DNA of 64,000 nucleotides from Flavobacterium praedii (GTDB lineage: Bacteria > Bacteroidota > Bacteroidia > Flavobacteriales > Flavobacteriaceae). The position numbers were made by a program, and so were the translations under genes. The stretch covers positions 872,001-936,000 of the forward strand of contig NZ_CP113948.1 of NCBI RefSeq assembly GCF_026810365.1, given 5' to 3'. A model generated the notes under the pieces. It saw nothing but the letters and a program-made list of their open reading frames with translations, made no database searches and was not told the DNA's origin. Numbering within the stretch: the stretch's first letter is position 1; each line of letters starts with the position of its first letter. Positions 1 to 64,000 of this stretch are shown piece by piece.

Positions 1-2
1 AA

Positions 3-2282
3 CTCTGGAATATCGCCAACACCCTACGTGGGAAAATGGATGCCGATGATTTCCGTGATTACATATTAGGTTTTATTTTCTACAAGTACCTGAGCACCAA
101 AATGGACTTGTATGCCAACACCATCCTAAAACCAGACGGTTTGACTTTTCAGGAAGTCGAAGGTCATGCAGATGAAGCGGCTTTGCTGGAAGAAATCAAA
201 CAATTGGCTTTAGACAAATTAGGTTACTTTTTGCTCCCATCCGAATTGTTCTCGGAATTGGCACGAAGAGGCAACGCAGGCGGAAAAAACAATTTTATTC
301 TGGGTGATTTAGCCAAAGTATTGACGCACATTGAGCAAAGTACGATGGGTTCTGAAAGTGAAGAAGATTTTGGAAACCTGTTTTCTGACCTCGATTTGAC
401 TTCCCACAAACTTGGAAAATCCGAAGCCGACAAAAACGAACTCATTGTAAAAGTCCTCGTGCATCTGGATGAAATTGATTTTGATTTAGAAAATACCGAC
501 AGTGATGTTCTGGGAGATGCCTACGAATATCTAATTGGGCAGTTTGCCAGTGGCGCAGGCAAGAAAGCAGGCGAATTCTATACCCCACAACAAGTCAGTA
601 GCATTTTGGCACAACTGGTAACGGTGGGCAAAGACAAACTCAAGAGCGTTTATGACCCTACTTGCGGTTCCGGTTCGTTATTGTTGCGTGTAGCCAAAGA
701 AGTAAAAGACGTAAGTGCTTTTTACGGACAGGAAATGAACCCTACGACGTACAACTTATGCCGCATGAATATGATTATGCACGATGTGCATTACAAGCGA
801 TTTGACATTAAGAACGAAGATACGCTGGAACGCCCACAGCATTATGATATGCGTTTTGAAGCCATTGTTGCCAATCCTCCTTTTTCTGCCAATTGGTCTG
901 CCAGCCCTTTGCACATGAACGACGAGCGTTTCTCTGCCTATGGGAAACTCGCACCAAGCTCCAAAGCCGATTTTGCCTTTGTGCAACACATGGTGCACCA
1001 ACTTGCCGATAACGGAACTATGGCAATCGTTCTCCCTCACGGTGTTTTGTTTCGTGGTGGTGCCGAAGGACACATACGCGAATATTTGATCAAAGAAAAA
1101 AACTACCTCGATGCCGTAATTGGTTTGCCAGCCAATATTTTTTACGGAACCAGCATACCAACCTGTATTCTGGTTTTGAAGAAAAAGCGTACCGATGCCG
1201 AAAATATTTTGTTTATCGATGCCAGCCAGCATTTTGAAAAGGTGAAAACCCAAAACGTGTTGCGTACCGAGGATATAGATAAAATAATTAGCACTTACGA
1301 AAACAGAACCGAAGAAGATAAATATTCGCATATTGCCCCTATTGCGGCCCCTATCATCCGTACAGACGCGATTAATCGTACAGACGCGATTAATCGCGTC
1401 TCTACATCATCATTATTAGACGCGATTAATCGCGTCTCTACCAGCATCGCCGAAAACGATTACAACCTGAATATTCCTCGTTATGTGGATACTTTTGAAG
1501 AAGAAGAAGAAATTATTGTTAATGATATCTGTATTAGCTTAGAAAAACTATCTGATTTATCAAACAAAAATGATGATATTCTTAAAAAACAATGTGATAT
1601 TCTAAAAATTCCTTTTCCAAACGGACATAATATATCATTATTAGAACAATACAAAAAAGGCGTAATGCAACAATTGTTCTCCGGTAAATTAAGGTTTAAA
1701 GACGAGAACGGAAAGGATTATCCGGATTGGGAGGAGAAAAAGTTGGGGGATGTTTGTGAAATTGTTGGTGGAGGAACACCAGATACTAATATTTCAGAAT
1801 ATTGGGGAGGAGAAATTCAGTGGTTTACACCAACAGAAATTAAATCTGATTTTGTTTCAAGTAGTATTAGAACAATAACAGAATTAGGTTTACAAAAATC
1901 CTCAGCTAAGAAATTACCTATTGGAACAATCCTTCTTACTACAAGAGCTACAATTGGTGAAGTTTCAATAGCACGAGAAGAATGTTCAACAAATCAAGGG
2001 TTTCAATCGTTAATTGCAAGAAAAGGAAATAGTAATATTTTTATATTTAATTGGATAAAACAAAACAAGCATGAATTAACTTCTAGAGCTAATGGTTCTA
2101 CTTTTCCTGAAATTAGTAAAACTGCAATTGAGAAAATATTTTTAAATGTACCTTCTTTTAAAGAACAACAAAAAATCGCCAATTTTTTATCGAGTATTGA
2201 TACAAAAATAGAAACCGTGAATGGGGAAATAGGAAAAACGCAATTATTCAAAAAAGGGTTGTTGCAGCAAATGTTTGTGTAA
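3..2282 (+). CDS. hsdM: Type I restriction-modification HsdM fused to a half HsdS (5' end outside window)
   Basis: N6-adenine DNA methyltransferase subunit of a type I restriction-modification system that also carries part of the specificity subunit. The frame is open from base 3: codons before the first ATG (base 36) read LWNIANTLRGK, a normal HsdM N-terminal stretch, so the true start lies upstream of the window. Counted from that Met, motif I DPTCGSG is at about 207-213 and catalytic NPPF at about 280-283. The HsdM tail (NIPRYVDTFEEEEE, from about 479) continues without a stop into the HsdS central region (LLEQYKKGVMQQLF, about 534), one target-recognition domain and the distal helix (EQQKIANFLSSIDTKIE), ending KKGLLQQMFV. 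The first recognition domain of a normal HsdS is missing. Residues about 442-469 are encoded by REP palindromes. hsdR follows downstream on the same strand, behind a RAYT gene. Confidence 0.9.
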   Translation, partial: LWNIANTLRGKMDADDFRDYILGFIFYKYLSTKMDLYANTILKPDGLTFQEVEGHADEAALLEEIKQLALDKLGYFLLPSELFSELARRGNAGGKNNFILGDLAKVLTHIEQSTMGSESEEDFGNLFSDLDLTSHKLGKSEADKNELIVKVLVHLDEIDFDLENTDSDVLGDAYEYLIGQFASGAGKKAGEFYTPQQVSSILAQLVTVGKDKLKSVYDPTCGSGSLLLRVAKEVKDVSAFYGQEMNPTTYNLCRMNMIMHDVHYKRFDIKNEDTLERPQHYDMRFEAIVANPPFSANWSASPLHMNDERFSAYGKLAPSSKADFAFVQHMVHQLADNGTMAIVLPHGVLFRGGAEGHIREYLIKEKNYLDAVIGLPANIFYGTSIPTCILVLKKKRTDAENILFIDASQHFEKVKTQNVLRTEDIDKIISTYENRTEEDKYSHIAPIAAPIIRTDAINRTDAINRVSTSSLLDAINRVSTSIAENDYNLNIPRYVDTFEEEEEIIVNDICISLEKLSDLSNKNDDILKKQCDILKIPFPNGHNISLLEQYKKGVMQQLFSGKLRFKDENGKDYPDWEEKKLGDVCEIVGGGTPDTNISEYWGGEIQWFTPTEIKSDFVSSSIRTITELGLQKSSAKKLPIGTILLTTRATIGEVSIAREECSTNQGFQSLIARKGNSNIFIFNWIKQNKHELTSRANGSTFPEISKTAIEKIFLNVPSFKEQQKIANFLSSIDTKIETVNGEIGKTQLFKKGLLQQMFV
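1359..1441. repeat. REP family 1 array inside hsdM-S coding sequence
   Basis: One half and two full copies of the palindrome AGACGCGATTAATCGCGTCT (flanked by GTAC or CTAC ends), separated by a short spacer. The length keeps the frame open, and the DNA is translated as RTDAIN repeats followed by RTDAINRVSTS-like peptides. The same palindrome occurs at 2290-2410 and inside the RAYT gene at 2446-3105. It sits between the methyltransferase domain and the HsdM tail, where a flexible linker could be tolerated. Confidence 0.9.
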
Positions 2283-2289
2283 TGCAACG

Positions 2290-2410
2290 GTAGAGACGCG
2301 ATTTATCGCGTCTATGTGTGGTGTGATGCAACGGTAGAGACGCGATTCATCGCGTCTATGTGTGGAGTGTGTGTAATGCAACGTAGAGACGCGATAAATC
2401 GCGTCTGTAC
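2290..2410. repeat. Three REP family 1 palindromes upstream of RAYT 1
   Basis: Three copies at 2290-2313, 2334-2357 and 2383-2410. The stem GTAGAGACGCGAT...ATCGCGTCT is constant. The centre differs among copies (ATTTAT, ATTCAT, ATAAAT, and ATTAAT elsewhere), so the outer hairpin arms are conserved while the middle drifts. They fill the gap between the hsdM-S stop and the RAYT start, the usual position of REPs next to their RAYT gene. Confidence 0.9.
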
Positions 2411-2445
2411 ACTATCCGGAGCATGTAGAATAAAAATAATGAAAT

Positions 2446-3105
2446 ATGAAAAAATTTCAGAATAAATATCGAATCCCATCCGCCCGATTGCAAAATTGGG
2501 ATTATGGCGAAAATGGAGCGTATTTCATCACAATATGCACCAAAAATATGGCGTGTTATTTTGGTAATATTGTATCCGGCCCATCCGTAGAGACGCGATT
2601 AATCGCGTCTGTACATGATAATGATTCAAAATGCGAAATGCAATTGAATGAATTAGGGAAAATTGCCCATCGCAATTGGGAAAATATTCCAAATCAATTT
2701 CCCGATATTGAATTGGGTAATTTTGTGATTATGCCCAATCATATGCATGGGATATTAATAATCAATAAAATGAAATTGCCATCCGATACCGTACAGACGC
2801 GATTAATCGCGTCTAATGATGATAATACAGAGACGCGATTAATCGCGTCTGTACATGCGCAAAATGAAAATAAAATAGGTGGATTTGCAGGCGATAAAAA
2901 TCCGATGCTAAATGAAAATATATCACGCATCATTCGGTGGTATAAAGGAAGATGCAGTTTTGAAATGCGTAAAATTCATGCTGATTTTGAATGGCTTTCA
3001 CGATTTCACGATCATATTATTAGAGATTCAAAGGCATTCGAAAGAATACAAACCTATATAGAAAACAACCCTTCCAAATGGAAAGAAGATAAATTTCACA
3101 ACTAA
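2446..3105 (+). CDS. REP-associated tyrosine transposase (RAYT 1), Y1/IS200-like
   Basis: Single-strand DNA transposase of the Y1 HUH superfamily, of the domesticated kind that works on REP palindromes. Seen: the N-terminal KYRIPSARLQNWDYGENGAY and FITICTKN strand, the metal-binding HUH motif in IMPNHMHGIL, and the likely catalytic Tyr in IQTYIENNPSKW near the C terminus. At 219 residues it is slightly long because three REP copies (2587-2614, 2791-2814, 2828-2854) are read through in frame as ETRLIASVH-type peptides. It lies between hsdM-S and hsdR; its stop is one base before the hsdR ATG, so it is probably co-transcribed with the restriction genes. Clearly related to RAYT 2 at 6288. Whether it is still active with the inserts is unknown. 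Confidence 0.88.
   Translation: MKKFQNKYRIPSARLQNWDYGENGAYFITICTKNMACYFGNIVSGPSVETRLIASVHDNDSKCEMQLNELGKIAHRNWENIPNQFPDIELGNFVIMPNHMHGILIINKMKLPSDTVQTRLIASNDDNTETRLIASVHAQNENKIGGFAGDKNPMLNENISRIIRWYKGRCSFEMRKIHADFEWLSRFHDHIIRDSKAFERIQTYIENNPSKWKEDKFHN
2587..2614. repeat. REP family 1 inside RAYT 1
   Basis: Complete palindrome (arms AGACGCGATT / AATCGCGTCT with GTAG and GTAC ends) within the transposase reading frame, encoding ETRLIASVH. It lies between the N-terminal strand region and the HUH motif. Confidence 0.92.
2791..2854. repeat. Two REP family 1 copies inside RAYT 1
   Basis: Copies at 2791-2814 and 2828-2854, again in the frame that gives TRLIAS peptides. The pair is separated by a short AATGATGATAAT-type spacer and lies between the HUH motif and the C-terminal catalytic Tyr region. 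Confidence 0.92.
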
Positions 3106-3106
3106 A

Positions 3107-5986
3107 ATGAGCCATCAATCCGAAGCAATATTAGAAAACAACTTAATCAAGCAATTGCGGGGTTTAGGCTATGCGTCTGTAACCATTCCCGATGGCGATG
3201 CTTTGGTTTCCAATCTACAAAGTCAATTAGAAGCTTTTAACGAAACCACTTTTACAGCCAAAGAGTTTGATGCTATCGTCAATCATCTAGCCAAAGGCAA
3301 TGTTTTTGAAAAAGCCAAAACGCTACGAGACCGTTTTCAATTGACCAAGGAAGATGGCACTTCGTTTTATGTTCGTTTTTTCAATGTGGAAGACAATAGC
3401 CAGAATTTATTTCAAGTTACCAATCAAATCAGTCTGGAAGGAAGCTACAAGAACCGTTTTGATGTAACGCTTTTGGTCAATGGTTTGCCATTGGTACAAA
3501 TAGAACTCAAACGTTCGGGCTTAGAAATTAAAGAAGCGTTTAACCAAATTAATCGCTACCAATTGCATTCTTTTTGGAGCAATCACGGTTTGTTTCAATA
3601 CGTGCAACTGTTTGTAATCAGTAATGGTGTAAATACCAAATATTTGGCAAACAACAAACTGCAATCGGTCAAACAAACGTTCTTTTGGGCAGATACCAAT
3701 AATAAAAACATAACCGAGTTGCACGAGTTCGCAGCTGCATTTCTGAACCCGGAACATTTGGGCAAAATGGTGTCTCATTATATCGTGATAAACGAAACAC
3801 ACAAGGTAATGATGGTGTTGCGACCGTATCAATATTTTGCCACAGAAGCGATAATTCATCAAATCAAAAACTCAAGCGAGAACGCCTACATTTGGCACAC
3901 CACAGGTTCGGGTAAAACTTTAACCTCGTTCAAGGCAAGCCAAATTGTGATGGAATTACCTGAGGTGTACAAAGTTGTTTTTGTTGTGGACCGTAAAGAT
4001 TTGGATTTCCAGACCATGAATGAATTCAACGCTTTCAAAAAAGATAGTGTTGATGTCACGGATAATACACAATCCTTGGTTCGGCAATTAACGGATACTA
4101 CCAAGTTGGTTCTGACTACGATTCAGAAATTAAACAATGCCGTTTCAGAACGTTTTGCTGGTAAAATAGAGTCGTTGCGCCATAAGAAAATCGTTTTTAT
4201 TTTTGATGAATGCCACCGTTCCCAGTTTGGAGAAACCCACGATAGAATTACCAAATTCTTTGACAAAAGTCAGTTAATCGGTTTTACAGGAACGCCCATA
4301 TTTGCCGAAAACGCTTCCAAGAATGATTTAGGAAAACGCACCACCAAAGATTTGTTTGGTAATTGCTTGCACAAATACGTGATTACGGATGCCATTCAGG
4401 ATGAAAACGTATTGCGCTTTGGGATTGAATATGTGGGGAAATACAAAAACAAGAGCAATTCTTTTATCGACATAGAAGTCGAAGATATAGACAAGCAAGA
4501 GGTTTTGGATTCGGAAAAGCGAATCAACAAAATCGTCGATTATATTATTGCCTATCACAATCAGAAAACCTTTGATAGAGATTATTCAGCCCTTTTGGCG
4601 GTAAGCAGTATCAATAATGTGATTCAGTATTACGATCTATTCCAAAAAAAGAAAGAAGCTGGAGAACACGATTTGCGTATTGCCACTATTTTTACCTATG
4701 GTACCAATGAAGATTCAGACCAAGCACAGGATTTCCTTCCCGAAGATGAAGTCGATTTTGATGTTTTGGCAGAACCACAAACCAGTTATCAGGGAAAGCA
4801 TACCCGAGATAAATTAGAAAGATATATTGGAGATTATAATACAATGTATGGCACCAGCTATTCTACAAAAGACAGTGATTCTTTTCAAAAATATTTTCAA
4901 AATATCAGCAGAAGATTAAAAGACCGTGAGAAGGAGAATTTTGACAATGAGAAAGACCGTTTGGATATTGTAATTGTTGTGAATATGATGCTTACCGGTT
5001 TTGATGCCAAAAAAGTAAATACGCTTTATGTGGATAAAAATTTGAAGCAACACGGTTTGATACAAGCATTTTCGAGAACGAATCGAATCCTTGGAGAACA
5101 GAAGTCACAAGGAAATATTTTGTCCTTCAGGAACCTCAAAAAAGCTACCGACGATGCTATTACTTTGTTTTCAAATAAAGAGGCGATTGAAGTCGTTACC
5201 ATGCCCGATTATGAAAAAATAGCAGCGAAGTTTGATGAAGCTTTGAAACTCCTACGAGAAATTACACCAACCTACCAAAGCGTAAATGATTTGGAAAGTG
5301 AAGAAGCAGAAGCTCAATTTGTACAAGCTTTCCGAAAATTAATGCGAGCCATGAACGTTTTGCAATCCTACACCGATTTTGATTGGGAGGATTTACTGTT
5401 AGACGAGCAGGAATTTGAAGATTATAAAAGCAAGTATTTAGATTTATACGAAAAAGTAAAACGGGACAACGAAAAACAAAAAACTTCGATTCTTGATGAC
5501 ATTGATTTTGAATTGGAGTTAATCCATCGTGACCAAATCAACGTGGCCTATATCCTGAAATTGTTAGCACAATTGAAAGGAGCAAAAACACCATCGGCAG
5601 TTGCCGCACAAAAGAAAGCCATCATTGATTTATTGGGTGGTGATATTCAGTTAAGAAGCAAGCGAGAGCTGATTCAGAAGTTTATCGATGAAAATATGCC
5701 CCACATCAAAGACGGTGATTCCATTGAAGATGAATTTGAAAAATACTGGCAAGACCAAAAAGTATTGGCACTAGGCAAACTTTGCGAAGACGAACACCTG
5801 GACAAAGCGCAATTCAAAGCCTTAATTGATGCCTACATCTACAGTGGTCGCGAACCCATCAAAGATGAGGTTTTCCAATGCCTAGACAACAGACCAAGTA
5901 TTCTGCAAGCCAGAACAATTGGCGATCGTATCATTGCCAAAATGAAGGAGTTTGTTGAAGTTTTTGTTAAGGGGATGATGGCGTAA
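3107..5986 (+). CDS. hsdR: Type I restriction enzyme, endonuclease/translocase subunit HsdR
   Basis: DNA-translocating restriction subunit; 959 residues, normal for HsdR. The N-terminal nuclease core is visible around residue 130 (VQIELKRSG, the ELK part of a PD-ExK site). The motor follows: Walker A TTGSGKT at about 266-272, DECH box (FIFDECHRSQFG) at about 366, and motif III-like GFTGTPIF. The second RecA lobe includes NMMLTGFDAKKVNTLYVDK and QAFSRTNR. A C-terminal helical part binds the methylase. Start ATG at 3107 is one base after the RAYT 1 stop; no separate promoter is obvious, so expression probably depends on read-through from hsdM-S. Nothing looks broken. Confidence 0.95.
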   Translation: MSHQSEAILENNLIKQLRGLGYASVTIPDGDALVSNLQSQLEAFNETTFTAKEFDAIVNHLAKGNVFEKAKTLRDRFQLTKEDGTSFYVRFFNVEDNSQNLFQVTNQISLEGSYKNRFDVTLLVNGLPLVQIELKRSGLEIKEAFNQINRYQLHSFWSNHGLFQYVQLFVISNGVNTKYLANNKLQSVKQTFFWADTNNKNITELHEFAAAFLNPEHLGKMVSHYIVINETHKVMMVLRPYQYFATEAIIHQIKNSSENAYIWHTTGSGKTLTSFKASQIVMELPEVYKVVFVVDRKDLDFQTMNEFNAFKKDSVDVTDNTQSLVRQLTDTTKLVLTTIQKLNNAVSERFAGKIESLRHKKIVFIFDECHRSQFGETHDRITKFFDKSQLIGFTGTPIFAENASKNDLGKRTTKDLFGNCLHKYVITDAIQDENVLRFGIEYVGKYKNKSNSFIDIEVEDIDKQEVLDSEKRINKIVDYIIAYHNQKTFDRDYSALLAVSSINNVIQYYDLFQKKKEAGEHDLRIATIFTYGTNEDSDQAQDFLPEDEVDFDVLAEPQTSYQGKHTRDKLERYIGDYNTMYGTSYSTKDSDSFQKYFQNISRRLKDREKENFDNEKDRLDIVIVVNMMLTGFDAKKVNTLYVDKNLKQHGLIQAFSRTNRILGEQKSQGNILSFRNLKKATDDAITLFSNKEAIEVVTMPDYEKIAAKFDEALKLLREITPTYQSVNDLESEEAEAQFVQAFRKLMRAMNVLQSYTDFDWEDLLLDEQEFEDYKSKYLDLYEKVKRDNEKQKTSILDDIDFELELIHRDQINVAYILKLLAQLKGAKTPSAVAAQKKAIIDLLGGDIQLRSKRELIQKFIDENMPHIKDGDSIEDEFEKYWQDQKVLALGKLCEDEHLDKAQFKALIDAYIYSGREPIKDEVFQCLDNRPSILQARTIGDRIIAKMKEFVEVFVKGMMA

Positions 5987-5990
5987 ATTT

Positions 5991-6110
5991 GTAGAGACGG
6001 GTTTGAAACCCGTCTGTACGAATTCCGTCTGTACGAATTCCGTCTGTACGAAACCCGTCTGTACTGTATGAATTCCGTCTGTATGAAACCCGTCTGTATG
6101 AAACCCGTCT
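5991..6110. repeat. REP family 2: one full palindrome followed by tandem half-units
   Basis: A complete copy at about 5991-6018 (core GACGGGTTTGAAACCCGTC) is followed by about six 15-bp units of the form GTACGAAACCCGTCT or GTACGAATTCCGTCT. These are right-hand half palindromes repeated head to tail, with ACG/ATG and AAACCC/AATTCC variation. It lies just after the hsdR stop and before RAYT 2. From 6110 to 6287 the sequence holds two imperfect direct copies of AATAATTCTGAAAATTG and nothing else recognised. Confidence 0.85.
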
Positions 6111-6287
6111 GCCGATGATCCTATATCTAGATTATCTCATTTGTGAAATTATCATAATAATTCTGAAAATTGGGAAAATGATTGTGTTTGGGCAAAATAA
6201 ATAGGATCGGGTGAAATAATTCTGAAAATTGTAAAAATGATAATTTTGTAAATATATTTGAAATAGCAATAAATTGAATAATAGAAT

Positions 6288-6878
6288 ATGCAAAAATTTA
6301 AAGGTAAATACCGCATTGATACCGCTAGAGCAAAATGGTGGGATTACAAGAATGAGGGGAATTATTTTATAACAATTTGTACCAAAAATCGAGCGCATTT
6401 ATTTGGATATGTAAACGATGGCGAAATGAAATTGAACGAATATGGTAAAATTGTTTCCGATTGTTGGTATGATTTGCCCAATCATTATAGCAATATTATA
6501 TTGGATGAATTTCAAATAATGCCCAATCATATTCATTGTATTGTTGGGGTGGATAATTCCAATTCGATTTTCCCCGTAGAGACGGGTTTCAAACCCGTCT
6601 GTACTTCTAATGATTCCGCCAATGATTCCGCCAATGATTCCACCGATATTTCAGAAAATAAAGAAAAAAAAATTCACGGTATATTTGAATTTATACGTGC
6701 ATTAAAAACATTTTCGTCTAGAAGAATTAATGAAATGCGAGATACCAAAGGAGTTTCTAATTGGCAGGAGCGATTTCATGACCATATCATTAGAGATGAA
6801 ATGGAATACAATAGAATAAAAAACTACATCATAAATAATCCTAAAAATTGGAGTGAGGATTGTTTTTTTGATAAATAA
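6288..6878 (+). CDS. REP-associated tyrosine transposase (RAYT 2), Y1/IS200-like
   Basis: Second RAYT, 196 residues, clearly paralogous to RAYT 1 (KYRIDTARAKWWDY, FITICTKNRAHLFG). HUH motif in QIMPNHIHCIV; likely catalytic Tyr in IKNYIINNPKNW. It carries one REP in frame (6576-6604), but of the second family, read as VETGFKPVCT. This matches the palindromes just upstream at 5991, which suggests that each RAYT is paired with its own REP sequence. A short NDSA(N/T) repeat, read from ATGATTCCGCCA-like units, follows the REP. It ends 53 bases before the next gene. Confidence 0.88.
   Translation: MQKFKGKYRIDTARAKWWDYKNEGNYFITICTKNRAHLFGYVNDGEMKLNEYGKIVSDCWYDLPNHYSNIILDEFQIMPNHIHCIVGVDNSNSIFPVETGFKPVCTSNDSANDSANDSTDISENKEKKIHGIFEFIRALKTFSSRRINEMRDTKGVSNWQERFHDHIIRDEMEYNRIKNYIINNPKNWSEDCFFDK
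6576..6604. repeat. REP family 2 inside RAYT 2
   Basis: Complete palindrome with core GACGGGTTTCAAACCCGTC and GTAGA / TGTAC ends, inside the transposase gene in the position equivalent to the insert site of RAYT 1 (after the HUH motif). Confidence 0.92.
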
Positions 6879-6931
6879 AAAGGAATATAGAATAAAATCA
6901 AGGGTACATATAAATAAATAGAATTGTAATA

Positions 6932-8494
6932 ATGAATAGCAACACCATTCACACCAAGTTAAAAATATCGTTCGACAATGATTTTATTAGTCGTCTATAT
7001 GACGTAACACCCGCACAAACTAAATTATTGAGAGAATTAACGATACGGGTACATGGGAAAATTGATAAAGTTTTGATTCGAAAATTAGAAAAACTGTCGA
7101 AAGAAAACCCCAATTTACCGCAGTTAAAGAATTTTATGTCTGTGGCTTACAACAAACTTGGTGATTTTGCCAAATCATTGGAAATAAACAGTCAGCTATT
7201 AAAAGAATTTCCGGATTATTTACATGCCCGACTTAATGCAGCAAATCATTATATACACAAAGGAGAACCTGATAGTGCTTTGGAATATTTGGGTGAAAAT
7301 TTAGATTTAAAAGGAATGTTTCCTAATCGTTCAGAATTTCATTTTTCGGAAGTACAAGCTTATTATTATTCAACGTTTCTATATGCCATAGCAAAAAGAG
7401 ATTTGCCTTTAGCCGAAAATAGATTGTCATTTTACAAATCAATAGACGAAGACAATCCTCGTATCGAAGAACTTGAAGAACATCTAGAAAGTTTAAAATT
7501 TGATTTAGGTTTTGATGATTTTGGCGATGATTTTTCAGAATTAATAGAAAATGAGCCTCCTGTAACCGATAGAGTTAATCCCCCAGTTTTTAACCATCAA
7601 GAGATTTATGAACTGTATCAATTAGGTTTCAAGAATGCAAAACCAGTACTTGATAAAATTTTAGCACTACCTAGAGAAACTGTTATTCAAGATTTAGAAA
7701 TGGTTTTACAAGATGGTATAGAGCGCTATCCCTATTTTTTAGATAAGGACTGGTCCGTTTTCACACATTCGTTTGCGTTACATGCGATGTTTCTTTTGAT
7801 GGAATTAAAAGCGACAGAGAGTTTAATGCCAGTTTTGAATTTTTTACAATATGATGAAGAATTTTTAGAATTTTATATTGGCGATTTTTTAACAGAGGAA
7901 ATTTGGCAATGTGTGTATTTTCTTGGGAAAGGCCAAGTAGATTTGTTAAAAGAGTTTTTGATGAAACCAGGAGTATATACTTTTGCAAAGTCTGCTGTAT
8001 CTCAAGCTTTAACACAAATTGCAATCCTTGAAAATCGTAGAACTAATGAAATAGAAAAGGTATATACAGAAATACTAACTTTTTTCATAAATGCTAAAGG
8101 GGAAGACAATGTAATAGATCCCACATTTATAGGACTGATGATAGGGGATATTGGTGATGTCAAATTGAAAAGTTTATATCCACTTATTGAAGCTTTATAT
8201 GATTTAGAATATGTTGATTATAGTTTAGAAGGGGATTTTGAAAATTTTAAAAAAAACCATAATCAAGATGAAATTGTAACTCTTGAATATTCGATAAAAA
8301 TATTAAGTGTAATCTATTCCGAAGCAGATTTTTGTGAAGAGTCTGATACTGTTGAAAATAAAGACGATAATTATTTTCATTCGCTTAAAAATGAACCAAA
8401 AGTCATTCAGTTACCAGTAAGTTCTGTAAAAGTGAATAGAAATGATCCATGTCCTTGTGGAAGTGGCAAAAAGTATAAAAAATGTTGTGGATAA
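6932..8494 (+). CDS. TPR-containing protein with DUF1186 region and C-terminal SEC-C zinc motif
   Basis: Unknown function, 520 residues, cytoplasmic (no signal peptide or membrane helix). Residues about 60-170 look like TPR helices ([40 protein letters not shown]). From about 215 the sequence [16 protein letters not shown] starts a DUF1186-like helical part. The protein ends with a SEC-C zinc-binding motif, [19 protein letters not shown], the type found at the end of SecA and in many accessory proteins. It follows RAYT 2 in the same direction and may be part of the restriction-locus island, but no direct link is visible. Confidence 0.7.
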
Positions 8495-8646
8495 GAAAAT
8501 AAGCAATAAAGGTGGTTTTTGGGAATTATATAAAACTCATTAAATGAAACTCTCCGTAGTCTCCCGACTTCAAAGTCTTTTTTAATACCAATCCCCAAAA
8601 TCCCTACCGATACCGGCTCTTTCTTTCATCTCAATAATAAAATTGA

Positions 8647-8673
8647 TTTGTGTACGTACAGTTTGTACTTTTG
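8647..8673 (+). promoter_or_regulatory. Possible promoter of the RNA methyltransferase
   Basis: TTTG at 8647-8650 and TACTTTTG at 8666-8673, a perfect Bacteroidota -7 (TAnnTTTG). Spacing is 15 bases, a little short. The ATG at 8679 is only 5 bases further, so the mRNA would be leaderless or nearly so. Confidence 0.35.
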
Positions 8674-8678
8674 CCTTT

Positions 8679-9137
8679 ATGAATGATAACTTTATAAATG
8701 AATACTTTGGGATAGGGATACAAAACGGTAAAACGCCCGAAAATTTGGGTGTTTTGTGGCGGTCTGCCCAAAACTTAGGCGCCAGTTTTATATTTACCAT
8801 TGGCAATCGCTATGCCAAGCAGGCTTGCGATACCCATGATGCCGTAAAAGCAATTCCGTATTTTCATTACGATACCTTTGAGGCTTTTTTTGACAACTTG
8901 CCCAAAGGAGCGCGATTGGTTGGCGTTGAATTAGACGAAAATGCGTCAGATTTAGAGACTTTTGAACATCCAAGGCGTTGTGTGTATTTATTGGGAGCCG
9001 AAGATCATGGCTTATCCAAGAAAGCAATGAATAAATGCCATCATTTGGTAAAATTTAAATCAGAAAAAAGTTTGAATGTAGCTGTGGCTGGAAGTATAAT
9101 TTTGTACGATAGAGGTTTGTCTAAACCACGTTCTTAA
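8679..9137 (+). CDS. SpoU/TrmH-family RNA 2'-O-methyltransferase
   Basis: SAM-dependent methyltransferase of the SPOUT fold that methylates ribose 2'-OH in tRNA or rRNA. Motif 1 is ENLGVLWRSAQNLGASFIF (Asn and Arg of the active site), motif 2 is LLGAEDHGLS and motif 3 is SLNVAVAGSIILYDR, the knot region. Start chosen at ATG 8679 (MNDNFINEYFGIG); twelve upstream codons overlap the promoter-like sequence and do not resemble the family. At 152 residues it is a compact catalytic domain without an extra RNA-binding domain, like TrmL-type enzymes. The exact target base cannot be told from sequence. Confidence 0.85.
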   Translation: MNDNFINEYFGIGIQNGKTPENLGVLWRSAQNLGASFIFTIGNRYAKQACDTHDAVKAIPYFHYDTFEAFFDNLPKGARLVGVELDENASDLETFEHPRRCVYLLGAEDHGLSKKAMNKCHHLVKFKSEKSLNVAVAGSIILYDRGLSKPRS

Positions 9138-9243
9138 AAAAAACTTTACTAAACTTCTGTTGTATCTGAAATTGGTTGACGGGGAAGATATTTTGTCAAT
9201 AATGGTTGTTTTGGGTAACGAATAGTTCTTGAAATTCGATATA

Positions 9244-9388
9244 CTGTCAAGGATAGCAGCGAAAAGCCCGTAAAGGCAGAAATCCTATTAAAACAAAACC
9301 CAAAAGAGCGACCAACGGAAGCTCCTTTTGGGTTTATGTTTTATGGATTGATGACTGCGGACTTGTAGCGGATAGCCTGCCCGGACAG
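9244..9388. repeat. Structured intergenic element, family 3
   Basis: About 145 bp between the methyltransferase and the 9408 gene. Outer arms CTGTC / GACAG enclose a long hairpin: GCAG...ATCC pairs with GGAT...CTGC, then TAAAAC / GTTTTA and AACCCAAAAG / CTTTTGGGTT around a loop containing GCGACCAACGG. It contains the modules GGATAGCAGCGAAAAGC and GTAGCGGATAGCC, which resemble parts of the other two element families here. The inner hairpin could act as a terminator. Nothing else recognised between 9138 and 9407. Confidence 0.55.
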
Positions 9389-9407
9389 CCTTATTATTAT
9401 GCCAAGA

Positions 9408-9773
<366 letters not shown>

Positions 9774-9855
9774 TTATGATTGTGTCGTAGTAAAGAAAAA
9801 TTTTGTGTTGCAGAAATATCGGCGCTTGATTTGATCAATAGTATGAGTATGCTTT

Positions 9856-11244
9856 TTACTTTCCGATACAGAAATTCGCAAAAATATTCCCCAGTAATTC
9901 ATCATTCGTAACCTGACCGGTAATCATTCCAAATTGGTATAGTGCTTCTTTAATATCAAGTGCCATAAGGTCACTAGAAAGATTGGTTTCTAGACCAAAT
10001 TTTACTTTTTGGATTTCCTCTAAGGCTTTGAGCAACGAATCGTAATGACGTGTATTGGTAACAATAGTTTCGTTATTGCGCAAAGCGCCAGTATTAACAA
10101 AAGAAAGCAACTGATTTTTAAGATCCTCAACACCTAGTTTTTCTTTGGCTGAGATCAATAGAATTTCTGGAATCTCGGTTTTTATATTTTGAATTTCAGT
10201 TTCACTTAATTTATCAGCTTTGTTCCCAATAATCACAAGCGGTTTCAACGGAAACTGATTCTTAATTTTCTCCAATTCTACTTTCAACTTTAATCCCGAA
10301 ACTTTAAACTCGGAACTGTCAAAAAGAAAAACCACAACTTGCGCCTGTTCAATTTTTTCAAAAGTTTTTTTAATTCCAATGCTTTCTACCACATCAACCG
10401 TTTCACGAATACCCGCTGTATCAATAAATCGAAATCCAATACCGCCAATTACCAATTCGTCTTCAATAGTATCACGCGTAGTCCCCGCAATTTCAGAAAC
10501 AATGGCGCGTTCTTCATTCAGTAAAGAATTCAGTAGTGTAGATTTCCCTACATTGGGTTCGCCTACTATCGCCACAGGAATTCCGTTTTTAATCACGTTC
10601 CCCACGGCGAACGAATCAATTAATCGTTTTAGTACAAACTCAATTCGGTTTAGCAATTCATGAAATTGGGTTCTATCGGCAAATTCTACATCTTCTTCGG
10701 CAAAGTCCAATTCAAGTTCAATCAGCGAGGCAAAATTCAACAGTTCCTCACGGAGTTTGGCAATCTCGTTAGAAAATCCCCCACGCATTTGCTGCATAGC
10801 AATTTGGTGCGACGCTTCGTTGTCTGACGAAATCAAATCGGCAACGGCTTCGGCTTGCGATAAATCGAGTTTACCGTTCAAGAAAGCTCTCAAGGTAAAT
10901 TCACCAGCATTAGCCATTCTGCACCCTTTTCGTAGCAATAACTGAATAATTTGTTGCTGAATATAAGTAGATCCATGGCATGAAATCTCAATAGTATTTT
11001 CACCAGTATAGGAATTAGGCCCTTTAAAAATCGAAACCAACACTTCATCCAGCGTTTTGGTATCATCTACAATATGACCCAAATGCAATGTATGGGTTTT
11101 TTGTAACCTTAAATCCTTGCTCTTAATCGATCGAAAAACCGAATGTCCTATAGCTATGGCGTCTTCGCCAGAAATTCGAATTACGGCAATGGCACCAGCT
11201 CCTGATGGGGTGGCCAAAGCTACTATAGAATCGTTTTGAATCAT
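9856..11244 (-). CDS. mnmE: tRNA modification GTPase MnmE (TrmE)
   Basis: GTPase that, with MnmG, builds the 5-carboxymethylaminomethyl group on wobble U34 of certain tRNAs. Seen: N-terminal folate-binding domain (DSIVALATPSGAGAIAVIRISG, FLNGKLDLSQAEAVADLI), then an inserted G domain with G1 GEPNVGKST, G2 GTTRDTIED, G3 DTAG and G4 GNKAD, and the C-terminal FCIGK motif with the essential Cys. Start placed at 11244 (MIQNDSIVALA); 23 upstream in-frame codons overlap the promoter. 462 residues, the family norm. Single gene with its own -7 element. Confidence 0.95.
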   Translation of the reverse strand: MIQNDSIVALATPSGAGAIAVIRISGEDAIAIGHSVFRSIKSKDLRLQKTHTLHLGHIVDDTKTLDEVLVSIFKGPNSYTGENTIEISCHGSTYIQQQIIQLLLRKGCRMANAGEFTLRAFLNGKLDLSQAEAVADLISSDNEASHQIAMQQMRGGFSNEIAKLREELLNFASLIELELDFAEEDVEFADRTQFHELLNRIEFVLKRLIDSFAVGNVIKNGIPVAIVGEPNVGKSTLLNSLLNEERAIVSEIAGTTRDTIEDELVIGGIGFRFIDTAGIRETVDVVESIGIKKTFEKIEQAQVVVFLFDSSEFKVSGLKLKVELEKIKNQFPLKPLVIIGNKADKLSETEIQNIKTEIPEILLISAKEKLGVEDLKNQLLSFVNTGALRNNETIVTNTRHYDSLLKALEEIQKVKFGLETNLSSDLMALDIKEALYQFGMITGQVTNDELLGNIFANFCIGK

Positions 11245-11259
11245 AACTGAAAATTTATG

Positions 11260-11267
11260 CAAAAGTA
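11260..11267 (-). promoter_or_regulatory. -7 promoter element of mnmE
   Basis: Reading the minus strand, TACTTTTG matches TAnnTTTG and lies 15 bases before the mnmE ATG at 11244. No clean TTG at the expected -33 spacing is seen. It argues for ATG 11244 over the longer frame. Confidence 0.4.
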
Positions 11268-11456
11268 CGCAAAACTTAGAACTTTTTGACTTTTTGTAAT
11301 CTGTGTTAGGCAAAATAGAGCACTCTAAAACCTGCTTTTTGACAAAAGACAGATGTTATATTAAATTTTAAATCAAATTGATTTTTTTCATACTTTATTT
11401 TAAGAAGTTTCGTAACTTTAAATGAAATAGTGGTACACAATAAATTAAAGATAGAT

Positions 11457-12284
11457 ATGAAAAAAATATTGTTTCCAACAGATTTTTCCGTAACCTCAAA
11501 TAATGCTTTTATATACGCATTAAAGCTTGCTGATGCTATAAATGCTGAGATTATTACACTGCATGTTTATCAAGTAGATTCACCGGTATATTTGGATATG
11601 TCAATGTACTTGAAGGAAATATACGATTATGAACAACTGAGTAATTTCGAAAATTACAAAGATGAGGTGCCTTTACTTCGAAAAATTGCCGATGAAAATA
11701 ATTTAGGACATATAAAGTGGAGTAATGTGCTTATACAAGGGGTGTTAATAGATGAAGTAGTCAAAATCTCAAAAAAAGAAAATATTGATTTCATTGTAAT
11801 GGGGACCAAAGGCGCAAAACACATGAGTGAAATATTTTTAGGAACACAAACAACCAAAGTAATGAATGATGCCAAAGCCATAGTTTTGGCCATACCTGAA
11901 AAATGTCAATATGCACCCATTCAAAAAATTCTTTTTACTACCAAATATGAAATTAAAGACATAGAGGCATTACAAAAAGTAGCTGATTTAGCTAAGTTTT
12001 TGCATTCGCATATCGATTGTCTTAACATAAAAGCGCCTCACAAAGTATACAAAGATGATCTAATACTTGATTTTAAAAATGTTTTCAAAGATCAAAATAT
12101 TAATTTTCATTCCGTAATAAGTAATGATGTAGAAGGAGAAATTTTGAAGTTTATAGAAAAAGATAAAATAAACATGCTAGCCATTCATGTACGCCATCGA
12201 GGTTTTTTTGAAAAATTATTCAACGTCAGCCTTTCCAAAAAATTAGCTTTTCACAGCAACATACCTATTTTGTCTATTCAATAA
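11457..12284 (+). CDS. Universal stress protein, two tandem UspA domains
   Basis: Cytoplasmic stress protein, 275 residues from the ATG at 11457 (MKKILFPTDFS); the upstream GTG frame is not family-like. Two Usp domains of about 140 residues each. The first has the ATP-binding pattern G-x2-G-x9-G-T (GTKGAKHMSEIFLGT), so it probably binds ATP. The second (starting QKILFTTKYE) lacks a clear copy. It is paralogous to the next gene, with a structured repeat between them. Confidence 0.88.
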   Translation: MKKILFPTDFSVTSNNAFIYALKLADAINAEIITLHVYQVDSPVYLDMSMYLKEIYDYEQLSNFENYKDEVPLLRKIADENNLGHIKWSNVLIQGVLIDEVVKISKKENIDFIVMGTKGAKHMSEIFLGTQTTKVMNDAKAIVLAIPEKCQYAPIQKILFTTKYEIKDIEALQKVADLAKFLHSHIDCLNIKAPHKVYKDDLILDFKNVFKDQNINFHSVISNDVEGEILKFIEKDKINMLAIHVRHRGFFEKLFNVSLSKKLAFHSNIPILSIQ

Positions 12285-12306
12285 ATAAATTCTATTTCAA
12301 CTAGTT

Positions 12307-12421
12307 GGGCGTGACCCCGTTGAGCAAAGGGGCTTACTCGTAGTGCCGCTCATACAGCCCCTTTGCTCAACGCTGTCGGGCTATACGCACTACTTCGGTA
12401 GCTTGCTTCTATCCCTCACGC
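12307..12421 (-). repeat. Structured element family 1, copy 1 (minus orientation)
   Basis: Reading the minus strand, closing arms GCGTGA / TCACGC. The first inner stem is GGG-ATAGAA-GC ... GC-GTATAG-CCC capped by CTAC-CGAA-GTAG. The second hairpin is GTTGAGCAAAGGGGC / GCCCCTTTGCTCAAC, 15 perfect pairs. This is a three-way-junction layout. Same family as 15641-15753 and 38847-38952. Lies between two uspA genes. Confidence 0.75.
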
Positions 12422-12535
12422 AAAACCGATGAACAAGACGTTTAATGCATTAAAACAAAATAAGAACCTTGTTTTTTATCGGTTCAAAATCATAAAAATA
12501 TATTTTCATCAATTAAAAATTTAAATACCTTAGTA

Positions 12536-13369
12536 ATGAAAAAGATTTTATTTCCCACCGATTTTTCCGAAGTTGCCAATAATGCTTTTATCCATGCATT
12601 GCATTTTGCTAAAATTGTAAACGGAGAAGTTTTATTGTTGCACACTTTTGATTTGCCAATAGTAGACAATCAATTTATTCCAGATAATTATTATACTATT
12701 TTTGATTCCTTACAATTGGCACAATTTGATATGTTTAAGGAAGAAATTCCAAAACTCCGAGAAATGGCCATTGCCCATCATCTAGATCATATAAAATTAA
12801 GCCATAAACTTGTTGATGGTGACCTAATTTATGCTATCAAACAAGCAGTCATAGACGAAAGAATAGATTATGTGGTTATGGGAACCTCCGGTGCTACAGG
12901 TTGGGAATCTTTTTTTATAGGTTCAAATACCGGTGCTGTGGTAACTGCTGTCGATGTTCCTGTTTTATGTGTACCTATCGAAGCAAAATACTCAAAAATT
13001 GAAACGATTGGCTTTACAACCAGATTCAGAGATAAAGATAAAGCAGCTTTAAAGCAAGTAATCAAAATGGCAAAAAAAACGCATGCGGTTGTAAAATGTT
13101 TGTATGTAAAAACTAGTAAATCAGATGTTAAAGATGATACTGTTGCTCAATGGAAAATAGAATTCGAAAAAGAACCTGTTCAGTTTTCAATTGTAAAAAG
13201 TGATCTTGTAAAAGAAACAATTTTAGATTTTATCTCCCACAAAAACATAGATACTTTGGCAATGATTACCCATAAACGTAATTTCTTCTCCGAGCTATTT
13301 AAACCAAGTTTGACTCAAAAATTCTCGAATATATCAACCATTCCTGTTTTGGCAATGCACGAAGAATAG
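12536..13369 (+). CDS. Universal stress protein, two tandem UspA domains
   Basis: 277 residues, MKKILFPTDFSEVANNAFI at the start, closely similar to the gene at 11457. The first Usp domain keeps the nucleotide motif GTSGATGWESFFIGS (G-x2-G-x9-G-S). The second begins IETIGFTTRFRDKDKAAL and ends FSNISTIPVLAMHEE. Tandem duplication with divergence. Cytoplasmic; probable role in starvation, redox or envelope stress by family membership only. Confidence 0.88.
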   Translation: MKKILFPTDFSEVANNAFIHALHFAKIVNGEVLLLHTFDLPIVDNQFIPDNYYTIFDSLQLAQFDMFKEEIPKLREMAIAHHLDHIKLSHKLVDGDLIYAIKQAVIDERIDYVVMGTSGATGWESFFIGSNTGAVVTAVDVPVLCVPIEAKYSKIETIGFTTRFRDKDKAALKQVIKMAKKTHAVVKCLYVKTSKSDVKDDTVAQWKIEFEKEPVQFSIVKSDLVKETILDFISHKNIDTLAMITHKRNFFSELFKPSLTQKFSNISTIPVLAMHEE

Positions 13370-13450
13370 AATTCAATTAATTTGTTATTTTGCCATTGCA
13401 ATTGATATTGCCATTGGCTTTCCCTACATTTGTATATCATTAAAACAAGC

Positions 13451-15223
13451 ATGGAAATATACAAAAGTTATAGTCAAAATTATTTAGAGGAGTTAAAATC
13501 AATAAATACAAAATACAATAGCATTAGTTTTCTGAGGTTTATTAGTATTTTGCTTTTTTTAGGAAGTTTATTTTATTACATAAAAACTAGTGAATCAGTA
13601 TTTGTCATGGCAGCAATTATACTCTTTGCTAGTTTTCTTTTTTTGATGCGAATCCACTCGAAACTTTCTTTTCAAAAGAAAATTAAAACGGCATTGGTAG
13701 AAATCAACAACAATGAAATTAATTATTTAGAAAGAAAATCAATCCCTTTTGAAAATGGTTCCGAATTCAATGATTTTCATCATCCTTATGCTTATGATCT
13801 TGATATTTTTGGAGATCATTCGTTGTTCCAAAATCTAAACAGAACCGCCACTTTCATAGGAAAAAAAACTTTGGCCAAAAAGCTTTTAACCCTTTTACAC
13901 AATGATGAAATTCTAAAGAATCATCTGGCAGTGCAGGAATTAAAAGAAAAATTAAATTGGCGTCAGGAGTTTTTGGCTCTTGCCAAAATAGGGCAGGATA
14001 ATCAATCGGTATATTCGTCTTTACTACAATGGAGTCGATTTGAAAGTACACCTTTATCAAAAGTTAGTGTTGCTTTGTCTTTCCTTTTTCCAATAGGTTT
14101 TTTTTGTAATTTGTTGGGTTATATTTTGACCTCCAATCCTGTTTTTTTATCGTATTTAACCTTTTTCTTTGTGTTGAATATGTCTTTTTTAGGCAGATTT
14201 TATAAAAGAATAACAATAGAAATTGCCAACGCCGAAAATATTGATGTTATCGTTGGACAATATAGTTTATTGGTTCAGAAAATAGAAAACGAAACTTTTC
14301 ATTCTGATAAATTAGTTGATTTACAACAAAAACTGAATTTTCAAAATCAGAAAGCAAGTGTACATCTTAAGAAATTATCGGGCTTATTCTCCAATATGGA
14401 TACGATCGGAAATTTTGTGACAGGTATAGTACTCAATGGAACCTTCCTTTTTAACTTCCACGTTCTGAAATCGCTGATCGCTTGGAAAAAACAGCATACT
14501 ATTGTTCTAGAAGAATGGTTAGAAGTAATTGGAGAATTCGAAACACTCAGTAGTTTGGCGAATTTCTCTTTTAATAATCCGGAGTTTGTGTATCCAACTT
14601 TAAACACTAATTTTAAAATTGATTTTTCTAACTTAAGTCATCCTTTGCTGAATCCAGCAACTAGAGTAGGGAATGAGGTGCAGTTTCATCCACAATCGTT
14701 TATGATTTTGACGGGTTCGAATATGTCGGGCAAAAGTACTTTTTTGCGTAGTTTAGGAATCAATATGGTGCTTTCGGGGATGGGAGCTCCCGTATGCGCG
14801 AGTCAGGCCAATGTACATCCGCTACCTGTTTTGGTTTCTATGCGATTATCCGATTCCTTGTCCGATAGTGAATCCTATTTCTTTGCCGAAATCAAGCGCT
14901 TAAAGCAAATTATGGATGAATTGGAAATGAATCCTGCCTTTGTGCTTTTGGATGAAATTTTAAGAGGAACCAACTCCGATGACAAACGAAATGGAACGAT
15001 TGAAGTGGTCAAAAAAGTAATTTCCAAAAAAGCCATTGGTGCCATTGCTACACATGATATTGAAGTTTGTTTGACCACCAATGATTATCCAGATATTCTA
15101 ACCAACAAATGCTTTGAAGTCGAAATCAGCAACGATGAACTGCATTTTGATTACACACTTCGTAACGGTATTTGTAAAAACAAAAGCGCTACTTTTTTGA
15201 TGAAGAAGATGGGGGTTATTTAA
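13451..15223 (+). CDS. Membrane-anchored MutS-like ATPase
   Basis: 590 residues from ATG 13451 (MEIYKSYSQNY). Two hydrophobic helices near the N terminus (FLRFISILLFLGSLFYYI and VFVMAAIILFASFLFLM) and two more around residues 210-250, then a MutS-type C-terminal ATPase: Walker A LTGSNMSGKSTFLRS, the SESYFFAEIKRLKQI signature, Walker B FVLLDEILRGTNSDDK and THDIEV. The mismatch-binding N-terminal domains of true MutS are absent, so this is a MutS-related protein of unknown role rather than the repair enzyme. Single gene; ends before a repeat-rich gap. Confidence 0.82.
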   Translation: MEIYKSYSQNYLEELKSINTKYNSISFLRFISILLFLGSLFYYIKTSESVFVMAAIILFASFLFLMRIHSKLSFQKKIKTALVEINNNEINYLERKSIPFENGSEFNDFHHPYAYDLDIFGDHSLFQNLNRTATFIGKKTLAKKLLTLLHNDEILKNHLAVQELKEKLNWRQEFLALAKIGQDNQSVYSSLLQWSRFESTPLSKVSVALSFLFPIGFFCNLLGYILTSNPVFLSYLTFFFVLNMSFLGRFYKRITIEIANAENIDVIVGQYSLLVQKIENETFHSDKLVDLQQKLNFQNQKASVHLKKLSGLFSNMDTIGNFVTGIVLNGTFLFNFHVLKSLIAWKKQHTIVLEEWLEVIGEFETLSSLANFSFNNPEFVYPTLNTNFKIDFSNLSHPLLNPATRVGNEVQFHPQSFMILTGSNMSGKSTFLRSLGINMVLSGMGAPVCASQANVHPLPVLVSMRLSDSLSDSESYFFAEIKRLKQIMDELEMNPAFVLLDEILRGTNSDDKRNGTIEVVKKVISKKAIGAIATHDIEVCLTTNDYPDILTNKCFEVEISNDELHFDYTLRNGICKNKSATFLMKKMGVI

Positions 15224-15265
15224 AAAAAGTGTTCAGTATTCAGTTTTTTAGTATTCAGTCTCAGT

Positions 15266-15300
15266 AATCTTTGTCAAAGTTTTGAACTTTGACAAAGATT
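15266..15300. repeat. Perfect inverted repeat, CTTTGTCAAAG type
   Basis: Two 16-base perfect arms (AATCTTTGTCAAAGTT and its complement) around a TTG loop. REP-like. From 15371 a short tandem of GCAAAG units at 10-11 base spacing follows (15371, 15382, 15392). Confidence 0.8.
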
Positions 15301-15497
15301 GATTTGCACCATTTTCTGCAAGGTTTTTTTTAACCGAGATTCCGCAATAGGAAATATTTCACGAAGATGCGCAAAGGATTCGCAAAGACACGCAAAGGGA
15401 AATCTAATTCTTTGAATGGAGGTTAAAAAACTTTGTGATTCTTCGCTAATTCTTCGTGTAACTCTGCGTAATAATGTCTAATGCTGAATCCGGGTTT

Positions 15498-15549
15498 AAC
15501 CTTGTAGGTATTGAACCTAAGGATAAACGACCAATATACCTACAAGGTT
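15498..15549. repeat. Inverted repeat, AACCTTGTAGGTAT type
   Basis: 14-base perfect arms at 15498-15511 and 15536-15549 around a 24-base loop. A partial further copy (AACCTTGCAGG) follows directly. Third kind of palindrome in this gap. Confidence 0.75.
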
Positions 15550-15640
15550 CAAAAAAAACCTTGCAGGGTAATCTAGGAGCAATTGATTTAGTTCTTTTGA
15601 AAAACAAAATCTTATAATTTTCCTTAAAGTTCTTGTATAC

Positions 15641-15753
15641 GCGTAAGTGATAGAAGCTAGCTACCGAAGTAGCGCGAATAGCACGACCCCCGATAGGAAA
15701 AAGGGCAATGACGACAAAGAAACGAGCCCTTTTTTCTAGCGGGGGTTACGCCC
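15641..15753 (+). repeat. Structured element family 1, copy 2
   Basis: Closing arms GCGTAA / TTACGC. First stem GTG-ATAGAA-GC ... GC-GAATAG-CAC capped by GCTAC-CGAA-GTAGC. Second hairpin CCCCCGATAGGAAAAAGGGC pairs with GCCCTTTTTTCTAGCGGGGG with two mismatches. The closing pair that is G-C in copy 1 is A-T here, and the GGG/CCC of copy 1 is GTG/CAC here. Confidence 0.78.
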
Positions 15754-15820
15754 ACACAAGCTTAATCGGACTGACGAGGTAAATAATTTTAAACCGATCT
15801 ATTTGTTCAGTTAAGTTCAA

Positions 15821-15858
15821 AAAAAAACCAAAACTCTGGTTAGGAATTTCGGTTTTTT
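15821..15858 (-). terminator. Terminator downstream of dnaN
   Basis: On the minus strand AAAAAACCG-AAATTC ... GAGTTT-TGGTTTTTT forms a hairpin ending in a T run, 44 bases after the dnaN stop. Rho-independent type. Confidence 0.6.
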
Positions 15859-15901
15859 AAATATAAAAAATGGTTTTGGTTAGTTTAGTATTTTGAGGTA
15901 A

Positions 15902-17020
15902 CTAGCTGTTTAGCATTACAGGCATCACTAGCATGGTTACGGTTTCGCCATCTTCTAGTCCATCTATCGGAGTTAGAATACCAGCTCTGTTTGGTAATGA
16001 CATTTCAAGCATTATCATATCAGATTGCAAATTATTCAACATTTCGGTTAAGAAACGAGAGTTGAAACCGATTTGCATATCATCTCCTTGGTAATCACAA
16101 GTCAATCTTTCTTCGGCCTTGTTGGAGTAGTCAATATCTTCGGCAGAAATGTTTAATTCGGCTCCAGCCACTTTCAAACGAATTTGGTGTGTGGTTTTGT
16201 TAGAGAAAATCGCAACACGACGAACTGAGCTCAAGAATTGAGAACGATCCATCATCAATTTGTTTGGATTTTCTTTTGGAATAACGGCTTCGTAATTTGG
16301 ATATTTTCCATCGATTAAACGACATAATAAAATGTAGTTGTCAAAAGAGAAAGTAGCGTTCGAATCGTTGTATTCTATTTTTACTTCAGCATCGGATGTG
16401 CCTAAGATACTTTTTAAGATGTTCAAAGGTTTTTTTGGCATAATGAACTCAGCTACTTGAGATGCTTTTACATCAGTACGAGCATATTTTACCAATTTGT
16501 GAGCGTCTGTTGCCACAAAAATCAAACCTTCTGGAGAAAACTGGAAGAAAACACCAGACATTACCGGACGCAAATCGTCATTTCCAGCTGCAAAAATCGT
16601 TTTGCTGATAGCAGTAGCCAAAACATCTGCAGGAACTAGTGTTACCGATGGTTCGTCAAGGTTTACTGATTTTGGGAATTCCTCTCCTGGAGCATACGCC
16701 AACGCATATTTTCCAGAGTTTGAACTGATTTCTATAGTGCTGTTTTCTTCAACCGTAAAAGTTAAGGGTTGTTCTGGAAAGGTTTTAAGGATTTCCAACA
16801 ATAATTTTGCGGGTACTGCAACACTTCCTTTACTGGTTGAGTCAATAGCCAATGTGGCAGACATTGTAGTCTCCAAATCGGATGCCGAAACAGTTAATTC
16901 GTTATTATTTAATTCAAATAAGAAGTTATCCAAGATTGGTAAAGTATTGTTATTATTGATAACGCTACCTAAAACTTGTAATTGTTTTAATAAGTACGAA
17001 CTCGATACTATAAATTTCAT
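15902..17020 (-). CDS. dnaN: DNA polymerase III beta subunit (sliding clamp)
   Basis: Ring-shaped processivity clamp that holds the replicative polymerase on DNA; two subunits of three similar domains. 372 residues, MKFIVSSSYLLKQLQVLGSVI at the start, domain 1 with LPILDNFLFEL and TVSASDLETTM, ending LVMPVMLNS. Family length and full domains. Flavobacteria usually keep dnaN away from dnaA, as here (no dnaA or origin-like cluster seen). Transcribed alone from a -7 like element at 17091. Confidence 0.96.
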   Translation of the reverse strand: MKFIVSSSYLLKQLQVLGSVINNNNTLPILDNFLFELNNNELTVSASDLETTMSATLAIDSTSKGSVAVPAKLLLEILKTFPEQPLTFTVEENSTIEISSNSGKYALAYAPGEEFPKSVNLDEPSVTLVPADVLATAISKTIFAAGNDDLRPVMSGVFFQFSPEGLIFVATDAHKLVKYARTDVKASQVAEFIMPKKPLNILKSILGTSDAEVKIEYNDSNATFSFDNYILLCRLIDGKYPNYEAVIPKENPNKLMMDRSQFLSSVRRVAIFSNKTTHQIRLKVAGAELNISAEDIDYSNKAEERLTCDYQGDDMQIGFNSRFLTEMLNNLQSDMIMLEMSLPNRAGILTPIDGLEDGETVTMLVMPVMLNS

Positions 17021-17090
17021 CTCTATTATTTTGTTTTTAAGGGTGTGCTTTTTCAGAATTAAAACTTAGAATACACTTTACAAATATATT

Positions 17091-17098
17091 GTAAACTA
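17091..17098 (-). promoter_or_regulatory. Possible -7 element of dnaN
   Basis: Minus strand TATATTTG fits TAnnTTTG and lies 70 bases before the ATG. No TTG at the expected upstream distance, so weak. Confidence 0.3.
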
Positions 17099-17127
17099 TT
17101 CTAGAAAACCAACTTTTTTATTAACAT

Positions 17128-18813
17128 CTATTTGCTGTATTTTCTTTTTCGAAGGAATGTAAATCCAAAACCAAATAGTAACAAAATTAGAATTGGAAGC
17201 CCGATAGTTAGGAACTGTGTAAAGGTATAGTTTTTATATACTTTTTCTTTATCTAATAATGGTAAGTCAAGATCTTTGCTACGAATGTTAATAAGTCCTG
17301 TATCATCCAATAGATAATTCACACAATTCATCATAAAATCTTTGTTGTCATATAAATTCCCAGAACGTTGGTCATAGCCTAATTCTATTGGCTGTCCCGC
17401 TTTATCCAGTTGGTTTTTTATAATATCCCCGTCTGCAATCACAATCATTTTGCTTTCTTTTCCATTGGTAACAAATGATTTGTCTCCAAAAGGAAGTACA
17501 CGATTCTCAAACATCGAATGAAAAGAACCTTCTAATAAAACCGCTAACGAAATGTTTCCTTTATTCAGGTAATCAGTTGGAGCAGTTTGTTCCGAAACCA
17601 TATTTAGGTTAATTTCTACTGGTGTTCCTATTTTTTTGGAATAGGAAGATGATTGTAATAATACCGTTTTCTTGATTCCATTTTTTAAGGTATCCATCGC
17701 ATTGGCAAAATCAAATTTGATACCACCTAGATTTTTTACAATGGGATGTTTACTGATAGGATATACTTGAGGTGCAAATTTCCAGTTGAAATCCTGGTAT
17801 TGTGTTCCGCTTCCTTGTTCTCCACTGGCCAGTTTTATAGGACTTCCTTGTTCGTCTTTGACCAAATCTGGATTGATACGCACCCCGTATTTGAAGAACA
17901 TATCGTTTAAGTTCAGATCCTTTGGAAATGCCAATGTGGCTCCAGATGGGTTGTAAAGACTGTCCATTTCGGCATTGACTTGATCGATTAGCCACAGGGT
18001 TTTTCCTCCGTGTATGATGAACTGATCCAGAACCATTTTTTCTTCATCGGTAAAAGCTTCAGTAGGTTTGGCTATGACTGCCAAATCGTAATTTTGTAAT
18101 GATTTTAATGTTCCTTCAGGGTTTTTGGCAACCGAATCCAAGGTGAATGGACCAATGAAGTAACTTTCGCGAACTTGCATCAGAAACTTGGCGATATGTC
18201 TTTCTTGAAGTTCTCCATTTCCTTTGATGATGGCAACTTTCTTTTGTTTGTCTTTAGAAATTTTATTTATTCCATCCGAAATCGAATATTCAAGATGCTG
18301 AACCGATCCAATTACTTTTTGGGTGGTAGAAGCGCCCATAATGTTTTTTAACAGCGGAATATTCACCTCTTTATTATTGTAAACAGCAATTGCCCAAGGA
18401 AAAACCATCGATTGAGATTGTTTTCCTTTATCATCAACAGTTATGTTTATTGGCGTTAAGCCTTTTCGATACAACTCTTTAATATTGTCCATGCTCTCGT
18501 CTTTGTTCTCCAATGGATCTACAAATTCGATAATGATATTAGAATTATAGGCTTGAAATTCTTCCAAAAGTTGTTTGGATTCCATTTGTAATCGCTTGAA
18601 TTCTGCTGGTAATTCACCTTGCAGGTATACTTTTATGGATAGTGGATTCTTTACCTCTTTAAGAATTTTTAAAGTTGTAGGGGAAAGAGTATAGCGATGA
18701 TCTTGAGTTAAATCAAAACGATGAAAAACGAAATTGCTAATTATATTTATAAGGAAAACAATTGCAACAGTGATCAATAATGATTTGGCGTTTTTTAAAG
18801 GGAATGCTCTCAT
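17128..18813 (-). CDS. gldG: Gliding motility ABC component GldG
   Basis: Periplasmic/membrane component of the GldA-GldF-GldG ABC transporter first found as needed for flavobacterial gliding. 561 residues: one N-terminal membrane helix (about 11-31, SLLITVAIVFLINIISNFVF), a large extracytoplasmic domain of the ABC_transp_aux / GldG kind (KVAIIKGNGELQERHIAKFL, GGKTLWLIDQVNAEMDS), and a C-terminal helix (LTIGLPILILLLFGFGFTFL) followed by RKRKYSK. Its start overlaps the gldF stop by one base, so the two are translationally coupled. Confidence 0.92.
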   Translation of the reverse strand: MRAFPLKNAKSLLITVAIVFLINIISNFVFHRFDLTQDHRYTLSPTTLKILKEVKNPLSIKVYLQGELPAEFKRLQMESKQLLEEFQAYNSNIIIEFVDPLENKDESMDNIKELYRKGLTPINITVDDKGKQSQSMVFPWAIAVYNNKEVNIPLLKNIMGASTTQKVIGSVQHLEYSISDGINKISKDKQKKVAIIKGNGELQERHIAKFLMQVRESYFIGPFTLDSVAKNPEGTLKSLQNYDLAVIAKPTEAFTDEEKMVLDQFIIHGGKTLWLIDQVNAEMDSLYNPSGATLAFPKDLNLNDMFFKYGVRINPDLVKDEQGSPIKLASGEQGSGTQYQDFNWKFAPQVYPISKHPIVKNLGGIKFDFANAMDTLKNGIKKTVLLQSSSYSKKIGTPVEINLNMVSEQTAPTDYLNKGNISLAVLLEGSFHSMFENRVLPFGDKSFVTNGKESKMIVIADGDIIKNQLDKAGQPIELGYDQRSGNLYDNKDFMMNCVNYLLDDTGLINIRSKDLDLPLLDKEKVYKNYTFTQFLTIGLPILILLLFGFGFTFLRKRKYSK

Positions 18814-19538
18814 TACGATTTAATAGATTTTAAATTAAAGACTGTGAACGAAAGAAACAAAACTGCGATACTAATAAAATAGATTACGTCTCGTGTGTCT
18901 ATAACGCCTCGACTCATGCTCTTGTAATGATCTTGCATTCCGAAATAAGAAATGAAATTAGAAAAACTAGGTAATACAGAGGCCAACCCTTGAAATCCAA
19001 AATAGAAAAAGAAACAAAGGAAAACAGCAATGATAAAGGAAACAATTTGATTCTCGGATACAGACGAAGTAAAAATTCCAATAGCAGAATAAGCTGCAAT
19101 CAAGAACAATAATCCAAAATAAGAACCTAGAGTGCTTCCTAAATCTAGATTTCCTTCGGGTGAGCCTAAATTCCAAACCACTTCTACATAAATAAAAGTT
19201 GGAATGATTGCCATTATAATTAATAGAAATGCACCCAAGAATTTTCCGTTTACAATTTCCCAAAGACTAATTGGTTTTGTGAGTAACAACTCAAGTGTGC
19301 CTTGCTTTTTTTCATCTGAGAAACTGCGCATGGTTACAGCGGGAATTAAGAAAATTAAAATCCAGGGAGCCAATGTGAAAAAAGGCGTTAAATCGGCAAA
19401 GCCCGTATTTAAAATATTATATTCACCTTGGAAAACCCAAAGGAATAATCCATTTCCGATAAGGAAAAGTGCAATTACTAAATATCCGATTGGTGAACCA
19501 AAAAAGGATTTTATTTCGCGAAATACGATTGACTTCAT
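18813..19538 (-). CDS. gldF: Gliding motility ABC permease GldF
   Basis: Six-helix ABC-2 type permease, 241 residues. MKSIVFREIKSFFGSPIGYL start, PAVTMRSFSDEKKQGTLELL (the conserved cytoplasmic loop of this permease class), LTKPISLWEIVNGKFLGAFL. Works with GldG (directly downstream) and the ATPase GldA, which is not in the window. Upstream gap 19539-19622 holds two direct copies of AAAAGTTTAATGTTT. Confidence 0.92.
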   Translation of the reverse strand: MKSIVFREIKSFFGSPIGYLVIALFLIGNGLFLWVFQGEYNILNTGFADLTPFFTLAPWILIFLIPAVTMRSFSDEKKQGTLELLLTKPISLWEIVNGKFLGAFLLIIMAIIPTFIYVEVVWNLGSPEGNLDLGSTLGSYFGLLFLIAAYSAIGIFTSSVSENQIVSFIIAVFLCFFFYFGFQGLASVLPSFSNFISYFGMQDHYKSMSRGVIDTRDVIYFISIAVLFLSFTVFNLKSIKS

Positions 19539-19622
19539 TTTATATTTTTTATTTTAAAAAGTTTAATGTTTAAAAAGTTTAATGTTTAAAGTTTATTTGA
19601 ATTTGTTTCCAATTAAACAACT

Positions 19623-19919
19623 TTAAACCAAAGAAACTAATTTATCAACACTCCAAGCTTCTGGTTTTGCATTAAATAATTGTTTGGTAAAGGTCCAAAC
19701 GGTATCAAAAAGGGCTGAATTTCGATAATTTTCCAAATCCATTTCTGTTTCCCAATAACTATAGGTAAAGAAAATACTTTTATTTTCTTTGTCCTGATAC
19801 AGCTCTAAAAAACGATTACCAGGAGCATTTCGTATTTGATCTTTCATTAATTCAAAGTTTTCAAGAAAAGCTGGGATGTTTTTCTCGTGAAAACTCAGTT
19901 TTACAATTCGTACAAACAT
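19623..19919 (-). CDS. Antibiotic biosynthesis monooxygenase (ABM) domain protein
   Basis: 98-residue ferredoxin-like fold protein of the ABM/YgiN type: MFVRIVKLSFHEKNIPAFLE, then APGNRFLELYQDKENKSIFF, TYSYWETEMDLENYRNSALF. Such small proteins act as cofactor-free oxygenases or heme-degrading enzymes; substrate unknown here. Single domain, no signal peptide. Downstream of the SAM hydrolase on the same strand, 225 bases away. That gap is AT-rich with a TCTCTCTCTCT run and repeated AATCTGCA words, no gene. Confidence 0.82.
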   Translation of the reverse strand: MFVRIVKLSFHEKNIPAFLENFELMKDQIRNAPGNRFLELYQDKENKSIFFTYSYWETEMDLENYRNSALFDTVWTFTKQLFNAKPEAWSVDKLVSLV

Positions 19920-20144
19920 GGTGGAATTTTAAATTTATTGTGCAGATTTTAGGTTTTTGAATTTAATTTAAAACTTGATTTTTATTCAAGGAATTGTATA
20001 TTTTGCTTTATAATTTAATTCTATAATTTCTTTCATCTACTAATTTTTATGGTAATCAATATTCTATTGTCTCTCTCTCTCTTATTTTTTAAATCTGCAT
20101 TATTCAATTCAAAATCTGCAATCTTCATTCTGCAATCGAAAATC

Positions 20145-20975
20145 TCAATTCTTAAATAGTATCGAAACTACATCTCTGTAATTAAGTCCCAGTAGCGTAC
20201 TAGCAGATCCTACTGTTAATGGGTTACTCCTAAAAAGTGCAATCTCCAGATAACCAGCTTCATTGAAAATAGCCAATCTCTGGCCTTCATAGTATTTTAC
20301 AGGATATTTATCTGAATTGGCAATGGCAGAATAATAAGGTAAAATTGTTTTAATTGTTTGGTTTCTGTACACAACTTCGTAATCTCTCCCTTTTGCACAT
20401 TCTATAAACTGTTTTTTGGTAATATTGATTACCACATTACCAAAATGATCGATATAAATCACGTTACCTTTTAGCTGATTTCCTTCGTCGGTTAAAATAA
20501 CTTGTAAATCGGTGACTTGTTTCAGGGTTGTAATTTCTTTTCCAATTACACTTAATACACCACCTTTGGCAATATGGCAGGCTACTTTTACAAAAACATC
20601 CAAATCAGAAGCTTCATTATGCAGTCGGTCGTGTATCGTTATTGCAGCAATTTTTTGAGGAAGTATCTTTTGCGAAAGCATACTTAATATGCCATTATCG
20701 GCAGCAATAAAGAAATGATCATTCCATTGCATAACAATATGTTGGTTTTCTTTATTCGATTCTAAATCAACACCAATGATATGAACTGTTCCTTTTGGAA
20801 AACTATTGTAAGATGCCGAAATAATATAACAAGCTTCTGCAATGTTGAATGGATTGATGTCATGTGAAATGTCAATTATTGAAGCTTCTGGATACTCTGA
20901 TACTATTTTCCCTTTCAACGCACCTACAAAGTGGTCTTTCAATCCGTAATCGGTAGTAAGGGTTATTGTTGACAT
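20145..20975 (-). CDS. S-adenosyl-L-methionine hydrolase (DUF62 family)
   Basis: Family that uses hydroxide to split SAM into adenosine and methionine, related to chlorinase/fluorinase. 276 residues: MSTITLTTDYGLKDHFVGAL (the conserved TTDYG-x-D-FVG start), DISHDINPFNIAEACYII, FFIAADNGILS, HIAKGG, and NVIYIDHFGNVVIN in the C-terminal domain. Length and domains match the family. No halogenase-type neighbour. The region upstream of the start contains TAGCTTTG on the minus strand, a possible -7 element. Confidence 0.85.
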   Translation of the reverse strand: MSTITLTTDYGLKDHFVGALKGKIVSEYPEASIIDISHDINPFNIAEACYIISASYNSFPKGTVHIIGVDLESNKENQHIVMQWNDHFFIAADNGILSMLSQKILPQKIAAITIHDRLHNEASDLDVFVKVACHIAKGGVLSVIGKEITTLKQVTDLQVILTDEGNQLKGNVIYIDHFGNVVINITKKQFIECAKGRDYEVVYRNQTIKTILPYYSAIANSDKYPVKYYEGQRLAIFNEAGYLEIALFRSNPLTVGSASTLLGLNYRDVVSILFKN

Positions 20976-21102
20976 AAAATTGTTTATAACTATTGAGTTT
21001 TATAGCGACCGAAACTTTTTTTTTATTAAATTTGAGTACTGCAAAGCTAAAGTATTTTATACTTTATTTAAACAGTTTTTTATCTGATTTAAAACAAAAT
21101 GT

Positions 21103-21321
21103 ATGTTGAAGATTATTTTTTTAGTATCTGTTTTCTTTTTTAGTATGCAATCTTTTAGTCAAAAAGCTTTTTCAAATCCTAAAATTAAACAATCTTTTAT
21201 TCCTACAAAAGAAATTGATATTGAATTACTTGCAAAAGATAATCTTTGTAAAATTTTATCTATAAAAGTTTCTGATTTATTGAATGAATCTATGTTAAAA
21301 AAATTAAAAGCAAACGTATAA
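21103..21321 (+). CDS. Small secreted hypothetical protein
   Basis: 72 residues with a clear signal peptide (KIIFLVSVFFFSMQSFSQ, cleavage likely after FSQ) and a short mature part without Cys. Not recognised. It lies between the divergent SAM hydrolase and phoH. The start ATG at 21103 fits the hydrophobic leader. It may be a lineage-specific gene or the remnant of a longer one. Confidence 0.5.
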   Translation: MLKIIFLVSVFFFSMQSFSQKAFSNPKIKQSFIPTKEIDIELLAKDNLCKILSIKVSDLLNESMLKKLKANV

Positions 21322-21468
21322 TTAGAACTAGAATAACCGAAATTCTAGAAAGATGTTTTTTAGTGTTATTTACAGAATTGGAAATTAAAAACTGCAATAT
21401 AATAATTTGTAGCGTAAATATTAAAAATTGATTTTAAACTCAATTAATTAACTTAAAAACTTCTTATT

Positions 21469-22422
21469 TTGAACGAAAGAATCATCGAGCTCGTCGACAT
21501 TGCTCCAAAAGATTTTTGGGGCACTCAGGATTCACATCTTGAGTCAATTAAAAAGTACTTTCCTAAATTAAAAATTGTTGCAAGAGGGACAACGCTCAAA
21601 GCATTTGGAGACAAAGATGTCTTAGATGAATTTGAAAAACGTTTTCAACGCTTGATGTTGCATTTTACCAGATATAACACTATTGATGATAATGTAATCG
21701 AACGAGTGATTCTTAGCGATTCTAGAGAGGAAAACAAAATTCTAGGACAAGACAAAATTTTAGTGCATGGTGTAGGGGGTAAAATCATAAAACCCATGAC
21801 TCCCAATCAACAATTATTGGTAGACACTATGGATAAAAATGATATGGTTTTTGCTGTTGGTCCTGCGGGAACTGGTAAAACCTATACCGGAGTAGCCATG
21901 GCCGTAAAGGCACTAAAGGAGAAACAAGTCAAGCGAATTATTTTGACTCGACCTGCTGTGGAAGCTGGTGAAAATCTAGGCTTTCTTCCAGGAGATATGA
22001 AAGAAAAATTGGATCCATACATGCAGCCGTTGTATGATGCTTTGCGAGACATGTTGCCTAACGAAAAATTAGAAGATTATATTTTAAAAGGTATTATTCA
22101 AATTGCACCATTGGCTTTTATGCGAGGTAGGACATTAGATCATGCTTTTGTAATTTTGGACGAAGCACAAAATACGACTCATTCACAAATGAAAATGTTC
22201 TTAACACGTATGGGTAAAAGTGCTAAGTTTATGATCACTGGCGATCCCGGTCAAGTGGATTTACCCCGTAGAACTATATCTGGACTCAAAGAAGCATTGT
22301 TAGTCTTAAAAGATGTTGAAGGTATAGGGATTATTTATTTGGATGATAAAGATATTGTACGTCATCGATTGGTTAAAAAAGTCATTGATGCTTACAAACA
22401 AATTGAGAATAATGATTATTAA
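21469..22422 (+). CDS. phoH: PhoH-like ATPase
   Basis: Cytoplasmic NTPase related to superfamily I helicases, thought to act on RNA. 317 residues. N-terminal KH-like part (LKIVARGTTLKAFGDKDVLD), then Walker A FAVGPAGTGKTYTGVAMAVK, LTRPAVEAGENLGFLPGDM, Walker B FVILDEAQNTTHSQMKM and TGDPGQVDLPR. Start is TTG at 21469 (reads NERIIELVDIAPKDFWGTQD); no ATG is nearby in frame, and this start is typical of flavobacterial PhoH. A terminator follows at 22486. Confidence 0.92.
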   Translation: MNERIIELVDIAPKDFWGTQDSHLESIKKYFPKLKIVARGTTLKAFGDKDVLDEFEKRFQRLMLHFTRYNTIDDNVIERVILSDSREENKILGQDKILVHGVGGKIIKPMTPNQQLLVDTMDKNDMVFAVGPAGTGKTYTGVAMAVKALKEKQVKRIILTRPAVEAGENLGFLPGDMKEKLDPYMQPLYDALRDMLPNEKLEDYILKGIIQIAPLAFMRGRTLDHAFVILDEAQNTTHSQMKMFLTRMGKSAKFMITGDPGQVDLPRRTISGLKEALLVLKDVEGIGIIYLDDKDIVRHRLVKKVIDAYKQIENNDY

Positions 22423-22485
22423 ATTTAAAAACGGATGTACTATTCTAATTTAAATGATGAAAATAATTCAATACTATTTTGAAAG

Positions 22486-22516
22486 GAGAAACTCTATATT
22501 TGAGTTTCTTCTTTTT
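22486..22516 (+). terminator. Terminator after phoH
   Basis: AGAAACTC / GAGTTTCT hairpin with a TATATTT loop followed by TCTTTTT, 64 bases after the phoH stop. Confidence 0.65.
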
Positions 22517-22541
22517 GCTTTAAAAAACAATAAGATTAGCC

Positions 22542-22725
22542 CGTTGGGTGCAATTATTTTAAACACATACATAGATTTTCTAAGCTCAAAAAAGAGATGT
22601 TTCACTTATTTGAAACACACATAGTGCTTTATGTGAAATAAATATATTTTTTTTTGATATTCTTTTTTAAAATAAAGTCTATATTTCTATGTGTTTTATA
22701 AAAATTTCATGAATTACACCCAACG
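22542..22725. repeat. Inverted-repeat element (MITE-like), about 184 bp
   Basis: Ends CGTTGGGTGCAATTA and GAATTACACCCAACG are near-perfect inverted repeats (one mismatch and the terminal base). Inside, TAAACACATACATAGA is mirrored by TCTATATTTCTATGTGTTTT. No reading frame inside. It occupies most of the gap between phoH and the HAD gene; the rest of 22726-22878 shows nothing else. Confidence 0.7.
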
Positions 22726-22878
22726 AGTTAAGATTATTAGAACAGTATTTATTTTGAAAATTAAAGTTAATATTTGGTATAATTAAGTTAAAAGCATCTT
22801 TAATATGGGTTACTTTTTGGGTTTCTTCTTTAATTGCAATAAATTTGGAATATGTTATAAATCAATTTGAAAAGCAAA

Positions 22879-23697
22879 ATGTCAAACCAAAAAATTAAAG
22901 TAATAATCAGCGATTTAGATGGTACATTACTAAACTCGGATCATGCAATTTCGGACTATACTAAATCTGTTTTTAAAGAATTTCATGAACAAAACTATTT
23001 GATAATTGTGGCAACAGGAAGACATCACATCGATGCAATGGCTATAATAGAGAGTTTAGAAGTTCCAGTCTATTTAGTGACTTCTAATGGAGCAAGAATA
23101 CATTCACCACAAAAAGAGCTTTTGTATTCTTTTAATATAGAAAGTGATGCTGTAAAATCGGTTTTGTCAATAGACATAGATCCAGAAATCACTACGGTAT
23201 TGTTTAAGGAATCAGTTTGGCAAACTTCTAAAATCAATAAAAAGTTAAATGCATTTCAGAAAGATTTGGTTTATCCTCCTGAAGTAGTTGATTTTTCCAC
23301 ATTGGATGATTACAGCGCCATAAAAATGTTTTTTACCCATGAGAACCATCAAAAATTGGTTGATTTAAAAGATAAAATTTTAGAAAATCATTCGGATATG
23401 TTCAGTCATGCGTTTAGTTTACCAATTTGTTTGGAGTTTATGGATAAATCTGTTGATAAAAGTATTGCTATTGCAAAAATTCTTAGAAAAGAAGGTTTTT
23501 CATTTGAAGAAGTCATTTCTTTTGGTGATGGTTTTAATGATGAAAGAATGCTGGAAGTCGCTGGAATTGGATTAATTATGGGAAATGCACCGGAGAATCT
23601 AAAAAATAAATTACCTCATTTAGAAGTAATTTCAACAAATAACGAAGATGGTGTTGCAAAATATTTGTCAAATTTTATTACGTGTTTTAATGTTTAA
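22879..23697 (+). CDS. Cof-type HAD-IIB phosphatase
   Basis: Haloacid dehalogenase superfamily hydrolase of the Cof subfamily, which removes phosphate from small phosphorylated metabolites such as sugar phosphates. 272 residues from ATG 22879 (MSNQKIKVIISDLDGTLLNS); four upstream codons from a TTG are not needed. Motif I DLDGT, motif II around ATGR, motif III Lys near VDKSIAIAKI, motif IV FGDGFNDERML. All catalytic parts are present; the C2B cap lies between. Substrate not predictable. The DUF502 gene follows 18 bases later. Confidence 0.9.
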   Translation: MSNQKIKVIISDLDGTLLNSDHAISDYTKSVFKEFHEQNYLIIVATGRHHIDAMAIIESLEVPVYLVTSNGARIHSPQKELLYSFNIESDAVKSVLSIDIDPEITTVLFKESVWQTSKINKKLNAFQKDLVYPPEVVDFSTLDDYSAIKMFFTHENHQKLVDLKDKILENHSDMFSHAFSLPICLEFMDKSVDKSIAIAKILRKEGFSFEEVISFGDGFNDERMLEVAGIGLIMGNAPENLKNKLPHLEVISTNNEDGVAKYLSNFITCFNV

Positions 23698-23715
23698 TTT
23701 AAAAAAATAAAAGGT

Positions 23716-24291
23716 ATGAGTCATTATTTAGAAAATGTAAAGCAAAATTGTATTTCTGGTATTTTATTTTTATTGCCAGTTTTGATTTTATTGGTTTTAA
23801 TACAAAAGGTATTTGGAATTTTTGCCAAATTCGGAAATGGTATTGCCAAAATGATTGGAATAGATCAGATTTTAGGTCCGAATACTGCAAATTTTATTGG
23901 TGCTTTAATTTTATTGACCTTTGTCTATATATGTGGATATTTGGTTAGATTGACTTTTTTGAAAAAAATAAGTGATGGAATTGATGCTAAACTAAAACAA
24001 ATAATTCCTGGGTATGAAAAGCATAAAGAAATGGCCAAAAAACAATTAGTCGATGTGCCTAAAATAGAGACAGATTTACCAGTTTTGTTGCAATTCGGGG
24101 ACTATTGGAAACCAGGATTTTTGATTGAACAAACCGATGAAGGAAATGCTGTAGTAAGTATTCCAAATTCAAACGGTAATGAGATTTATATTGTTCCAAT
24201 TCAAAAAGTGAAATTATTAAAAGAAACTTCGCTAAGTGCTTTGAAGGCATCTGTTAATGCTTCAGGAAAAGGGCTTTTGGGTTTTAAATAG
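23716..24291 (+). CDS. DUF502 membrane protein
   Basis: 191 residues with two N-terminal membrane helices (NCISGILFLLPVLILLVLIQ and FIGALILLTFVYICGYLVRL) and a soluble beta-rich C-terminal half (YWKPGFLIEQTDEGNAVVSI, PNSNGNEIYIVP). Matches the DUF502 family, of unknown function. Starts 18 bases after the HAD gene and 51 bases before the S9 peptidase, so the three may be one transcription unit. Confidence 0.8.
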   Translation: MSHYLENVKQNCISGILFLLPVLILLVLIQKVFGIFAKFGNGIAKMIGIDQILGPNTANFIGALILLTFVYICGYLVRLTFLKKISDGIDAKLKQIIPGYEKHKEMAKKQLVDVPKIETDLPVLLQFGDYWKPGFLIEQTDEGNAVVSIPNSNGNEIYIVPIQKVKLLKETSLSALKASVNASGKGLLGFK

Positions 24292-24342
24292 ATTACTTTT
24301 GAATAGTTCTGTTTTAAAAAATAATAGTATTAAAAATAAAAA

Positions 24343-26691
24343 ATGTTTAAAAAAGGATTGGTTTTAGTTTTTTTGGTTTGCAGTTTCTTTGGTCAAAGTC
24401 AGGTTTTAAAATTGGAGGAAATCATGAAGGGCGAGTCATATATAGGAGGACAACCTACAAATGGACATTGGTCAGCTGAGGGAAAAAAAATCTATTTTGA
24501 ATGGAATCCGAATAATGAAATTGATAAGAGTATTTATTATTGGGAGAAAGGAATAGCGAGTCCACAACTGGCTTCAGCAAAAGAAGCGGCTTTTTCAAAA
24601 CTAAACATACTACGAAATCCCAATCTAGATTTAGGCTATTATCTTGAAAATGGTGCTTTGTATTCCTATTCGGTAAAGAGCAAAATAGCTAAAAAACTTT
24701 TGCAGCAAACCAATCCTATTTCTAATCTAAAATTGGCTTTTGAGAATGGTGTGCTTTTTTTTGAACAAAATGGTAATATTCTAAAATACAATACCAAAGA
24801 AGGAACCATTTTGCAACTTACCAATTTTAAGGAAGGAAAAGAACATCAAACAGAATTGGAAAAAGAATCTTTTTTGAAAAGTCAGCAAAAGGAATTGTTT
24901 CAATTCATCCGAGACCAAGAGTCAAAAAAGAAATGGAATACTCTAAAAACAAATGAAAATAAGTCGGATTTTCCAAAAGAGTACAACTATGGTTTGGGTG
25001 TTTTTGATAATTTAAGCATCAATCCAAAAGGGAATTTTGTAACGTTTAGACTAACAGATAAAACGACCTCTCAAAGCGAAAAAATGGAGCTCTTTATAAC
25101 CAAAGACGGTTACAATCAAACTCCAGACACTAAAGAGAAAGTATCTGTTACTAATTTAGTGAATTCAAAATTCGGAATCTATTCTGTAGCCAAAGATTCT
25201 GTTTATTATATGAACTTTTCATCGTTAAGTCATATTCAAGATGTGCCAAAATATTATGATTTATATGATAATTTAAAAAACAGTAAAAAAGAAGATAAGT
25301 TGATTGTGGTTCAAACACCAATTTACAATCAGGATGGAACTTTTGCAGTAACGGAAATTAGAAGTCAAGACAATAAGGACAGATGGTTAATTAAGCTAAA
25401 TTTAGATAAAAAAACTTTTGAAGAGATAGATTATCAGCATGATGAAGCTTGGATTGGAGGTCCCGGAATTCCTTCTTATCCTTTTGATTCAGGTGTTCTT
25501 GATTTTCTGGGTGATAATGAGACAATTTATTTTCAATCAGAAGCTACGGGTTATTCTCATTTGTATACTTATAATATCAAAACTAAAAAGAAATCACAAT
25601 TGACCAAAGGAAATTGGGAAGTGAGAGATGTAATTTTGTCAAAAGATAAGAAAACTTTTTATTTGACCACAAATACAACCCATCCTGGAAATAGGAGTTT
25701 TTATAAATTGTCTGTCAGTGATGGGGTTTTGCAACCTATTTTGACAAATGATGGAGCTTATGAAGTGAGTTTGTCACCAGACGAAAATAGTTTGTTGGTT
25801 CGTTATTCCTTTAAAAACAAACCTTGGGAGCTTTATATTGCGGAGAATAAAACAAAAACTGCACTACAGCAAATTACTTTTTCGACCAAAGAGGAATTCA
25901 ATAAGTATCCTTGGCGCGTACCAGAAGTTATAGAATTTAAGGCTCAAGATGGAATGGTTGTTCATGCTAGGTTGTATAAACCGCAATTAGATAAAAGCAA
26001 TAAAGCGGCAATTCTTTTTGTTCATGGTGCTGGTTATCTTCAAAATGCGCATAATTATTGGAGTAATTACCACAGAGAATACATGTTTCATAATTTATTA
26101 ACCGATTTAGGTTTCACTGTTTTGGATATCGATTATAGAGGAAGTGATGGCTACGGAAGGGATTTTAGAACAGGGATATATCGTTTTATGGGAGGTAAAG
26201 ATTTAACGGATCAAATTGACGGGAAAAACTATTTGGTTAAAAATTTAGGAATAGATCCGAGTAAAGTAGGGATATATGGTGGTTCTTATGGTGGTTTTAT
26301 CACTTTGATGGCAATGCTTACCACTCCAAAAGAATTTGCTTCAGGAGCTGCTTTACGATCAGTAACAGATTGGGCTCATTATAACCATGGATATACGTCT
26401 AATATTCTAAATTTTCCGGAAACGGATCCAATAGCATATAAAAAAAGTTCTCCAATCTATTTTGCAGAAAATTTACAAGGCAATTTATTGATGCTACACG
26501 GAATGGTTGATGACAATGTGGAGTATAAGGATATTGTTCGAATTTCACAACGATTTATTGAATTGGGAAAGAAAAATTGGAGTCTCTCCTCTTATCCAAT
26601 AGAAGCACATGGTTTTAAAGAAACCTATTCTTGGGTCGATGAATATAGTAGAATATTGAATTTATTTACTACTACGCTACTAAAAAACTAG
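24343..26691 (+). CDS. Secreted S9 family peptidase (prolyl oligopeptidase / DPP IV type)
   Basis: Serine peptidase, 782 residues, with a signal peptide ([20 protein letters not shown]). The N-terminal two thirds is a beta-propeller (repeating strands such as [20 protein letters not shown]). The C-terminal alpha/beta hydrolase has the nucleophile Ser in [14 protein letters not shown], Asp in [12 protein letters not shown] and His in [12 protein letters not shown]. Acts in the periplasm or outside the cell; such enzymes release dipeptides from peptides, often with Pro or Ala at position two. No type IX sorting domain at the C terminus. Confidence 0.9.
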
Positions 26692-26732
26692 AAAATATTG
26701 TTTTTTTCAAGTTGAATTATGCTTCAACATTT

Positions 26733-26763
26733 TTGTGTATCTCTTTTAAACAACCTATTTTTG
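26733..26763 (+). promoter_or_regulatory. Promoter of purC
   Basis: TTG at 26733-26735, 20 bases, then TATTTTTG at 26756-26763. Both elements and the spacing fit the Bacteroidota TTG-N17-23-TAnnTTTG promoter. The ATG at 26790 follows with a leader of about 20 bases. This places the start of purC at 26790, not in the longer upstream frame. Confidence 0.6.
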
Positions 26764-26789
26764 CCAAAATAACAACACATCAAACTACA

Positions 26790-27743
26790 ATGAGCAATAC
26801 AATAACTACTACCAATTTTAATTTTCCAAATCAAAAATCGGTATATCGCGGAAAAGTAAGAGAAGTTTATACTATTAACGATGATTTACTTGTGATGATT
26901 GCCACGGATAGGCTTTCGGCATTTGATGTCGTTTTACCAAAGGGGATTCCATACAAAGGGCAAATTTTGAATCAAATTGCCACAAAATTTATGGAATTAA
27001 CAAAAGATATTGTTCCTAACTGGTTAATAGCTACTCCAGATCCAAGTGTTGCTGTTGGGCATTTATGTGAGCCTTTTAAGGTAGAAATGGTAATTCGTGG
27101 ATACCTTTCGGGTCATGCAGCACGTGAATATGCTCTAGGCAAAAGACAAATTTGTGGAGTAACAATGGCTGAAGGTTTGAAAGAAAATGATAAATTTCCA
27201 GAACCGATAATCACTCCAACCACAAAAGCGGATAATGGAGAACACGATGCGGATATCTCAAGAGAAGCTATTCTTGAAAAAGGAATTGTAACCGAAGAAG
27301 ATTATTTAGTTCTAGAAAAATATACTCGTGCTTTATTTCAAAGAGGAACCGAAATTGCTGCCAGTCGTGGTTTAATTTTGGTGGATACAAAATACGAGTT
27401 TGGAAAAACTAAAGATGGTGTTATTGTATTGATTGACGAAATTCACACTCCTGATTCTTCTCGTTATTTTTATTCTGAAGGGTATCAAGAAAGACAAGAC
27501 AAGGGAGAAGAACAAAAACAATTGTCAAAGGAGTTTGTGAGAAGGTGGTTGATTCAAAATGGTTTTCAAGGTTTGGAAGGGCAACAAATTCCCGATATGA
27601 CCGATGAATATATTGAAACTGTTTCTGAGAGATACATTGAATTGTACGAAAATATTCTTGGCGAAAAGTTCGTAAAAGCTGATATTTCGAATATTAATGA
27701 ACGAATTGAGAAAAACGTTTTGGCTTATTTAGCGCAAAGATAA
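26790..27743 (+). CDS. purC: Phosphoribosylaminoimidazole-succinocarboxamide synthase
   Basis: SAICAR synthase, purine pathway: joins CAIR and aspartate with ATP. 317 residues from ATG 26790 ([12 protein letters not shown]). Key parts: [83 protein letters not shown]. Longer than the 237-residue E. coli form and like the eukaryote/Bacteroidota type. It stands alone, with its own promoter. Confidence 0.95.
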
Positions 27744-27801
27744 AAGAGGTTTCATTCTAAAATAGGTTCTACCCTCAACTTTGTGGGTAAAAGTTTTTCG
27801 C

Positions 27802-27829
27802 CACAAATTACACAAATTATCACAAATTC
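27802..27829. repeat. Short tandem of CACAAATTA words
   Basis: Three imperfect 10-base units reading CACAAATTA. A similar tract (CACAGATTTCACAAATTATC) is at 40827-40850. Low information; no gene nearby. The rest of 27830-28000 is AT-rich without a feature. Confidence 0.5.
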
Positions 27830-28001
27830 TATAAACTCAAAATTTGAATTACACGAATTATAAATAGTTAACTTGGATTTACTAACAGTTGAATAGTTGG
27901 TAGTAAAATATTAATGTGCTTTAATTTGTGGTTCACCCTTTTTTAATTTTTGTAAAACCTACACAATTAGTGGTAATACCCTAAAATAATACGTTTTTTA
28001 A

Positions 28002-28041
28002 AAAGTCATAATTCAAAATTTGAGTTATGGCTTTTTTTTTG
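28002..28041 (+). terminator. Terminator-like hairpin downstream of purC
   Basis: CATAATTCAAA / TTTGAGTTATG (one G-T pair) with a short AT loop, followed by GGCTTTTTTTTT. It lies about 260 bases after the purC stop. A smaller palindrome ACAGGTT...AACCTGT follows at 28074-28094. Confidence 0.55.
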
Positions 28042-28167
28042 AGTTTTGAAATTAGATTAGATTTATACCTTACAGGTTTTTTTTAACCTGTTTGGTATTA
28101 TTTTACGGACTAAGGAATTAACGGTTGTAATCGGTAGTGTTTCCTAAAACAGACTATTTTGGCTATT

Positions 28168-28253
28168 TAGCCCCGATGGGAGGGAATATTCTTTTGAAGA
28201 GACGGGTTTCAAACCCGTCTCTTCAAAAGAATTGGAAGGACAGCGGGAATCCT
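28168..28253 (+). repeat. Structured element family 2, copy 1, with a REP family 2 core
   Basis: Outer part TAGC-CCCG-ATGGGA and GGACAG-CGGG-AATC: the arms CCCG / CGGG pair and flank an internal-loop pattern like that at 33012. The centre (28188-28232) is a perfect 22-base-arm palindrome around one C, and its core GACGGGTTTCAAACCCGTC is the same REP family 2 found next to RAYT 2, about 22 kb away. Confidence 0.7.
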
Positions 28254-28310
28254 ATTTAATGATAAAGCCTATTGTTTCGCTCCTTACTATTTTTATAGTA
28301 CCTTTTTAAC

Positions 28311-28340
28311 AAAAAAAAAACTCTTCGAGAGGAAGAGTTT
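28311..28340 (-). terminator. Terminator of the DUF4258-like gene
   Basis: On the minus strand AAACTCTTC / GAAGAGTTT with a CTCTC-type loop and a run of ten T, directly after the stop at 28348. Confidence 0.75.
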
Positions 28341-28347
28341 AGTAGGC

Positions 28348-28722
28348 TTATTTTTTGGTAATGTCTTCAAGAACTGCTTTGTTGGAGTAATTGATGACTT
28401 TGACTATAATTTGTTGGTTTTGTTTAGTTTTACCCTCGATAATATATAATTTTCCTTTTTTGTAAGGTATGTTACTTTTGTCAAAATCTACATCACCCAG
28501 TTTCAAAGTGTTTTTTATATCAGTGGTATCAACCCATTTTTGTGATAAAATAGCGGAAGCTTTATCTGAGTAATAAAATGGTTTTGTGCTTAAATCATTC
28601 AGTACTCTGGCGTTTGGAAAGTAATTACAACGGGTGTCTTTTCCGCTAAATATAGCTGCAACGACAAATAAACCCATTATCAAACCCACTAGATAGTAGG
28701 CAAAACGTTGTATGAAATTCAT
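28348..28722 (-). CDS. DUF4258-like small membrane-anchored protein
   Basis: 124 residues: one N-terminal membrane helix (FAYYLVGLIMGLFVVAAIF) and a soluble domain outside, with a single Cys (GKDTRCNYFPNARVL) and the ending IIEGKTKQNQQIIVKVINYS. Resembles DUF4258 proteins found in Flavobacteriia near ald; function unknown. Same strand as ald, 123 bases downstream of its stop, and it has its own terminator. Confidence 0.65.
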   Translation of the reverse strand: MNFIQRFAYYLVGLIMGLFVVAAIFSGKDTRCNYFPNARVLNDLSTKPFYYSDKASAILSQKWVDTTDIKNTLKLGDVDFDKSNIPYKKGKLYIIEGKTKQNQQIIVKVINYSNKAVLEDITKK

Positions 28723-28845
28723 ATTTAATTTATTGTTTTTTATTGTTTATATGTAATTCGCATAATTACTGTTGGTGTTTTCGACCTATTGAAATTTAAG
28801 CTCCTTTTATATTTTAACTTTCGGCAAAGGTATGGGAAAGTTTAG

Positions 28846-30039
28846 TTAAAAAACAATTAAATTAATGTCGTTATCAGGTAAATCGAACCAGTCACCTATG
28901 GCTTTGTTTGTTAAAATGCCGTGATAGAGATAGATACCATTTTTTAGGCCTGCATTGCAACGGATAGCACTTTCTATGCCGCCATCTTCGGCCAATTGAA
29001 TCAAATAGGGTGTGATTATATTGCTAATGGACAGTGATGCAGTTTTTGAATATCTTGAAGGAATATTGGGTACGCAGTAGTGTAAAACATTATTCTTGAT
29101 GAATGTGGGTTTTTCATGGGTTGTTACTTCAGATGTTTCAAAACATCCACCGGTATCAATACTTATATCTACAATTACTGCGCCTCTTTTCATGTGTTCT
29201 ACCATAGTTTGGGTCACAATAACGGGGCTTCTCTCGATACCTCGCATTGCACCAATAGCGACATCACAGCGTCTTAAGGCTTTTAGTAAAGATTTTTGTT
29301 GGATTGTGGAAGTGAAAATTCGTTGGTTTAAATTGTTCTGCAAACGTCGTAATTTGGTAATGGAATTGTCAAAAACTTTTACACTTGCCCCAAGTCCAAT
29401 GGCTGTTTTAGCAGCAAATTCCCCCGCAGCTCCTGCGCCAATAATAACAACTTCGGTAGGAGGAACTCCTGTGATGTTTCCAAATAATAGTCCTTTTCCA
29501 AATTCATTGGTTATCATCAATTCGGCAGCGATTAATATGGAAGCAGTTCCTGCAATTTCACTGAGTGATTTTACGGCAGGGTAGGAGCCATCTTCGTCTT
29601 TCAGGTATTCAAAAGCGAGTGCGGTTATTTTTTTTCGGGATAGCGCTTCGAAATAGGATTTTTTTCTAGTTTTTAATTGAATTGCTGATAATAAAATGGT
29701 TTTGGGATTCATCATTTCAATTTCAGCCGTAGTTGGAGGTTCTACTTTTAGTAGCATTGGGCAGCTAAAAACCTTTTTGGTATTTTGAGTAATTTCGGCA
29801 CCCGCTTCGCTGTATTCTTTATCACTATAACTGGAACTCACTCCAGCTCCAGCTTCAATCATTACTCTGTGTCCTAAATAGGTAAGAGAATTCACAGCGT
29901 CAGGTGTTAAACAAATACGTCGTTCTTGAAAACTGGTCTCTTTTGGAATTCCTATAAAAAGTTGGCTTTTTTGTCTAGCAATTTCTAGTTTTTCTTCTTG
30001 AGGCAGTAATTGTTCTTTTGTGAATGGACTTATAGACAT
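28846..30039 (-). CDS. ald: Alanine dehydrogenase
   Basis: NAD-dependent oxidative deamination of L-alanine to pyruvate and ammonia (or the reverse). 397 residues. N-terminal catalytic part IGIPKETSFQERRICLTPDA and GHRVMIEAGAGVSSSYSD; Rossmann part VVIIGAGAAGEFAAKTAIGL with GAxAxG-type nucleotide loop; VDISIDTGGCFETSEVTTHE and HYCVPNIPSRYSKTASLSIS near the active site. Slightly longer than the bacterial norm because of an N-terminal extension (MSISPFTKEQLLPQEEKLEI), which is usual in Flavobacteriia. Related to transhydrogenase alpha, but full Ald features favour this call. Confidence 0.9.
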   Translation of the reverse strand: MSISPFTKEQLLPQEEKLEIARQKSQLFIGIPKETSFQERRICLTPDAVNSLTYLGHRVMIEAGAGVSSSYSDKEYSEAGAEITQNTKKVFSCPMLLKVEPPTTAEIEMMNPKTILLSAIQLKTRKKSYFEALSRKKITALAFEYLKDEDGSYPAVKSLSEIAGTASILIAAELMITNEFGKGLLFGNITGVPPTEVVIIGAGAAGEFAAKTAIGLGASVKVFDNSITKLRRLQNNLNQRIFTSTIQQKSLLKALRRCDVAIGAMRGIERSPVIVTQTMVEHMKRGAVIVDISIDTGGCFETSEVTTHEKPTFIKNNVLHYCVPNIPSRYSKTASLSISNIITPYLIQLAEDGGIESAIRCNAGLKNGIYLYHGILTNKAIGDWFDLPDNDINLIVF

Positions 30040-30131
30040 TGATGGTGTGAAATTAGTGGTACAATTTACAAAAAAGATTCAAAGTATTTTTATTTAAATG
30101 AGGCCTAATTGGATTATAAAAAAAAATCTAA

Positions 30132-30608
30132 TTAGCGGAGTATTTTCTCCATTTTTATGTCAGCTCTTTCATAAACGCCTTCTTCGACAGGAATTTCGAT
30201 GAAGCCAAAACTTTCATATAGATGTATCGCAGGCAGTAATTTTCTATTGGAATATAGAATCAATTTTTGAATTCCTTTGTCTTTTGCCTCATTCAAGCAA
30301 TGTTTCATCAGTTTTTTACCGATGCCTAATCCTTGATTCTCATCTGAGACTGCCATTTTTGTCAGTTCAAATGTGGTTTCATCTATTTTTAATAAAGAAA
30401 CCGTACCCACAATTTGATTGTTGTATTGAGCATAAAAAATAAATCCTCCTTTATCGATTATTTCGCCTTGAGGGTTAGATAATACTTTTTCATCTTTGGG
30501 TTCCACTTTAAAGTATTTATGGAGCCATTCCAGGTTTAAGGTTTTGATCGGGTCTTTCAAATCAATTGAAAAAGGGATGATTTCTACTTTATTGGTATCT
30601 AAGTTCAT
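30132..30608 (-). CDS. GNAT-family N-acetyltransferase
   Basis: 158 residues. Acetyl-CoA loop NQGLGIGKKLMKHCLNEAK (Q-x-x-G-x-G pattern), preceded by FELTKMAVSD and followed by LILYSNRKLLPAIHLYESFG. Substrate unknown. Its start is 8 bases after the tsaE stop, so likely one operon with tsaE and perhaps porX. Confidence 0.85.
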   Translation of the reverse strand: MNLDTNKVEIIPFSIDLKDPIKTLNLEWLHKYFKVEPKDEKVLSNPQGEIIDKGGFIFYAQYNNQIVGTVSLLKIDETTFELTKMAVSDENQGLGIGKKLMKHCLNEAKDKGIQKLILYSNRKLLPAIHLYESFGFIEIPVEEGVYERADIKMEKILR

Positions 30609-30615
30609 TAGTTTA

Positions 30616-31023
30616 TTACTTTAATTCCAATAAACGCTCACCATTTGGTAGTAATTCGATTGTAATTATGGTGTGTTGTTCCGGAATCAGGTTTTCAATT
30701 TTTTCAGACCATTCTATAAAACACCAATTCCCAGAATACAAATAATCATCGACACCCATATCTAATGCTTCTGTTTCTTTGTTTAATCTATAAAAATCAA
30801 AGTGATATACAATTAGATTGTTGTTGGTTTGATATTCATTTACCAATGAGAATGTAGGACTGCTCGTAGCGTCATTTACACCCAATGTTTTACAAAGTTG
30901 CTTGATTAAAGTAGTTTTTCCTACACCCATTTCTCCATTAAAAAGGATTACTTTATTTGGATTTTGGTCTAAAATTTGTTGAGCGACTTTTGCAAGTTGG
31001 TCTATAGAAAATGTGATTGTCAT
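30616..31023 (-). CDS. tsaE: tRNA t6A modification ATPase TsaE
   Basis: P-loop ATPase of the TsaB-TsaD-TsaE complex that makes threonylcarbamoyl-A37 in tRNA. Walker A LFNGEMGVGKTTLIKQL, switch region ATSSPTFSLVNEY, then VYHFDFYRLNKETEALDMG and GNWCFIEWSEK. Start set at 31023 (MTITFSIDQLAKVAQ), giving 135 residues, the family length; 19 extra codons upstream (from 31080) are basic and not family-like. Confidence 0.92.
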   Translation of the reverse strand: MTITFSIDQLAKVAQQILDQNPNKVILFNGEMGVGKTTLIKQLCKTLGVNDATSSPTFSLVNEYQTNNNLIVYHFDFYRLNKETEALDMGVDDYLYSGNWCFIEWSEKIENLIPEQHTIITIELLPNGERLLELK

Positions 31024-31125
31024 TTGTTTTGAATATTCTGTTATGCGTTTTGGGTTATGCGTTTTTTTAGATTTCTCCATCAGTTTAATAACTGATTACT
31101 AAAAACTGAACACTGACCACTTCTT

Positions 31126-32709
31126 TTACTTTGGATTAAAAACCAAGAATGGAATGATCATTTCTTCCAATGAAATTCCACCGTGTTGATAAGTGTTTTT
31201 GTAATAACTCACATAATGATTGTAGTTGTTAACATAAGCCAAAAATAAATCATTTTTTGCAAAAATATAGGAACTACTCATATTGATGGCAGGCAAACCA
31301 ATGTTTTTAGGTTCTTTGATGGCATATACATCTTTTTGTTCGTATGTCAAACTACGCCCAGTTTTGTAACGTAAATTCAAACTCGTGTTTTTGTCGCCTA
31401 CTACTTTTGATGGATTTTTTACATTAATGGTGCCATGATCAGTCGTCAGAATTAATTTGAAGCCTAATTTTTGTGCTTGTTGAATAATTTCGAGTAAAGG
31501 TGAGTTTTTAAACCAACTTAAAGTTAAAGAACGATAGGCTTTATCATCGGAAGCGAGTTCTTTTACCACATCCATTTCGGTTTTAGCGTGCGAAAGCATA
31601 TCGACAAAATTATACACTACAGTTACAAGGTCATTGTCTTTTAATGATTTAAAACTTTCTGCTAGTTTTTTTCCACCGGCTAGATTGGTTATTTTGAAAT
31701 AATCTTGTTTTAAATCTAATCTCAGGCGCTTAATTTGAGCGGTTAAAAATTCAGCTTCGAATAAATTTTTACCTCCTTCTTCTGGATCATTTTTCCAATA
31801 CTGAGGAAACTGTTTTTCCATTTCTAGAGGCGTTAAACCGGAGAAAATTGCATTTCTTGCATATTGTGTAGCCGTAGGAAGGATAGAGAAATAAGGTACT
31901 TCTTTTTCGAGTTTGTAATAATTACCTACGACACTTTCAAAAGCTTTCCATTGATCATAACGTAAATTGTCGATAACAACAAAAAGTACAGGTTTAGCTT
32001 TGCTCAGTTCGGCGTCGCCTCGGGTGTCTTTTTTCAGAATCTCTGGGACAACTAATTCTTTAAACAAATTGTGAGATTGTATGGGTTTATCTGCTTTTGG
32101 TGCAAACCAATCTTCGTAGTTCCGTTCGATGAATTTGCCAAATTGGGAATTGGCTTCTACTTTTTGGGATTCTAGGATTTCAATCATTCCTTGGTCATTA
32201 ATATTCTCCAATTCTAGTTCCCAAAAAATAAGTTTTTTATACAATTCAACCCAATCTTCATAGGAGTTGACCATCGCCATTTCCATAGTGATTTTTCGAA
32301 ATTCTTTTTGATAATCCAAAGTTGTTTTTTGAGAAATCAAACGGGAATGATCTAAGTTTTTCTTTAAACTCAACAAAATTTGATTTGGATTAACAGGTTT
32401 AATCAAATAATCTGCAATTTTGGAACCAATGGCTTCTTCCATAATATACTCTTCCTCACTTTTGGTAATCATAATCATAGGGATGGAAGACTTTTTTTCT
32501 TTCATTTCTGATAATGTTTCCAAACCACTCATTCCAGGCATATTTTCATCAAGAAAAACGATGTCAAAATTATTTTCTTCAAAAATATCAATTGCATCAC
32601 GTCCATTGTTACAAGTAGTTACGCTGTAATTTTTTTTCTCTAGAAATAGTATATGTGGTTTAAGTAAATCGATTTCATCATCAACCCAAAGTATTTTTAT
32701 GTTGTCCAT
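31126..32709 (-). CDS. porX: PorX, response regulator with PglZ phosphatase-like domain
   Basis: Regulator of the type IX secretion system. 527 residues: receiver domain at 1-120 with acidic D10 D11, phospho-acceptor Asp54 (FLDENMPG) and Lys in YLIKPVN; a helical linker; then a PglZ alkaline-phosphatase-superfamily domain with VIDNLRYDQWKAF (nucleophile region), YNFVDMLSHAKTEMD and TTDHGTINVKNPSKVVGDKN (metal ligands). In Porphyromonas it works with PorY and SigP, and its PglZ part cleaves cyclic or linear oligonucleotides. Adjacent to tsaE and ald, a flavobacterial arrangement. No PorY here. Confidence 0.92.
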   Translation of the reverse strand: MDNIKILWVDDEIDLLKPHILFLEKKNYSVTTCNNGRDAIDIFEENNFDIVFLDENMPGMSGLETLSEMKEKKSSIPMIMITKSEEEYIMEEAIGSKIADYLIKPVNPNQILLSLKKNLDHSRLISQKTTLDYQKEFRKITMEMAMVNSYEDWVELYKKLIFWELELENINDQGMIEILESQKVEANSQFGKFIERNYEDWFAPKADKPIQSHNLFKELVVPEILKKDTRGDAELSKAKPVLFVVIDNLRYDQWKAFESVVGNYYKLEKEVPYFSILPTATQYARNAIFSGLTPLEMEKQFPQYWKNDPEEGGKNLFEAEFLTAQIKRLRLDLKQDYFKITNLAGGKKLAESFKSLKDNDLVTVVYNFVDMLSHAKTEMDVVKELASDDKAYRSLTLSWFKNSPLLEIIQQAQKLGFKLILTTDHGTINVKNPSKVVGDKNTSLNLRYKTGRSLTYEQKDVYAIKEPKNIGLPAINMSSSYIFAKNDLFLAYVNNYNHYVSYYKNTYQHGGISLEEMIIPFLVFNPK

Positions 32710-33011
32710 TTAATTTTAAATTTTAGTGCAATTTAATAGTATAGATCTAAATATATATTAAAAATAGTATAAAGTTGATTGATAAAAAAATAATATGTTT
32801 TATTGGTTACAGTACTTTTAAAACACGGATTTAAATTTATTCATTAAAAATCAGGGAAGAATGGGTTTAAATTTAGTGAAAATAATTTAATTTGAGGTTG
32901 GTAATTAATAGGATAGCTTTAAATACCATTTTTTAGTCTAATATTGGTCTAATTGAATTTTTCTATTATTTTTCTATCCGTAATTTATTATTATATTTGA
33001 ACTTTGTAAAC

Positions 33012-33091
33012 TAGCCCTGATAGAAACGGAAATCCTTTATTTTTTTTCTTTAAAAAAATAAAGATTGAAGTGGATAGCAGGAATAGCTCCT
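33012..33091 (+). repeat. Structured element family 2, copy 2
   Basis: TAGC-CCTG-ATAGAA-AC ... GT-GGATAG-CAGG-AATAGCT, then an inner hairpin AATCCTTTATTTTT / AAAAATAAAGATT. The arms CCTG / CAGG replace CCCG / CGGG of the 28168 copy: a compensatory change. The rest of 32710-33188 is AT-rich with no gene or promoter I can support. Confidence 0.7.
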
Positions 33092-33188
33092 AATGAAAAC
33101 AAACTAATTTTAGAATATGAGATGTGCATTAACTACTAGTTGTTATGCGAATTACATATGACAAATAAAAAGCAATAAATATTAACAT

Positions 33189-33935
33189 ATGAAATTACTA
33201 GAAGGAAAAGTTGCCATAATTACTGGCGCAAGTCGTGGAATTGGAAAAGGAATTGCAGAGATTTTTGCTAAAAACGGAGCAAACGTTGCATTTACGTATA
33301 GCTCATCGGTAGAGTCAGCTTTGGCTTTAGAAAATGATTTGAATGCTTTGGGAATAAAAGCAAAAGGGTACCAATCCAATGCAGCCGATTTTAATGAAGC
33401 TCAAAAATTTGTAGATGCTGTTTTGGCTGATTTTGGTACAGTTGATATATTGATTAACAATGCCGGAATTACTAAAGATAATTTATTGATGCGTATGTCA
33501 GAGGCTGATTTTGATCAAGTTATCGATGTTAACTTGAAGTCGGTTTTTAATATGACAAAAGCAATTCAAAAAACATTTTTGAAACAACGTTCTGGTTCGA
33601 TTATCAATATGAGTTCTGTAGTTGGAGTAAAAGGAAATGCTGGTCAAACAAATTACGCTGCTTCTAAAGCTGGTGTTATTGGTTTTTCAAAATCAGTGGC
33701 TTTGGAATTGGGTTCTCGTAATATTCGTTGTAATGTAATTGCGCCTGGTTTTATTGAAACTGAAATGACAGCTAAACTTAGTGAGGATGTTGTAAAAGGT
33801 TGGAGAGAAGGGATTCCGTTGAAACGTGGTGGTTCTACTGAAGATGTTGCCAATGCATGTTTGTTCTTTGCGTCTGACATGAGTGCTTTTGTAACGGGCC
33901 AAGTATTGAATGTTTGCGGAGGAATGCTTACTTAA
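33189..33935 (+). CDS. fabG: 3-oxoacyl-ACP reductase
   Basis: NADPH-dependent short-chain dehydrogenase of fatty acid elongation. 248 residues. Cofactor loop VAIITGASRGIGKGIAEIF, NNAGITKDNLLMRMSEADFD, catalytic Ser in IINMSSVVGVKGNAGQTNY, Tyr and Lys in YAASKAGVIGFSKS, and PGFIETEMT. All features of FabG. Single gene; the downstream gap has an 11-base-arm inverted repeat. Confidence 0.94.
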   Translation: MKLLEGKVAIITGASRGIGKGIAEIFAKNGANVAFTYSSSVESALALENDLNALGIKAKGYQSNAADFNEAQKFVDAVLADFGTVDILINNAGITKDNLLMRMSEADFDQVIDVNLKSVFNMTKAIQKTFLKQRSGSIINMSSVVGVKGNAGQTNYAASKAGVIGFSKSVALELGSRNIRCNVIAPGFIETEMTAKLSEDVVKGWREGIPLKRGGSTEDVANACLFFASDMSAFVTGQVLNVCGGMLT

Positions 33936-33954
33936 ATAATTTAATGATTTAATA

Positions 33955-34010
33955 ATTGAAAGATTTAAAGATTTGTATTCTTCAATCTTTTAATTTTTCA
34001 ATCTTTCAAT
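33955..34010. repeat. Inverted repeat ATTGAAAGATT / AATCTTTCAAT
   Basis: Arms at 33955-33965 and 34000-34010, with internal AAAGATT / AATCTTT pairing as well. REP-like hairpin between fabG and the next gene; it could also end fabG transcripts. Confidence 0.6.
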
Positions 34011-34017
34011 CAACTAT

Positions 34018-36045
34018 ATGACAACAAACACAATTCTATTACTACTACTTTCTTTACTAATAGCGGGTGGTTTGTCGTTTTTTCAATATTTATACAAAGT
34101 CAAAAACAAATCGAATGTGCATTTGTTTTTGACTTTTTTGCGTTTTTTTAGTATTTTTTCGGTGCTGTTGCTTTTGATAAATCCCATCATTACGACTAGT
34201 ACAACTGAAATTATTAAAACACCTTTGCCAGTAGTGGTCGATAACTCTAGTTCTATTTCTTTTTTGAATTCCAAAGATAAAGCTTTGGAATTAGCCCAAA
34301 AGTTAAAGTCAAATAAGGCGCTTCAAGAAAAATTTGACGTGCAATCGTATCTATTTGATGCTGATTTTAGGCAATCGGATAGTATGACTTTTAAGGGAAC
34401 TCAAACCAATTTGGATTTGGTTGCCAAAAATCTGAAGAGCATCTATAAAAATGCATTTTATCCAACGGTTATTATCACTGATGGAAATCAAACTTCTGGG
34501 AATGATTATGTCTATAGTTTTGATGAAAATAATAAAGTGTATCCTTTGGTTTTAGGCGATACCACAAAAGTATTGGATTTGAAAATCAATCAGCTGAATG
34601 TTAATAAGTATGCTTTTCTGAAAAATAAATTTCCAGTTGAAGTGTTTTTGCAATATTCAGGGGATAAAAGTGTAACCGCAAATTTTAGTATTATACAAGG
34701 AAATGAAGTTTTGCATAAAGAAAGCGTTTCTTTTTCTCCAACTAAGAAAACAGCAGTCCTAAATGTGCTTTTGCCTGCCAATAAAGTAGGATTGCAAATT
34801 TATAAAGCTAAAATTGAATCTAAGGAAAGCGAAAAAAACACCTTTAACAACATCAAGAATTTTGCTGTTGAAGTAATTGACCAAAAAACAACCGTTGCAA
34901 TTGTATCTGCTATAAATCATCCTGATATTGGTGTTTTTAAAAGAGCCATTGAATCCAATTTGCAACATAAAGTAGTATTGGTTAAACCAAGTGATGTGAA
35001 ATCATTAGAAGATTATAACGTGTTAATTTTGTATCAGCCCACTACTGATTTTAAGTCTGTTTTCGAATTGAATAAAAAAGCAAATCTAAATACCTTTATC
35101 ATAACAGGAACGAGTACTGATTTTTCGTTTTTGAATCAACAACAAAATAATTTTGTTTTTAAAATGAGTGGTCAGGAAGAAGATTATTTGGCAGATTTTG
35201 ATTCGCAGTTTAATCTTTTTGCAGTGGATAATTTAGGGTTCGAAAATTTACCTCCTTTGCAGAATAATTATGGTTCAATTACCACCAATGGGGAAGTAAA
35301 TGTGTTGCTTTCTGCTAAAATCAGAAATATAGATACCAAAGCCCCTTTATTGTCTTTTACGGAGAATCAAGGAAAAAGAGCCGCTTATTTATTTGGAGAA
35401 AACAGTTGGAAATGGAGTTTGCAAAGCCATATCGACAATCAGTCTTTTGAAAAATATGATATTTTTGTAAATAAGATTATACAATATTTGGCTTCTAATA
35501 ATGCCAAAAAATCATTGGTTGTCAATCACGAAAGCTTCTACAATTCGGGTGAAGCCATCGAAATTACGGCGCAATTTTTCAACAAGAATTATGATTTTGA
35601 TGAAAAGGCACGTTTGACAATTGCGGTGACCAACGTTAAAACGAAGCAAACCAAGAACTTCGACCTTTTAAAAGGGAACAATACATATAAAGTAAATCTT
35701 GACGGACTTTTGGCAGGAAGTTATAATTTTTCGGTTAAGGAATTGAATTCCAAAACTTCGTATTCAGGACATTTTGAGATTCTGGATTTTGATATTGAAA
35801 AGCAGTTTGTAAATCCAGATGTTCAAAAGTTGAATCAATTGGCAGTACAAACTAAAGGAGCTGCTTTTTATCCCAATCAAATAGATGCTTTGATAAAAAC
35901 ATTATTGGAGAATGAAGAATATAAAGCTGTTCAAAAAGAGGTTGTAACCAAATCTCCTTTGATAGATTGGAAATGGTTGCTAGTTTTGATTGTTGTTTTT
36001 CTTTCTACAGAATGGTTTGTAAGGAAGTATAATGGGATGTTGTAG
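34018..36045 (+). CDS. VWA-like membrane protein
   Basis: 675 residues: two N-terminal membrane helices (TILLLLLSLLIAGGLSFF and FFSIFSVLLLLINPIITTS) and one C-terminal helix (WLLVLIVVFLSTEWFV). Between them is a periplasmic domain starting LPVVVDNSSSISFL, a D-x-S-x-S metal site of von Willebrand A domains, followed by VIITDGNQTSG. A later part looks like immunoglobulin-type strands (GLLAGSYNFSVKELNSKTSY). Similar architecture occurs in BatA-type and other VWA membrane proteins of Bacteroidota; function unknown. Follows fabG by 82 bases; co-transcription uncertain. Confidence 0.75.
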   Translation: MTTNTILLLLLSLLIAGGLSFFQYLYKVKNKSNVHLFLTFLRFFSIFSVLLLLINPIITTSTTEIIKTPLPVVVDNSSSISFLNSKDKALELAQKLKSNKALQEKFDVQSYLFDADFRQSDSMTFKGTQTNLDLVAKNLKSIYKNAFYPTVIITDGNQTSGNDYVYSFDENNKVYPLVLGDTTKVLDLKINQLNVNKYAFLKNKFPVEVFLQYSGDKSVTANFSIIQGNEVLHKESVSFSPTKKTAVLNVLLPANKVGLQIYKAKIESKESEKNTFNNIKNFAVEVIDQKTTVAIVSAINHPDIGVFKRAIESNLQHKVVLVKPSDVKSLEDYNVLILYQPTTDFKSVFELNKKANLNTFIITGTSTDFSFLNQQQNNFVFKMSGQEEDYLADFDSQFNLFAVDNLGFENLPPLQNNYGSITTNGEVNVLLSAKIRNIDTKAPLLSFTENQGKRAAYLFGENSWKWSLQSHIDNQSFEKYDIFVNKIIQYLASNNAKKSLVVNHESFYNSGEAIEITAQFFNKNYDFDEKARLTIAVTNVKTKQTKNFDLLKGNNTYKVNLDGLLAGSYNFSVKELNSKTSYSGHFEILDFDIEKQFVNPDVQKLNQLAVQTKGAAFYPNQIDALIKTLLENEEYKAVQKEVVTKSPLIDWKWLLVLIVVFLSTEWFVRKYNGML

Positions 36046-36208
36046 GTTTCAGAATAATCAGTGCTTGGAGATTAGTGATGAATAACTTCAAAAAAAATAA
36101 ACTATCTTAGCTTTATGAAATCGCCATAACAAATTGCTTGTTGCAAACAAAAACTATAAATAAAAAGCGATCCCATATAGGACCACTAACAAAATATTTT
36201 TTGCATAT

Positions 36209-36544
36209 ATGAAAATGAAAGAGTCAATACAAATGAAATTAACAGAATTTTTGGCATTATGCAAAAGCCATAATGTTAAGAATATTTATGCTTTTGGATC
36301 TGCTGTGACTGAAAATTTCAATGATGAATCTAGTGATATCGATTTGCTAATCGAAATTGATAACGAAGATCCAATAGAGCGTGGAGAAAATTTGATGGAT
36401 ATTTGGGATAAGCTCGAAGTGTTTTTTCAAAGAAAAGTTGATTTATTGACTAATTCCTCTATAAAAAATCCAATCCTCAGAAAAAATATAGACACCACAA
36501 AAATTTTACTTTATGACGGAAAAGAGCAAAAAGTATCTTTCTGA
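36209..36544 (+). CDS. mntA: MNT-domain nucleotidyltransferase antitoxin (MntA-like)
   Basis: 111 residues, antitoxin of the HEPN-MNT family; in known pairs it adds AMP to the HEPN toxin. The nucleotidyltransferase motif is GSAVTENFNDESSDIDLLIE: GS, 11 residues, then DID. The usual spacing is 10, so there is one extra residue. The C-terminal half (WDKLEVFFQRKVDLLTNSSI) is family-like. Its end overlaps the start of the toxin gene by 32 bases, a strong sign of a coupled pair. Several in-frame ATGs near 36209 leave the exact start open. Confidence 0.85.
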   Translation: MKMKESIQMKLTEFLALCKSHNVKNIYAFGSAVTENFNDESSDIDLLIEIDNEDPIERGENLMDIWDKLEVFFQRKVDLLTNSSIKNPILRKNIDTTKILLYDGKEQKVSF

Positions 36545-36845
36545 TGTCTTAATGGCGATACACTTAATTCGCGAATTTACTTTTGACATTATAGATTTTA
36601 ATATTTATGATAATGACAGAAAAACTCAAAGTGCCGTCGAAAGACAATTGGTAATTATTGGGGAGGCTTTGAATAAATTAAGGCAGACTGAAGCTGAAAT
36701 TGTAATTGAAAATGACAAACAAATTATTGGTTTTCGCAATCGTTTAGTTCACGCTTATGGCAGTATTGATAATTCCATTGTTTGGGCAATTATAAATCGT
36801 CATTTAGAAAATTTAAAAAACGAAATCGAGAATTTAGAAAGTTAA
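36513..36845 (+). CDS. hepT: HepT-like HEPN toxin (DUF86)
   Basis: 110 residues, HEPN ribonuclease toxin. The catalytic pattern R-x4-H is seen in RNRLVHAYG (Arg to His with four between), followed by Tyr, the residue AMPylated in studied pairs. All-helical: MTEKSKKYLSDVLMAIHLIR start, QSAVERQLVIIGEALNKLR. Overlaps mntA and is probably transcribed with it. Nothing suggests inactivation. Confidence 0.87.
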   Translation: MTEKSKKYLSDVLMAIHLIREFTFDIIDFNIYDNDRKTQSAVERQLVIIGEALNKLRQTEAEIVIENDKQIIGFRNRLVHAYGSIDNSIVWAIINRHLENLKNEIENLES

Positions 36846-36875
36846 TAAAAACTGTTTGCTAAAAGAAATACAATT

Positions 36876-37772
36876 ATGGATTTTAGACTAAAAGTATTCT
36901 TCACTGTTGCAACCCGATTGAGCTTTACCAAAGCGGCAGCTGAATTGTTTATTACACAACCTGCAATTTCCAAGCATATTCAGGAATTGGAAGAAGAATA
37001 CAAGATTAAACTTTTTGAAAGAAACGGTTCTAAAATAGCACTTACAAATGCTGGCGAAGTGTTGCTGAAGCATACCAAAAACATTTTTGAAATTTATAGA
37101 GAAATTGATTTTGATATGAGCACGTTTATCAATGAACGCAAAGGAGTGTTGCGTTTGGGAGCTAGTACTACTATTTCTCAATATATTATTCCGCCAGTAT
37201 TGGCTCGCTTTCATCAGAAGTTAGAGTCTGTAAAAGTTAGTTTACTTAACGGAAATACGGAGCAAATTGAAAATGCTTTGTTGAACAAAGAAATTGAAAT
37301 TGGAATTGTAGAAGGACAATCCAAAAATCAATCTATAAAGTACACTCAATTTATTAAAGATGAGTTGGTTTTGGTTTGTAGTGCCAATAATCCACTAGTA
37401 CAAAAAAAAGAAATTATTCCGACTGATCTAAAATCTTTACGATTTGTCGTGCGAGAACAAGGGTCTGGAACACTTGAAGTTATAGAATATGCTTTAAAAC
37501 CGTTCCATATTACAATTGATCAATTACAGGTCGAGATGCAGTTGGGTAGTACGGAGAGTATAAAGTCCTATTTGATGAATTCTAGTTGTGTTGCTTTTTT
37601 ATCTATTCATTCCGTTTATAAAGAGTTAAAAAACAGAGAGTTGCAAGTTATTGATGTCGATAATTTAACTATTGAACGTTTTTTTTATATTATTACTTTA
37701 CAAGGAAAAACAGATTCCCTTTCGGAGTTGTTTGTAAAAAATATTTCAAGCTATTATAATTTAAAGTTATAG
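36876..37772 (+). CDS. LysR-family transcriptional regulator
   Basis: 298 residues. N-terminal winged helix-turn-helix (FTKAAAELFITQPAISKHIQ, FERNGSKIALTNAG) and a two-lobed effector domain (LRLGASTTISQYIIPPVLAR, EIGIVEGQSKNQSIKYTQF). Lies directly upstream of the YeiH-type transporter in the same direction, with 68 bases between, so it likely controls it; similar LysR-YeiH pairs are common. The effector may be a sulfur compound, but this is inference only. Confidence 0.9.
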   Translation: MDFRLKVFFTVATRLSFTKAAAELFITQPAISKHIQELEEEYKIKLFERNGSKIALTNAGEVLLKHTKNIFEIYREIDFDMSTFINERKGVLRLGASTTISQYIIPPVLARFHQKLESVKVSLLNGNTEQIENALLNKEIEIGIVEGQSKNQSIKYTQFIKDELVLVCSANNPLVQKKEIIPTDLKSLRFVVREQGSGTLEVIEYALKPFHITIDQLQVEMQLGSTESIKSYLMNSSCVAFLSIHSVYKELKNRELQVIDVDNLTIERFFYIITLQGKTDSLSELFVKNISSYYNLKL

Positions 37773-37840
37773 TGGATTATTTTTAACGATTGGTCTTGAT
37801 TGTGTTTTATATCGACCTTTGTAGTGTTAAAAATAAAAAA

Positions 37841-38803
37841 ATGAAAATTAAAAACAGTAATGCCCCGATATTATATAAAATCAATACCAAGTTACAACGA
37901 GGTATTTTTGTTTTGTTATTGCTTCTTTGTTTGTTTCCTATTATTTCACCGCCTATAGCTTTGTTGTTGGGTTTGGTTGTTGCCAATCTTTCAGGGCATC
38001 CTTTTTTGCATTTAAATCATAAGGCCACAAATATATTGTTGCAGGTTTCTGTAGTAGGACTAGGGTTTGGAATGAATGTGCATAGTGCGGTAGCAGCAGG
38101 CAAAGAAGGTTTTCTTTTTACTGTTGGTTCTATCGTTATGACCATTGCTTTGGGAACTTTACTGGGTAAATGGTTTGCTATTCAAAAGAAAACGTCACAT
38201 CTTATTTCATGTGGTACAGCGATATGTGGAGGTAGCGCTATTGCTGCGATTGCTCCAGTAATCCAATCGGATGAAAAGCAAACATCGGTAGCATTGGGAG
38301 TAATTTTTATACTAAATTCGATTGCTTTGTTTGTTTTTCCTGCAGTGGGACATTGGTTGGATATGTCACAGAATGATTTTGGATTGTGGTGTGCCATTGC
38401 CATTCATGATACAAGTTCTGTTGTTGGGGCAGCCAATAAATATGGAGCAGAAGCTTTACAAGTTGCAACAACGGTAAAATTAGCAAGAGCTTTGTGGATT
38501 ATTCCCGTTGCATTGATTACGGCAGTCGTTTTTAAAAACAAAACAAGCAAACTGAAGATTCCTTATTTTATAGGGTTGTTTATTTTGGCGATGATTTGTA
38601 ACACATATTTTTCTCCAGTTGCCAGTATTGCACCATATATAGTTTCCATTGCTAAATTAGGACTTACGGTTACATTGTTTTTGATAGGAGCAGGGTTGAG
38701 TGGTTCCGTATTGAAATCAGTGGGATTGTTGCCATTATTGCAGGGAGTTTTGCTTTGGGTATTTATTGCAGTTGTTGCTTTATTAGCAATTTTATATTTT
38801 TGA
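37841..38803 (+). CDS. YeiH / UPF0324 family putative transporter
   Basis: Integral membrane protein, 320 residues from ATG 37841 (MKIKNSNAPILYK), about ten helices. Family signatures: PIALLLGLVVANLSGHP, VSVVGLGFGMNV, LISCGTAICGGSAIAAIAPV, AIHDTSSVVGAA. Often annotated as a putative sulfate exporter; substrate not proven. Seventeen upstream codons are outside the family. A structured repeat follows its stop. Confidence 0.88.
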   Translation: MKIKNSNAPILYKINTKLQRGIFVLLLLLCLFPIISPPIALLLGLVVANLSGHPFLHLNHKATNILLQVSVVGLGFGMNVHSAVAAGKEGFLFTVGSIVMTIALGTLLGKWFAIQKKTSHLISCGTAICGGSAIAAIAPVIQSDEKQTSVALGVIFILNSIALFVFPAVGHWLDMSQNDFGLWCAIAIHDTSSVVGAANKYGAEALQVATTVKLARALWIIPVALITAVVFKNKTSKLKIPYFIGLFILAMICNTYFSPVASIAPYIVSIAKLGLTVTLFLIGAGLSGSVLKSVGLLPLLQGVLLWVFIAVVALLAILYF

Positions 38804-38846
38804 TGCATGATTTTTTCAATCGTAAAGGTCTTGTCTAAATGGTTTT

Positions 38847-38952
38847 GCGTGAGTGATGGCAGTGGAGCTCTTTTATTGATCCTTTTTTTTGGGATCAATA
38901 AAAAGCGGGAACGAACAGCACGACCTGAAGTTTTTCACGAATGGGCACGCCC
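38847..38952 (+). repeat. Structured element family 1, copy 3
   Basis: Closing arms GCGTG / CACGC. First stem starts GTG and returns GAACAG-CAC. Here the long hairpin is the first one (TTTTATTGATCC / GGGATCAATAAAA) and the second is short. Conserved ends GCGTGAGTGAT and AGCACGACC...GGGCACGCCC match copies 1 and 2. Lies between convergent genes and may end both transcripts. Confidence 0.75.
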
Positions 38953-38974
38953 AAAATAAACGGATTAATTGTTT

Positions 38975-39706
38975 TTAAAATGCTTTTTTCTTGCGCTTTA
39001 TGGCAATCAAATGCAACCGGATGTAGTCGTAGTAAAGTGCTATCAATAGAAAAGTTGCGGCAACAAACAATGTTTCTAGGGCTAAATATCCGTAAACAAA
39101 TCCTCCGATGAAACAACCCAAGAAAAAGAATGAAATAATGGATAGTCTTAAATAAATACTGGTTTTTAAGGCTTTGATTTCTTCGGGTTTTTTGTAAAAA
39201 AATAGCTGCGATAATTCGATACCTAAATCGGTGAAAAGGCCTGTTAAGTGCGTTGTTCTTACGGTTGATTGTGAAATTTTGGTCACTAATGCATTTTGTA
39301 TTCCCATGGCAAAAAGAAGACCAAAGGCAATCCATTTTCCATCTATGGTATTGTATGTAGGAAGCATGCTTAATGTTCCCAGCGAAATTAAAATTAAAAA
39401 TTCGATTGCTATGGCTGGCAAATGGGAAAGGTCTTGTTTTTTTTCGGAAACTAATTCGGCCAAAAAATTGGATGTAAAAGCACCTGCCAAAAAGAATAGT
39501 GTATAGATTAAAAATACAATGGCGGATTGGTAATTTTTTTTGGTTACTTCTTCGGCAAAATACGCAAAATGTCCTGTGACATTTGTTGTTAATGTGTGAA
39601 CGGCCAAAACGCCTGTTACATTGACGATACCTGCAACAAATGATAGTACTATAGCGAGTCGTAAATTGTGTTTTGAAGTTCTGTTTTTGCCTTGATGTCT
39701 GAACAT
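38975..39706 (-). CDS. DUF1275 (YoaK) family membrane protein
   Basis: 243 residues, six to seven membrane helices. Motifs of the family: VLSFVAGIVNVTGVLAVHTL, TTNVTGHFAYFAEEV, FAMGIQNALVTKISQSTVRT, THLTGLFTDLGIEL. Function unknown. Reads convergently toward the transporter, with the structured repeat between the two stops. Confidence 0.85.
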   Translation of the reverse strand: MFRHQGKNRTSKHNLRLAIVLSFVAGIVNVTGVLAVHTLTTNVTGHFAYFAEEVTKKNYQSAIVFLIYTLFFLAGAFTSNFLAELVSEKKQDLSHLPAIAIEFLILISLGTLSMLPTYNTIDGKWIAFGLLFAMGIQNALVTKISQSTVRTTHLTGLFTDLGIELSQLFFYKKPEEIKALKTSIYLRLSIISFFFLGCFIGGFVYGYLALETLFVAATFLLIALYYDYIRLHLIAIKRKKKAF

Positions 39707-39748
39707 TTTAATTTATTTTCTTTGGATTAACATAAATTTAAACTCAAA

Positions 39749-39781
39749 TTGATTAAATTATCTTTAAAAAAAATACTTTTG
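39749..39781 (+). promoter_or_regulatory. Promoter of the phospholipase-C-like gene
   Basis: TTG at 39749-39751, 22 bases, then TACTTTTG at 39774-39781: a good TTG-N17-23-TAnnTTTG match. The ATG at 39803 follows 21 bases on. Confidence 0.55.
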
Positions 39782-39802
39782 TACTTCAAATAAATAAATA
39801 TA

Positions 39803-40807
39803 ATGAAAAATTTTAGATTTAAACCTACATTCATTACTTTTTCGGTAATAAGTATTGCTTTTGTTACATTGTCTTGGGGGATTTTTGGTCACGAGCATAT
39901 TAATAATTCGGCTGTAATGGCTTTGCCAAAACCTTTGCAAACATTCTTTTACAATCATGTTGATTTTATAACTCAAGAATCCACGGTTCCTGATTTGCGT
40001 AAATATACTTTACGTGATAAATCCGAAAATCCGCGTCATTTTATGGATTTGGAGAATTTTGGGGCAGTAGATTCAATTCCACTTTCATTTGACGTTGCCA
40101 AGAAAAAGTATGATGAAAAGTTTTTGTCAAGTAATGGTATTTTGCCTTGGTATATCCAAGAAACTATGACTAAGTTGACCAAAGCATTCAAAGATAAAAG
40201 AAAAACTGAAATATTATTCTTGGCCGCTGATTTAGCTCATTATATTGGAGATGCAAACATGCCTTTTCATACTTCTGCCAATCATGATGGACAATTAACC
40301 AATCAAAAGGGGATTCATTCATTATGGGAATCCCGTCTTCCGGAAATGTTTGGTAAAAACTATAATTTTTATACCGGTGAAGCTAAGTATATTGAAAATA
40401 TTGAAAAAGCGACTTGGGATATGTTAAAAGACAGTCATAGTCTTGTTGAGCCAACTTTGCTTATTGATAGAAAACTTCGTGAACGTTTTACACCAGAAAC
40501 GATGTATGATAAAGATGAGAAAGGTAATATTGCAAAAAACAAGTTTAATGATATGGTTCATTCCAAAGAATATGTGACTCAATTTCACACTGATTTGAAT
40601 GGAATGGTGGAAAGCCAAATGCGAAAAGCCATTGTTGCAACTGCCAATTTTTGGTATACAGCATGGGTAAATGCTGGGAAACCAAATTTGGATGATATGG
40701 ATTCAAAAGAGTTGACCAATCGAAATAAGAAGAATTTGAAAAATGATTTAAAACTTTGGAAAACGGGAAAACTTTTTGGTTTAGAAAGTGAAAATGATTT
40801 TAATTAA
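39803..40807 (+). CDS. Zinc-dependent phospholipase C / S1-P1 nuclease-like protein
   Basis: 334 residues. N-terminal hydrophobic segment (FITFSVISIAFVTLSWG) ending just before GIFGHEHINNSAVM: a Trp-Gly-x-x-x-His pattern, with the first His as zinc ligand after signal cleavage. Metal site further on: FLAADLAHYIGDANMPFHTS (H and D ligands), HSLWESRLP (H and E). This is the alpha-helical trinuclear zinc fold shared by phospholipase C and S1/P1 nuclease, acting outside the cytoplasm. Which of the two activities applies is unclear. Promoter at 39749; shared terminator at 40931. Confidence 0.78.
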   Translation: MKNFRFKPTFITFSVISIAFVTLSWGIFGHEHINNSAVMALPKPLQTFFYNHVDFITQESTVPDLRKYTLRDKSENPRHFMDLENFGAVDSIPLSFDVAKKKYDEKFLSSNGILPWYIQETMTKLTKAFKDKRKTEILFLAADLAHYIGDANMPFHTSANHDGQLTNQKGIHSLWESRLPEMFGKNYNFYTGEAKYIENIEKATWDMLKDSHSLVEPTLLIDRKLRERFTPETMYDKDEKGNIAKNKFNDMVHSKEYVTQFHTDLNGMVESQMRKAIVATANFWYTAWVNAGKPNLDDMDSKELTNRNKKNLKNDLKLWKTGKLFGLESENDFN

Positions 40808-40930
40808 GTTGAGCATAATTTAGACACAGATTTCACAAATTATCACAGATTAATTAATGTAAACGGACCTCCTTAGTTATCTATCGATTTGTTGTAGAAA
40901 TTGTTTCAATAATAATATTGATTTTTTTAT

Positions 40931-40967
40931 AAAAAAGCCTGTAAATTTAATGTTTACAGGCTTTTTT
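40931..40967. terminator. Bidirectional terminator
   Basis: AAAAAGCCTGTAAA / TTTACAGGCTTTTT, a perfect 14-base stem with T runs on both strands, between the convergent phospholipase-like gene and the sulfatase. Serves either direction. Confidence 0.85.
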
Positions 40968-41001
40968 GTATTCCTAAAATTGGAATTTTTATTTTGGAAT
41001 T

Positions 41002-43101
41002 CTACTTCAATTTTTGGTATTTCTTTTTCTTCAATATATCCGAAGCGGTTTGATAATAGGATATGGTTTCGTTAACAAGGTCAGTTCTTTCTTTTATTAA
41101 AGGAACTTGATCATAGTAGATTTGGAATTCAGGGGACAATTTTTGATCTGGTTTTAAGGTCAATTGGAACTGTTTTACCGTTTGTTTTGGAGAAAGAACG
41201 GTTAAAACATTGTCTTTTATTAATCCTAAATCCTGATAAGTAGCTACTAATGCTCTTGGTTTATAATCGGGTTTTAAAACATCTTGTCCAAAAAACTTAC
41301 TTTGATAATTAAAATGTAATAAGCCAAAAAGCGTCGGCATAATGTCTATTTGTGACATTAGATTCGTGTAATTTTGAGGTTGAATAAAACCTGGGCTATA
41401 AATCATAGCTGGAATTTTATATTTATCAACAGGAAGTTCAGTTTTACCCGCACTTGAAGCACAATGGTCTGCAAGAATAACAAATACAGTATTTTTGTAC
41501 CAAGGTTGTTTGCTTGCCATTTCAAAGAATTTTTTCAAGGCATAATCGGTATATTTTACACCGCCATCTCGAGATTTGGCATCGCCAGGAATATCAATTT
41601 TATTGTTTGGATAGGTAAAAGGGCGATGATTACTCACAGTCATCCAGTGATTAAAAAAAGGTTTTCCTGTTTTGGCTTCGGTATTCATTACTTTTATGGC
41701 TTTGTTGGCCATATCTTCGTCACAAACTCCCCAAATATTGGCAAAGGTAACTTCGTCAGGAGTAAATGATTTTTTATCGACAATGTCATAACCATTTCCA
41801 ACAAAGAAGTCTTCCATATTGTCGAAAAAGGCATCTCCACCATAGAGAAATTTTACATTGTATCCTTTTTGTTTAAAAACAGCCCCTGTCGAAAATTTGT
41901 CTTTATTGTCTTTTCGTTTTACCACACTTTCTCCGGCTGTAGGAGGAAAACACAACGTTACAGCTTCAAGACCTCGAACTGTTCTATTTCCTACGGCATA
42001 TAAATTGGTAAACAATAAGCTCTTTTGAGCAAGATTGTCAAGAAATGGAGTGATGTTTTGTTCGTTGCCATACATTTTCATGAAATCAGCACTATAACTT
42101 TCAATGGTGATTAAAACCACATTTTTTTTGGTTTCAACGGAATCACTTTTAATTGGTCTTAAAGTTGATACTCCAGAAATGGAATTTATCTGTTTTCCTA
42201 ATAAAGCAAAAGCTTCATTTTCGGGCAGCGTTTTATAAAATTTAAAATAATCCAATTCACTATTGACAAAAGCCAAGTAGAATCGATAAATTCCATTGGA
42301 TTGTAGTTCATTGGCAAAAACATTTTGGGAATTTTCTTTTTTTGCTAAATAAGGAATTGCCAATAATGAAATGCCAAATAAGGATAAATAGATTCCGGAT
42401 AGTTTTAATTTATCAGAAAAATTAGGAATAAAATCAATATAATTTCGAGTTCTTTTAACAATAAAATAAGTTACAGTTCCAGCTATTAGAAACAGAGCCG
42501 AAAACAAAGGAATTACAGGGTATGATTCCATAATATTTCCAATTACTTCATTGGTGTAAACCAAGTAATTAACGGCTATGAAATTGTATTTAACACCAAA
42601 TTCATTCCAAAAGAAATATTCGCTAATTCCGTTTTGAAGAATAAAAACAACATAAAGAAACATTACAAAAGTGAACAGCCAAAATCTGATTTGGCTACGG
42701 TATTTAGGTAAAAAAAGTAAAAGACCAAAAAGTAAAGTCTTGATGCCAACAAAAATCAAACCAATTTTTGGTAAAGCACCACCATATTCGTTTAGAATTG
42801 TTTTCCCTGAAGCAATATAAAGGAACAACGCTACTAATAATCCAAAAATGATGTAACCATAGGGTTTGTAATATTTTGAATTGGATATAAAAATTAAGTA
42901 CAACCACAAGAAACCAGTTGCTAATACAAATACAAAAAGATCTGAAACAAATCCTATTGTGAAGATTTTCAAGCTATCAATAAAAGTAAAAGATGTTTGA
43001 GTTATCGGGTGAAAGACTAAAACGATTCTTAAAACTAAACTTACAAGGATGTAAAAAAGAGCAAGATTATAAAAAGGGGAAAACTTTTTTAAAAGATTCA
43101 T
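41002..43101 (-). CDS. LTA synthase family sulfatase / phosphoglycerol transferase
   Basis: 699 residues: five N-terminal membrane helices (to about residue 270) and a large extracytoplasmic sulfatase-fold domain. Metal and nucleophile region NVVLITIESYSADFMKMYGN, then GNRTVRGLEAVTLCFPPTAG (Thr nucleophile region), FNHWMTVSNHRPFTYP and VFVILADHCASSAGKTELPV. Related to enzymes that move phosphoglycerol or phosphoethanolamine onto envelope glycans or lipids; a Bacteroidota cell has no lipoteichoic acid, so the true substrate is unknown. A -7 like TATTTTTG (minus strand, 43119-43126) lies just before the ATG. Confidence 0.87.
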   Translation of the reverse strand: MNLLKKFSPFYNLALFYILVSLVLRIVLVFHPITQTSFTFIDSLKIFTIGFVSDLFVFVLATGFLWLYLIFISNSKYYKPYGYIIFGLLVALFLYIASGKTILNEYGGALPKIGLIFVGIKTLLFGLLLFLPKYRSQIRFWLFTFVMFLYVVFILQNGISEYFFWNEFGVKYNFIAVNYLVYTNEVIGNIMESYPVIPLFSALFLIAGTVTYFIVKRTRNYIDFIPNFSDKLKLSGIYLSLFGISLLAIPYLAKKENSQNVFANELQSNGIYRFYLAFVNSELDYFKFYKTLPENEAFALLGKQINSISGVSTLRPIKSDSVETKKNVVLITIESYSADFMKMYGNEQNITPFLDNLAQKSLLFTNLYAVGNRTVRGLEAVTLCFPPTAGESVVKRKDNKDKFSTGAVFKQKGYNVKFLYGGDAFFDNMEDFFVGNGYDIVDKKSFTPDEVTFANIWGVCDEDMANKAIKVMNTEAKTGKPFFNHWMTVSNHRPFTYPNNKIDIPGDAKSRDGGVKYTDYALKKFFEMASKQPWYKNTVFVILADHCASSAGKTELPVDKYKIPAMIYSPGFIQPQNYTNLMSQIDIMPTLFGLLHFNYQSKFFGQDVLKPDYKPRALVATYQDLGLIKDNVLTVLSPKQTVKQFQLTLKPDQKLSPEFQIYYDQVPLIKERTDLVNETISYYQTASDILKKKKYQKLK

Positions 43102-43494
43102 AAAGTATTATTTTTTGGCAAAAATACAAAAATTGAGTCTAGAATATTGTTTATGCCAGAATGTTTTGATTCTTAAATTTGACTTAAGACCTTTTATAGG
43201 ATACATTTAAACGTTTTTTTTGAGTTAAATTTGTTCAATATTTATTGTATATTTAATGAAAAATGTATAAAATAATTATTTCAAGAGTTGTTTGTTACAG
43301 TAAAAGTACCTGAAGCTGTACCGAGAGTTTTTTCTTAGTATTTTAAGGTTAAGTTATCATTTGTTATTGTAATTAATCTTGATTCAAAAAAATGAATATT
43401 TACATGATTTTAATTGAAATTGAATATATGTTAGGTTAGTTCTTAACTATGAAATGCATAAAAAATTAAGTCCCAAAACATTAAATTTAGTTAT
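43102..43494. other. AT-rich gap, 393 bases
   Basis: Contains the minus-strand -7 element TATTTTTG of the sulfatase at 43119-43126. No repeat, hairpin or open frame I can support in the rest; the promoter of the thioredoxin operon must lie here but no clear consensus is seen. Confidence 0.5.
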
Positions 43495-43929
43495 ATGAAA
43501 TACTTAATCTACTTCTTTTTATTACTTATGACATCTTTTGGATATTCTCAAAATTGGAACACCAATTTTGAAGACGCAAAGGCAAAAGCTGAAAATGAAA
43601 ATAAAAACATATTATTGGTTTTTTCAGGTTCAGATTGGTGTGGACCATGTATAAAATTGGATAAAGTGGTTTGGCAATCACCAGAATTTCAAGCTGAAGC
43701 CGATAAAAGTTGGGTGATTTACAAAGCCGATTTTCCAAAGAAAAAAGCCAATCAACTTTCACCAGAATTGACAGAAAGTAATAATAAGTTGGCTGAAAAA
43801 TACAATAAGAGTGGCAGTTTTCCGCTAGTTTTACTTTTGGATAAAAAAGGAAAAGTTATTGGTATTACTGGTTTCAAAAACGTATCAGCACCAGACTATA
43901 TTAAGCTCATTCATTCTTTCGAAAAATAA
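43495..43929 (+). CDS. Secreted thioredoxin-family protein
   Basis: 144 residues with signal peptide (YLIYFFLLLMTSFGYSQ). Thioredoxin fold with active site SGSDWCGPCIKLDK (C-G-P-C) and cis-Pro in SGSFPLVLLLDKKGK. Works in the periplasm as thiol reductase or oxidase. First of four closely packed genes: its stop overlaps the apbE start (base 43929), then DUF4266 after 7 bases, then DUF3570. The set suggests it serves Cys-rich or flavinylated partners there. Confidence 0.9.
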   Translation: MKYLIYFFLLLMTSFGYSQNWNTNFEDAKAKAENENKNILLVFSGSDWCGPCIKLDKVVWQSPEFQAEADKSWVIYKADFPKKKANQLSPELTESNNKLAEKYNKSGSFPLVLLLDKKGKVIGITGFKNVSAPDYIKLIHSFEK

Positions 43930-44915
43930 TGAAAAAAATAGTTTCTATCTGTTTTTTATTTGTTGCATGCTCATCTTTTGCACAGATAATTCATAAGCGC
44001 AAGCTATCGATGTTGGGCAGCCCTTTTGAAATGACAGTGGTAGCCAAAGATACTGTCGAAGCCAATATTTATATTAATATGGCGGTTGGAGAAGTAAGAA
44101 GAATTGAAAATGAAATCTCCGATTGGATTCCAACAACTCCGATATCACAAGTCAATCAAAATGCTGGAATTAAACCTATAAAAGTACCTCTTGAAGTATT
44201 TGAATTGGTTGAAAGAGCAATTAAAATTTCGGAAATAACATCTGGTGCATTTGATATTTCGTATGCTTCGATGGATAGGATTTGGAAGTTTGATGGTTCC
44301 ATGAAAGAAATGCCAACACCAGAAGCAATAAAAAAATCAGTTGAGAAAATTGGTTATAAGAATATTATTTTAGACAAAAAAGAACATTCCATTTTCTTGA
44401 AACAGCAAGGAATGAAATTGGGTCTTGGCGGAATAGGTCAAGGCTATATTGCGGATAAAATTCATGTATTATTGTTATCAAAAGGGTGTGCTTCAGGATT
44501 GGTAAATGTTTCAGGAGATATTTTTGCTTGGGGTAAACAACCAGATGGAAATCCCTGGACTGTTGGTATCGTAAATCCAATGAATAAAAACAAAATTTTC
44601 GCCACTTTCCCTTTAGAAAATAGCGCCGTAGAAACATCAGGTAGCTATGAGAAGTTTGTGATTTTTGATGGAAAAAGATATTCACACATTATTGATCCTA
44701 GAACGGGATATCCAGCAATGGGAGTGGTAAGTGTTTCTGTTTTTGCCAAACAAACTGAGATTGCAGATGCTTTGGCAACAGGGATTTTTGTTTTAGGGGT
44801 TGAAGTTGGATTGGATTTAGTCAATCAACTTAAAGGAATTGAGTGCATTATTGTTGATGATAAAGGAAAAACATTCACATCAAAAGGGATAGATATAAAG
44901 AAATACAGCAAATAA
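43929..44915 (+). CDS. apbE: FAD:protein FMN transferase (ApbE)
   Basis: Periplasmic enzyme that takes FMN from FAD and attaches it covalently to Thr/Ser of target redox proteins. 328 residues with signal peptide (IVSICFLFVACSSFAQ). Family motifs: MLGSPFEMTVVAKDT, DISYASMDRIWKFDG, LGLGGIGQGYIADKI, GLVNVSGDIFAWGKQ, ETSGSYEKFVIFDGKRYSHI, IDPRTGYPA. Complete. No obvious NqrC/RnfG or FMN-binding domain target in the window, so the target may be a neighbour or lie elsewhere. Confidence 0.93.
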   Translation: MKKIVSICFLFVACSSFAQIIHKRKLSMLGSPFEMTVVAKDTVEANIYINMAVGEVRRIENEISDWIPTTPISQVNQNAGIKPIKVPLEVFELVERAIKISEITSGAFDISYASMDRIWKFDGSMKEMPTPEAIKKSVEKIGYKNIILDKKEHSIFLKQQGMKLGLGGIGQGYIADKIHVLLLSKGCASGLVNVSGDIFAWGKQPDGNPWTVGIVNPMNKNKIFATFPLENSAVETSGSYEKFVIFDGKRYSHIIDPRTGYPAMGVVSVSVFAKQTEIADALATGIFVLGVEVGLDLVNQLKGIECIIVDDKGKTFTSKGIDIKKYSK

Positions 44916-44922
44916 TAACAAG

Positions 44923-45129
44923 ATGAAAAAAGTAATATTAATAGCAGTCGTAATTGTTTTACAGTCTTGTAATTCTGTGAAAGAATATCAAAAAGTAAAT
45001 ATTAATGACCCTGAAATGAAATTAGGGGCCAAAACAACTGAAAGGTATGAAACTACTTTTCAAGTATATAGAGAAGCAGCGGCTGGAGCCAATGGTGGAA
45101 AATCAGGTGGTGGTTGCGGTTGTAATTAG
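44923..45129 (+). CDS. DUF4266 lipoprotein
   Basis: 68 residues, lipoprotein signal with lipobox LQSC (MKKVILIAVVIVLQSC). The mature part is short: DPEMKLGAKTTERYETTFQV, YREAAAGANGGKSGGGCGCN, with a Gly-rich tail ending in two Cys (GGGCGCN). Matches the DUF4266 family, which normally sits beside DUF3570 and ApbE. The Cys pair could bind metal or be handled by the thioredoxin upstream. Function unknown. Confidence 0.82.
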   Translation: MKKVILIAVVIVLQSCNSVKEYQKVNINDPEMKLGAKTTERYETTFQVYREAAAGANGGKSGGGCGCN

Positions 45130-45319
45130 TTTTTTTTAAAGTTCCTGAGATGCTGATATTCTTTGATTTTAGTATTTTGGTATTTAGCTTTAAAACAACA
45201 AAATAATTATTCTAAAAATAACGAATTAATTTCCTCAAGTATAGAAAGTCATAGGTATTACATAGATTCTCAGAATCTTAGTAGCTCATGAAGTTTTTTC
45301 ACCAAATAAATTTCCCAAA

Positions 45320-46672
45320 ATGAAAATTATAAAAACATTATTTCTTTTTTTCTTCTTAGTAAGTATGATTTCTTATGGTCAAGAAAAAGATTCTACAGTT
45401 GTATTTAAAAAGAGAGTTTTAGAAAGTACCGAAGTTGATTTTATGGCCAGTTATTATGACCAGGACGGAACACATTCTGCCGTTTCAGGTGGAATTGGTT
45501 CTGAAAAACTGAATGATTTTGCGACTAATATAACTGTTGCAATGCCATTAAATGATGATGATGTTTTAACGGTAGATCTTGGATTATCTGCCTATTCATC
45601 AGCTTCATCAAGTAATATAAACCCATACGATTCTGCTTCAGGAAATCCAACACCATGGCAAGCGTCATCTGGTGCATCTGAAAGTGACCAATTGGTTTCA
45701 GCGACTCTTAATTATGCGCATAATAGCGACAACAGGAACTTCATTTGGAACGCAGATGTTTCTTTTTCCAATGAATATGATTATACTTCAGTGGGTTTTG
45801 GTGGTGGTGTTACCAAGCTGTTTAATGAAAAAAACACAGAAGTTAGCATGAAAGCCAATGTTTATCTTGACCAGTGGAGACCAATTTATCCAAAAGAACT
45901 AGAGTATCCACTTTATGGATTTACTATTTATGACCAAAACGGCGCGGTTTCAAATGGTTATTTGCCATCTAAATTTGCACCAATAACTGCTGTAAATAGA
46001 AACTCTTATTCTGCTTCGTTTGCTTTTTCTCAAGTTTTGACTAAAAATTTCCAATTCTCTATCTTTTTTGATGTATTGCAACAACAAGGTTTACTGTCTA
46101 CTCCTTACCATAGAACGTATTTTGCAGATAAAGCCCATTATTATGTTGGTCAGCCTCAATATATAAATGACTATACAAGTTCAAAGAATACAGGAGTTTA
46201 TGAACTAGCGGATGATATTGAACGACTTCCTGACAATCGTTTTAAATTGCCTATTGGTGCCCGTTTTAATTATTATATTAATGAACATTTTATTGTAAGA
46301 ACCTACTACCGTTATTATACAGATAATTGGGATTTAAAAGCACATACCTTTAATATCGAAGTTCCTGTAAAGCTGACGGATAAATTCACGGCCTATCCAA
46401 TGTATCGTTATTATACACAAACACAAGCCAAGTATTTTGCTCCTTACCAAACCCATTTGTCAACAGAGCAATATTATACTTCCGACTATGATTTGTCTAC
46501 TTTTTCGGCTAATCAATACGGTTTTGGAGTATCTTACACTGATCTTTTTACAAAAGCCCATATATTTTCATTTGGAATGAAAAATATCGATTTTAGATTC
46601 AATCATTATGTAAGGAGTGATGGTTTGAGTGCAAATATTGGTACAATTGGTTTTAAATTTGTATTTCAATAA
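45320..46672 (+). CDS. DUF3570 outer-membrane beta-barrel-like protein
   Basis: 450 residues with signal peptide (TLFLFFFLVSMISYGQ). Many amphipathic strands ending in aromatic residues and the C-terminal FKFVFQ end, like an outer-membrane barrel. DUF3570 hallmarks: KRVLESTEVDFMASYYDQDG, HSAVSGGIGSEKLNDF, DLGLSAYSSASSSNINPYD. Last of the trx-apbE-DUF4266-DUF3570 set, 190 bases after DUF4266. That gap has no clear terminator. Confidence 0.85.
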   Translation: MKIIKTLFLFFFLVSMISYGQEKDSTVVFKKRVLESTEVDFMASYYDQDGTHSAVSGGIGSEKLNDFATNITVAMPLNDDDVLTVDLGLSAYSSASSSNINPYDSASGNPTPWQASSGASESDQLVSATLNYAHNSDNRNFIWNADVSFSNEYDYTSVGFGGGVTKLFNEKNTEVSMKANVYLDQWRPIYPKELEYPLYGFTIYDQNGAVSNGYLPSKFAPITAVNRNSYSASFAFSQVLTKNFQFSIFFDVLQQQGLLSTPYHRTYFADKAHYYVGQPQYINDYTSSKNTGVYELADDIERLPDNRFKLPIGARFNYYINEHFIVRTYYRYYTDNWDLKAHTFNIEVPVKLTDKFTAYPMYRYYTQTQAKYFAPYQTHLSTEQYYTSDYDLSTFSANQYGFGVSYTDLFTKAHIFSFGMKNIDFRFNHYVRSDGLSANIGTIGFKFVFQ

Positions 46673-46789
46673 AACAAGAATGGGGCATGTCCGAATGTTG
46701 ATCTCAAATGACAATTAAAATTTGTGATTCAAGCCTTAGCAGAATTTGTAGTAATTACATATTCTATTGAAAAAAAATATTATCTTAAT

Positions 46790-47458
46790 ATGAAGATTCT
46801 AATTGTTGAAGACGAAATAGGGATTGCTAATTTTCTAAAGCAGGGTTTAGAAGAAGAAGGCTATGAAGTTTTGGTAGCACATGATGGTAAATCTGGACTC
46901 GAAACAGCAAAAAGCCAAAAAATAGATATTATTTTACTAGATTGGATTTTGCCACAAATGCTTGGAATCGATGTTTGTAAAGAAATTAGAAAAGAAGATT
47001 CGAAAACCCCCATTTTATTTTTAACAGCCAAAGATACTATTCAGGAAACTATTGAAGGTTTAAAGGCTGGAGCCAATGATTATATCAAAAAACCGTTTAG
47101 CTTTGACGAATTGGTGGAGCGAATTAAAATTCATTTTAGAAATGATAATCATAATAATGTACTTTCGCTAGGTAATATTAAAATAATTCCGTCCAAACAT
47201 CAAGTAATAGCTAATGATAAAGAAGTTTCGCTAACACAAAGAGAATATGAGTTACTTCATTATTTGATAAAAAACAAAGGTAAAGTTTGTACAAGAAATG
47301 AAATTATAACCGATGTTTGGGATATTCATTTTGAATATGATACAGGAGTAATAGATGTTTTTATGAATGCTATTCGAAAAAAACTCAATTTGAACAAAGA
47401 TGAAGATCTAATAAAAACTATTCGTGGTGTTGGGTATATTGCAAACGATATAAATTAA
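46790..47458 (+). CDS. OmpR-family response regulator
   Basis: 222 residues from ATG 46790 (MKILIVEDEIGIANFL); upstream codons are not family-like. Receiver domain with acidic E7 D8, phospho-acceptor Asp51 (IILLDWILPQ), Thr in LTAKDT and Lys in KKPF. C-terminal winged helix DNA-binding domain (SLTQREYELLHYLIKNKGKV, TIRGVGYIAND). The histidine kinase starts 4 bases after its stop. The pair stands between the ApbE set and the iron/cytochrome genes and may control either. Confidence 0.93.
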   Translation: MKILIVEDEIGIANFLKQGLEEEGYEVLVAHDGKSGLETAKSQKIDIILLDWILPQMLGIDVCKEIRKEDSKTPILFLTAKDTIQETIEGLKAGANDYIKKPFSFDELVERIKIHFRNDNHNNVLSLGNIKIIPSKHQVIANDKEVSLTQREYELLHYLIKNKGKVCTRNEIITDVWDIHFEYDTGVIDVFMNAIRKKLNLNKDEDLIKTIRGVGYIANDIN

Positions 47459-47462
47459 ATTA

Positions 47463-48839
47463 ATGTTTTCATTTTCATACAAAAACAGAATTGCTTTTAA
47501 TTATATTCTAAGTACTGCACTATTGATATCGGTAGTGTTTTTTACTATTTATGCCATTACTTTATATAGTATCAATAAACATATTAATGATGATATTTTA
47601 GAAGAATCTGATGAATATTTGAAACAGATTGAAATTGATAGCAATAATGCTTATCTGATTCAGGTTGACGAATGGAGAGAAAGTGACAACAATAGGGTGA
47701 ATGTTAATCCTGTTTTTGTGCAATTTTTAGATAATAACAATAAATTAATAGATAAGTCTCCTAATCTAAAAAAAATGCAACTTCAATTGCATAAAGATGA
47801 TAAGGACAATCTATTTGTAGATTCCTATTTGAACAAACAACCAATACGTCAAATTCAAATCCCTCTTTTTGATAAAGATAAAAAAGTAGGTTACCTTTTT
47901 GTTGCAATGTCCTTGGATGAAGCAATATTAATATTGTCTAATCTTAGAAATACACTTTTTATTGCTTTTCCTTTAATCTTACTGCTGTTGTTTTTTATAG
48001 CAAGATTGATAGCAGGAAGAAGTATAAAACCAGTAACGCTAATAACAGAAACTTCTCGAAGAATAACAACTGATAATCTTAAAGGTAGAATTATATTGCC
48101 TCAAAATAAAGATGAATTATATGTACTTTCGAAAACAATTAATAATTTATTAGATCGTATAGAAAATGCTGTCGAAAGAGAAAAACAATTTACTTCAGAT
48201 GCTTCTCATGAGTTGAGGACTCCATTGACTGTTTTAAAAGGTACACTCGAAGTTTTAGTGCGAAAAACAAGGAGTCAATCCGAATATGAAGATAAAATTA
48301 ACTTCAGTATTTCAGAAGTTAATAGGTTGAATAATCTAGTAGATCAATTGCTTTTGTTGGCTCGATTCGAAAATCATAAACAAACCTTGAGAATAGAAAA
48401 AATATATTTGAATGCCATAATTCTAGATGTACTTACTTTATACTCTAGTAAAATTAATGATAAAAAAATCGAGGTTTTCCATGATTTTACAAAAGATTAT
48501 TTTATTAAATCCGATAATTATTTAGTTAGTACTATTATAAGTAATGTGATTTCTAATGCCATAAAATATTCCAATCAAAATGGTAAAATTTCGATTAATC
48601 TTAAAAAAAATGGTTCCAAAACCATTTGTTCTATATCAGATAATGGAATTGGAATTGCTTCAGAGGATATAGATAAAATTCTAAATCCGTTTTACAGATC
48701 AAATCCTACATTTCATCCGGAAATTAAAGGTTCGGGCTTGGGACTTTCTATTGTAGAACGTATTACAAAATTGCTTGACATTGAGTTTAAAATTGAAAGC
48801 GATTTAAATAGAGGCACTCACGTCTATTTTATATTTTAA
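47463..48839 (+). CDS. Sensor histidine kinase
   Basis: 458 residues. Two membrane helices (about 12-36 and 163-185) with a sensor domain of about 125 residues between, HAMP (AGRSIKPVTLITETSRRIT), HisKA with phospho-His249 in FTSDASHELRTPLTVLKG, and HATPase (NVISNAIKYSNQNGKI, SDNGIGIASEDIDKI, GSGLGLSIV). Complete. Partner of the preceding regulator. The sensor part has no His/Cys metal cluster I can point to. Confidence 0.93.
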   Translation: MFSFSYKNRIAFNYILSTALLISVVFFTIYAITLYSINKHINDDILEESDEYLKQIEIDSNNAYLIQVDEWRESDNNRVNVNPVFVQFLDNNNKLIDKSPNLKKMQLQLHKDDKDNLFVDSYLNKQPIRQIQIPLFDKDKKVGYLFVAMSLDEAILILSNLRNTLFIAFPLILLLLFFIARLIAGRSIKPVTLITETSRRITTDNLKGRIILPQNKDELYVLSKTINNLLDRIENAVEREKQFTSDASHELRTPLTVLKGTLEVLVRKTRSQSEYEDKINFSISEVNRLNNLVDQLLLLARFENHKQTLRIEKIYLNAIILDVLTLYSSKINDKKIEVFHDFTKDYFIKSDNYLVSTIISNVISNAIKYSNQNGKISINLKKNGSKTICSISDNGIGIASEDIDKILNPFYRSNPTFHPEIKGSGLGLSIVERITKLLDIEFKIESDLNRGTHVYFIF

Positions 48840-48979
48840 TTTTTTTTACTACAAAATTATTTAATACATATAAGAGTATTAAGCGAATTTTAATCGTTTC
48901 TTTTTTAATAGCAATTATAGTTTAAGTACCTTTACTTCAACAGAAAATTAGTTGATTGTTCTGTTTTAATTTATAAATT

Positions 48980-50098
48980 ATGGATTTAAAGAAACTCAAA
49001 GAGCAATTACAAGTTGAAGTCGATACTGCTTTCCTATATGAAAGTATTGCAGCCATTCAGGAAGATGAAAATTTAACCAAAGTATTGCAAAGTTTAGCTT
49101 CCATCGAAAAAGGGCATGCTATACATATGTTGAATAAAGTTTTGACACTAGACTCAAAATACAAAATGCCATTGCCGTCTTCCAAAGCAAAATTTCAATT
49201 AAAATTGGGTAAACTATTTGGATATAGTTCAATTATAAGCAGCTTATCAAATATTGAAAAGCAATTTGCAATCAATACTTTAAAAAATAAAATAGAGAAA
49301 GGGGAAAAACCAACTGGTTTTGAACACAATCACCTTAATATTATTGAAGCGGTAAACAATAATTCGGCTTTGAATGTTTCTGGAGGTTTGTTGTCCAAAT
49401 TTGAAAGTAGGCATAAATCCGTTGGTGGAAATGCCTTGAGAGCAGCGGTTTTGGGTTCCAATGATGGATTGGTATCCAATATGAGTTTGGTGATGGGTGT
49501 AGCTGGTGCAGCAGTTTCAAATGATACGATTTTGTTAACCGGAATTGCAGGGTTACTCGCTGGTGCCATTTCAATGGCTTTGGGAGAATGGTTGTCTGTG
49601 CAAAGTTCAAGAGAATTGAACCAACGTCAGATAGAACTGGAAACCGAAGAACTCGAAGCTTCTCCCGAAGAAGAAAAAAAAGAACTAGTATTACTGTATC
49701 AAGCAAAGGGAATGAATGTTTTGGAAGCTCAAAAACTAGCCGATAAAGCATTCGAAAATCCTCAAACAGCCATAGATGCAATTATAACAGAGGAATTAGG
49801 AATTGACAAAGAAGAATTGGGCGGTTCTGCTTGGGAAGCAGCGATTGCATCTTTTATATTATTTGCTATTGGTGCTATTATTCCTCTTTATCCATTTATG
49901 ATTTTGGATGGGAAAAATGCCATTTTTTTGAGTATTGGTAGTAGTGTTATCGGTCTTTTTGGAATAGGAGCAGCCATTACATTATTAACGGGTAAAAGCA
50001 TTATGTTTTCAGGCTTTAGACAGGTGGCATTTGGACTGGCTGCTGCAGCAATCACCTATGGAATTGGAACCTTAATTGGAGTCTCTCTAGCTGGGTAG
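48980..50098 (+). CDS. Ferritin-like / VIT1 fusion membrane protein (MbfA-type iron exporter)
   Basis: 372 residues. N-terminal ferritin/rubrerythrin-like four-helix part with metal-ligand pattern EVDTAFLYESIA and SIEKGHAIHMLNK (E...E, E-x-x-H). C-terminal VIT1/CCC1 transporter domain: LRAAVLGSNDGLVSNMSLVM, GAISMALGEWLSVQSSREL, a cytoplasmic Glu-rich helix (IELETEELEASPEEEKKEL) and three further helices. The same architecture, membrane-bound ferritin A, exports iron (and manganese) in alphaproteobacteria. Follows the two-component pair by 140 bases. Confidence 0.85.
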   Translation: MDLKKLKEQLQVEVDTAFLYESIAAIQEDENLTKVLQSLASIEKGHAIHMLNKVLTLDSKYKMPLPSSKAKFQLKLGKLFGYSSIISSLSNIEKQFAINTLKNKIEKGEKPTGFEHNHLNIIEAVNNNSALNVSGGLLSKFESRHKSVGGNALRAAVLGSNDGLVSNMSLVMGVAGAAVSNDTILLTGIAGLLAGAISMALGEWLSVQSSRELNQRQIELETEELEASPEEEKKELVLLYQAKGMNVLEAQKLADKAFENPQTAIDAIITEELGIDKEELGGSAWEAAIASFILFAIGAIIPLYPFMILDGKNAIFLSIGSSVIGLFGIGAAITLLTGKSIMFSGFRQVAFGLAAAAITYGIGTLIGVSLAG

Positions 50099-50178
50099 AT
50101 TAGGTGTGAATAATGTAACACGAAATGCAAATAACAATTGTACTTTTAATTAAAAATAAACTTTAAAATTTTAATATT

Positions 50179-50691
50179 ATGAACGACGCACATTTACACA
50201 TGGTAGTGAACCATTTTCCTATAATTGGAACCATTTTCGGATTTGGTATTTTAATTATTGGTTTGCTTTTAAAAAATAAAACCTTACTAAATACTTCTTA
50301 TGTATTGTTTATAGTTGCTGCTATTTTTGGAGCATTTAGCATGGGAACAGGTGAAGGAGCAGAGGAATTGGTTGAAGATATGCCAAATATTGGTAAGCAA
50401 ATTATACATGAACACGAAGAATTAGCCGAAAAATTAGCTATCCTTCTTTATGTGTTAGCAGGTTTATCCCTCGTTGGTTTGTATTTGAATTTTAAGAATA
50501 ATGCAAAAGCAAAATTACTGTCTTTTTTAATACTTGGTATTGCTACAGCTGGATTGTTTTTGGCGCAAAAAGTAGGGACTTCAGGGGGAGAAATTCGTCA
50601 TACCGAAATTAGAGCTAATGCTTCTACATTAAATAGCGTAGGGACTGAAAAAAGTACAGCTATCGAAGAAGGTAAAGAAGATAACGATTAA
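50179..50691 (+). CDS. DUF2231-like four-helix membrane protein with conserved His
   Basis: 170 residues, four membrane helices. His-rich motifs at helix ends: HLHMVVNHFPIIG at the start, IIHEHEELAEKL in the middle and GEIRHTEIRA at the end. Pattern suggests heme b or metal binding, as proposed for DUF2231-type proteins. Charged, hydrophilic tail. 80 bases after the iron exporter and 88 before the next gene. Family match is from memory of the motif pattern, so moderate. Confidence 0.65.
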   Translation: MNDAHLHMVVNHFPIIGTIFGFGILIIGLLLKNKTLLNTSYVLFIVAAIFGAFSMGTGEGAEELVEDMPNIGKQIIHEHEELAEKLAILLYVLAGLSLVGLYLNFKNNAKAKLLSFLILGIATAGLFLAQKVGTSGGEIRHTEIRANASTLNSVGTEKSTAIEEGKEDND

Positions 50692-50779
50692 TTTAAAATA
50701 TAAAATATTGTAAAAGACTCAAAATTAGATATTAGTAATAAAGATTTCGATTTTGGGTTTTTTGTTTATAAAATAAATT

Positions 50780-51349
50780 ATGAAAAATAGTGTCATTTTA
50801 AAAGATATAGTGCCTTTTATAACTTGGTTTTCAGCAATGATTTTTAGTGCAATACTAATTGATATTATTCTTCACTATTTTGATATTGTTTTTATAGGTA
50901 GACATTTGGGGTATTTAGGTACTTTTACAATTTTGGTTTCTTTCTTGTATTCATTAAAAAAAAGAAAAATGATACAATTTAGTTCACCAAAAGCTTTGTT
51001 GGATTTGCATGAATATCTGGCTATTTCAGGATCAGTAATGATTTTGGTTCATGCAGGTATTCATATTCATTCTATTTTGCCATGGTTGGCAATATTAATG
51101 TTGTTGATTAATGTCTCTAGTGGATTAGTTGGTAAATATCTTTTGGCTCAAGCCAATAAAACAATGAAGGTTAGGAAATCCTCATTTGAAAATTCAGGAA
51201 TGTCAGAAGATGAAATTTCTAAAGCCATTTTTTGGGATGCAACAGCAGTAGAAAGCATGAAAAAATGGAGAAAAATACATTTGCCGATTACTTATTTCTT
51301 GGGGTTGTTATCCTTGATACACATCGTTTCTGTAATTCTTTTTAACTGA
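50780..51349 (+). CDS. Cytochrome b / ferric-reductase-like membrane protein
   Basis: 189 residues, four to five membrane helices with His at positions fitting heme ligation: ILHYFDIVF, LLDLHEYLAISG, VLVHAGIHIHSILPW-like segment (ILVHAGIHIHSILP), WRKIHLPITYFLGLLSLIHI. Probably carries electrons across the membrane to the next gene product. Its stop overlaps the start of the decaheme gene (base 51349), so the two are coupled. No FAD/NAD domain. Confidence 0.65.
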   Translation: MKNSVILKDIVPFITWFSAMIFSAILIDIILHYFDIVFIGRHLGYLGTFTILVSFLYSLKKRKMIQFSSPKALLDLHEYLAISGSVMILVHAGIHIHSILPWLAILMLLINVSSGLVGKYLLAQANKTMKVRKSSFENSGMSEDEISKAIFWDATAVESMKKWRKIHLPITYFLGLLSLIHIVSVILFN

Positions 51350-52245
51350 TGAAAAATAAAATTATTTTTATAATTATCACATTGATTGTTATCATATTTA
51401 CAATTAAGTTTCCTCATGAATTGTTGTCGCCTGGCAATTTATATCAAGCTCACTCAGATTTAGAAAATAATTGTTTTGCCTGTCATAAAGTGTTTTCGGG
51501 TACACCAAATGAAAAGTGTATTTCTTGCCATAAACCTTCGGAAATTGGTTTGAAAAAAGATAAAAATGGAAAGTTCATTAAGGATAATGATAAAATTTTG
51601 TTCCATAAAAATATTGAAAATCAATCTTGTATATCTTGTCATTCAGATCATAAAGGTTTAAAAATGATAAGATCTTCTATTAAATTTGAACATTCGTTGT
51701 TGCCTGAAATTTATAGAAATAAATGTGTAAGTTGTCATTCTCAACCCAAAAATGAACTTCATAATCGTGTTTCCAATTCTTGTGTAGGTTGTCATTCAAC
51801 TATTGGTTGGAAATCTAAAATTGGGTTTAATCATGAATTGATTGAAAAAACATCAAAAGACAAATGTATTTCCTGTCATAAGATTCCAAATGATGATTTT
51901 CATAGTAAGATTACTGATAATTGTACTTCTTGCCATGGATTTAATAAATGGAAACCATCGACTTTTAACCATAACTTGTCATTTCAACTTGATGAAAATC
52001 ACAATACAGATTGTAAAGTATGCCATACAACCAATAATTTAAAGGAATACACTTGTTTTGGATGTCATGAGCATTCTGTTACTTCTATTCGTGAGGAACA
52101 TTTAGAAGAAGGAATAACTAATTTTACTAATTGTGTAAAATGCCATAAAAACGGTAGTGAAGAAGGGGGAGAATATGATGAAGGTAAAGTTAGGAGTTAT
52201 ATTAACAAGGAATTAAAGAATAAAAATGAAGAAAACGACGATTAA
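51349..52245 (+). CDS. Ten-heme c-type cytochrome, membrane-anchored
   Basis: 298 residues with an N-terminal anchor helix (KIIFIIITLIVIIFTIKF) and ten C-x-x-C-H motifs: CFACH, CISCH, CISCH, CVSCH, CVGCH, CISCH, CTSCH, CKVCH, CFGCH, CVKCH. Several more His residues (FHK, FEHSLLPE, FNHELIEK, FNHNLSF) suit bis-His heme ligation, as in NapC/NrfH-like or class III multihemes. Acts on the periplasmic face, passing electrons. Charged C-terminal tail. Coupled to the cytochrome b-like gene upstream; terminator at 52289. Confidence 0.93.
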   Translation: MKNKIIFIIITLIVIIFTIKFPHELLSPGNLYQAHSDLENNCFACHKVFSGTPNEKCISCHKPSEIGLKKDKNGKFIKDNDKILFHKNIENQSCISCHSDHKGLKMIRSSIKFEHSLLPEIYRNKCVSCHSQPKNELHNRVSNSCVGCHSTIGWKSKIGFNHELIEKTSKDKCISCHKIPNDDFHSKITDNCTSCHGFNKWKPSTFNHNLSFQLDENHNTDCKVCHTTNNLKEYTCFGCHEHSVTSIREEHLEEGITNFTNCVKCHKNGSEEGGEYDEGKVRSYINKELKNKNEENDD

Positions 52246-52288
52246 TTTTTTAATATAAAAAAGTTAGAATGACTTGTTGTTTCAGTTT

Positions 52289-52315
52289 AAAGCGATCAAA
52301 TGGATCACTTTTTTT
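52289..52315 (+). terminator. Terminator after the decaheme operon
   Basis: AAAGCGATC / GATCACTTT hairpin (one mismatch) with AAATG loop and a T run, 44 bases after the stop. The rest of the gap to 52600 is AT-rich with nothing recognised. Confidence 0.6.
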
Positions 52316-52600
52316 ATGATTCAATTTTGAATTCTATAATTTTTTTCTTGTAATTTTTTATGGTTTTTCTTTCTGGATAAATGTTAAAACAGGAAAAGTT
52401 ATTCATACTATTACGTTGTCGTAACCAAGTGAATTGTTTGTGGATGATTTTATTGTTTTAAAATGTATAATTTAGAGGACTAAATTTAAGAATGATTAAT
52501 TAAAGTTTGTTTAAATTGATTTTTGATTAAATTTTAACTTATTTTAATTGTATTTACTAATTTCTTAAATTATTACATCGATAATTAACAACCCCAAATT

Positions 52601-54721
52601 ATGAATAAAAGATTACTTATTAGAAAGGCACTTTTGATGTGCTTGATTATGTTTTCAGGTCTTGGAGCAAATGCTCAAACTTTCAAAGATGATATTATGA
52701 TGCAAGCATTCAGTTGGGATGTTCATAATCAAGCATCAGTAACCGCTGAAGGTGGACTATATAATTTTCTAAATGCTAGAGCAAGTAGTTATGCTGCAGC
52801 AGGTATTACAGTTTTATGGATGCCGCCTCCAAGTAAATCTTCAGGAGGAGTGGGGTATATTCCAACAGAATTGTTTAATTTTTCACAAACTGTATATGGT
52901 ACAGAAAGTCAATTAACAACTTTATTAACCAATTTAAATTCAAGTAGCCCTAAAATTCATGCAATGGCAGATGTTGTTGTGAATCATAGAGGGGGAACAA
53001 CAAATTGGACAGACTTTACAAATCCAACATGGGATTGTAAATCAATAACAAGCACCGATGAAGCCAATTCAGGTGTGATTACTGGAGTTCGACCTTGCGG
53101 AACTGCTGATACAGGAGATGATTTTAATGGAGCAAGAGATTTAGATCACCGTGATATTCAAGTTCAAAATGGAGTAAAAGAATATTTAACTAGACTAAAA
53201 ACTTTAGGTTTTGATAGTTGGAGATGGGATATGGTAAAAGGATTTTCAGCAAGTTATGTTGGAACTTACACTACTGATTCTGCACCACATGGTTCTGTAG
53301 GTGAGTATTGGGATGGAAATGTAACCAATGTGAAAAATTGGGTTGATGGAACCAGTAAAAAATCAACAGCTTTTGATTTTCCTTTGTATTATAACTTGAG
53401 TAGTGCACTTTTGGGGAATTATTCTAAACTTGCTGGAACTCCTGGTTTATCTAGTCAAACGGGATACGGAGACCTAGCAGTAACATTTATTGATAATCAT
53501 GATACTTTCGTCAAAACAGAATGGATTGCTGATGCCAATGTAATGAAAGGATATGCTTATATTATGACGCATCCAGGTATTCCATGTGTGTTTTTTTCGC
53601 ATTATTATGGAGGAACTTATAGCAAAGACGGTGTAACAAGAACGTACGTTTCTCATGAAAACGATATAAATGCTTTAATGGCGGTTAGAAAAGCAAATGC
53701 AATAAATGCTTTAAGTACTGTAAGTATTCAAACAGCAACAACATCAGAATATTTAGCAATAATTGATGGTAAAGTAGCAGTTAGACTAGGAAATACAACA
53801 ACATTACCAACTGGTACAGGTTGGATTGAGAATGCTTCTGGAACTGGATATAAAGTTTGGTCAAAAGTTGCGATAAATGTAGCTCCAACAGTAGCCATTT
53901 CTCCGGTAGGAGGTTCGTTTGTAGCAGGAACAACTCAATCAGTTACAATTGCGGCTACTGATGATAAAGCAGGTTCTGTTATTTATTATACAACAGATGG
54001 AACAACTCCAACTGTAAATTCTTCAGTTTATTCAGCACCAATTAGTGTGTCAACAAATACTACTATTAAAGCTATTGCAAAAGATGTTGCTGGATTGTTC
54101 TCTGGAGTAGCTTCACAAACGTATACATTTGTTGCTACTTCTACTTTCTCAGTTTATTTTAAACCACCAACTTCTACACCAAATTGGCCATCGCCAAAAG
54201 TTCACTTTTGGGGAGCTACTCCAGCAGGAAGTATTATCGATGCAAATTGGAGTGCTCCAGTTGCAATGACAGCAGATGGAGCAAATCCTGGATGGTTTAA
54301 ATATACTTTTTCTGGTGTTTCTACAATTAATTTGTTGTTTAGAGACGGAAATTCTACTGGAACATTGGGGGTAACAAAAACAGCAGATGTTGTTAATGTT
54401 TCTAAAGAAGTTTGGTACGAATGGGATCCTACAAATACAACGACTTATTTAAAACAAGTAAGTTTGTCAGCAAATGATTTTAAAGCTAGTTCTAATAAAA
54501 TCACTTTATATCCAAATCCAGTAATAGATTCATTTAAAATAAATGGTGTAGTTTCAAATCTTTTCATTTATGATTTGAATGGCAGAATTGTAAAACAACT
54601 TACAAAGACAATAGAATCAAATACTGCTATTGATATTACTGAACTAGTAAAAGGGATCTATTTTGTTACTGCAAAAGATGAAAATGGTTCAAATTTTACA
54701 TTGAAAATAATTAAAAATTAA
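52601..54721 (+). CDS. Secreted GH13 alpha-amylase with type IX sorting domain
   Basis: Starch-degrading enzyme, 706 residues with signal peptide (LLMCLIMFSGLGANAQ). GH13 barrel (about 25-400): VVVNHRGG, nucleophile Asp in GFDSWRWDMVKGF, acid Glu in SVGEYWDGN, transition-state Asp in FIDNHDT. Then a chitobiase-like strand domain (YYTTDGTTPTVNSSVYSAP), a starch-binding module (STFSVYFKPPTSTPNW, CBM26-like) and a C-terminal type A sorting domain (KITLYPNPVIDSFKINGV ... FTLKIIKN). The last is cut off during type IX secretion, which ties it to PorX. Own terminator. Confidence 0.93.
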   Translation: MNKRLLIRKALLMCLIMFSGLGANAQTFKDDIMMQAFSWDVHNQASVTAEGGLYNFLNARASSYAAAGITVLWMPPPSKSSGGVGYIPTELFNFSQTVYGTESQLTTLLTNLNSSSPKIHAMADVVVNHRGGTTNWTDFTNPTWDCKSITSTDEANSGVITGVRPCGTADTGDDFNGARDLDHRDIQVQNGVKEYLTRLKTLGFDSWRWDMVKGFSASYVGTYTTDSAPHGSVGEYWDGNVTNVKNWVDGTSKKSTAFDFPLYYNLSSALLGNYSKLAGTPGLSSQTGYGDLAVTFIDNHDTFVKTEWIADANVMKGYAYIMTHPGIPCVFFSHYYGGTYSKDGVTRTYVSHENDINALMAVRKANAINALSTVSIQTATTSEYLAIIDGKVAVRLGNTTTLPTGTGWIENASGTGYKVWSKVAINVAPTVAISPVGGSFVAGTTQSVTIAATDDKAGSVIYYTTDGTTPTVNSSVYSAPISVSTNTTIKAIAKDVAGLFSGVASQTYTFVATSTFSVYFKPPTSTPNWPSPKVHFWGATPAGSIIDANWSAPVAMTADGANPGWFKYTFSGVSTINLLFRDGNSTGTLGVTKTADVVNVSKEVWYEWDPTNTTTYLKQVSLSANDFKASSNKITLYPNPVIDSFKINGVVSNLFIYDLNGRIVKQLTKTIESNTAIDITELVKGIYFVTAKDENGSNFTLKIIKN

Positions 54722-54744
54722 AAATAGTTTGTTAGTTAGTTATC

Positions 54745-54778
54745 AAAGGCTACTTGACTTGTTCAGGTAGCCTTTTTT
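54745..54778 (+). terminator. Terminator of the amylase gene
   Basis: AAAGGCTAC...TGA / TCA...GTAGCCTTT hairpin followed by TTTTTT, 24 bases after the stop. Confidence 0.85.
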
Positions 54779-54924
54779 ATTTGTTTTAATCCCAGATTCT
54801 GAAGTATTCTTCGTTATTAAGGAATACTATTTAATAAAAACAGTCTAGGTCTTGGTATTGAGTAAGTATACGGATATAGTGGGTTTTTAAAGAGAAATCT
54901 GGATTAAAATAAAAAGTTAGTTTA

Positions 54925-56469
54925 TTATCTATTATTCAGTAAAGCTTTCTCTCTGATTATTTCACTTATTTTTCTGTTTTCAATTTTACTCTCCAACCAA
55001 GCAATAATATCAAGATATAGGAATGCTCTCTTTTCGTATGTGTTTTTTTCTAATTCGATAAAACGTTCTCTTGCTTTTATAAATTCTTTTTTGATATCAC
55101 TTGGATATAAAGTACTCAAATTCTTTAAGAAACGAATGATTTCTTTTTGTACTTCATGTAAATCATTCATCTTAATTAAAAATTTATAGGTATTTTTAAG
55201 CTGATTTTCAAGGTTGTAATCGTTTCCAACCTCGTAATGTGCAATTAAGCATAATAGTCTAGCAAAACACATTAAATCCTCACGCATGGTTAGATTTTTA
55301 TTGTTGATTATTTTTTCTAAATAAACAATGCATTCTTGGTATTTTTCATTTCCAAAATAGATACAGGCAATTTTATAATAGAACATCATTTCGTGATGTT
55401 CATCCAAGTGCTCACTGTGAATTTTCATTTTGTTTAATATAACAGGAACCAAATATTCGCTTTCGGCAAATGTACCTTCGAGTATGTGATAATTTAACTT
55501 ATTGTTGTATAAATATAGAAAAGACAAGGAAGCAATGTTGTCATTTACAGGAAAACGAGGATCATTGATGGTTTCTTCTAATAATTCTAAATATTTTTTA
55601 AAATTTGATTTGTATTTCAGCATAAATAAAGACTCTAATAAATAATGATTTCCTTTTAGAAAGAAAACTGGATTTAGAAAAATCATATTTTTATTGTCAT
55701 AAAATAAAGTTACCCATTTATAGGCATATTTATAGCAGGAAAGAAAGTCTTGTACCAAAAAACTTCTCCATAAATTAGCATTATAAAACCAATATTTTTC
55801 TCTAAATTCAAATTTAGATTGATCCAAATGGGCAATATGTTTATTGAAATAATCATCAATGTATTTGTATTCTTCATCGCTTTTTACAAATCCGGTTTTT
55901 AGCATTATACCATACAATTGCAGTGATAAATTAGATAATTTACTAGAAATAGTATTGCGATAATTTAATTCTTTGGCTTGAATTACCAATTCATCAGCTC
56001 TTCCTTGGATACTTCTGGTGATGTATTGTGACTCGATCAGTTTTTCAAATTCAACAATTTCAAAAGCCATGTATTTTTCATCATTTTCAATGGCTTGTTG
56101 TTTGGTTTTATCCAATATTTTTAAACTTTGCTTGTATAATCCTTTGTTATATAGAATTGCGGCAAAGTCGATTTGTTCTCTTAGTTGGTATCGAATGTTT
56201 TGACTTGGAATGTTCAATCGAATACTAACTAGAATTTGTTTGTATAAGTATGATTTTAGATTTGATAATTGCACTTTCTTAATCAACCCATTCTTTAATA
56301 TCAATTTTTCATCATACACTTCTGATTTGTCTAAAATATTAAACAATTCGATAAACTTAGTATTTGAACTGGTTTCCAGTCGACTTGCAAATATCTTAAA
56401 TTGTCTTTTTTCAGATTTGGAAAGGGATTTTATTAGAACAAATAAAAAATCTTTTTGATGGTTAGCCAT
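54925..56469 (-). CDS. Conserved helical-repeat protein of unknown function
   Basis: 514 residues, all-helical, no signal peptide or membrane helix. It starts HQKDFLFVLIKSLSKSEKRQ, then a run of helical pairs that look like degenerate TPR (NKGLYKQSLKILDKTKQQAI, YQECIVYLEKIINNKNLTMR). Not recognised by name; similar proteins are common in Flavobacteriia as hypotheticals. Transcribed divergently from leuA with 153 bases between. Confidence 0.65.
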   Translation of the reverse strand: MANHQKDFLFVLIKSLSKSEKRQFKIFASRLETSSNTKFIELFNILDKSEVYDEKLILKNGLIKKVQLSNLKSYLYKQILVSIRLNIPSQNIRYQLREQIDFAAILYNKGLYKQSLKILDKTKQQAIENDEKYMAFEIVEFEKLIESQYITRSIQGRADELVIQAKELNYRNTISSKLSNLSLQLYGIMLKTGFVKSDEEYKYIDDYFNKHIAHLDQSKFEFREKYWFYNANLWRSFLVQDFLSCYKYAYKWVTLFYDNKNMIFLNPVFFLKGNHYLLESLFMLKYKSNFKKYLELLEETINDPRFPVNDNIASLSFLYLYNNKLNYHILEGTFAESEYLVPVILNKMKIHSEHLDEHHEMMFYYKIACIYFGNEKYQECIVYLEKIINNKNLTMREDLMCFARLLCLIAHYEVGNDYNLENQLKNTYKFLIKMNDLHEVQKEIIRFLKNLSTLYPSDIKKEFIKARERFIELEKNTYEKRAFLYLDIIAWLESKIENRKISEIIREKALLNNR

Positions 56470-56622
56470 TGTATTATAAAAGTATTTAATATTCTGATAT
56501 ACAGATTGTTAAGTTGGTATTTTTTGCTTTATAAGTAGTATATTTACTCAAAAGAGGTTTAGTTTTAAGTAAATGAAAACTATTTTTGTTTTAAGATGTG
56601 AAATTACATTAAATATATTAAA

Positions 56623-57786
56623 ATGAATAGAGAGAAAGTCCAAATTTTTGACACCACATTAAGAGACGGAGAACAGGTCCCAGGATGTAAGTTAGACACC
56701 AATCAAAAACTAGTTATTGCCAATCGACTAGATGAGATGGGTGTAGATATTATTGAAGCTGGTTTCCCTGTTTCTAGTCCAGGTGATTTTTTATCTGTTT
56801 CAGAGATATGTAAAATTGTTAAAAATGCTACTGTTTGTGGTCTTACAAGAGCTGTAGAAAATGATATAGATGTTGCTGCAGCCGCTTTGAAACACGCTGT
56901 TAAACCTAGAATTCATACTGGAATTGGAACTTCTGATTCCCATATTATACACAAATTGCAGACTACGCGTGAAGATGTCATTGCAAGAGCCAAACATGCT
57001 GTTGCTCATGCAAAGAAATATGTAGAGGATGTTGAGTTTTATGCAGAAGATGCTGGAAGAACCGAAAATGCTTTTTTGGCCAAAGTTTGTGAAGAAGTTA
57101 TTAAATCGGGGGCAACTGTTCTTAATATTCCTGACACCACGGGTTACTGCTTACCAGAAGAATATGGTGCTAAAATAAAATACCTTAAAGAGAACGTAAA
57201 AGGAATTGAAAATGTTATTATTTCATGTCATTGTCACAATGACTTAGGTATGGCTACTGCTAATTCTATTGCTGGAGCTATAAATGGCGCAAGACAAATT
57301 GAATGTACAATAAATGGAATTGGAGAAAGAGCCGGAAATACAGCACTTGAAGAAGTAGTTATGGTTTTTAAGCAACACCCTTATTTGAATTTATATACGG
57401 ACATCAATACTAAACAATTGAACGAAATGAGTCGATTGGTATCTGAAAGTATGGGAATGTTCGTTCAGCCCAATAAAGCAATTGTTGGGGCTAATGCATT
57501 TGCGCATAGTTCTGGAATTCATCAAGATGGAGTAATTAAAAATAGAGCTACTTACGAAATCATGGATCCTTTGGATGTTGGGGTAAATGAATCATCTATA
57601 ATCCTTACCGCTAGAAGTGGAAGAGCGGCTTTGGCATATAGAGCCAAAAAAGTAGGTTATGAACTTACTAAAGTACAATTGGATATTGTTTATGTTGAAT
57701 TTTTAAAATTCGCAGATATCAAAAAAGAAGTTTTAGATACTGATATTCATCAAATTATTGAAGCCAGTAAAATTAATATGAACTAA
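56623..57786 (+). CDS. leuA: 2-isopropylmalate synthase
   Basis: First step of leucine synthesis: acetyl-CoA plus 2-oxoisovalerate. 387 residues: [20 protein letters not shown] (metal and substrate site), [33 protein letters not shown] (HxH metal ligands), [17 protein letters not shown] and [13 protein letters not shown]. It ends soon after the two accessory subdomains, without the roughly 130-residue regulatory domain that gives leucine feedback in E. coli LeuA. Homocitrate or citramalate synthase are related, but the adjacent leuB supports leucine. A 17-codon ORF overlaps its start. Confidence 0.9.
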
Positions 57787-57821
57787 ATTGCATTAGTTTT
57801 AATTCTTTAAAATATATAATT

Positions 57822-58937
57822 ATGAACTTAAAAATAGCTGTACTTGCAGGGGATGGAATTGGACCGGAGGTTATCTTACAAGCAAAAAAAGCGTTGTATG
57901 CTATTAGTGTTGCTTATGATCATGAATTTATTTTTGAAGATGCTCTAATCGGTGCAACTGCAATTGAAAAAACAAGAAATCCATTACCCGAGCAAACTTT
58001 AAATCTTTGTTTGAATACTGATGCCGTATTGTTTGGTGCTATTGGAAATCCAAAATACGATAATAATCCAGAAGCTAAAATCCGTCCAGAACAAGGATTG
58101 TTAAAACTTAGAAAAGAATTAGGTCTTTATGCTAATATTCGCCCTATAAAACCTTTCAAAAATCTTTTGGATGCGTCTCCTATCAAAAAAGAGGTTATCG
58201 AAAATGTAGATTTTGTAATTTATAGAGAACTTACAGGCGGTTCTTATTATGGCGAAAAAATAATAAATGAAGAAGGGACTTTTGCTTCAGATGTATGTGA
58301 GTATTCTGAAAATGAAATAAATAGAATTACACATCAGGCATTTAAGGCAGCGCAAACGCGAAGAAAAAAAGTGACATTGGTGGATAAAGCCAATGTATTG
58401 GAGACTTCTAGATTGTGGAGAAAAATTGTTAAAAAAATTGCTCTTCAATACCCAGATGTAACATTAGAATGTCAATATATTGATAATGTTGCAATGCAAA
58501 TAATCACGGACCCTAAACAGTATGATGTTATTTTGACTGAAAATTTATTTGGTGATATTTTGTCAGATGAAGCTTGTGCAATTATGGGATCTATCGGTTT
58601 AATGGCTTCGGCTTCTATTGGAGAAAATAATGCGCTTTTTGAACCTATCCATGGATCATATCCACAGGCGAAAGGTAAGAATATAGCCAATCCAATCGCT
58701 TCAATTTTATCGGCAGCTCTATTGTTAGAACATTTCGGTTTGGATAAAGAAGCAAAGAAAGTATATGAAGCTGTTGAGAAAGCAATAGAATATAAAGTAG
58801 TTACGATAGATTTGAACCCTGGTTCACGTTTTGGAACAAATGATGTAGGGGATTTTATTTCGAACGTCATATTAAGTAAAGATGATTTGTATTTTAAAAA
58901 CGATAATGTTCAAATTGGACAATCAACTATTGTTTAG
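57822..58937 (+). CDS. leuB: 3-isopropylmalate dehydrogenase
   Basis: NAD-dependent oxidation and decarboxylation in leucine synthesis. 371 residues: LAGDGIGPEVI, FGAIGNPKYDNNPEAKIRPE, YRELTGGSYYGEK, TLVDKANVLETSRLWRKIV, LTENLFGDILSDEACAIMGS, EPIHGSYPQAKGKNIANPIA, SRFGTNDVGDFI. Full length. Starts 35 bases after leuA. leuC and leuD are not between them and not in the window. Confidence 0.94.
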   Translation: MNLKIAVLAGDGIGPEVILQAKKALYAISVAYDHEFIFEDALIGATAIEKTRNPLPEQTLNLCLNTDAVLFGAIGNPKYDNNPEAKIRPEQGLLKLRKELGLYANIRPIKPFKNLLDASPIKKEVIENVDFVIYRELTGGSYYGEKIINEEGTFASDVCEYSENEINRITHQAFKAAQTRRKKVTLVDKANVLETSRLWRKIVKKIALQYPDVTLECQYIDNVAMQIITDPKQYDVILTENLFGDILSDEACAIMGSIGLMASASIGENNALFEPIHGSYPQAKGKNIANPIASILSAALLLEHFGLDKEAKKVYEAVEKAIEYKVVTIDLNPGSRFGTNDVGDFISNVILSKDDLYFKNDNVQIGQSTIV

Positions 58938-59023
58938 ATAATAAAAATCATAAAATATTGCATTATATCACTAAAAACATTTGGATTGTTGATAAAATGT
59001 TTTTTTATTGGATTTGTTTTTTA

Positions 59024-59031
59024 TACTTTTG
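59024..59031 (+). promoter_or_regulatory. -7 promoter element of the ilv leader
   Basis: TACTTTTG fits TAnnTTTG. The leader ATG at 59052 follows 20 bases on. Upstream TTG at the ideal distance is not clear (one at 59008-59010 is 13 bases away). Gives the ilv genes a start of their own, separate from leuA-leuB. Confidence 0.5.
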
Positions 59032-59051
59032 CAGAGTTAAAAACAAGAAAA

Positions 59052-59126
59052 ATGAAACATATTATCAATATCCTTTTTGTCGTAAGTGTCATTGTGATTA
59101 TCACATATGAAAAGGGATTGGTATAG
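59052..59126 (+). CDS. ilvL: ilv operon leader peptide
   Basis: 24-codon ORF after a -7 element: starts MKHIINILFVVSVIVIIT and ends YEKGLV. Thirteen of 24 residues are Ile (6), Val (5) or Leu (2), the products of the operon it precedes. Fits a leader peptide whose ribosome stalls when Ile/Val/Leu-tRNA is scarce. It is followed by a strong terminator hairpin and then ilvD. Translation is not proven; the AT-rich stretch before the ATG (AAAACAAGAAAA) is like other start regions here. Confidence 0.75.
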   Translation: MKHIINILFVVSVIVIITYEKGLV

Positions 59127-59146
59127 ATATAAGTGAAAACATATTT

Positions 59147-59178
59147 AAAACCTCCCATAATTTGGGAGGTTTTTTTTT
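59147..59178 (+). terminator. Attenuator terminator before ilvD
   Basis: AAAACCTCCCA / TGGGAGGTTTT, a perfect 11-base stem with a short TAATT loop and a run of nine T, 20 bases after the leader peptide stop and 34 before ilvD. A terminator just ahead of the operon it would block, behind a branched-chain leader peptide, is the mark of attenuation. A competing antiterminator was not worked out. Confidence 0.8.
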
Positions 59179-59211
59179 AGAAAAATAATAAAATACACAA
59201 AATAAAATACA

Positions 59212-60885
59212 ATGGAATTAAATAAATACAGCAAGACAATTACACAAGATATCACACAACCAGCTGCTCAAGCAATGTTGTACGGGATTGGTTTGACAGA
59301 GGAGGATCTTAATAAAGCGCAAATTGGAATAGTGAGTATGGGGTATGAAGGGAATACTTGTAATATGCACTTAAATGAACTTGCCAAAGATGTCAAAAAA
59401 GGGGTCTGGGATGCTGATCTTGTTGGTTTGATATTTAATACGATTGGTGTTAGTGATGGTATTTCAAATGGTACCGAAGGAATGCGTTTTTCCCTTGTTT
59501 CTAGAGATGTGATTGCTGATTCTATTGAAACAGTAATGGGAGCACAATGGTACGATGGGTTAATTGCTGTTCCGGGTTGTGATAAGAATATGCCAGGAGC
59601 ATTGATTGCTATGGGTAGAGTAAATCGTCCAGCATTAATGGTGTATGGAGGAACCATTAATTCTGGTAGATGGAAAGGAGAACACTTGAATATTGTATCT
59701 GCTTTTGAAGCACTAGGTAAAAAATTTCAAAAAACTATTTCTGACGAAGATTTTAAAGGAGTTATCAAAAACTCTTGTCCAGGTCCTGGTGCGTGTGGTG
59801 GAATGTATACAGCTAATACTATGGCATCGGCTATTGAAGCTTTAGGAATGAGTTTGCCATACAGTTCTTCAAATCCTGCTTTAAGTGAAGATAAAAAACA
59901 AGAATGTGTTGATGCTGGAAAAGCAATCAGAATATTATTGGAAAAAGATATTAAACCAAGAGACATAATGACTCGTGAAGCTTTTGAAAATGCAATTACA
60001 ATCGTTGCAGTTTTGGGAGGTTCAACAAATGCAGTAATGCATTTAATTGCTATGGCTCACTCGGTAGATATCGAAATAACTTTAGCAGATTTTCAAGCTA
60101 TTAGTGACAAAACACCAGTATTGGCTGACTTAAAACCAAGTGGTAAATACATGATGGAAGATTTGCATGCTGTTGGAGGTGTTCCAGCTGTTATGAAATA
60201 TTTATTAAAAGAAGGATTTATTCATGGAGATTGTTTGACTGTAACTGGGAAAACTGTAGCGGAGAATTTAGAAACGGTTCCTGATTTAAAAGAAGGACAA
60301 GAAGTAATCCATGAAATTCAAAAAGCACTAAAATCGACTGGAAATATTCAGATTTTATACGGAAACTTAGCCTCAGAAGGGTGTGTGGCTAAAATAAGTG
60401 GAAAAGAAGGAGAGTATTTTGAAGGTACTGCAGTAGTTTTTGAAAGTGAATTTACGGTTATTCCTGGAATTCAAAGTGGTTTAGTTAAGCCTGGGGATGT
60501 TGTGGTTATTCGTTATTGTGGTCCAAAGGGCGGTCCAGGAATGCCAGAAATGTTAAAACCAACTTCTGCCATTATGGGGGCAGGTTTAGGAAGTAGTGTA
60601 GCCTTAATTACAGATGGTCGTTTCTCTGGAGGTTCACATGGATTTGTGGTTGGTCATGTTACACCAGAAGCCTACGACGGTGGTGGAATAGCATTGGTTG
60701 AAGATGGAGACTTAATTACTATTGATGCTGTTAAGAATACCATCAATTTGAAAATTAGTGATGAAGAATTTGCTAAAAGAAAAGCCAATTGGGTTCAACC
60801 TGTATTAAAGGCATCTAAAGGGGTTCTTTTAAAATATGCAAGATCCGTTTCAAGCGCTTCAACAGGATGTGTTACAGATAAATAA
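59212..60885 (+). CDS. ilvD: Dihydroxy-acid dehydratase
   Basis: Iron-sulfur dehydratase of the valine/isoleucine pathway, third step. 557 residues. Cluster Cys in [13 protein letters not shown] and [19 protein letters not shown], plus an N-terminal Cys (GNTCNMHL); catalytic Ser in [16 protein letters not shown]. Full family length. First gene after the attenuator; ilvB follows 52 bases later. Confidence 0.95.
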
Positions 60886-60937
60886 GGTACAAAAGCTATG
60901 GCAAAATAGAAATTTGCAAATGCTAAAAATATAAAAA

Positions 60938-62635
60938 ATGAAAAATAATAGAATATCAGGAGCAGAAGCCGTTATCAGATGCTTATTAGCCGAAGGGGTA
61001 GACATAGTTTATGGATATCCAGGTGGTGCTATTATGCCGGTTTACGATGAATTATATAAATTTCAAGATCAATTGCATCACGTATTAGTACGTCACGAAC
61101 AAGGTGCAACACATGCAGCACAAGGGTATGCAAGAGCTACAGGAAAAGTAGGTGTGGCAATTGCTACTTCAGGACCAGGGGCAACCAATTTAGTCACAGG
61201 AATTGCAGACGCTCAAATAGATTCTACTCCAATGGTTTGTATAACAGGTCAAGTTGGTAAACATTTATTAGGATCGGATGCTTTTCAAGAAACCGATATT
61301 ATTGGAATTTCAACTCCAGTAACCAAATGGAATTATCAAGTAACTGAGGCTCATGAAATACCTGCAATTATTGCAAAAGCTTTTTTTATTGCAAAATCAG
61401 GACGTCCAGGACCGGTATTGATTGATATCACCAAAAATGCTCAATTTGATGAAATGGATTTTAGTTACGAAAAATGTACCAGCATTAGAAGTTATACACC
61501 TAAGCCAACTTTAAATCTTGAAAAAGTTGCAGAAGCGGCTGATTTGATTAATAATGCAAAAAAACCATATATCGTTTTTGGTCAGGGAATTATTCTTGGT
61601 GAAGCCGAAGAACAATTAAAAGCATTGATAGAAAAATCTGGAATTCCAGCTGCTTGGACTATATTGGGTCTTTCGGCTTTACCAACAGAACATCCTTTAA
61701 ACGTTGGTATGTTAGGTATGCACGGGAATTATGGACCTAATGTTTTGACAAATGAGTGCGATGTATTGATTGCGTTAGGAATGCGTTTTGACGATCGTGT
61801 TACGGGTAATTTAGCTACTTATGCCAAACAAGCCAAAGTAATTCACTTTGAAATTGATCCTGCCGAAATAGATAAAAATGTTAAAACTACAGTAGCTGTT
61901 TTGGCCGATGTTAAAGAAGCATTAACAGCTTTGATTCCACTTGTTGAAAGTAAAACTCACGAGGCTTGGCACAATGAATTCAAAGAGAAATACAAAATTG
62001 AATTAGAAGCTGTTATCAATGAAGAGTTAACTCCGACAAATAATCGCGGAATATCAATGGGTGAAACTATTGAAATGATCAATAAACATTCAAATGGTGA
62101 TGCAATCATGGTTTCGGATGTGGGTCAACATCAAATGTTTACATGTAGGTATTCGAAATTTAATTCATCCAAAAGTAACATTACTTCTGGAGGTTTGGGA
62201 ACTATGGGTTTTGCTTTACCAGCAGCAATTGGTGCCAAAATGGGTAGGCCTGATCGAGAAGTAGTTGCCATTATTGGTGATGGTGGTTTTCAAATGACAA
62301 TTCAGGAATTGGGAACCATTTTTCAAACCAAAGTTCCTGTAAAAATTGTGGTTTTGAACAATGAATTTTTAGGAATGGTTCGACAATGGCAACAATTATT
62401 CTTTGACAAGCGATACGCTTCTACCGAAATGATAAATCCCAATTTTATAGCAATTGCTGAAGGATATTACATTAAATCAAAAAAAGTAACAAAGAGAGAA
62501 GATCTAGATGCTGCTGTTGCCGAAATGATGGCCTCTAAAGATTCTTACTTTTTAGAAGTAATGGTAGAAAAAGAGAATAATGTATTTCCGATGATACCAA
62601 CAGGAGCTTCGGTTTCAGATATTCGATTATCTTAA
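60938..62635 (+). CDS. ilvB: Acetolactate synthase large subunit
   Basis: ThDP enzyme that joins pyruvate with pyruvate or 2-oxobutyrate. 565 residues. Catalytic Glu in VLVRHEQGATHAAQGYARAT, FAD/substrate part TGQVGKHLLGSDAFQETDII, and ThDP motif GDGGFQMTIQELGTIFQTKV...NNEF. Complete. The gap to the small subunit (62636-62734) has repeated TTTAAACTTTAAAC words. Confidence 0.95.
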   Translation: MKNNRISGAEAVIRCLLAEGVDIVYGYPGGAIMPVYDELYKFQDQLHHVLVRHEQGATHAAQGYARATGKVGVAIATSGPGATNLVTGIADAQIDSTPMVCITGQVGKHLLGSDAFQETDIIGISTPVTKWNYQVTEAHEIPAIIAKAFFIAKSGRPGPVLIDITKNAQFDEMDFSYEKCTSIRSYTPKPTLNLEKVAEAADLINNAKKPYIVFGQGIILGEAEEQLKALIEKSGIPAAWTILGLSALPTEHPLNVGMLGMHGNYGPNVLTNECDVLIALGMRFDDRVTGNLATYAKQAKVIHFEIDPAEIDKNVKTTVAVLADVKEALTALIPLVESKTHEAWHNEFKEKYKIELEAVINEELTPTNNRGISMGETIEMINKHSNGDAIMVSDVGQHQMFTCRYSKFNSSKSNITSGGLGTMGFALPAAIGAKMGRPDREVVAIIGDGGFQMTIQELGTIFQTKVPVKIVVLNNEFLGMVRQWQQLFFDKRYASTEMINPNFIAIAEGYYIKSKKVTKREDLDAAVAEMMASKDSYFLEVMVEKENNVFPMIPTGASVSDIRLS

Positions 62636-62734
62636 ATTAGTTTAAAGTTTAAGGTTTAAAGTGGTTTGAAAATGAAAATTAAATTCATTAAACGATTTTA
62701 AACTTTAAACAGAAAAAACTTTAAACAAAAAAAA

Positions 62735-63256
62735 ATGGAAAATAAAATGTTCACCATTTCTGTTTATTCAGAAAATAATGTTGGCTTGCTAAATAGAATA
62801 TCAGGAATATTCTTGAAACGCCACATTAATATATTGAGTCTAAATGTTTCCGAGTCTGAAATCGAAAATGTTTCCAGATTTGTAATTGTCGTAAATACAA
62901 CCGAAAAGTGGGTACATAACATTGTAGGTCAAATAGAAAAACAAATTGAAGTTATAAAAGCATTTTATCATATTGATGAAGAAACCATCTTTTTGGAAAG
63001 TGCAATTTTCAAAATAGAATCTAGTTTGCTTTTTGATGAAAGACAAATACAGAACATCATTAAAGATAGTAAATCAGAAATTGTTACAGTTTCTAGAGAG
63101 TTTTTTGTGATTTCAAAATCAGGTAAACGCTCTGAAATTGAAGATTTATATGCAAAATTAAAACCTTTTGGAATCATGCAATTTGTACGATCAGGAAGAA
63201 TATCAGTTTCAAAAGAAAAAATGGAAATCTCAACTTTATTGGAAGCACTTTCTTAA
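62735..63256 (+). CDS. ilvH: Acetolactate synthase small (regulatory) subunit
   Basis: 173 residues. N-terminal ACT domain (FTISVYSENNVGLLNRISGI, FLKRHINILSLNVSESEIEN) that binds valine for feedback control and boosts the large subunit, then the C-terminal ALS_ss_C domain (SKSEIVTVSREFFVISKSGK, MQFVRSGRISVSK). The N-terminal ACT core is a little divergent (VNTTEKWVHNIVGQIEKQIE) but complete. Lies between ilvB and ilvC. Confidence 0.92.
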   Translation: MENKMFTISVYSENNVGLLNRISGIFLKRHINILSLNVSESEIENVSRFVIVVNTTEKWVHNIVGQIEKQIEVIKAFYHIDEETIFLESAIFKIESSLLFDERQIQNIIKDSKSEIVTVSREFFVISKSGKRSEIEDLYAKLKPFGIMQFVRSGRISVSKEKMEISTLLEALS

Positions 63257-63321
63257 AAGACAGTAGTTTTCAGTTTTTAAATTAATTAATAAAATTTTAC
63301 ATTCATTAAATATTAAAAAAA

Positions 63322-64000
63322 ATGGCAAATTATTTCAATTCATTACCACTTAGATTACAATTACAACAATTAGGAGTTTGCGAATTCATGGATCAAGCTG
63401 AATTCTCTAAAGGAATAGAAGCATTAGCAGGGAAAAAAGTAGTTATTGTTGGTTGTGGAGCACAAGGTTTAAACCAAGGTTTGAACATGAGGGATTCAGG
63501 ATTAGATATTTCTTATGCATTGCGTGCTGATGCAATTACAGAAAAAAGAGCTTCTTTCAAAAATGCTTCAGATAATGGTTTCAAAGTGGGGACTTATGAT
63601 GAATTAATCCCAACAGCTGATTTGGTTTGTAATCTTACACCAGATAAGCAGCATACTGCTGTGGTCACAGCTATTATGCCATTAATGAAACAAGGTGCTA
63701 CTTTGGCTTATTCTCATGGATTTAATATTGTAGAAGAAGGGATGCAAATTCGTAAAGACTTAACTGTTATTATGTGTGCGCCTAAATGTCCAGGTTCTGA
63801 AGTACGTGAAGAATACAAAAGAGGTTTTGGAGTACCAACTCTTATCGCAGTTCACCCAGAAAATGACCCAAACGGAGAAGGATTAGAGCAAGCAAAAGCA
63901 TATGCAGTAGCTACGGGAGGTCATAAAGCAGGAGTTTTAAAATCTTCATTTGTTGCTGAAGTAAAATCAGATTTAATGGGGGAACAAACCATTCTTTGTG
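63322..64000 (+). CDS. ilvC: Ketol-acid reductoisomerase (3' end outside window)
   Basis: NADPH- and Mg-dependent second step of valine/isoleucine synthesis. The frame is open from ATG 63322 ([18 protein letters not shown]) to the window end, 226 codons, cut off there. Rossmann loop [26 protein letters not shown] with the usual basic residue; [42 protein letters not shown]. The CGAQG loop and the EVREEYKRG form are those of the long class II type (as in E. coli) rather than the short class I. The end, with the second metal-binding half, is not seen. Confidence 0.93.

Follow-up and report, generated by a model that had tools for sequence, protein, structure and literature searches.

Correia/NEMIS elements, ERIC sequences and MITEs are familiar examples of short repeats between genes that have terminal inverted repeats and give folded transcripts, and integron attC sites recombine as a folded single strand whose letters vary while its hairpin shape is kept. 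The described family closest to the elements analyzed here is Flavo-1 (Rfam RF01705), which entered the record in 2010 as a probable RNA and to our knowledge has no assigned function. In the sections of Weinberg 2010 (PMC2864571) concerned with it, Flavo-1 is rated a probable RNA and not cis-regulatory, the relevant passages of Guerin 2021 (PMC9723704) place its matches sense or antisense to transcribed regions, with many outside them, and a portion of PMC9029176 counts it among abundant sRNA families. Within the part of the open-access literature covered, we recognized no paper describing a modular structure or replacement of Flavo-1. For Y1 transposases, excerpts of PMC6006769 report that Bacteroidetes subclass 2.6 is flanked by atypical structured repeats, and a table in a REP survey (PMC12306157) includes two Flavobacterium genomes. 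What is new here is the behavior of the elements, namely their modules, a gain and probable replacement, and not the Flavo-1 core.

Type B elements and their relation to Flavo-1

The window, meaning the whole 64,000-nt stretch of DNA analyzed, had been found in a sequence-only reading to hold three copies of a structured intergenic element, and their positions and stems were borne out when we re-read it. An Rfam search of the window returned Flavo-1 three times at gathering scores, and one further match appeared at E<=1. The elements are as follows, with outer frames (I-III) and inner hairpins (m1-m6) named as described further below.

12307..12421, minus strand: copy 1, 115 nt, of type B (inner hairpin m3 in frame II)
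P1 12417-12421 with 12309-12313, P2 12378-12415, P3 12315-12375, minus strand: parts of copy 1, from the alignment and covariance model
15641..15753, plus strand: copy 2, type B, 113 nt, short-loop P3 type
P1 15641-15645 with 15747-15751, P2 15647-15684, P3 15687-15745, plus strand: parts of copy 2, from the alignment and covariance model
38847..38952, plus strand: copy 3, in which frame II holds inner hairpin m2 and P3 is short; Rfam matches Flavo-1 at 38842-38929 (gathering score)
33009..33088, plus strand: canonical Flavo-1, frame I with inner hairpin m1; Rfam match at gathering score
28165..28254, plus strand: Flavo-1 relative, frame I with inner hairpin m6; Rfam match at gathering score
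9242..9386, plus strand: sub-threshold Flavo-1 relative (26.8 bits), frame III with inner hairpin m5

The expectation of a new structured family held in part. Copy 3 is covered by Rfam Flavo-1, at 53.7 bits against a gathering cut-off of 42 bits, while copies 1 and 2 had no Rfam Flavo-1 match even at E<=1. A covariance model of 47 type B members, trained with copies 1 and 2 and without copy 3, scored the three copies at 127, 105.1 and 27.2 bits, respectively. Copies 1 and 2 share the Flavo-1 core, GAT-N-G with N'-AGC, and type B therefore extends Flavo-1; loci matched by Rfam carry this core by construction.

Further copies, for which a genome search had been proposed, proved numerous. Searching the source genome (4,168,457 bases, one contig) by BLAST with copy 1 gave 41 matches, one of them merely the reversed arm of another copy, and a P2 pattern allowing up to three mismatches gave 31 matches versus 0 for the reversed control. 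Merged, these searches defined 47 distinct type B elements of 113-115 nt, all of which were kept in the analysis, including L072 with its broken P1. A genome search with the covariance model added three, bringing the family to at least 50 elements, of which 47 were aligned. Flavo-1 itself had at least 103 genomic matches at E<=0.001, copy 3 among them, in the 150 of 1274 candidates that were scored, and none of these overlapped the 47 B elements. Likewise, none of the 11 B elements in five 20 kb stretches (100 kb) reached the Flavo-1 gathering score. Type B and Flavo-1 together amount to at least 153 known elements, one per 27 kb. Among named records, the exact B pattern was matched only in Flavobacterium fluviatile, in a search that may omit records very close to the window, and the genus is accordingly probably Flavobacterium.

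On the 5' side, type B elements are flanked by a weak TCTTG-like motif (by eye), and on the 3' side by AAAT-ATTTT. The B elements in L056, L079, L046, L072 and L081 are preceded by a near-identical CTTAACTT-AATGACATT-like stretch, which in some of them follows a GCGTCTT...GCGAGA repeat; this is a separate repeat family adjoining the B elements. The frame I elements of L030, L010 and L021 have imperfect direct repeats of ~20-25 nt (like CAAAAAAGCC-AATCTTTCT) on both sides. Elsewhere in the window, 36112-36216, 27764-27863, 33141-33202 and 28728-28828 match scattered places in relatives and are probably further repeat families. A strong hairpin at 2336-2408, whose Rfam match to an animal microRNA family (30.5 vs 67 bits) is surely chance, may be a REP-type palindrome.

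Fold, covariation and folding strand

The 47 type B sequences aligned over 115 columns with a mean identity of 80%, and their consensus is a three-way junction in which P1 (columns 1-5 with 109-113) pairs across about 100 nt and encloses P2 (7-44) and P3 (47-107). Both sides change in 31 of the 35 consensus pairs. Paired cells make up 97.2% of type B versus 81.4% of shuffles, and double-change cells, which count sequences and not independent events, number 235 versus 50.4 in shuffles (0/500 reach 235) and 20-53 in controls with slid partners. The claim that selection acts on the folded structure is thus strongly supported by covariation against both kinds of control and by copy number. One structural detail needed correction: the stretch ATAGAA/G(A,T)ATAG, taken as an internal loop in the sequence-only reading, contains two base pairs. 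These pairs, columns 11:40 and 12:39, covary across the 47 elements and belong to the core in which GAT-N-G pairs with N'-AGC; the unpaired core bases are nearly invariant across the alignment.

Mispairs identify the strand that folds. GT/TG occurred in 55 cells and AC/CA in 4 (in 13 vs 4 of the 35 pairs), or 36 vs 3 without columns 57:97. Because GT on one strand is AC on the other, this excess indicates that the written strand is the folding strand. The written strand also folds better than its complement in 41/47 type B elements with RNA energies and 46/47 with DNA energies, and in 24/30 and 27/30 canonical Flavo-1 elements, respectively. Folding of one strand fits RNA and single-stranded DNA alike.

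An intrinsic terminator and a replication-strand bias were both set aside: the foot of the fold had no T run directly adjacent in the flanks inspected by eye, and strand counts per genome eighth gave no clear pattern (origin and terminus not located).

Modules, their probable exchange, and orthologous sites

Around the core we distinguished outer frames I (TAGCCC...GGATTAGCTCC), II (GCGTGAG...GTCACGCCC) and III (window 9242) as well as six inner hairpins, m1-m6. Frame I carries m1 (31), m4 (9), m5 (1) and m6 (5), frame II carries m3 (47), m2 (9), m4 (2) and m5 (1), and frame III carries m5 (1). The loci counted here are 63 of the 103 Flavo-1 matches, together with two window elements and all 47 of type B; 6 of the 65 non-B loci have an unclassified end, and L013 was counted as m1. 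The m4 hairpin is nearly identical in L095 (frame I) and L113/L119 (frame II). Within type B, P2 was unlinked to the P3 stems (Mantel r -0.06, p 0.78) and to the P3 loop (r -0.16), with the P3 stem and P3 loop as a linked control (r 0.50, p 0.0005). Kinship would produce such linkage, not erase it. Two P2 types (5 and 3 members) have P3 stems more alike than the whole set (distance 0.22 and 0.25 vs 0.36 overall), which counts against full independence of P2 and P3. The elements seem to swap hairpins among themselves. We regard it as firm that the superfamily around Flavo-1 is real, strongly structured and modular.

At the 3' end, a longer extension (like ACACGAGCTTTTGCGAACTGACGAAGTAAATGATTTT) replaces the short AAAT-ATTTT in L044, L054, L062 and L076 and in the G030/G094 copies (L237, L242). 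The 3' extension also differs between orthologs at L232:7440 and L234:859.

Three close relatives, G030, G094 and G056, mostly 76-91% identical over long alignments, were compared with the source genome. The site of copy 3 is empty in 3/3 of them: its flank alignments overlap by 5 bases in G030 and 3 in G094 and lie 3 apart in G056, versus 170 in the window.

38802..38971, plus strand: stretch gained with copy 3, ~170 nt, absent in G030, G094 and G056

Sequences at this site in G029, G010 and G047 carry no element either; G003 and G025 were without a flank pair, and in G046 the flanks were distant only. The simplest reading of these alignments is that copy 3 was recently gained in the lineage of the source genome. 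The gained stretch exceeds the copy by ~45 nt on the 5' side and 19 nt on the 3' side, and is bracketed by TTTTT at 38797-38801 and 38972-38976, which is ambiguous as a duplication in a T-rich site. A canonical Flavo-1 was gained at L232:8646, where the ends are not clean. One clean gain is thus what the claim of mobility is built on.

Other elements persist. G030 has copy 1 at the same site, its P3 altered at the tip and still paired, and the Flavo-1 at 33009..33088, for which there are spanning alignments in G047, G003 and G029, lies at the orthologous site in G030 with both inner-hairpin arms changed and still paired. For copy 2, the covariance model had no match at the corresponding place in G030, where the gap is not clean. 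Persistence at some sites across species could reflect a site-bound function.

At certain shared sites the relatives have another type of element. The clear case is L232:7440, where the P3 found in G030 and G094 is 0.43 and 0.44 identical to the ortholog and 0.92 and 0.93 identical to another own copy. Both outer flanks were verified here (84-89% identical, 60 to 900 nt out). The nearest 110 nt are 0.64-0.66 identical on the 5' side and 0.76-0.80 on the 3' side; since the near 5' flank has itself diverged, the case is made by the resemblance to another copy and not by the low identity. Four further cases are probable: L234:859 in G094 (P3 0.69 to the ortholog vs 0.89 to another copy), L234:859 in G030 (an m5-like element by eye), L232:18211 in G056 (0.54 vs 0.80, one flank verified), and the element at 28165 in G030 (frame retained, inner hairpin different, by eye). 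The claim of replacement is therefore founded on one clear and four probable cases, 859 being counted separately in two relatives, and loss followed by re-insertion at the same place looks identical to exchange in place.

Ranks of whole elements are less informative. In ten ortholog comparisons, the ortholog ranked 7, 8, 10, 11, 2, 1, 22, 25, 21 and 2 of 47, with identities of 0.62-0.90, and non-orthologous own pairs average 0.70. As a control, the nearest other own copy has a median identity of 0.83 over the whole element and 0.82 over P3. Any copy thus has a near relative in its own genome, so that most of these ranks mean little and the three at L234:14293 decide nothing. Plain descent, defined as the ortholog ranking first or within 0.01 of first, fits 3/10 comparisons (859 in G056, 18211 in G030 and 12307 in G030). 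Both flanks were verified in 5/10 comparisons (ranks 11, 2, 25, 21 and 2 of 47). The flank search found no orthologous flank pair for L232:979 and L234:14293; one flank was verified at L234:14293 and at L232:18211, the second flank of the latter being placed in G030 with 1,068 bases between.

Explanations and comparison with known systems

We favor, with a probability of roughly 55%, the reading that these are modular, non-autonomous mobile repeats that act as a folded single strand, with a putative trans-acting factor. The interspersed repeats would consist of hairpins that can be swapped within a conserved frame made up of the P1 closing stem, P2 carrying the GAT-N-G/N'-AGC core, and P3. They would spread, and at times be overwritten, in the form of a folded single strand, always of the same polarity, that the putative factor recognizes, and recombination or template switching between copies would exchange their hairpins. 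We infer that the folded strand is an intermediate and that a dedicated enzyme is involved; the strand is somewhat more probably DNA than RNA. Of the three options that the sequence-only reading had offered for the fold, the evidence agrees best with a mobile element recognized as a fold and least with an ordinary expressed RNA, a DNA hairpin being possible.

The elements could instead be functional non-coding RNAs or UTR elements, kept at each locus since the transcript folds and binds something. Rfam labels Flavo-1 as 'sRNA', Weinberg 2010 (PMC2864571) rates the motif a probable RNA, a fold on one strand is as expected of RNA, and at some sites an element persists from one species to another while its hairpins carry compensating changes. 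Gene context argues otherwise. The sequence-only reading had placed all copies after gene ends, which is right for the three window copies but not for the family, as 9/47 members lie between two gene starts. By the same simple ORF calls, no type B element among the 47 falls inside an ORF of at least 120 aa, and the strands of the upstream and downstream genes relative to the element are -- 15, +- 13, ++ 10 and -+ 9. Many of these elements (28/47) have their 3' end close to the stop codon of a gene that converges on them, at a median of 33.5 nt. The strand spread of 63 Flavo-1-like loci is similar with more -- (two have an unclear side), and among the pooled 110 elements antisense to both neighbors is commoner than sense to both (42 vs 24, p 0.036). 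This near-random gene orientation, together with Flavo-1 on either strand, and often outside transcribed regions, in the transcriptomic results presented in part of Guerin 2021 (PMC9723704), speaks against an ordinary regulatory RNA, as does a different hairpin type at a shared site. We consider a functional RNA possible and rather unlikely.

A dedicated recombination of folded strands, in which well over 100 chromosomal sites would keep their elements while P2, P3 and the 3' extension are now and then replaced from what would be a genome-wide hairpin pool, is an unlikely account in our view.

A third alternative is that the elements are REP-like and moved by a Y1/HUH (RAYT) transposase, comparable to Bacteroidetes subclass 2.6. 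High copy number, intergenic position and a fold on one strand would suit it, and atypical REPs are described for subclass 2.6 in the pages of PMC6006769 on that group. Y1 transposases occur in 68/101 genus genomes, and their presence overlaps weakly with that of type B (both 55, type B only 19, Y1 only 13, neither 14; Fisher p 0.017, uncorrected for genome size and kinship). Against this, Flavo-1 and Y1 presence are not associated (64, 29, 4, 4; p 0.43), and G030, a draft assembly that is 100% complete by record, has 0 Y1 matches yet at least 36 B elements. The same count speaks against a non-autonomous IS200/IS605 element, for which genomes rich in copies would be expected to encode a Y1 transposase. 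A search for type B only in the 30 top Y1 loci gave 0 matches. Twenty weaker RAYT-like loci (81 kb) hold one weak type B match, ~0.8 kb from the gene, and 4 Flavo-1 matches vs ~2 expected at source-genome density, 3 of them >1 kb from the Y1 gene; in L267, Flavo-1 lies ~180 nt from the end of the RAYT-like gene. The only Y1 transposase match of the source genome (L031:1183-1791, C1:1569213 region) has no Rfam Flavo-1 match within 1.5 kb, and by eye its own short palindromes on both sides are unlike these elements. We set RAYT/Y1 mobilization aside because neither presence/absence nor neighborhood tests linked it consistently to the elements, although two results favored it weakly. Given the atypical repeats of subclass 2.6 in the cited part of PMC6006769, this explanation is weakened only, and we judge it quite doubtful.

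Other candidate factors and carriers were also set aside. Reverse transcriptase (RVT_1) is present in 5/8 element-bearing genomes, including all four high-copy ones, and in 4/8 genomes without a Flavo-1 match, of which G033 has one weak B match; its absence from 3/8 element-bearing genomes led us to reject it as a required factor and is not what a retron-like RNA would predict. The source genome has two closely spaced reverse-transcriptase genes (C1:1450270-1450944 and 1453473-1454147) in open frames of 424 aa each. Phage or plasmid carriage was rejected because no type B was found in viral contigs (one exact P2 pattern) or in plasmids or phages (distant BLAST with copy 1).

The weakest explanation, in which template-switch correction of quasi-palindromes at replication, and not functional selection, maintains the complementarity of the arms, would give paired P3 changes with free sequence and mosaic copies, but does not predict the 55 to 4 excess of GT over AC mispairs, nearly invariant unpaired core bases or P1 pairing across ~100 nt, and we consider it very improbable.

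Returning to the mobile folded repeat, our results suggest a modular superfamily of repeats, able to move and recombine, of which Flavo-1 is the part visible so far. If so, the annotation of Flavo-1 would change, its presence on either strand in the transcriptome study would be explained, and the elements would offer a test system for the exchange of parts among bacterial structured repeats.

Type B resembles REP/REPIN sequences with RAYT (TnpAREP) as high-copy, intergenic, non-autonomous folded repeats. It differs in being a branched 115-nt fold for which Y1 is not needed, and no conserved GTAG/GTGG, the GT[AG]G found at the hairpin foot of REPs, lies just 5' of the 47 B elements. Compared by general description, integron attC sites share the variable hairpin letters and kept shape; these elements are instead scattered, about one every 27 kb, with no cassette array seen. 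MITEs have terminal inverted repeats and a target-site duplication; in type B, P1 gives an inverted repeat of 5-6 nt, and the TTTTT that brackets the one clean insertion is ambiguous because the site is T-rich. The short terminal inverted repeat, the branched interior and the interchangeable hairpins set type B apart from Correia/NEMIS, ERIC and MITEs. The closest likeness is to Flavo-1, which shares the GAT-N-G/N'-AGC core and intergenic position and occurs in 93/101 genus genomes, with type B matches in 74/101. The Rfam model of Flavo-1 is one 76-nt hairpin, to which type B adds the P1 closing stem and the P3 hairpin.
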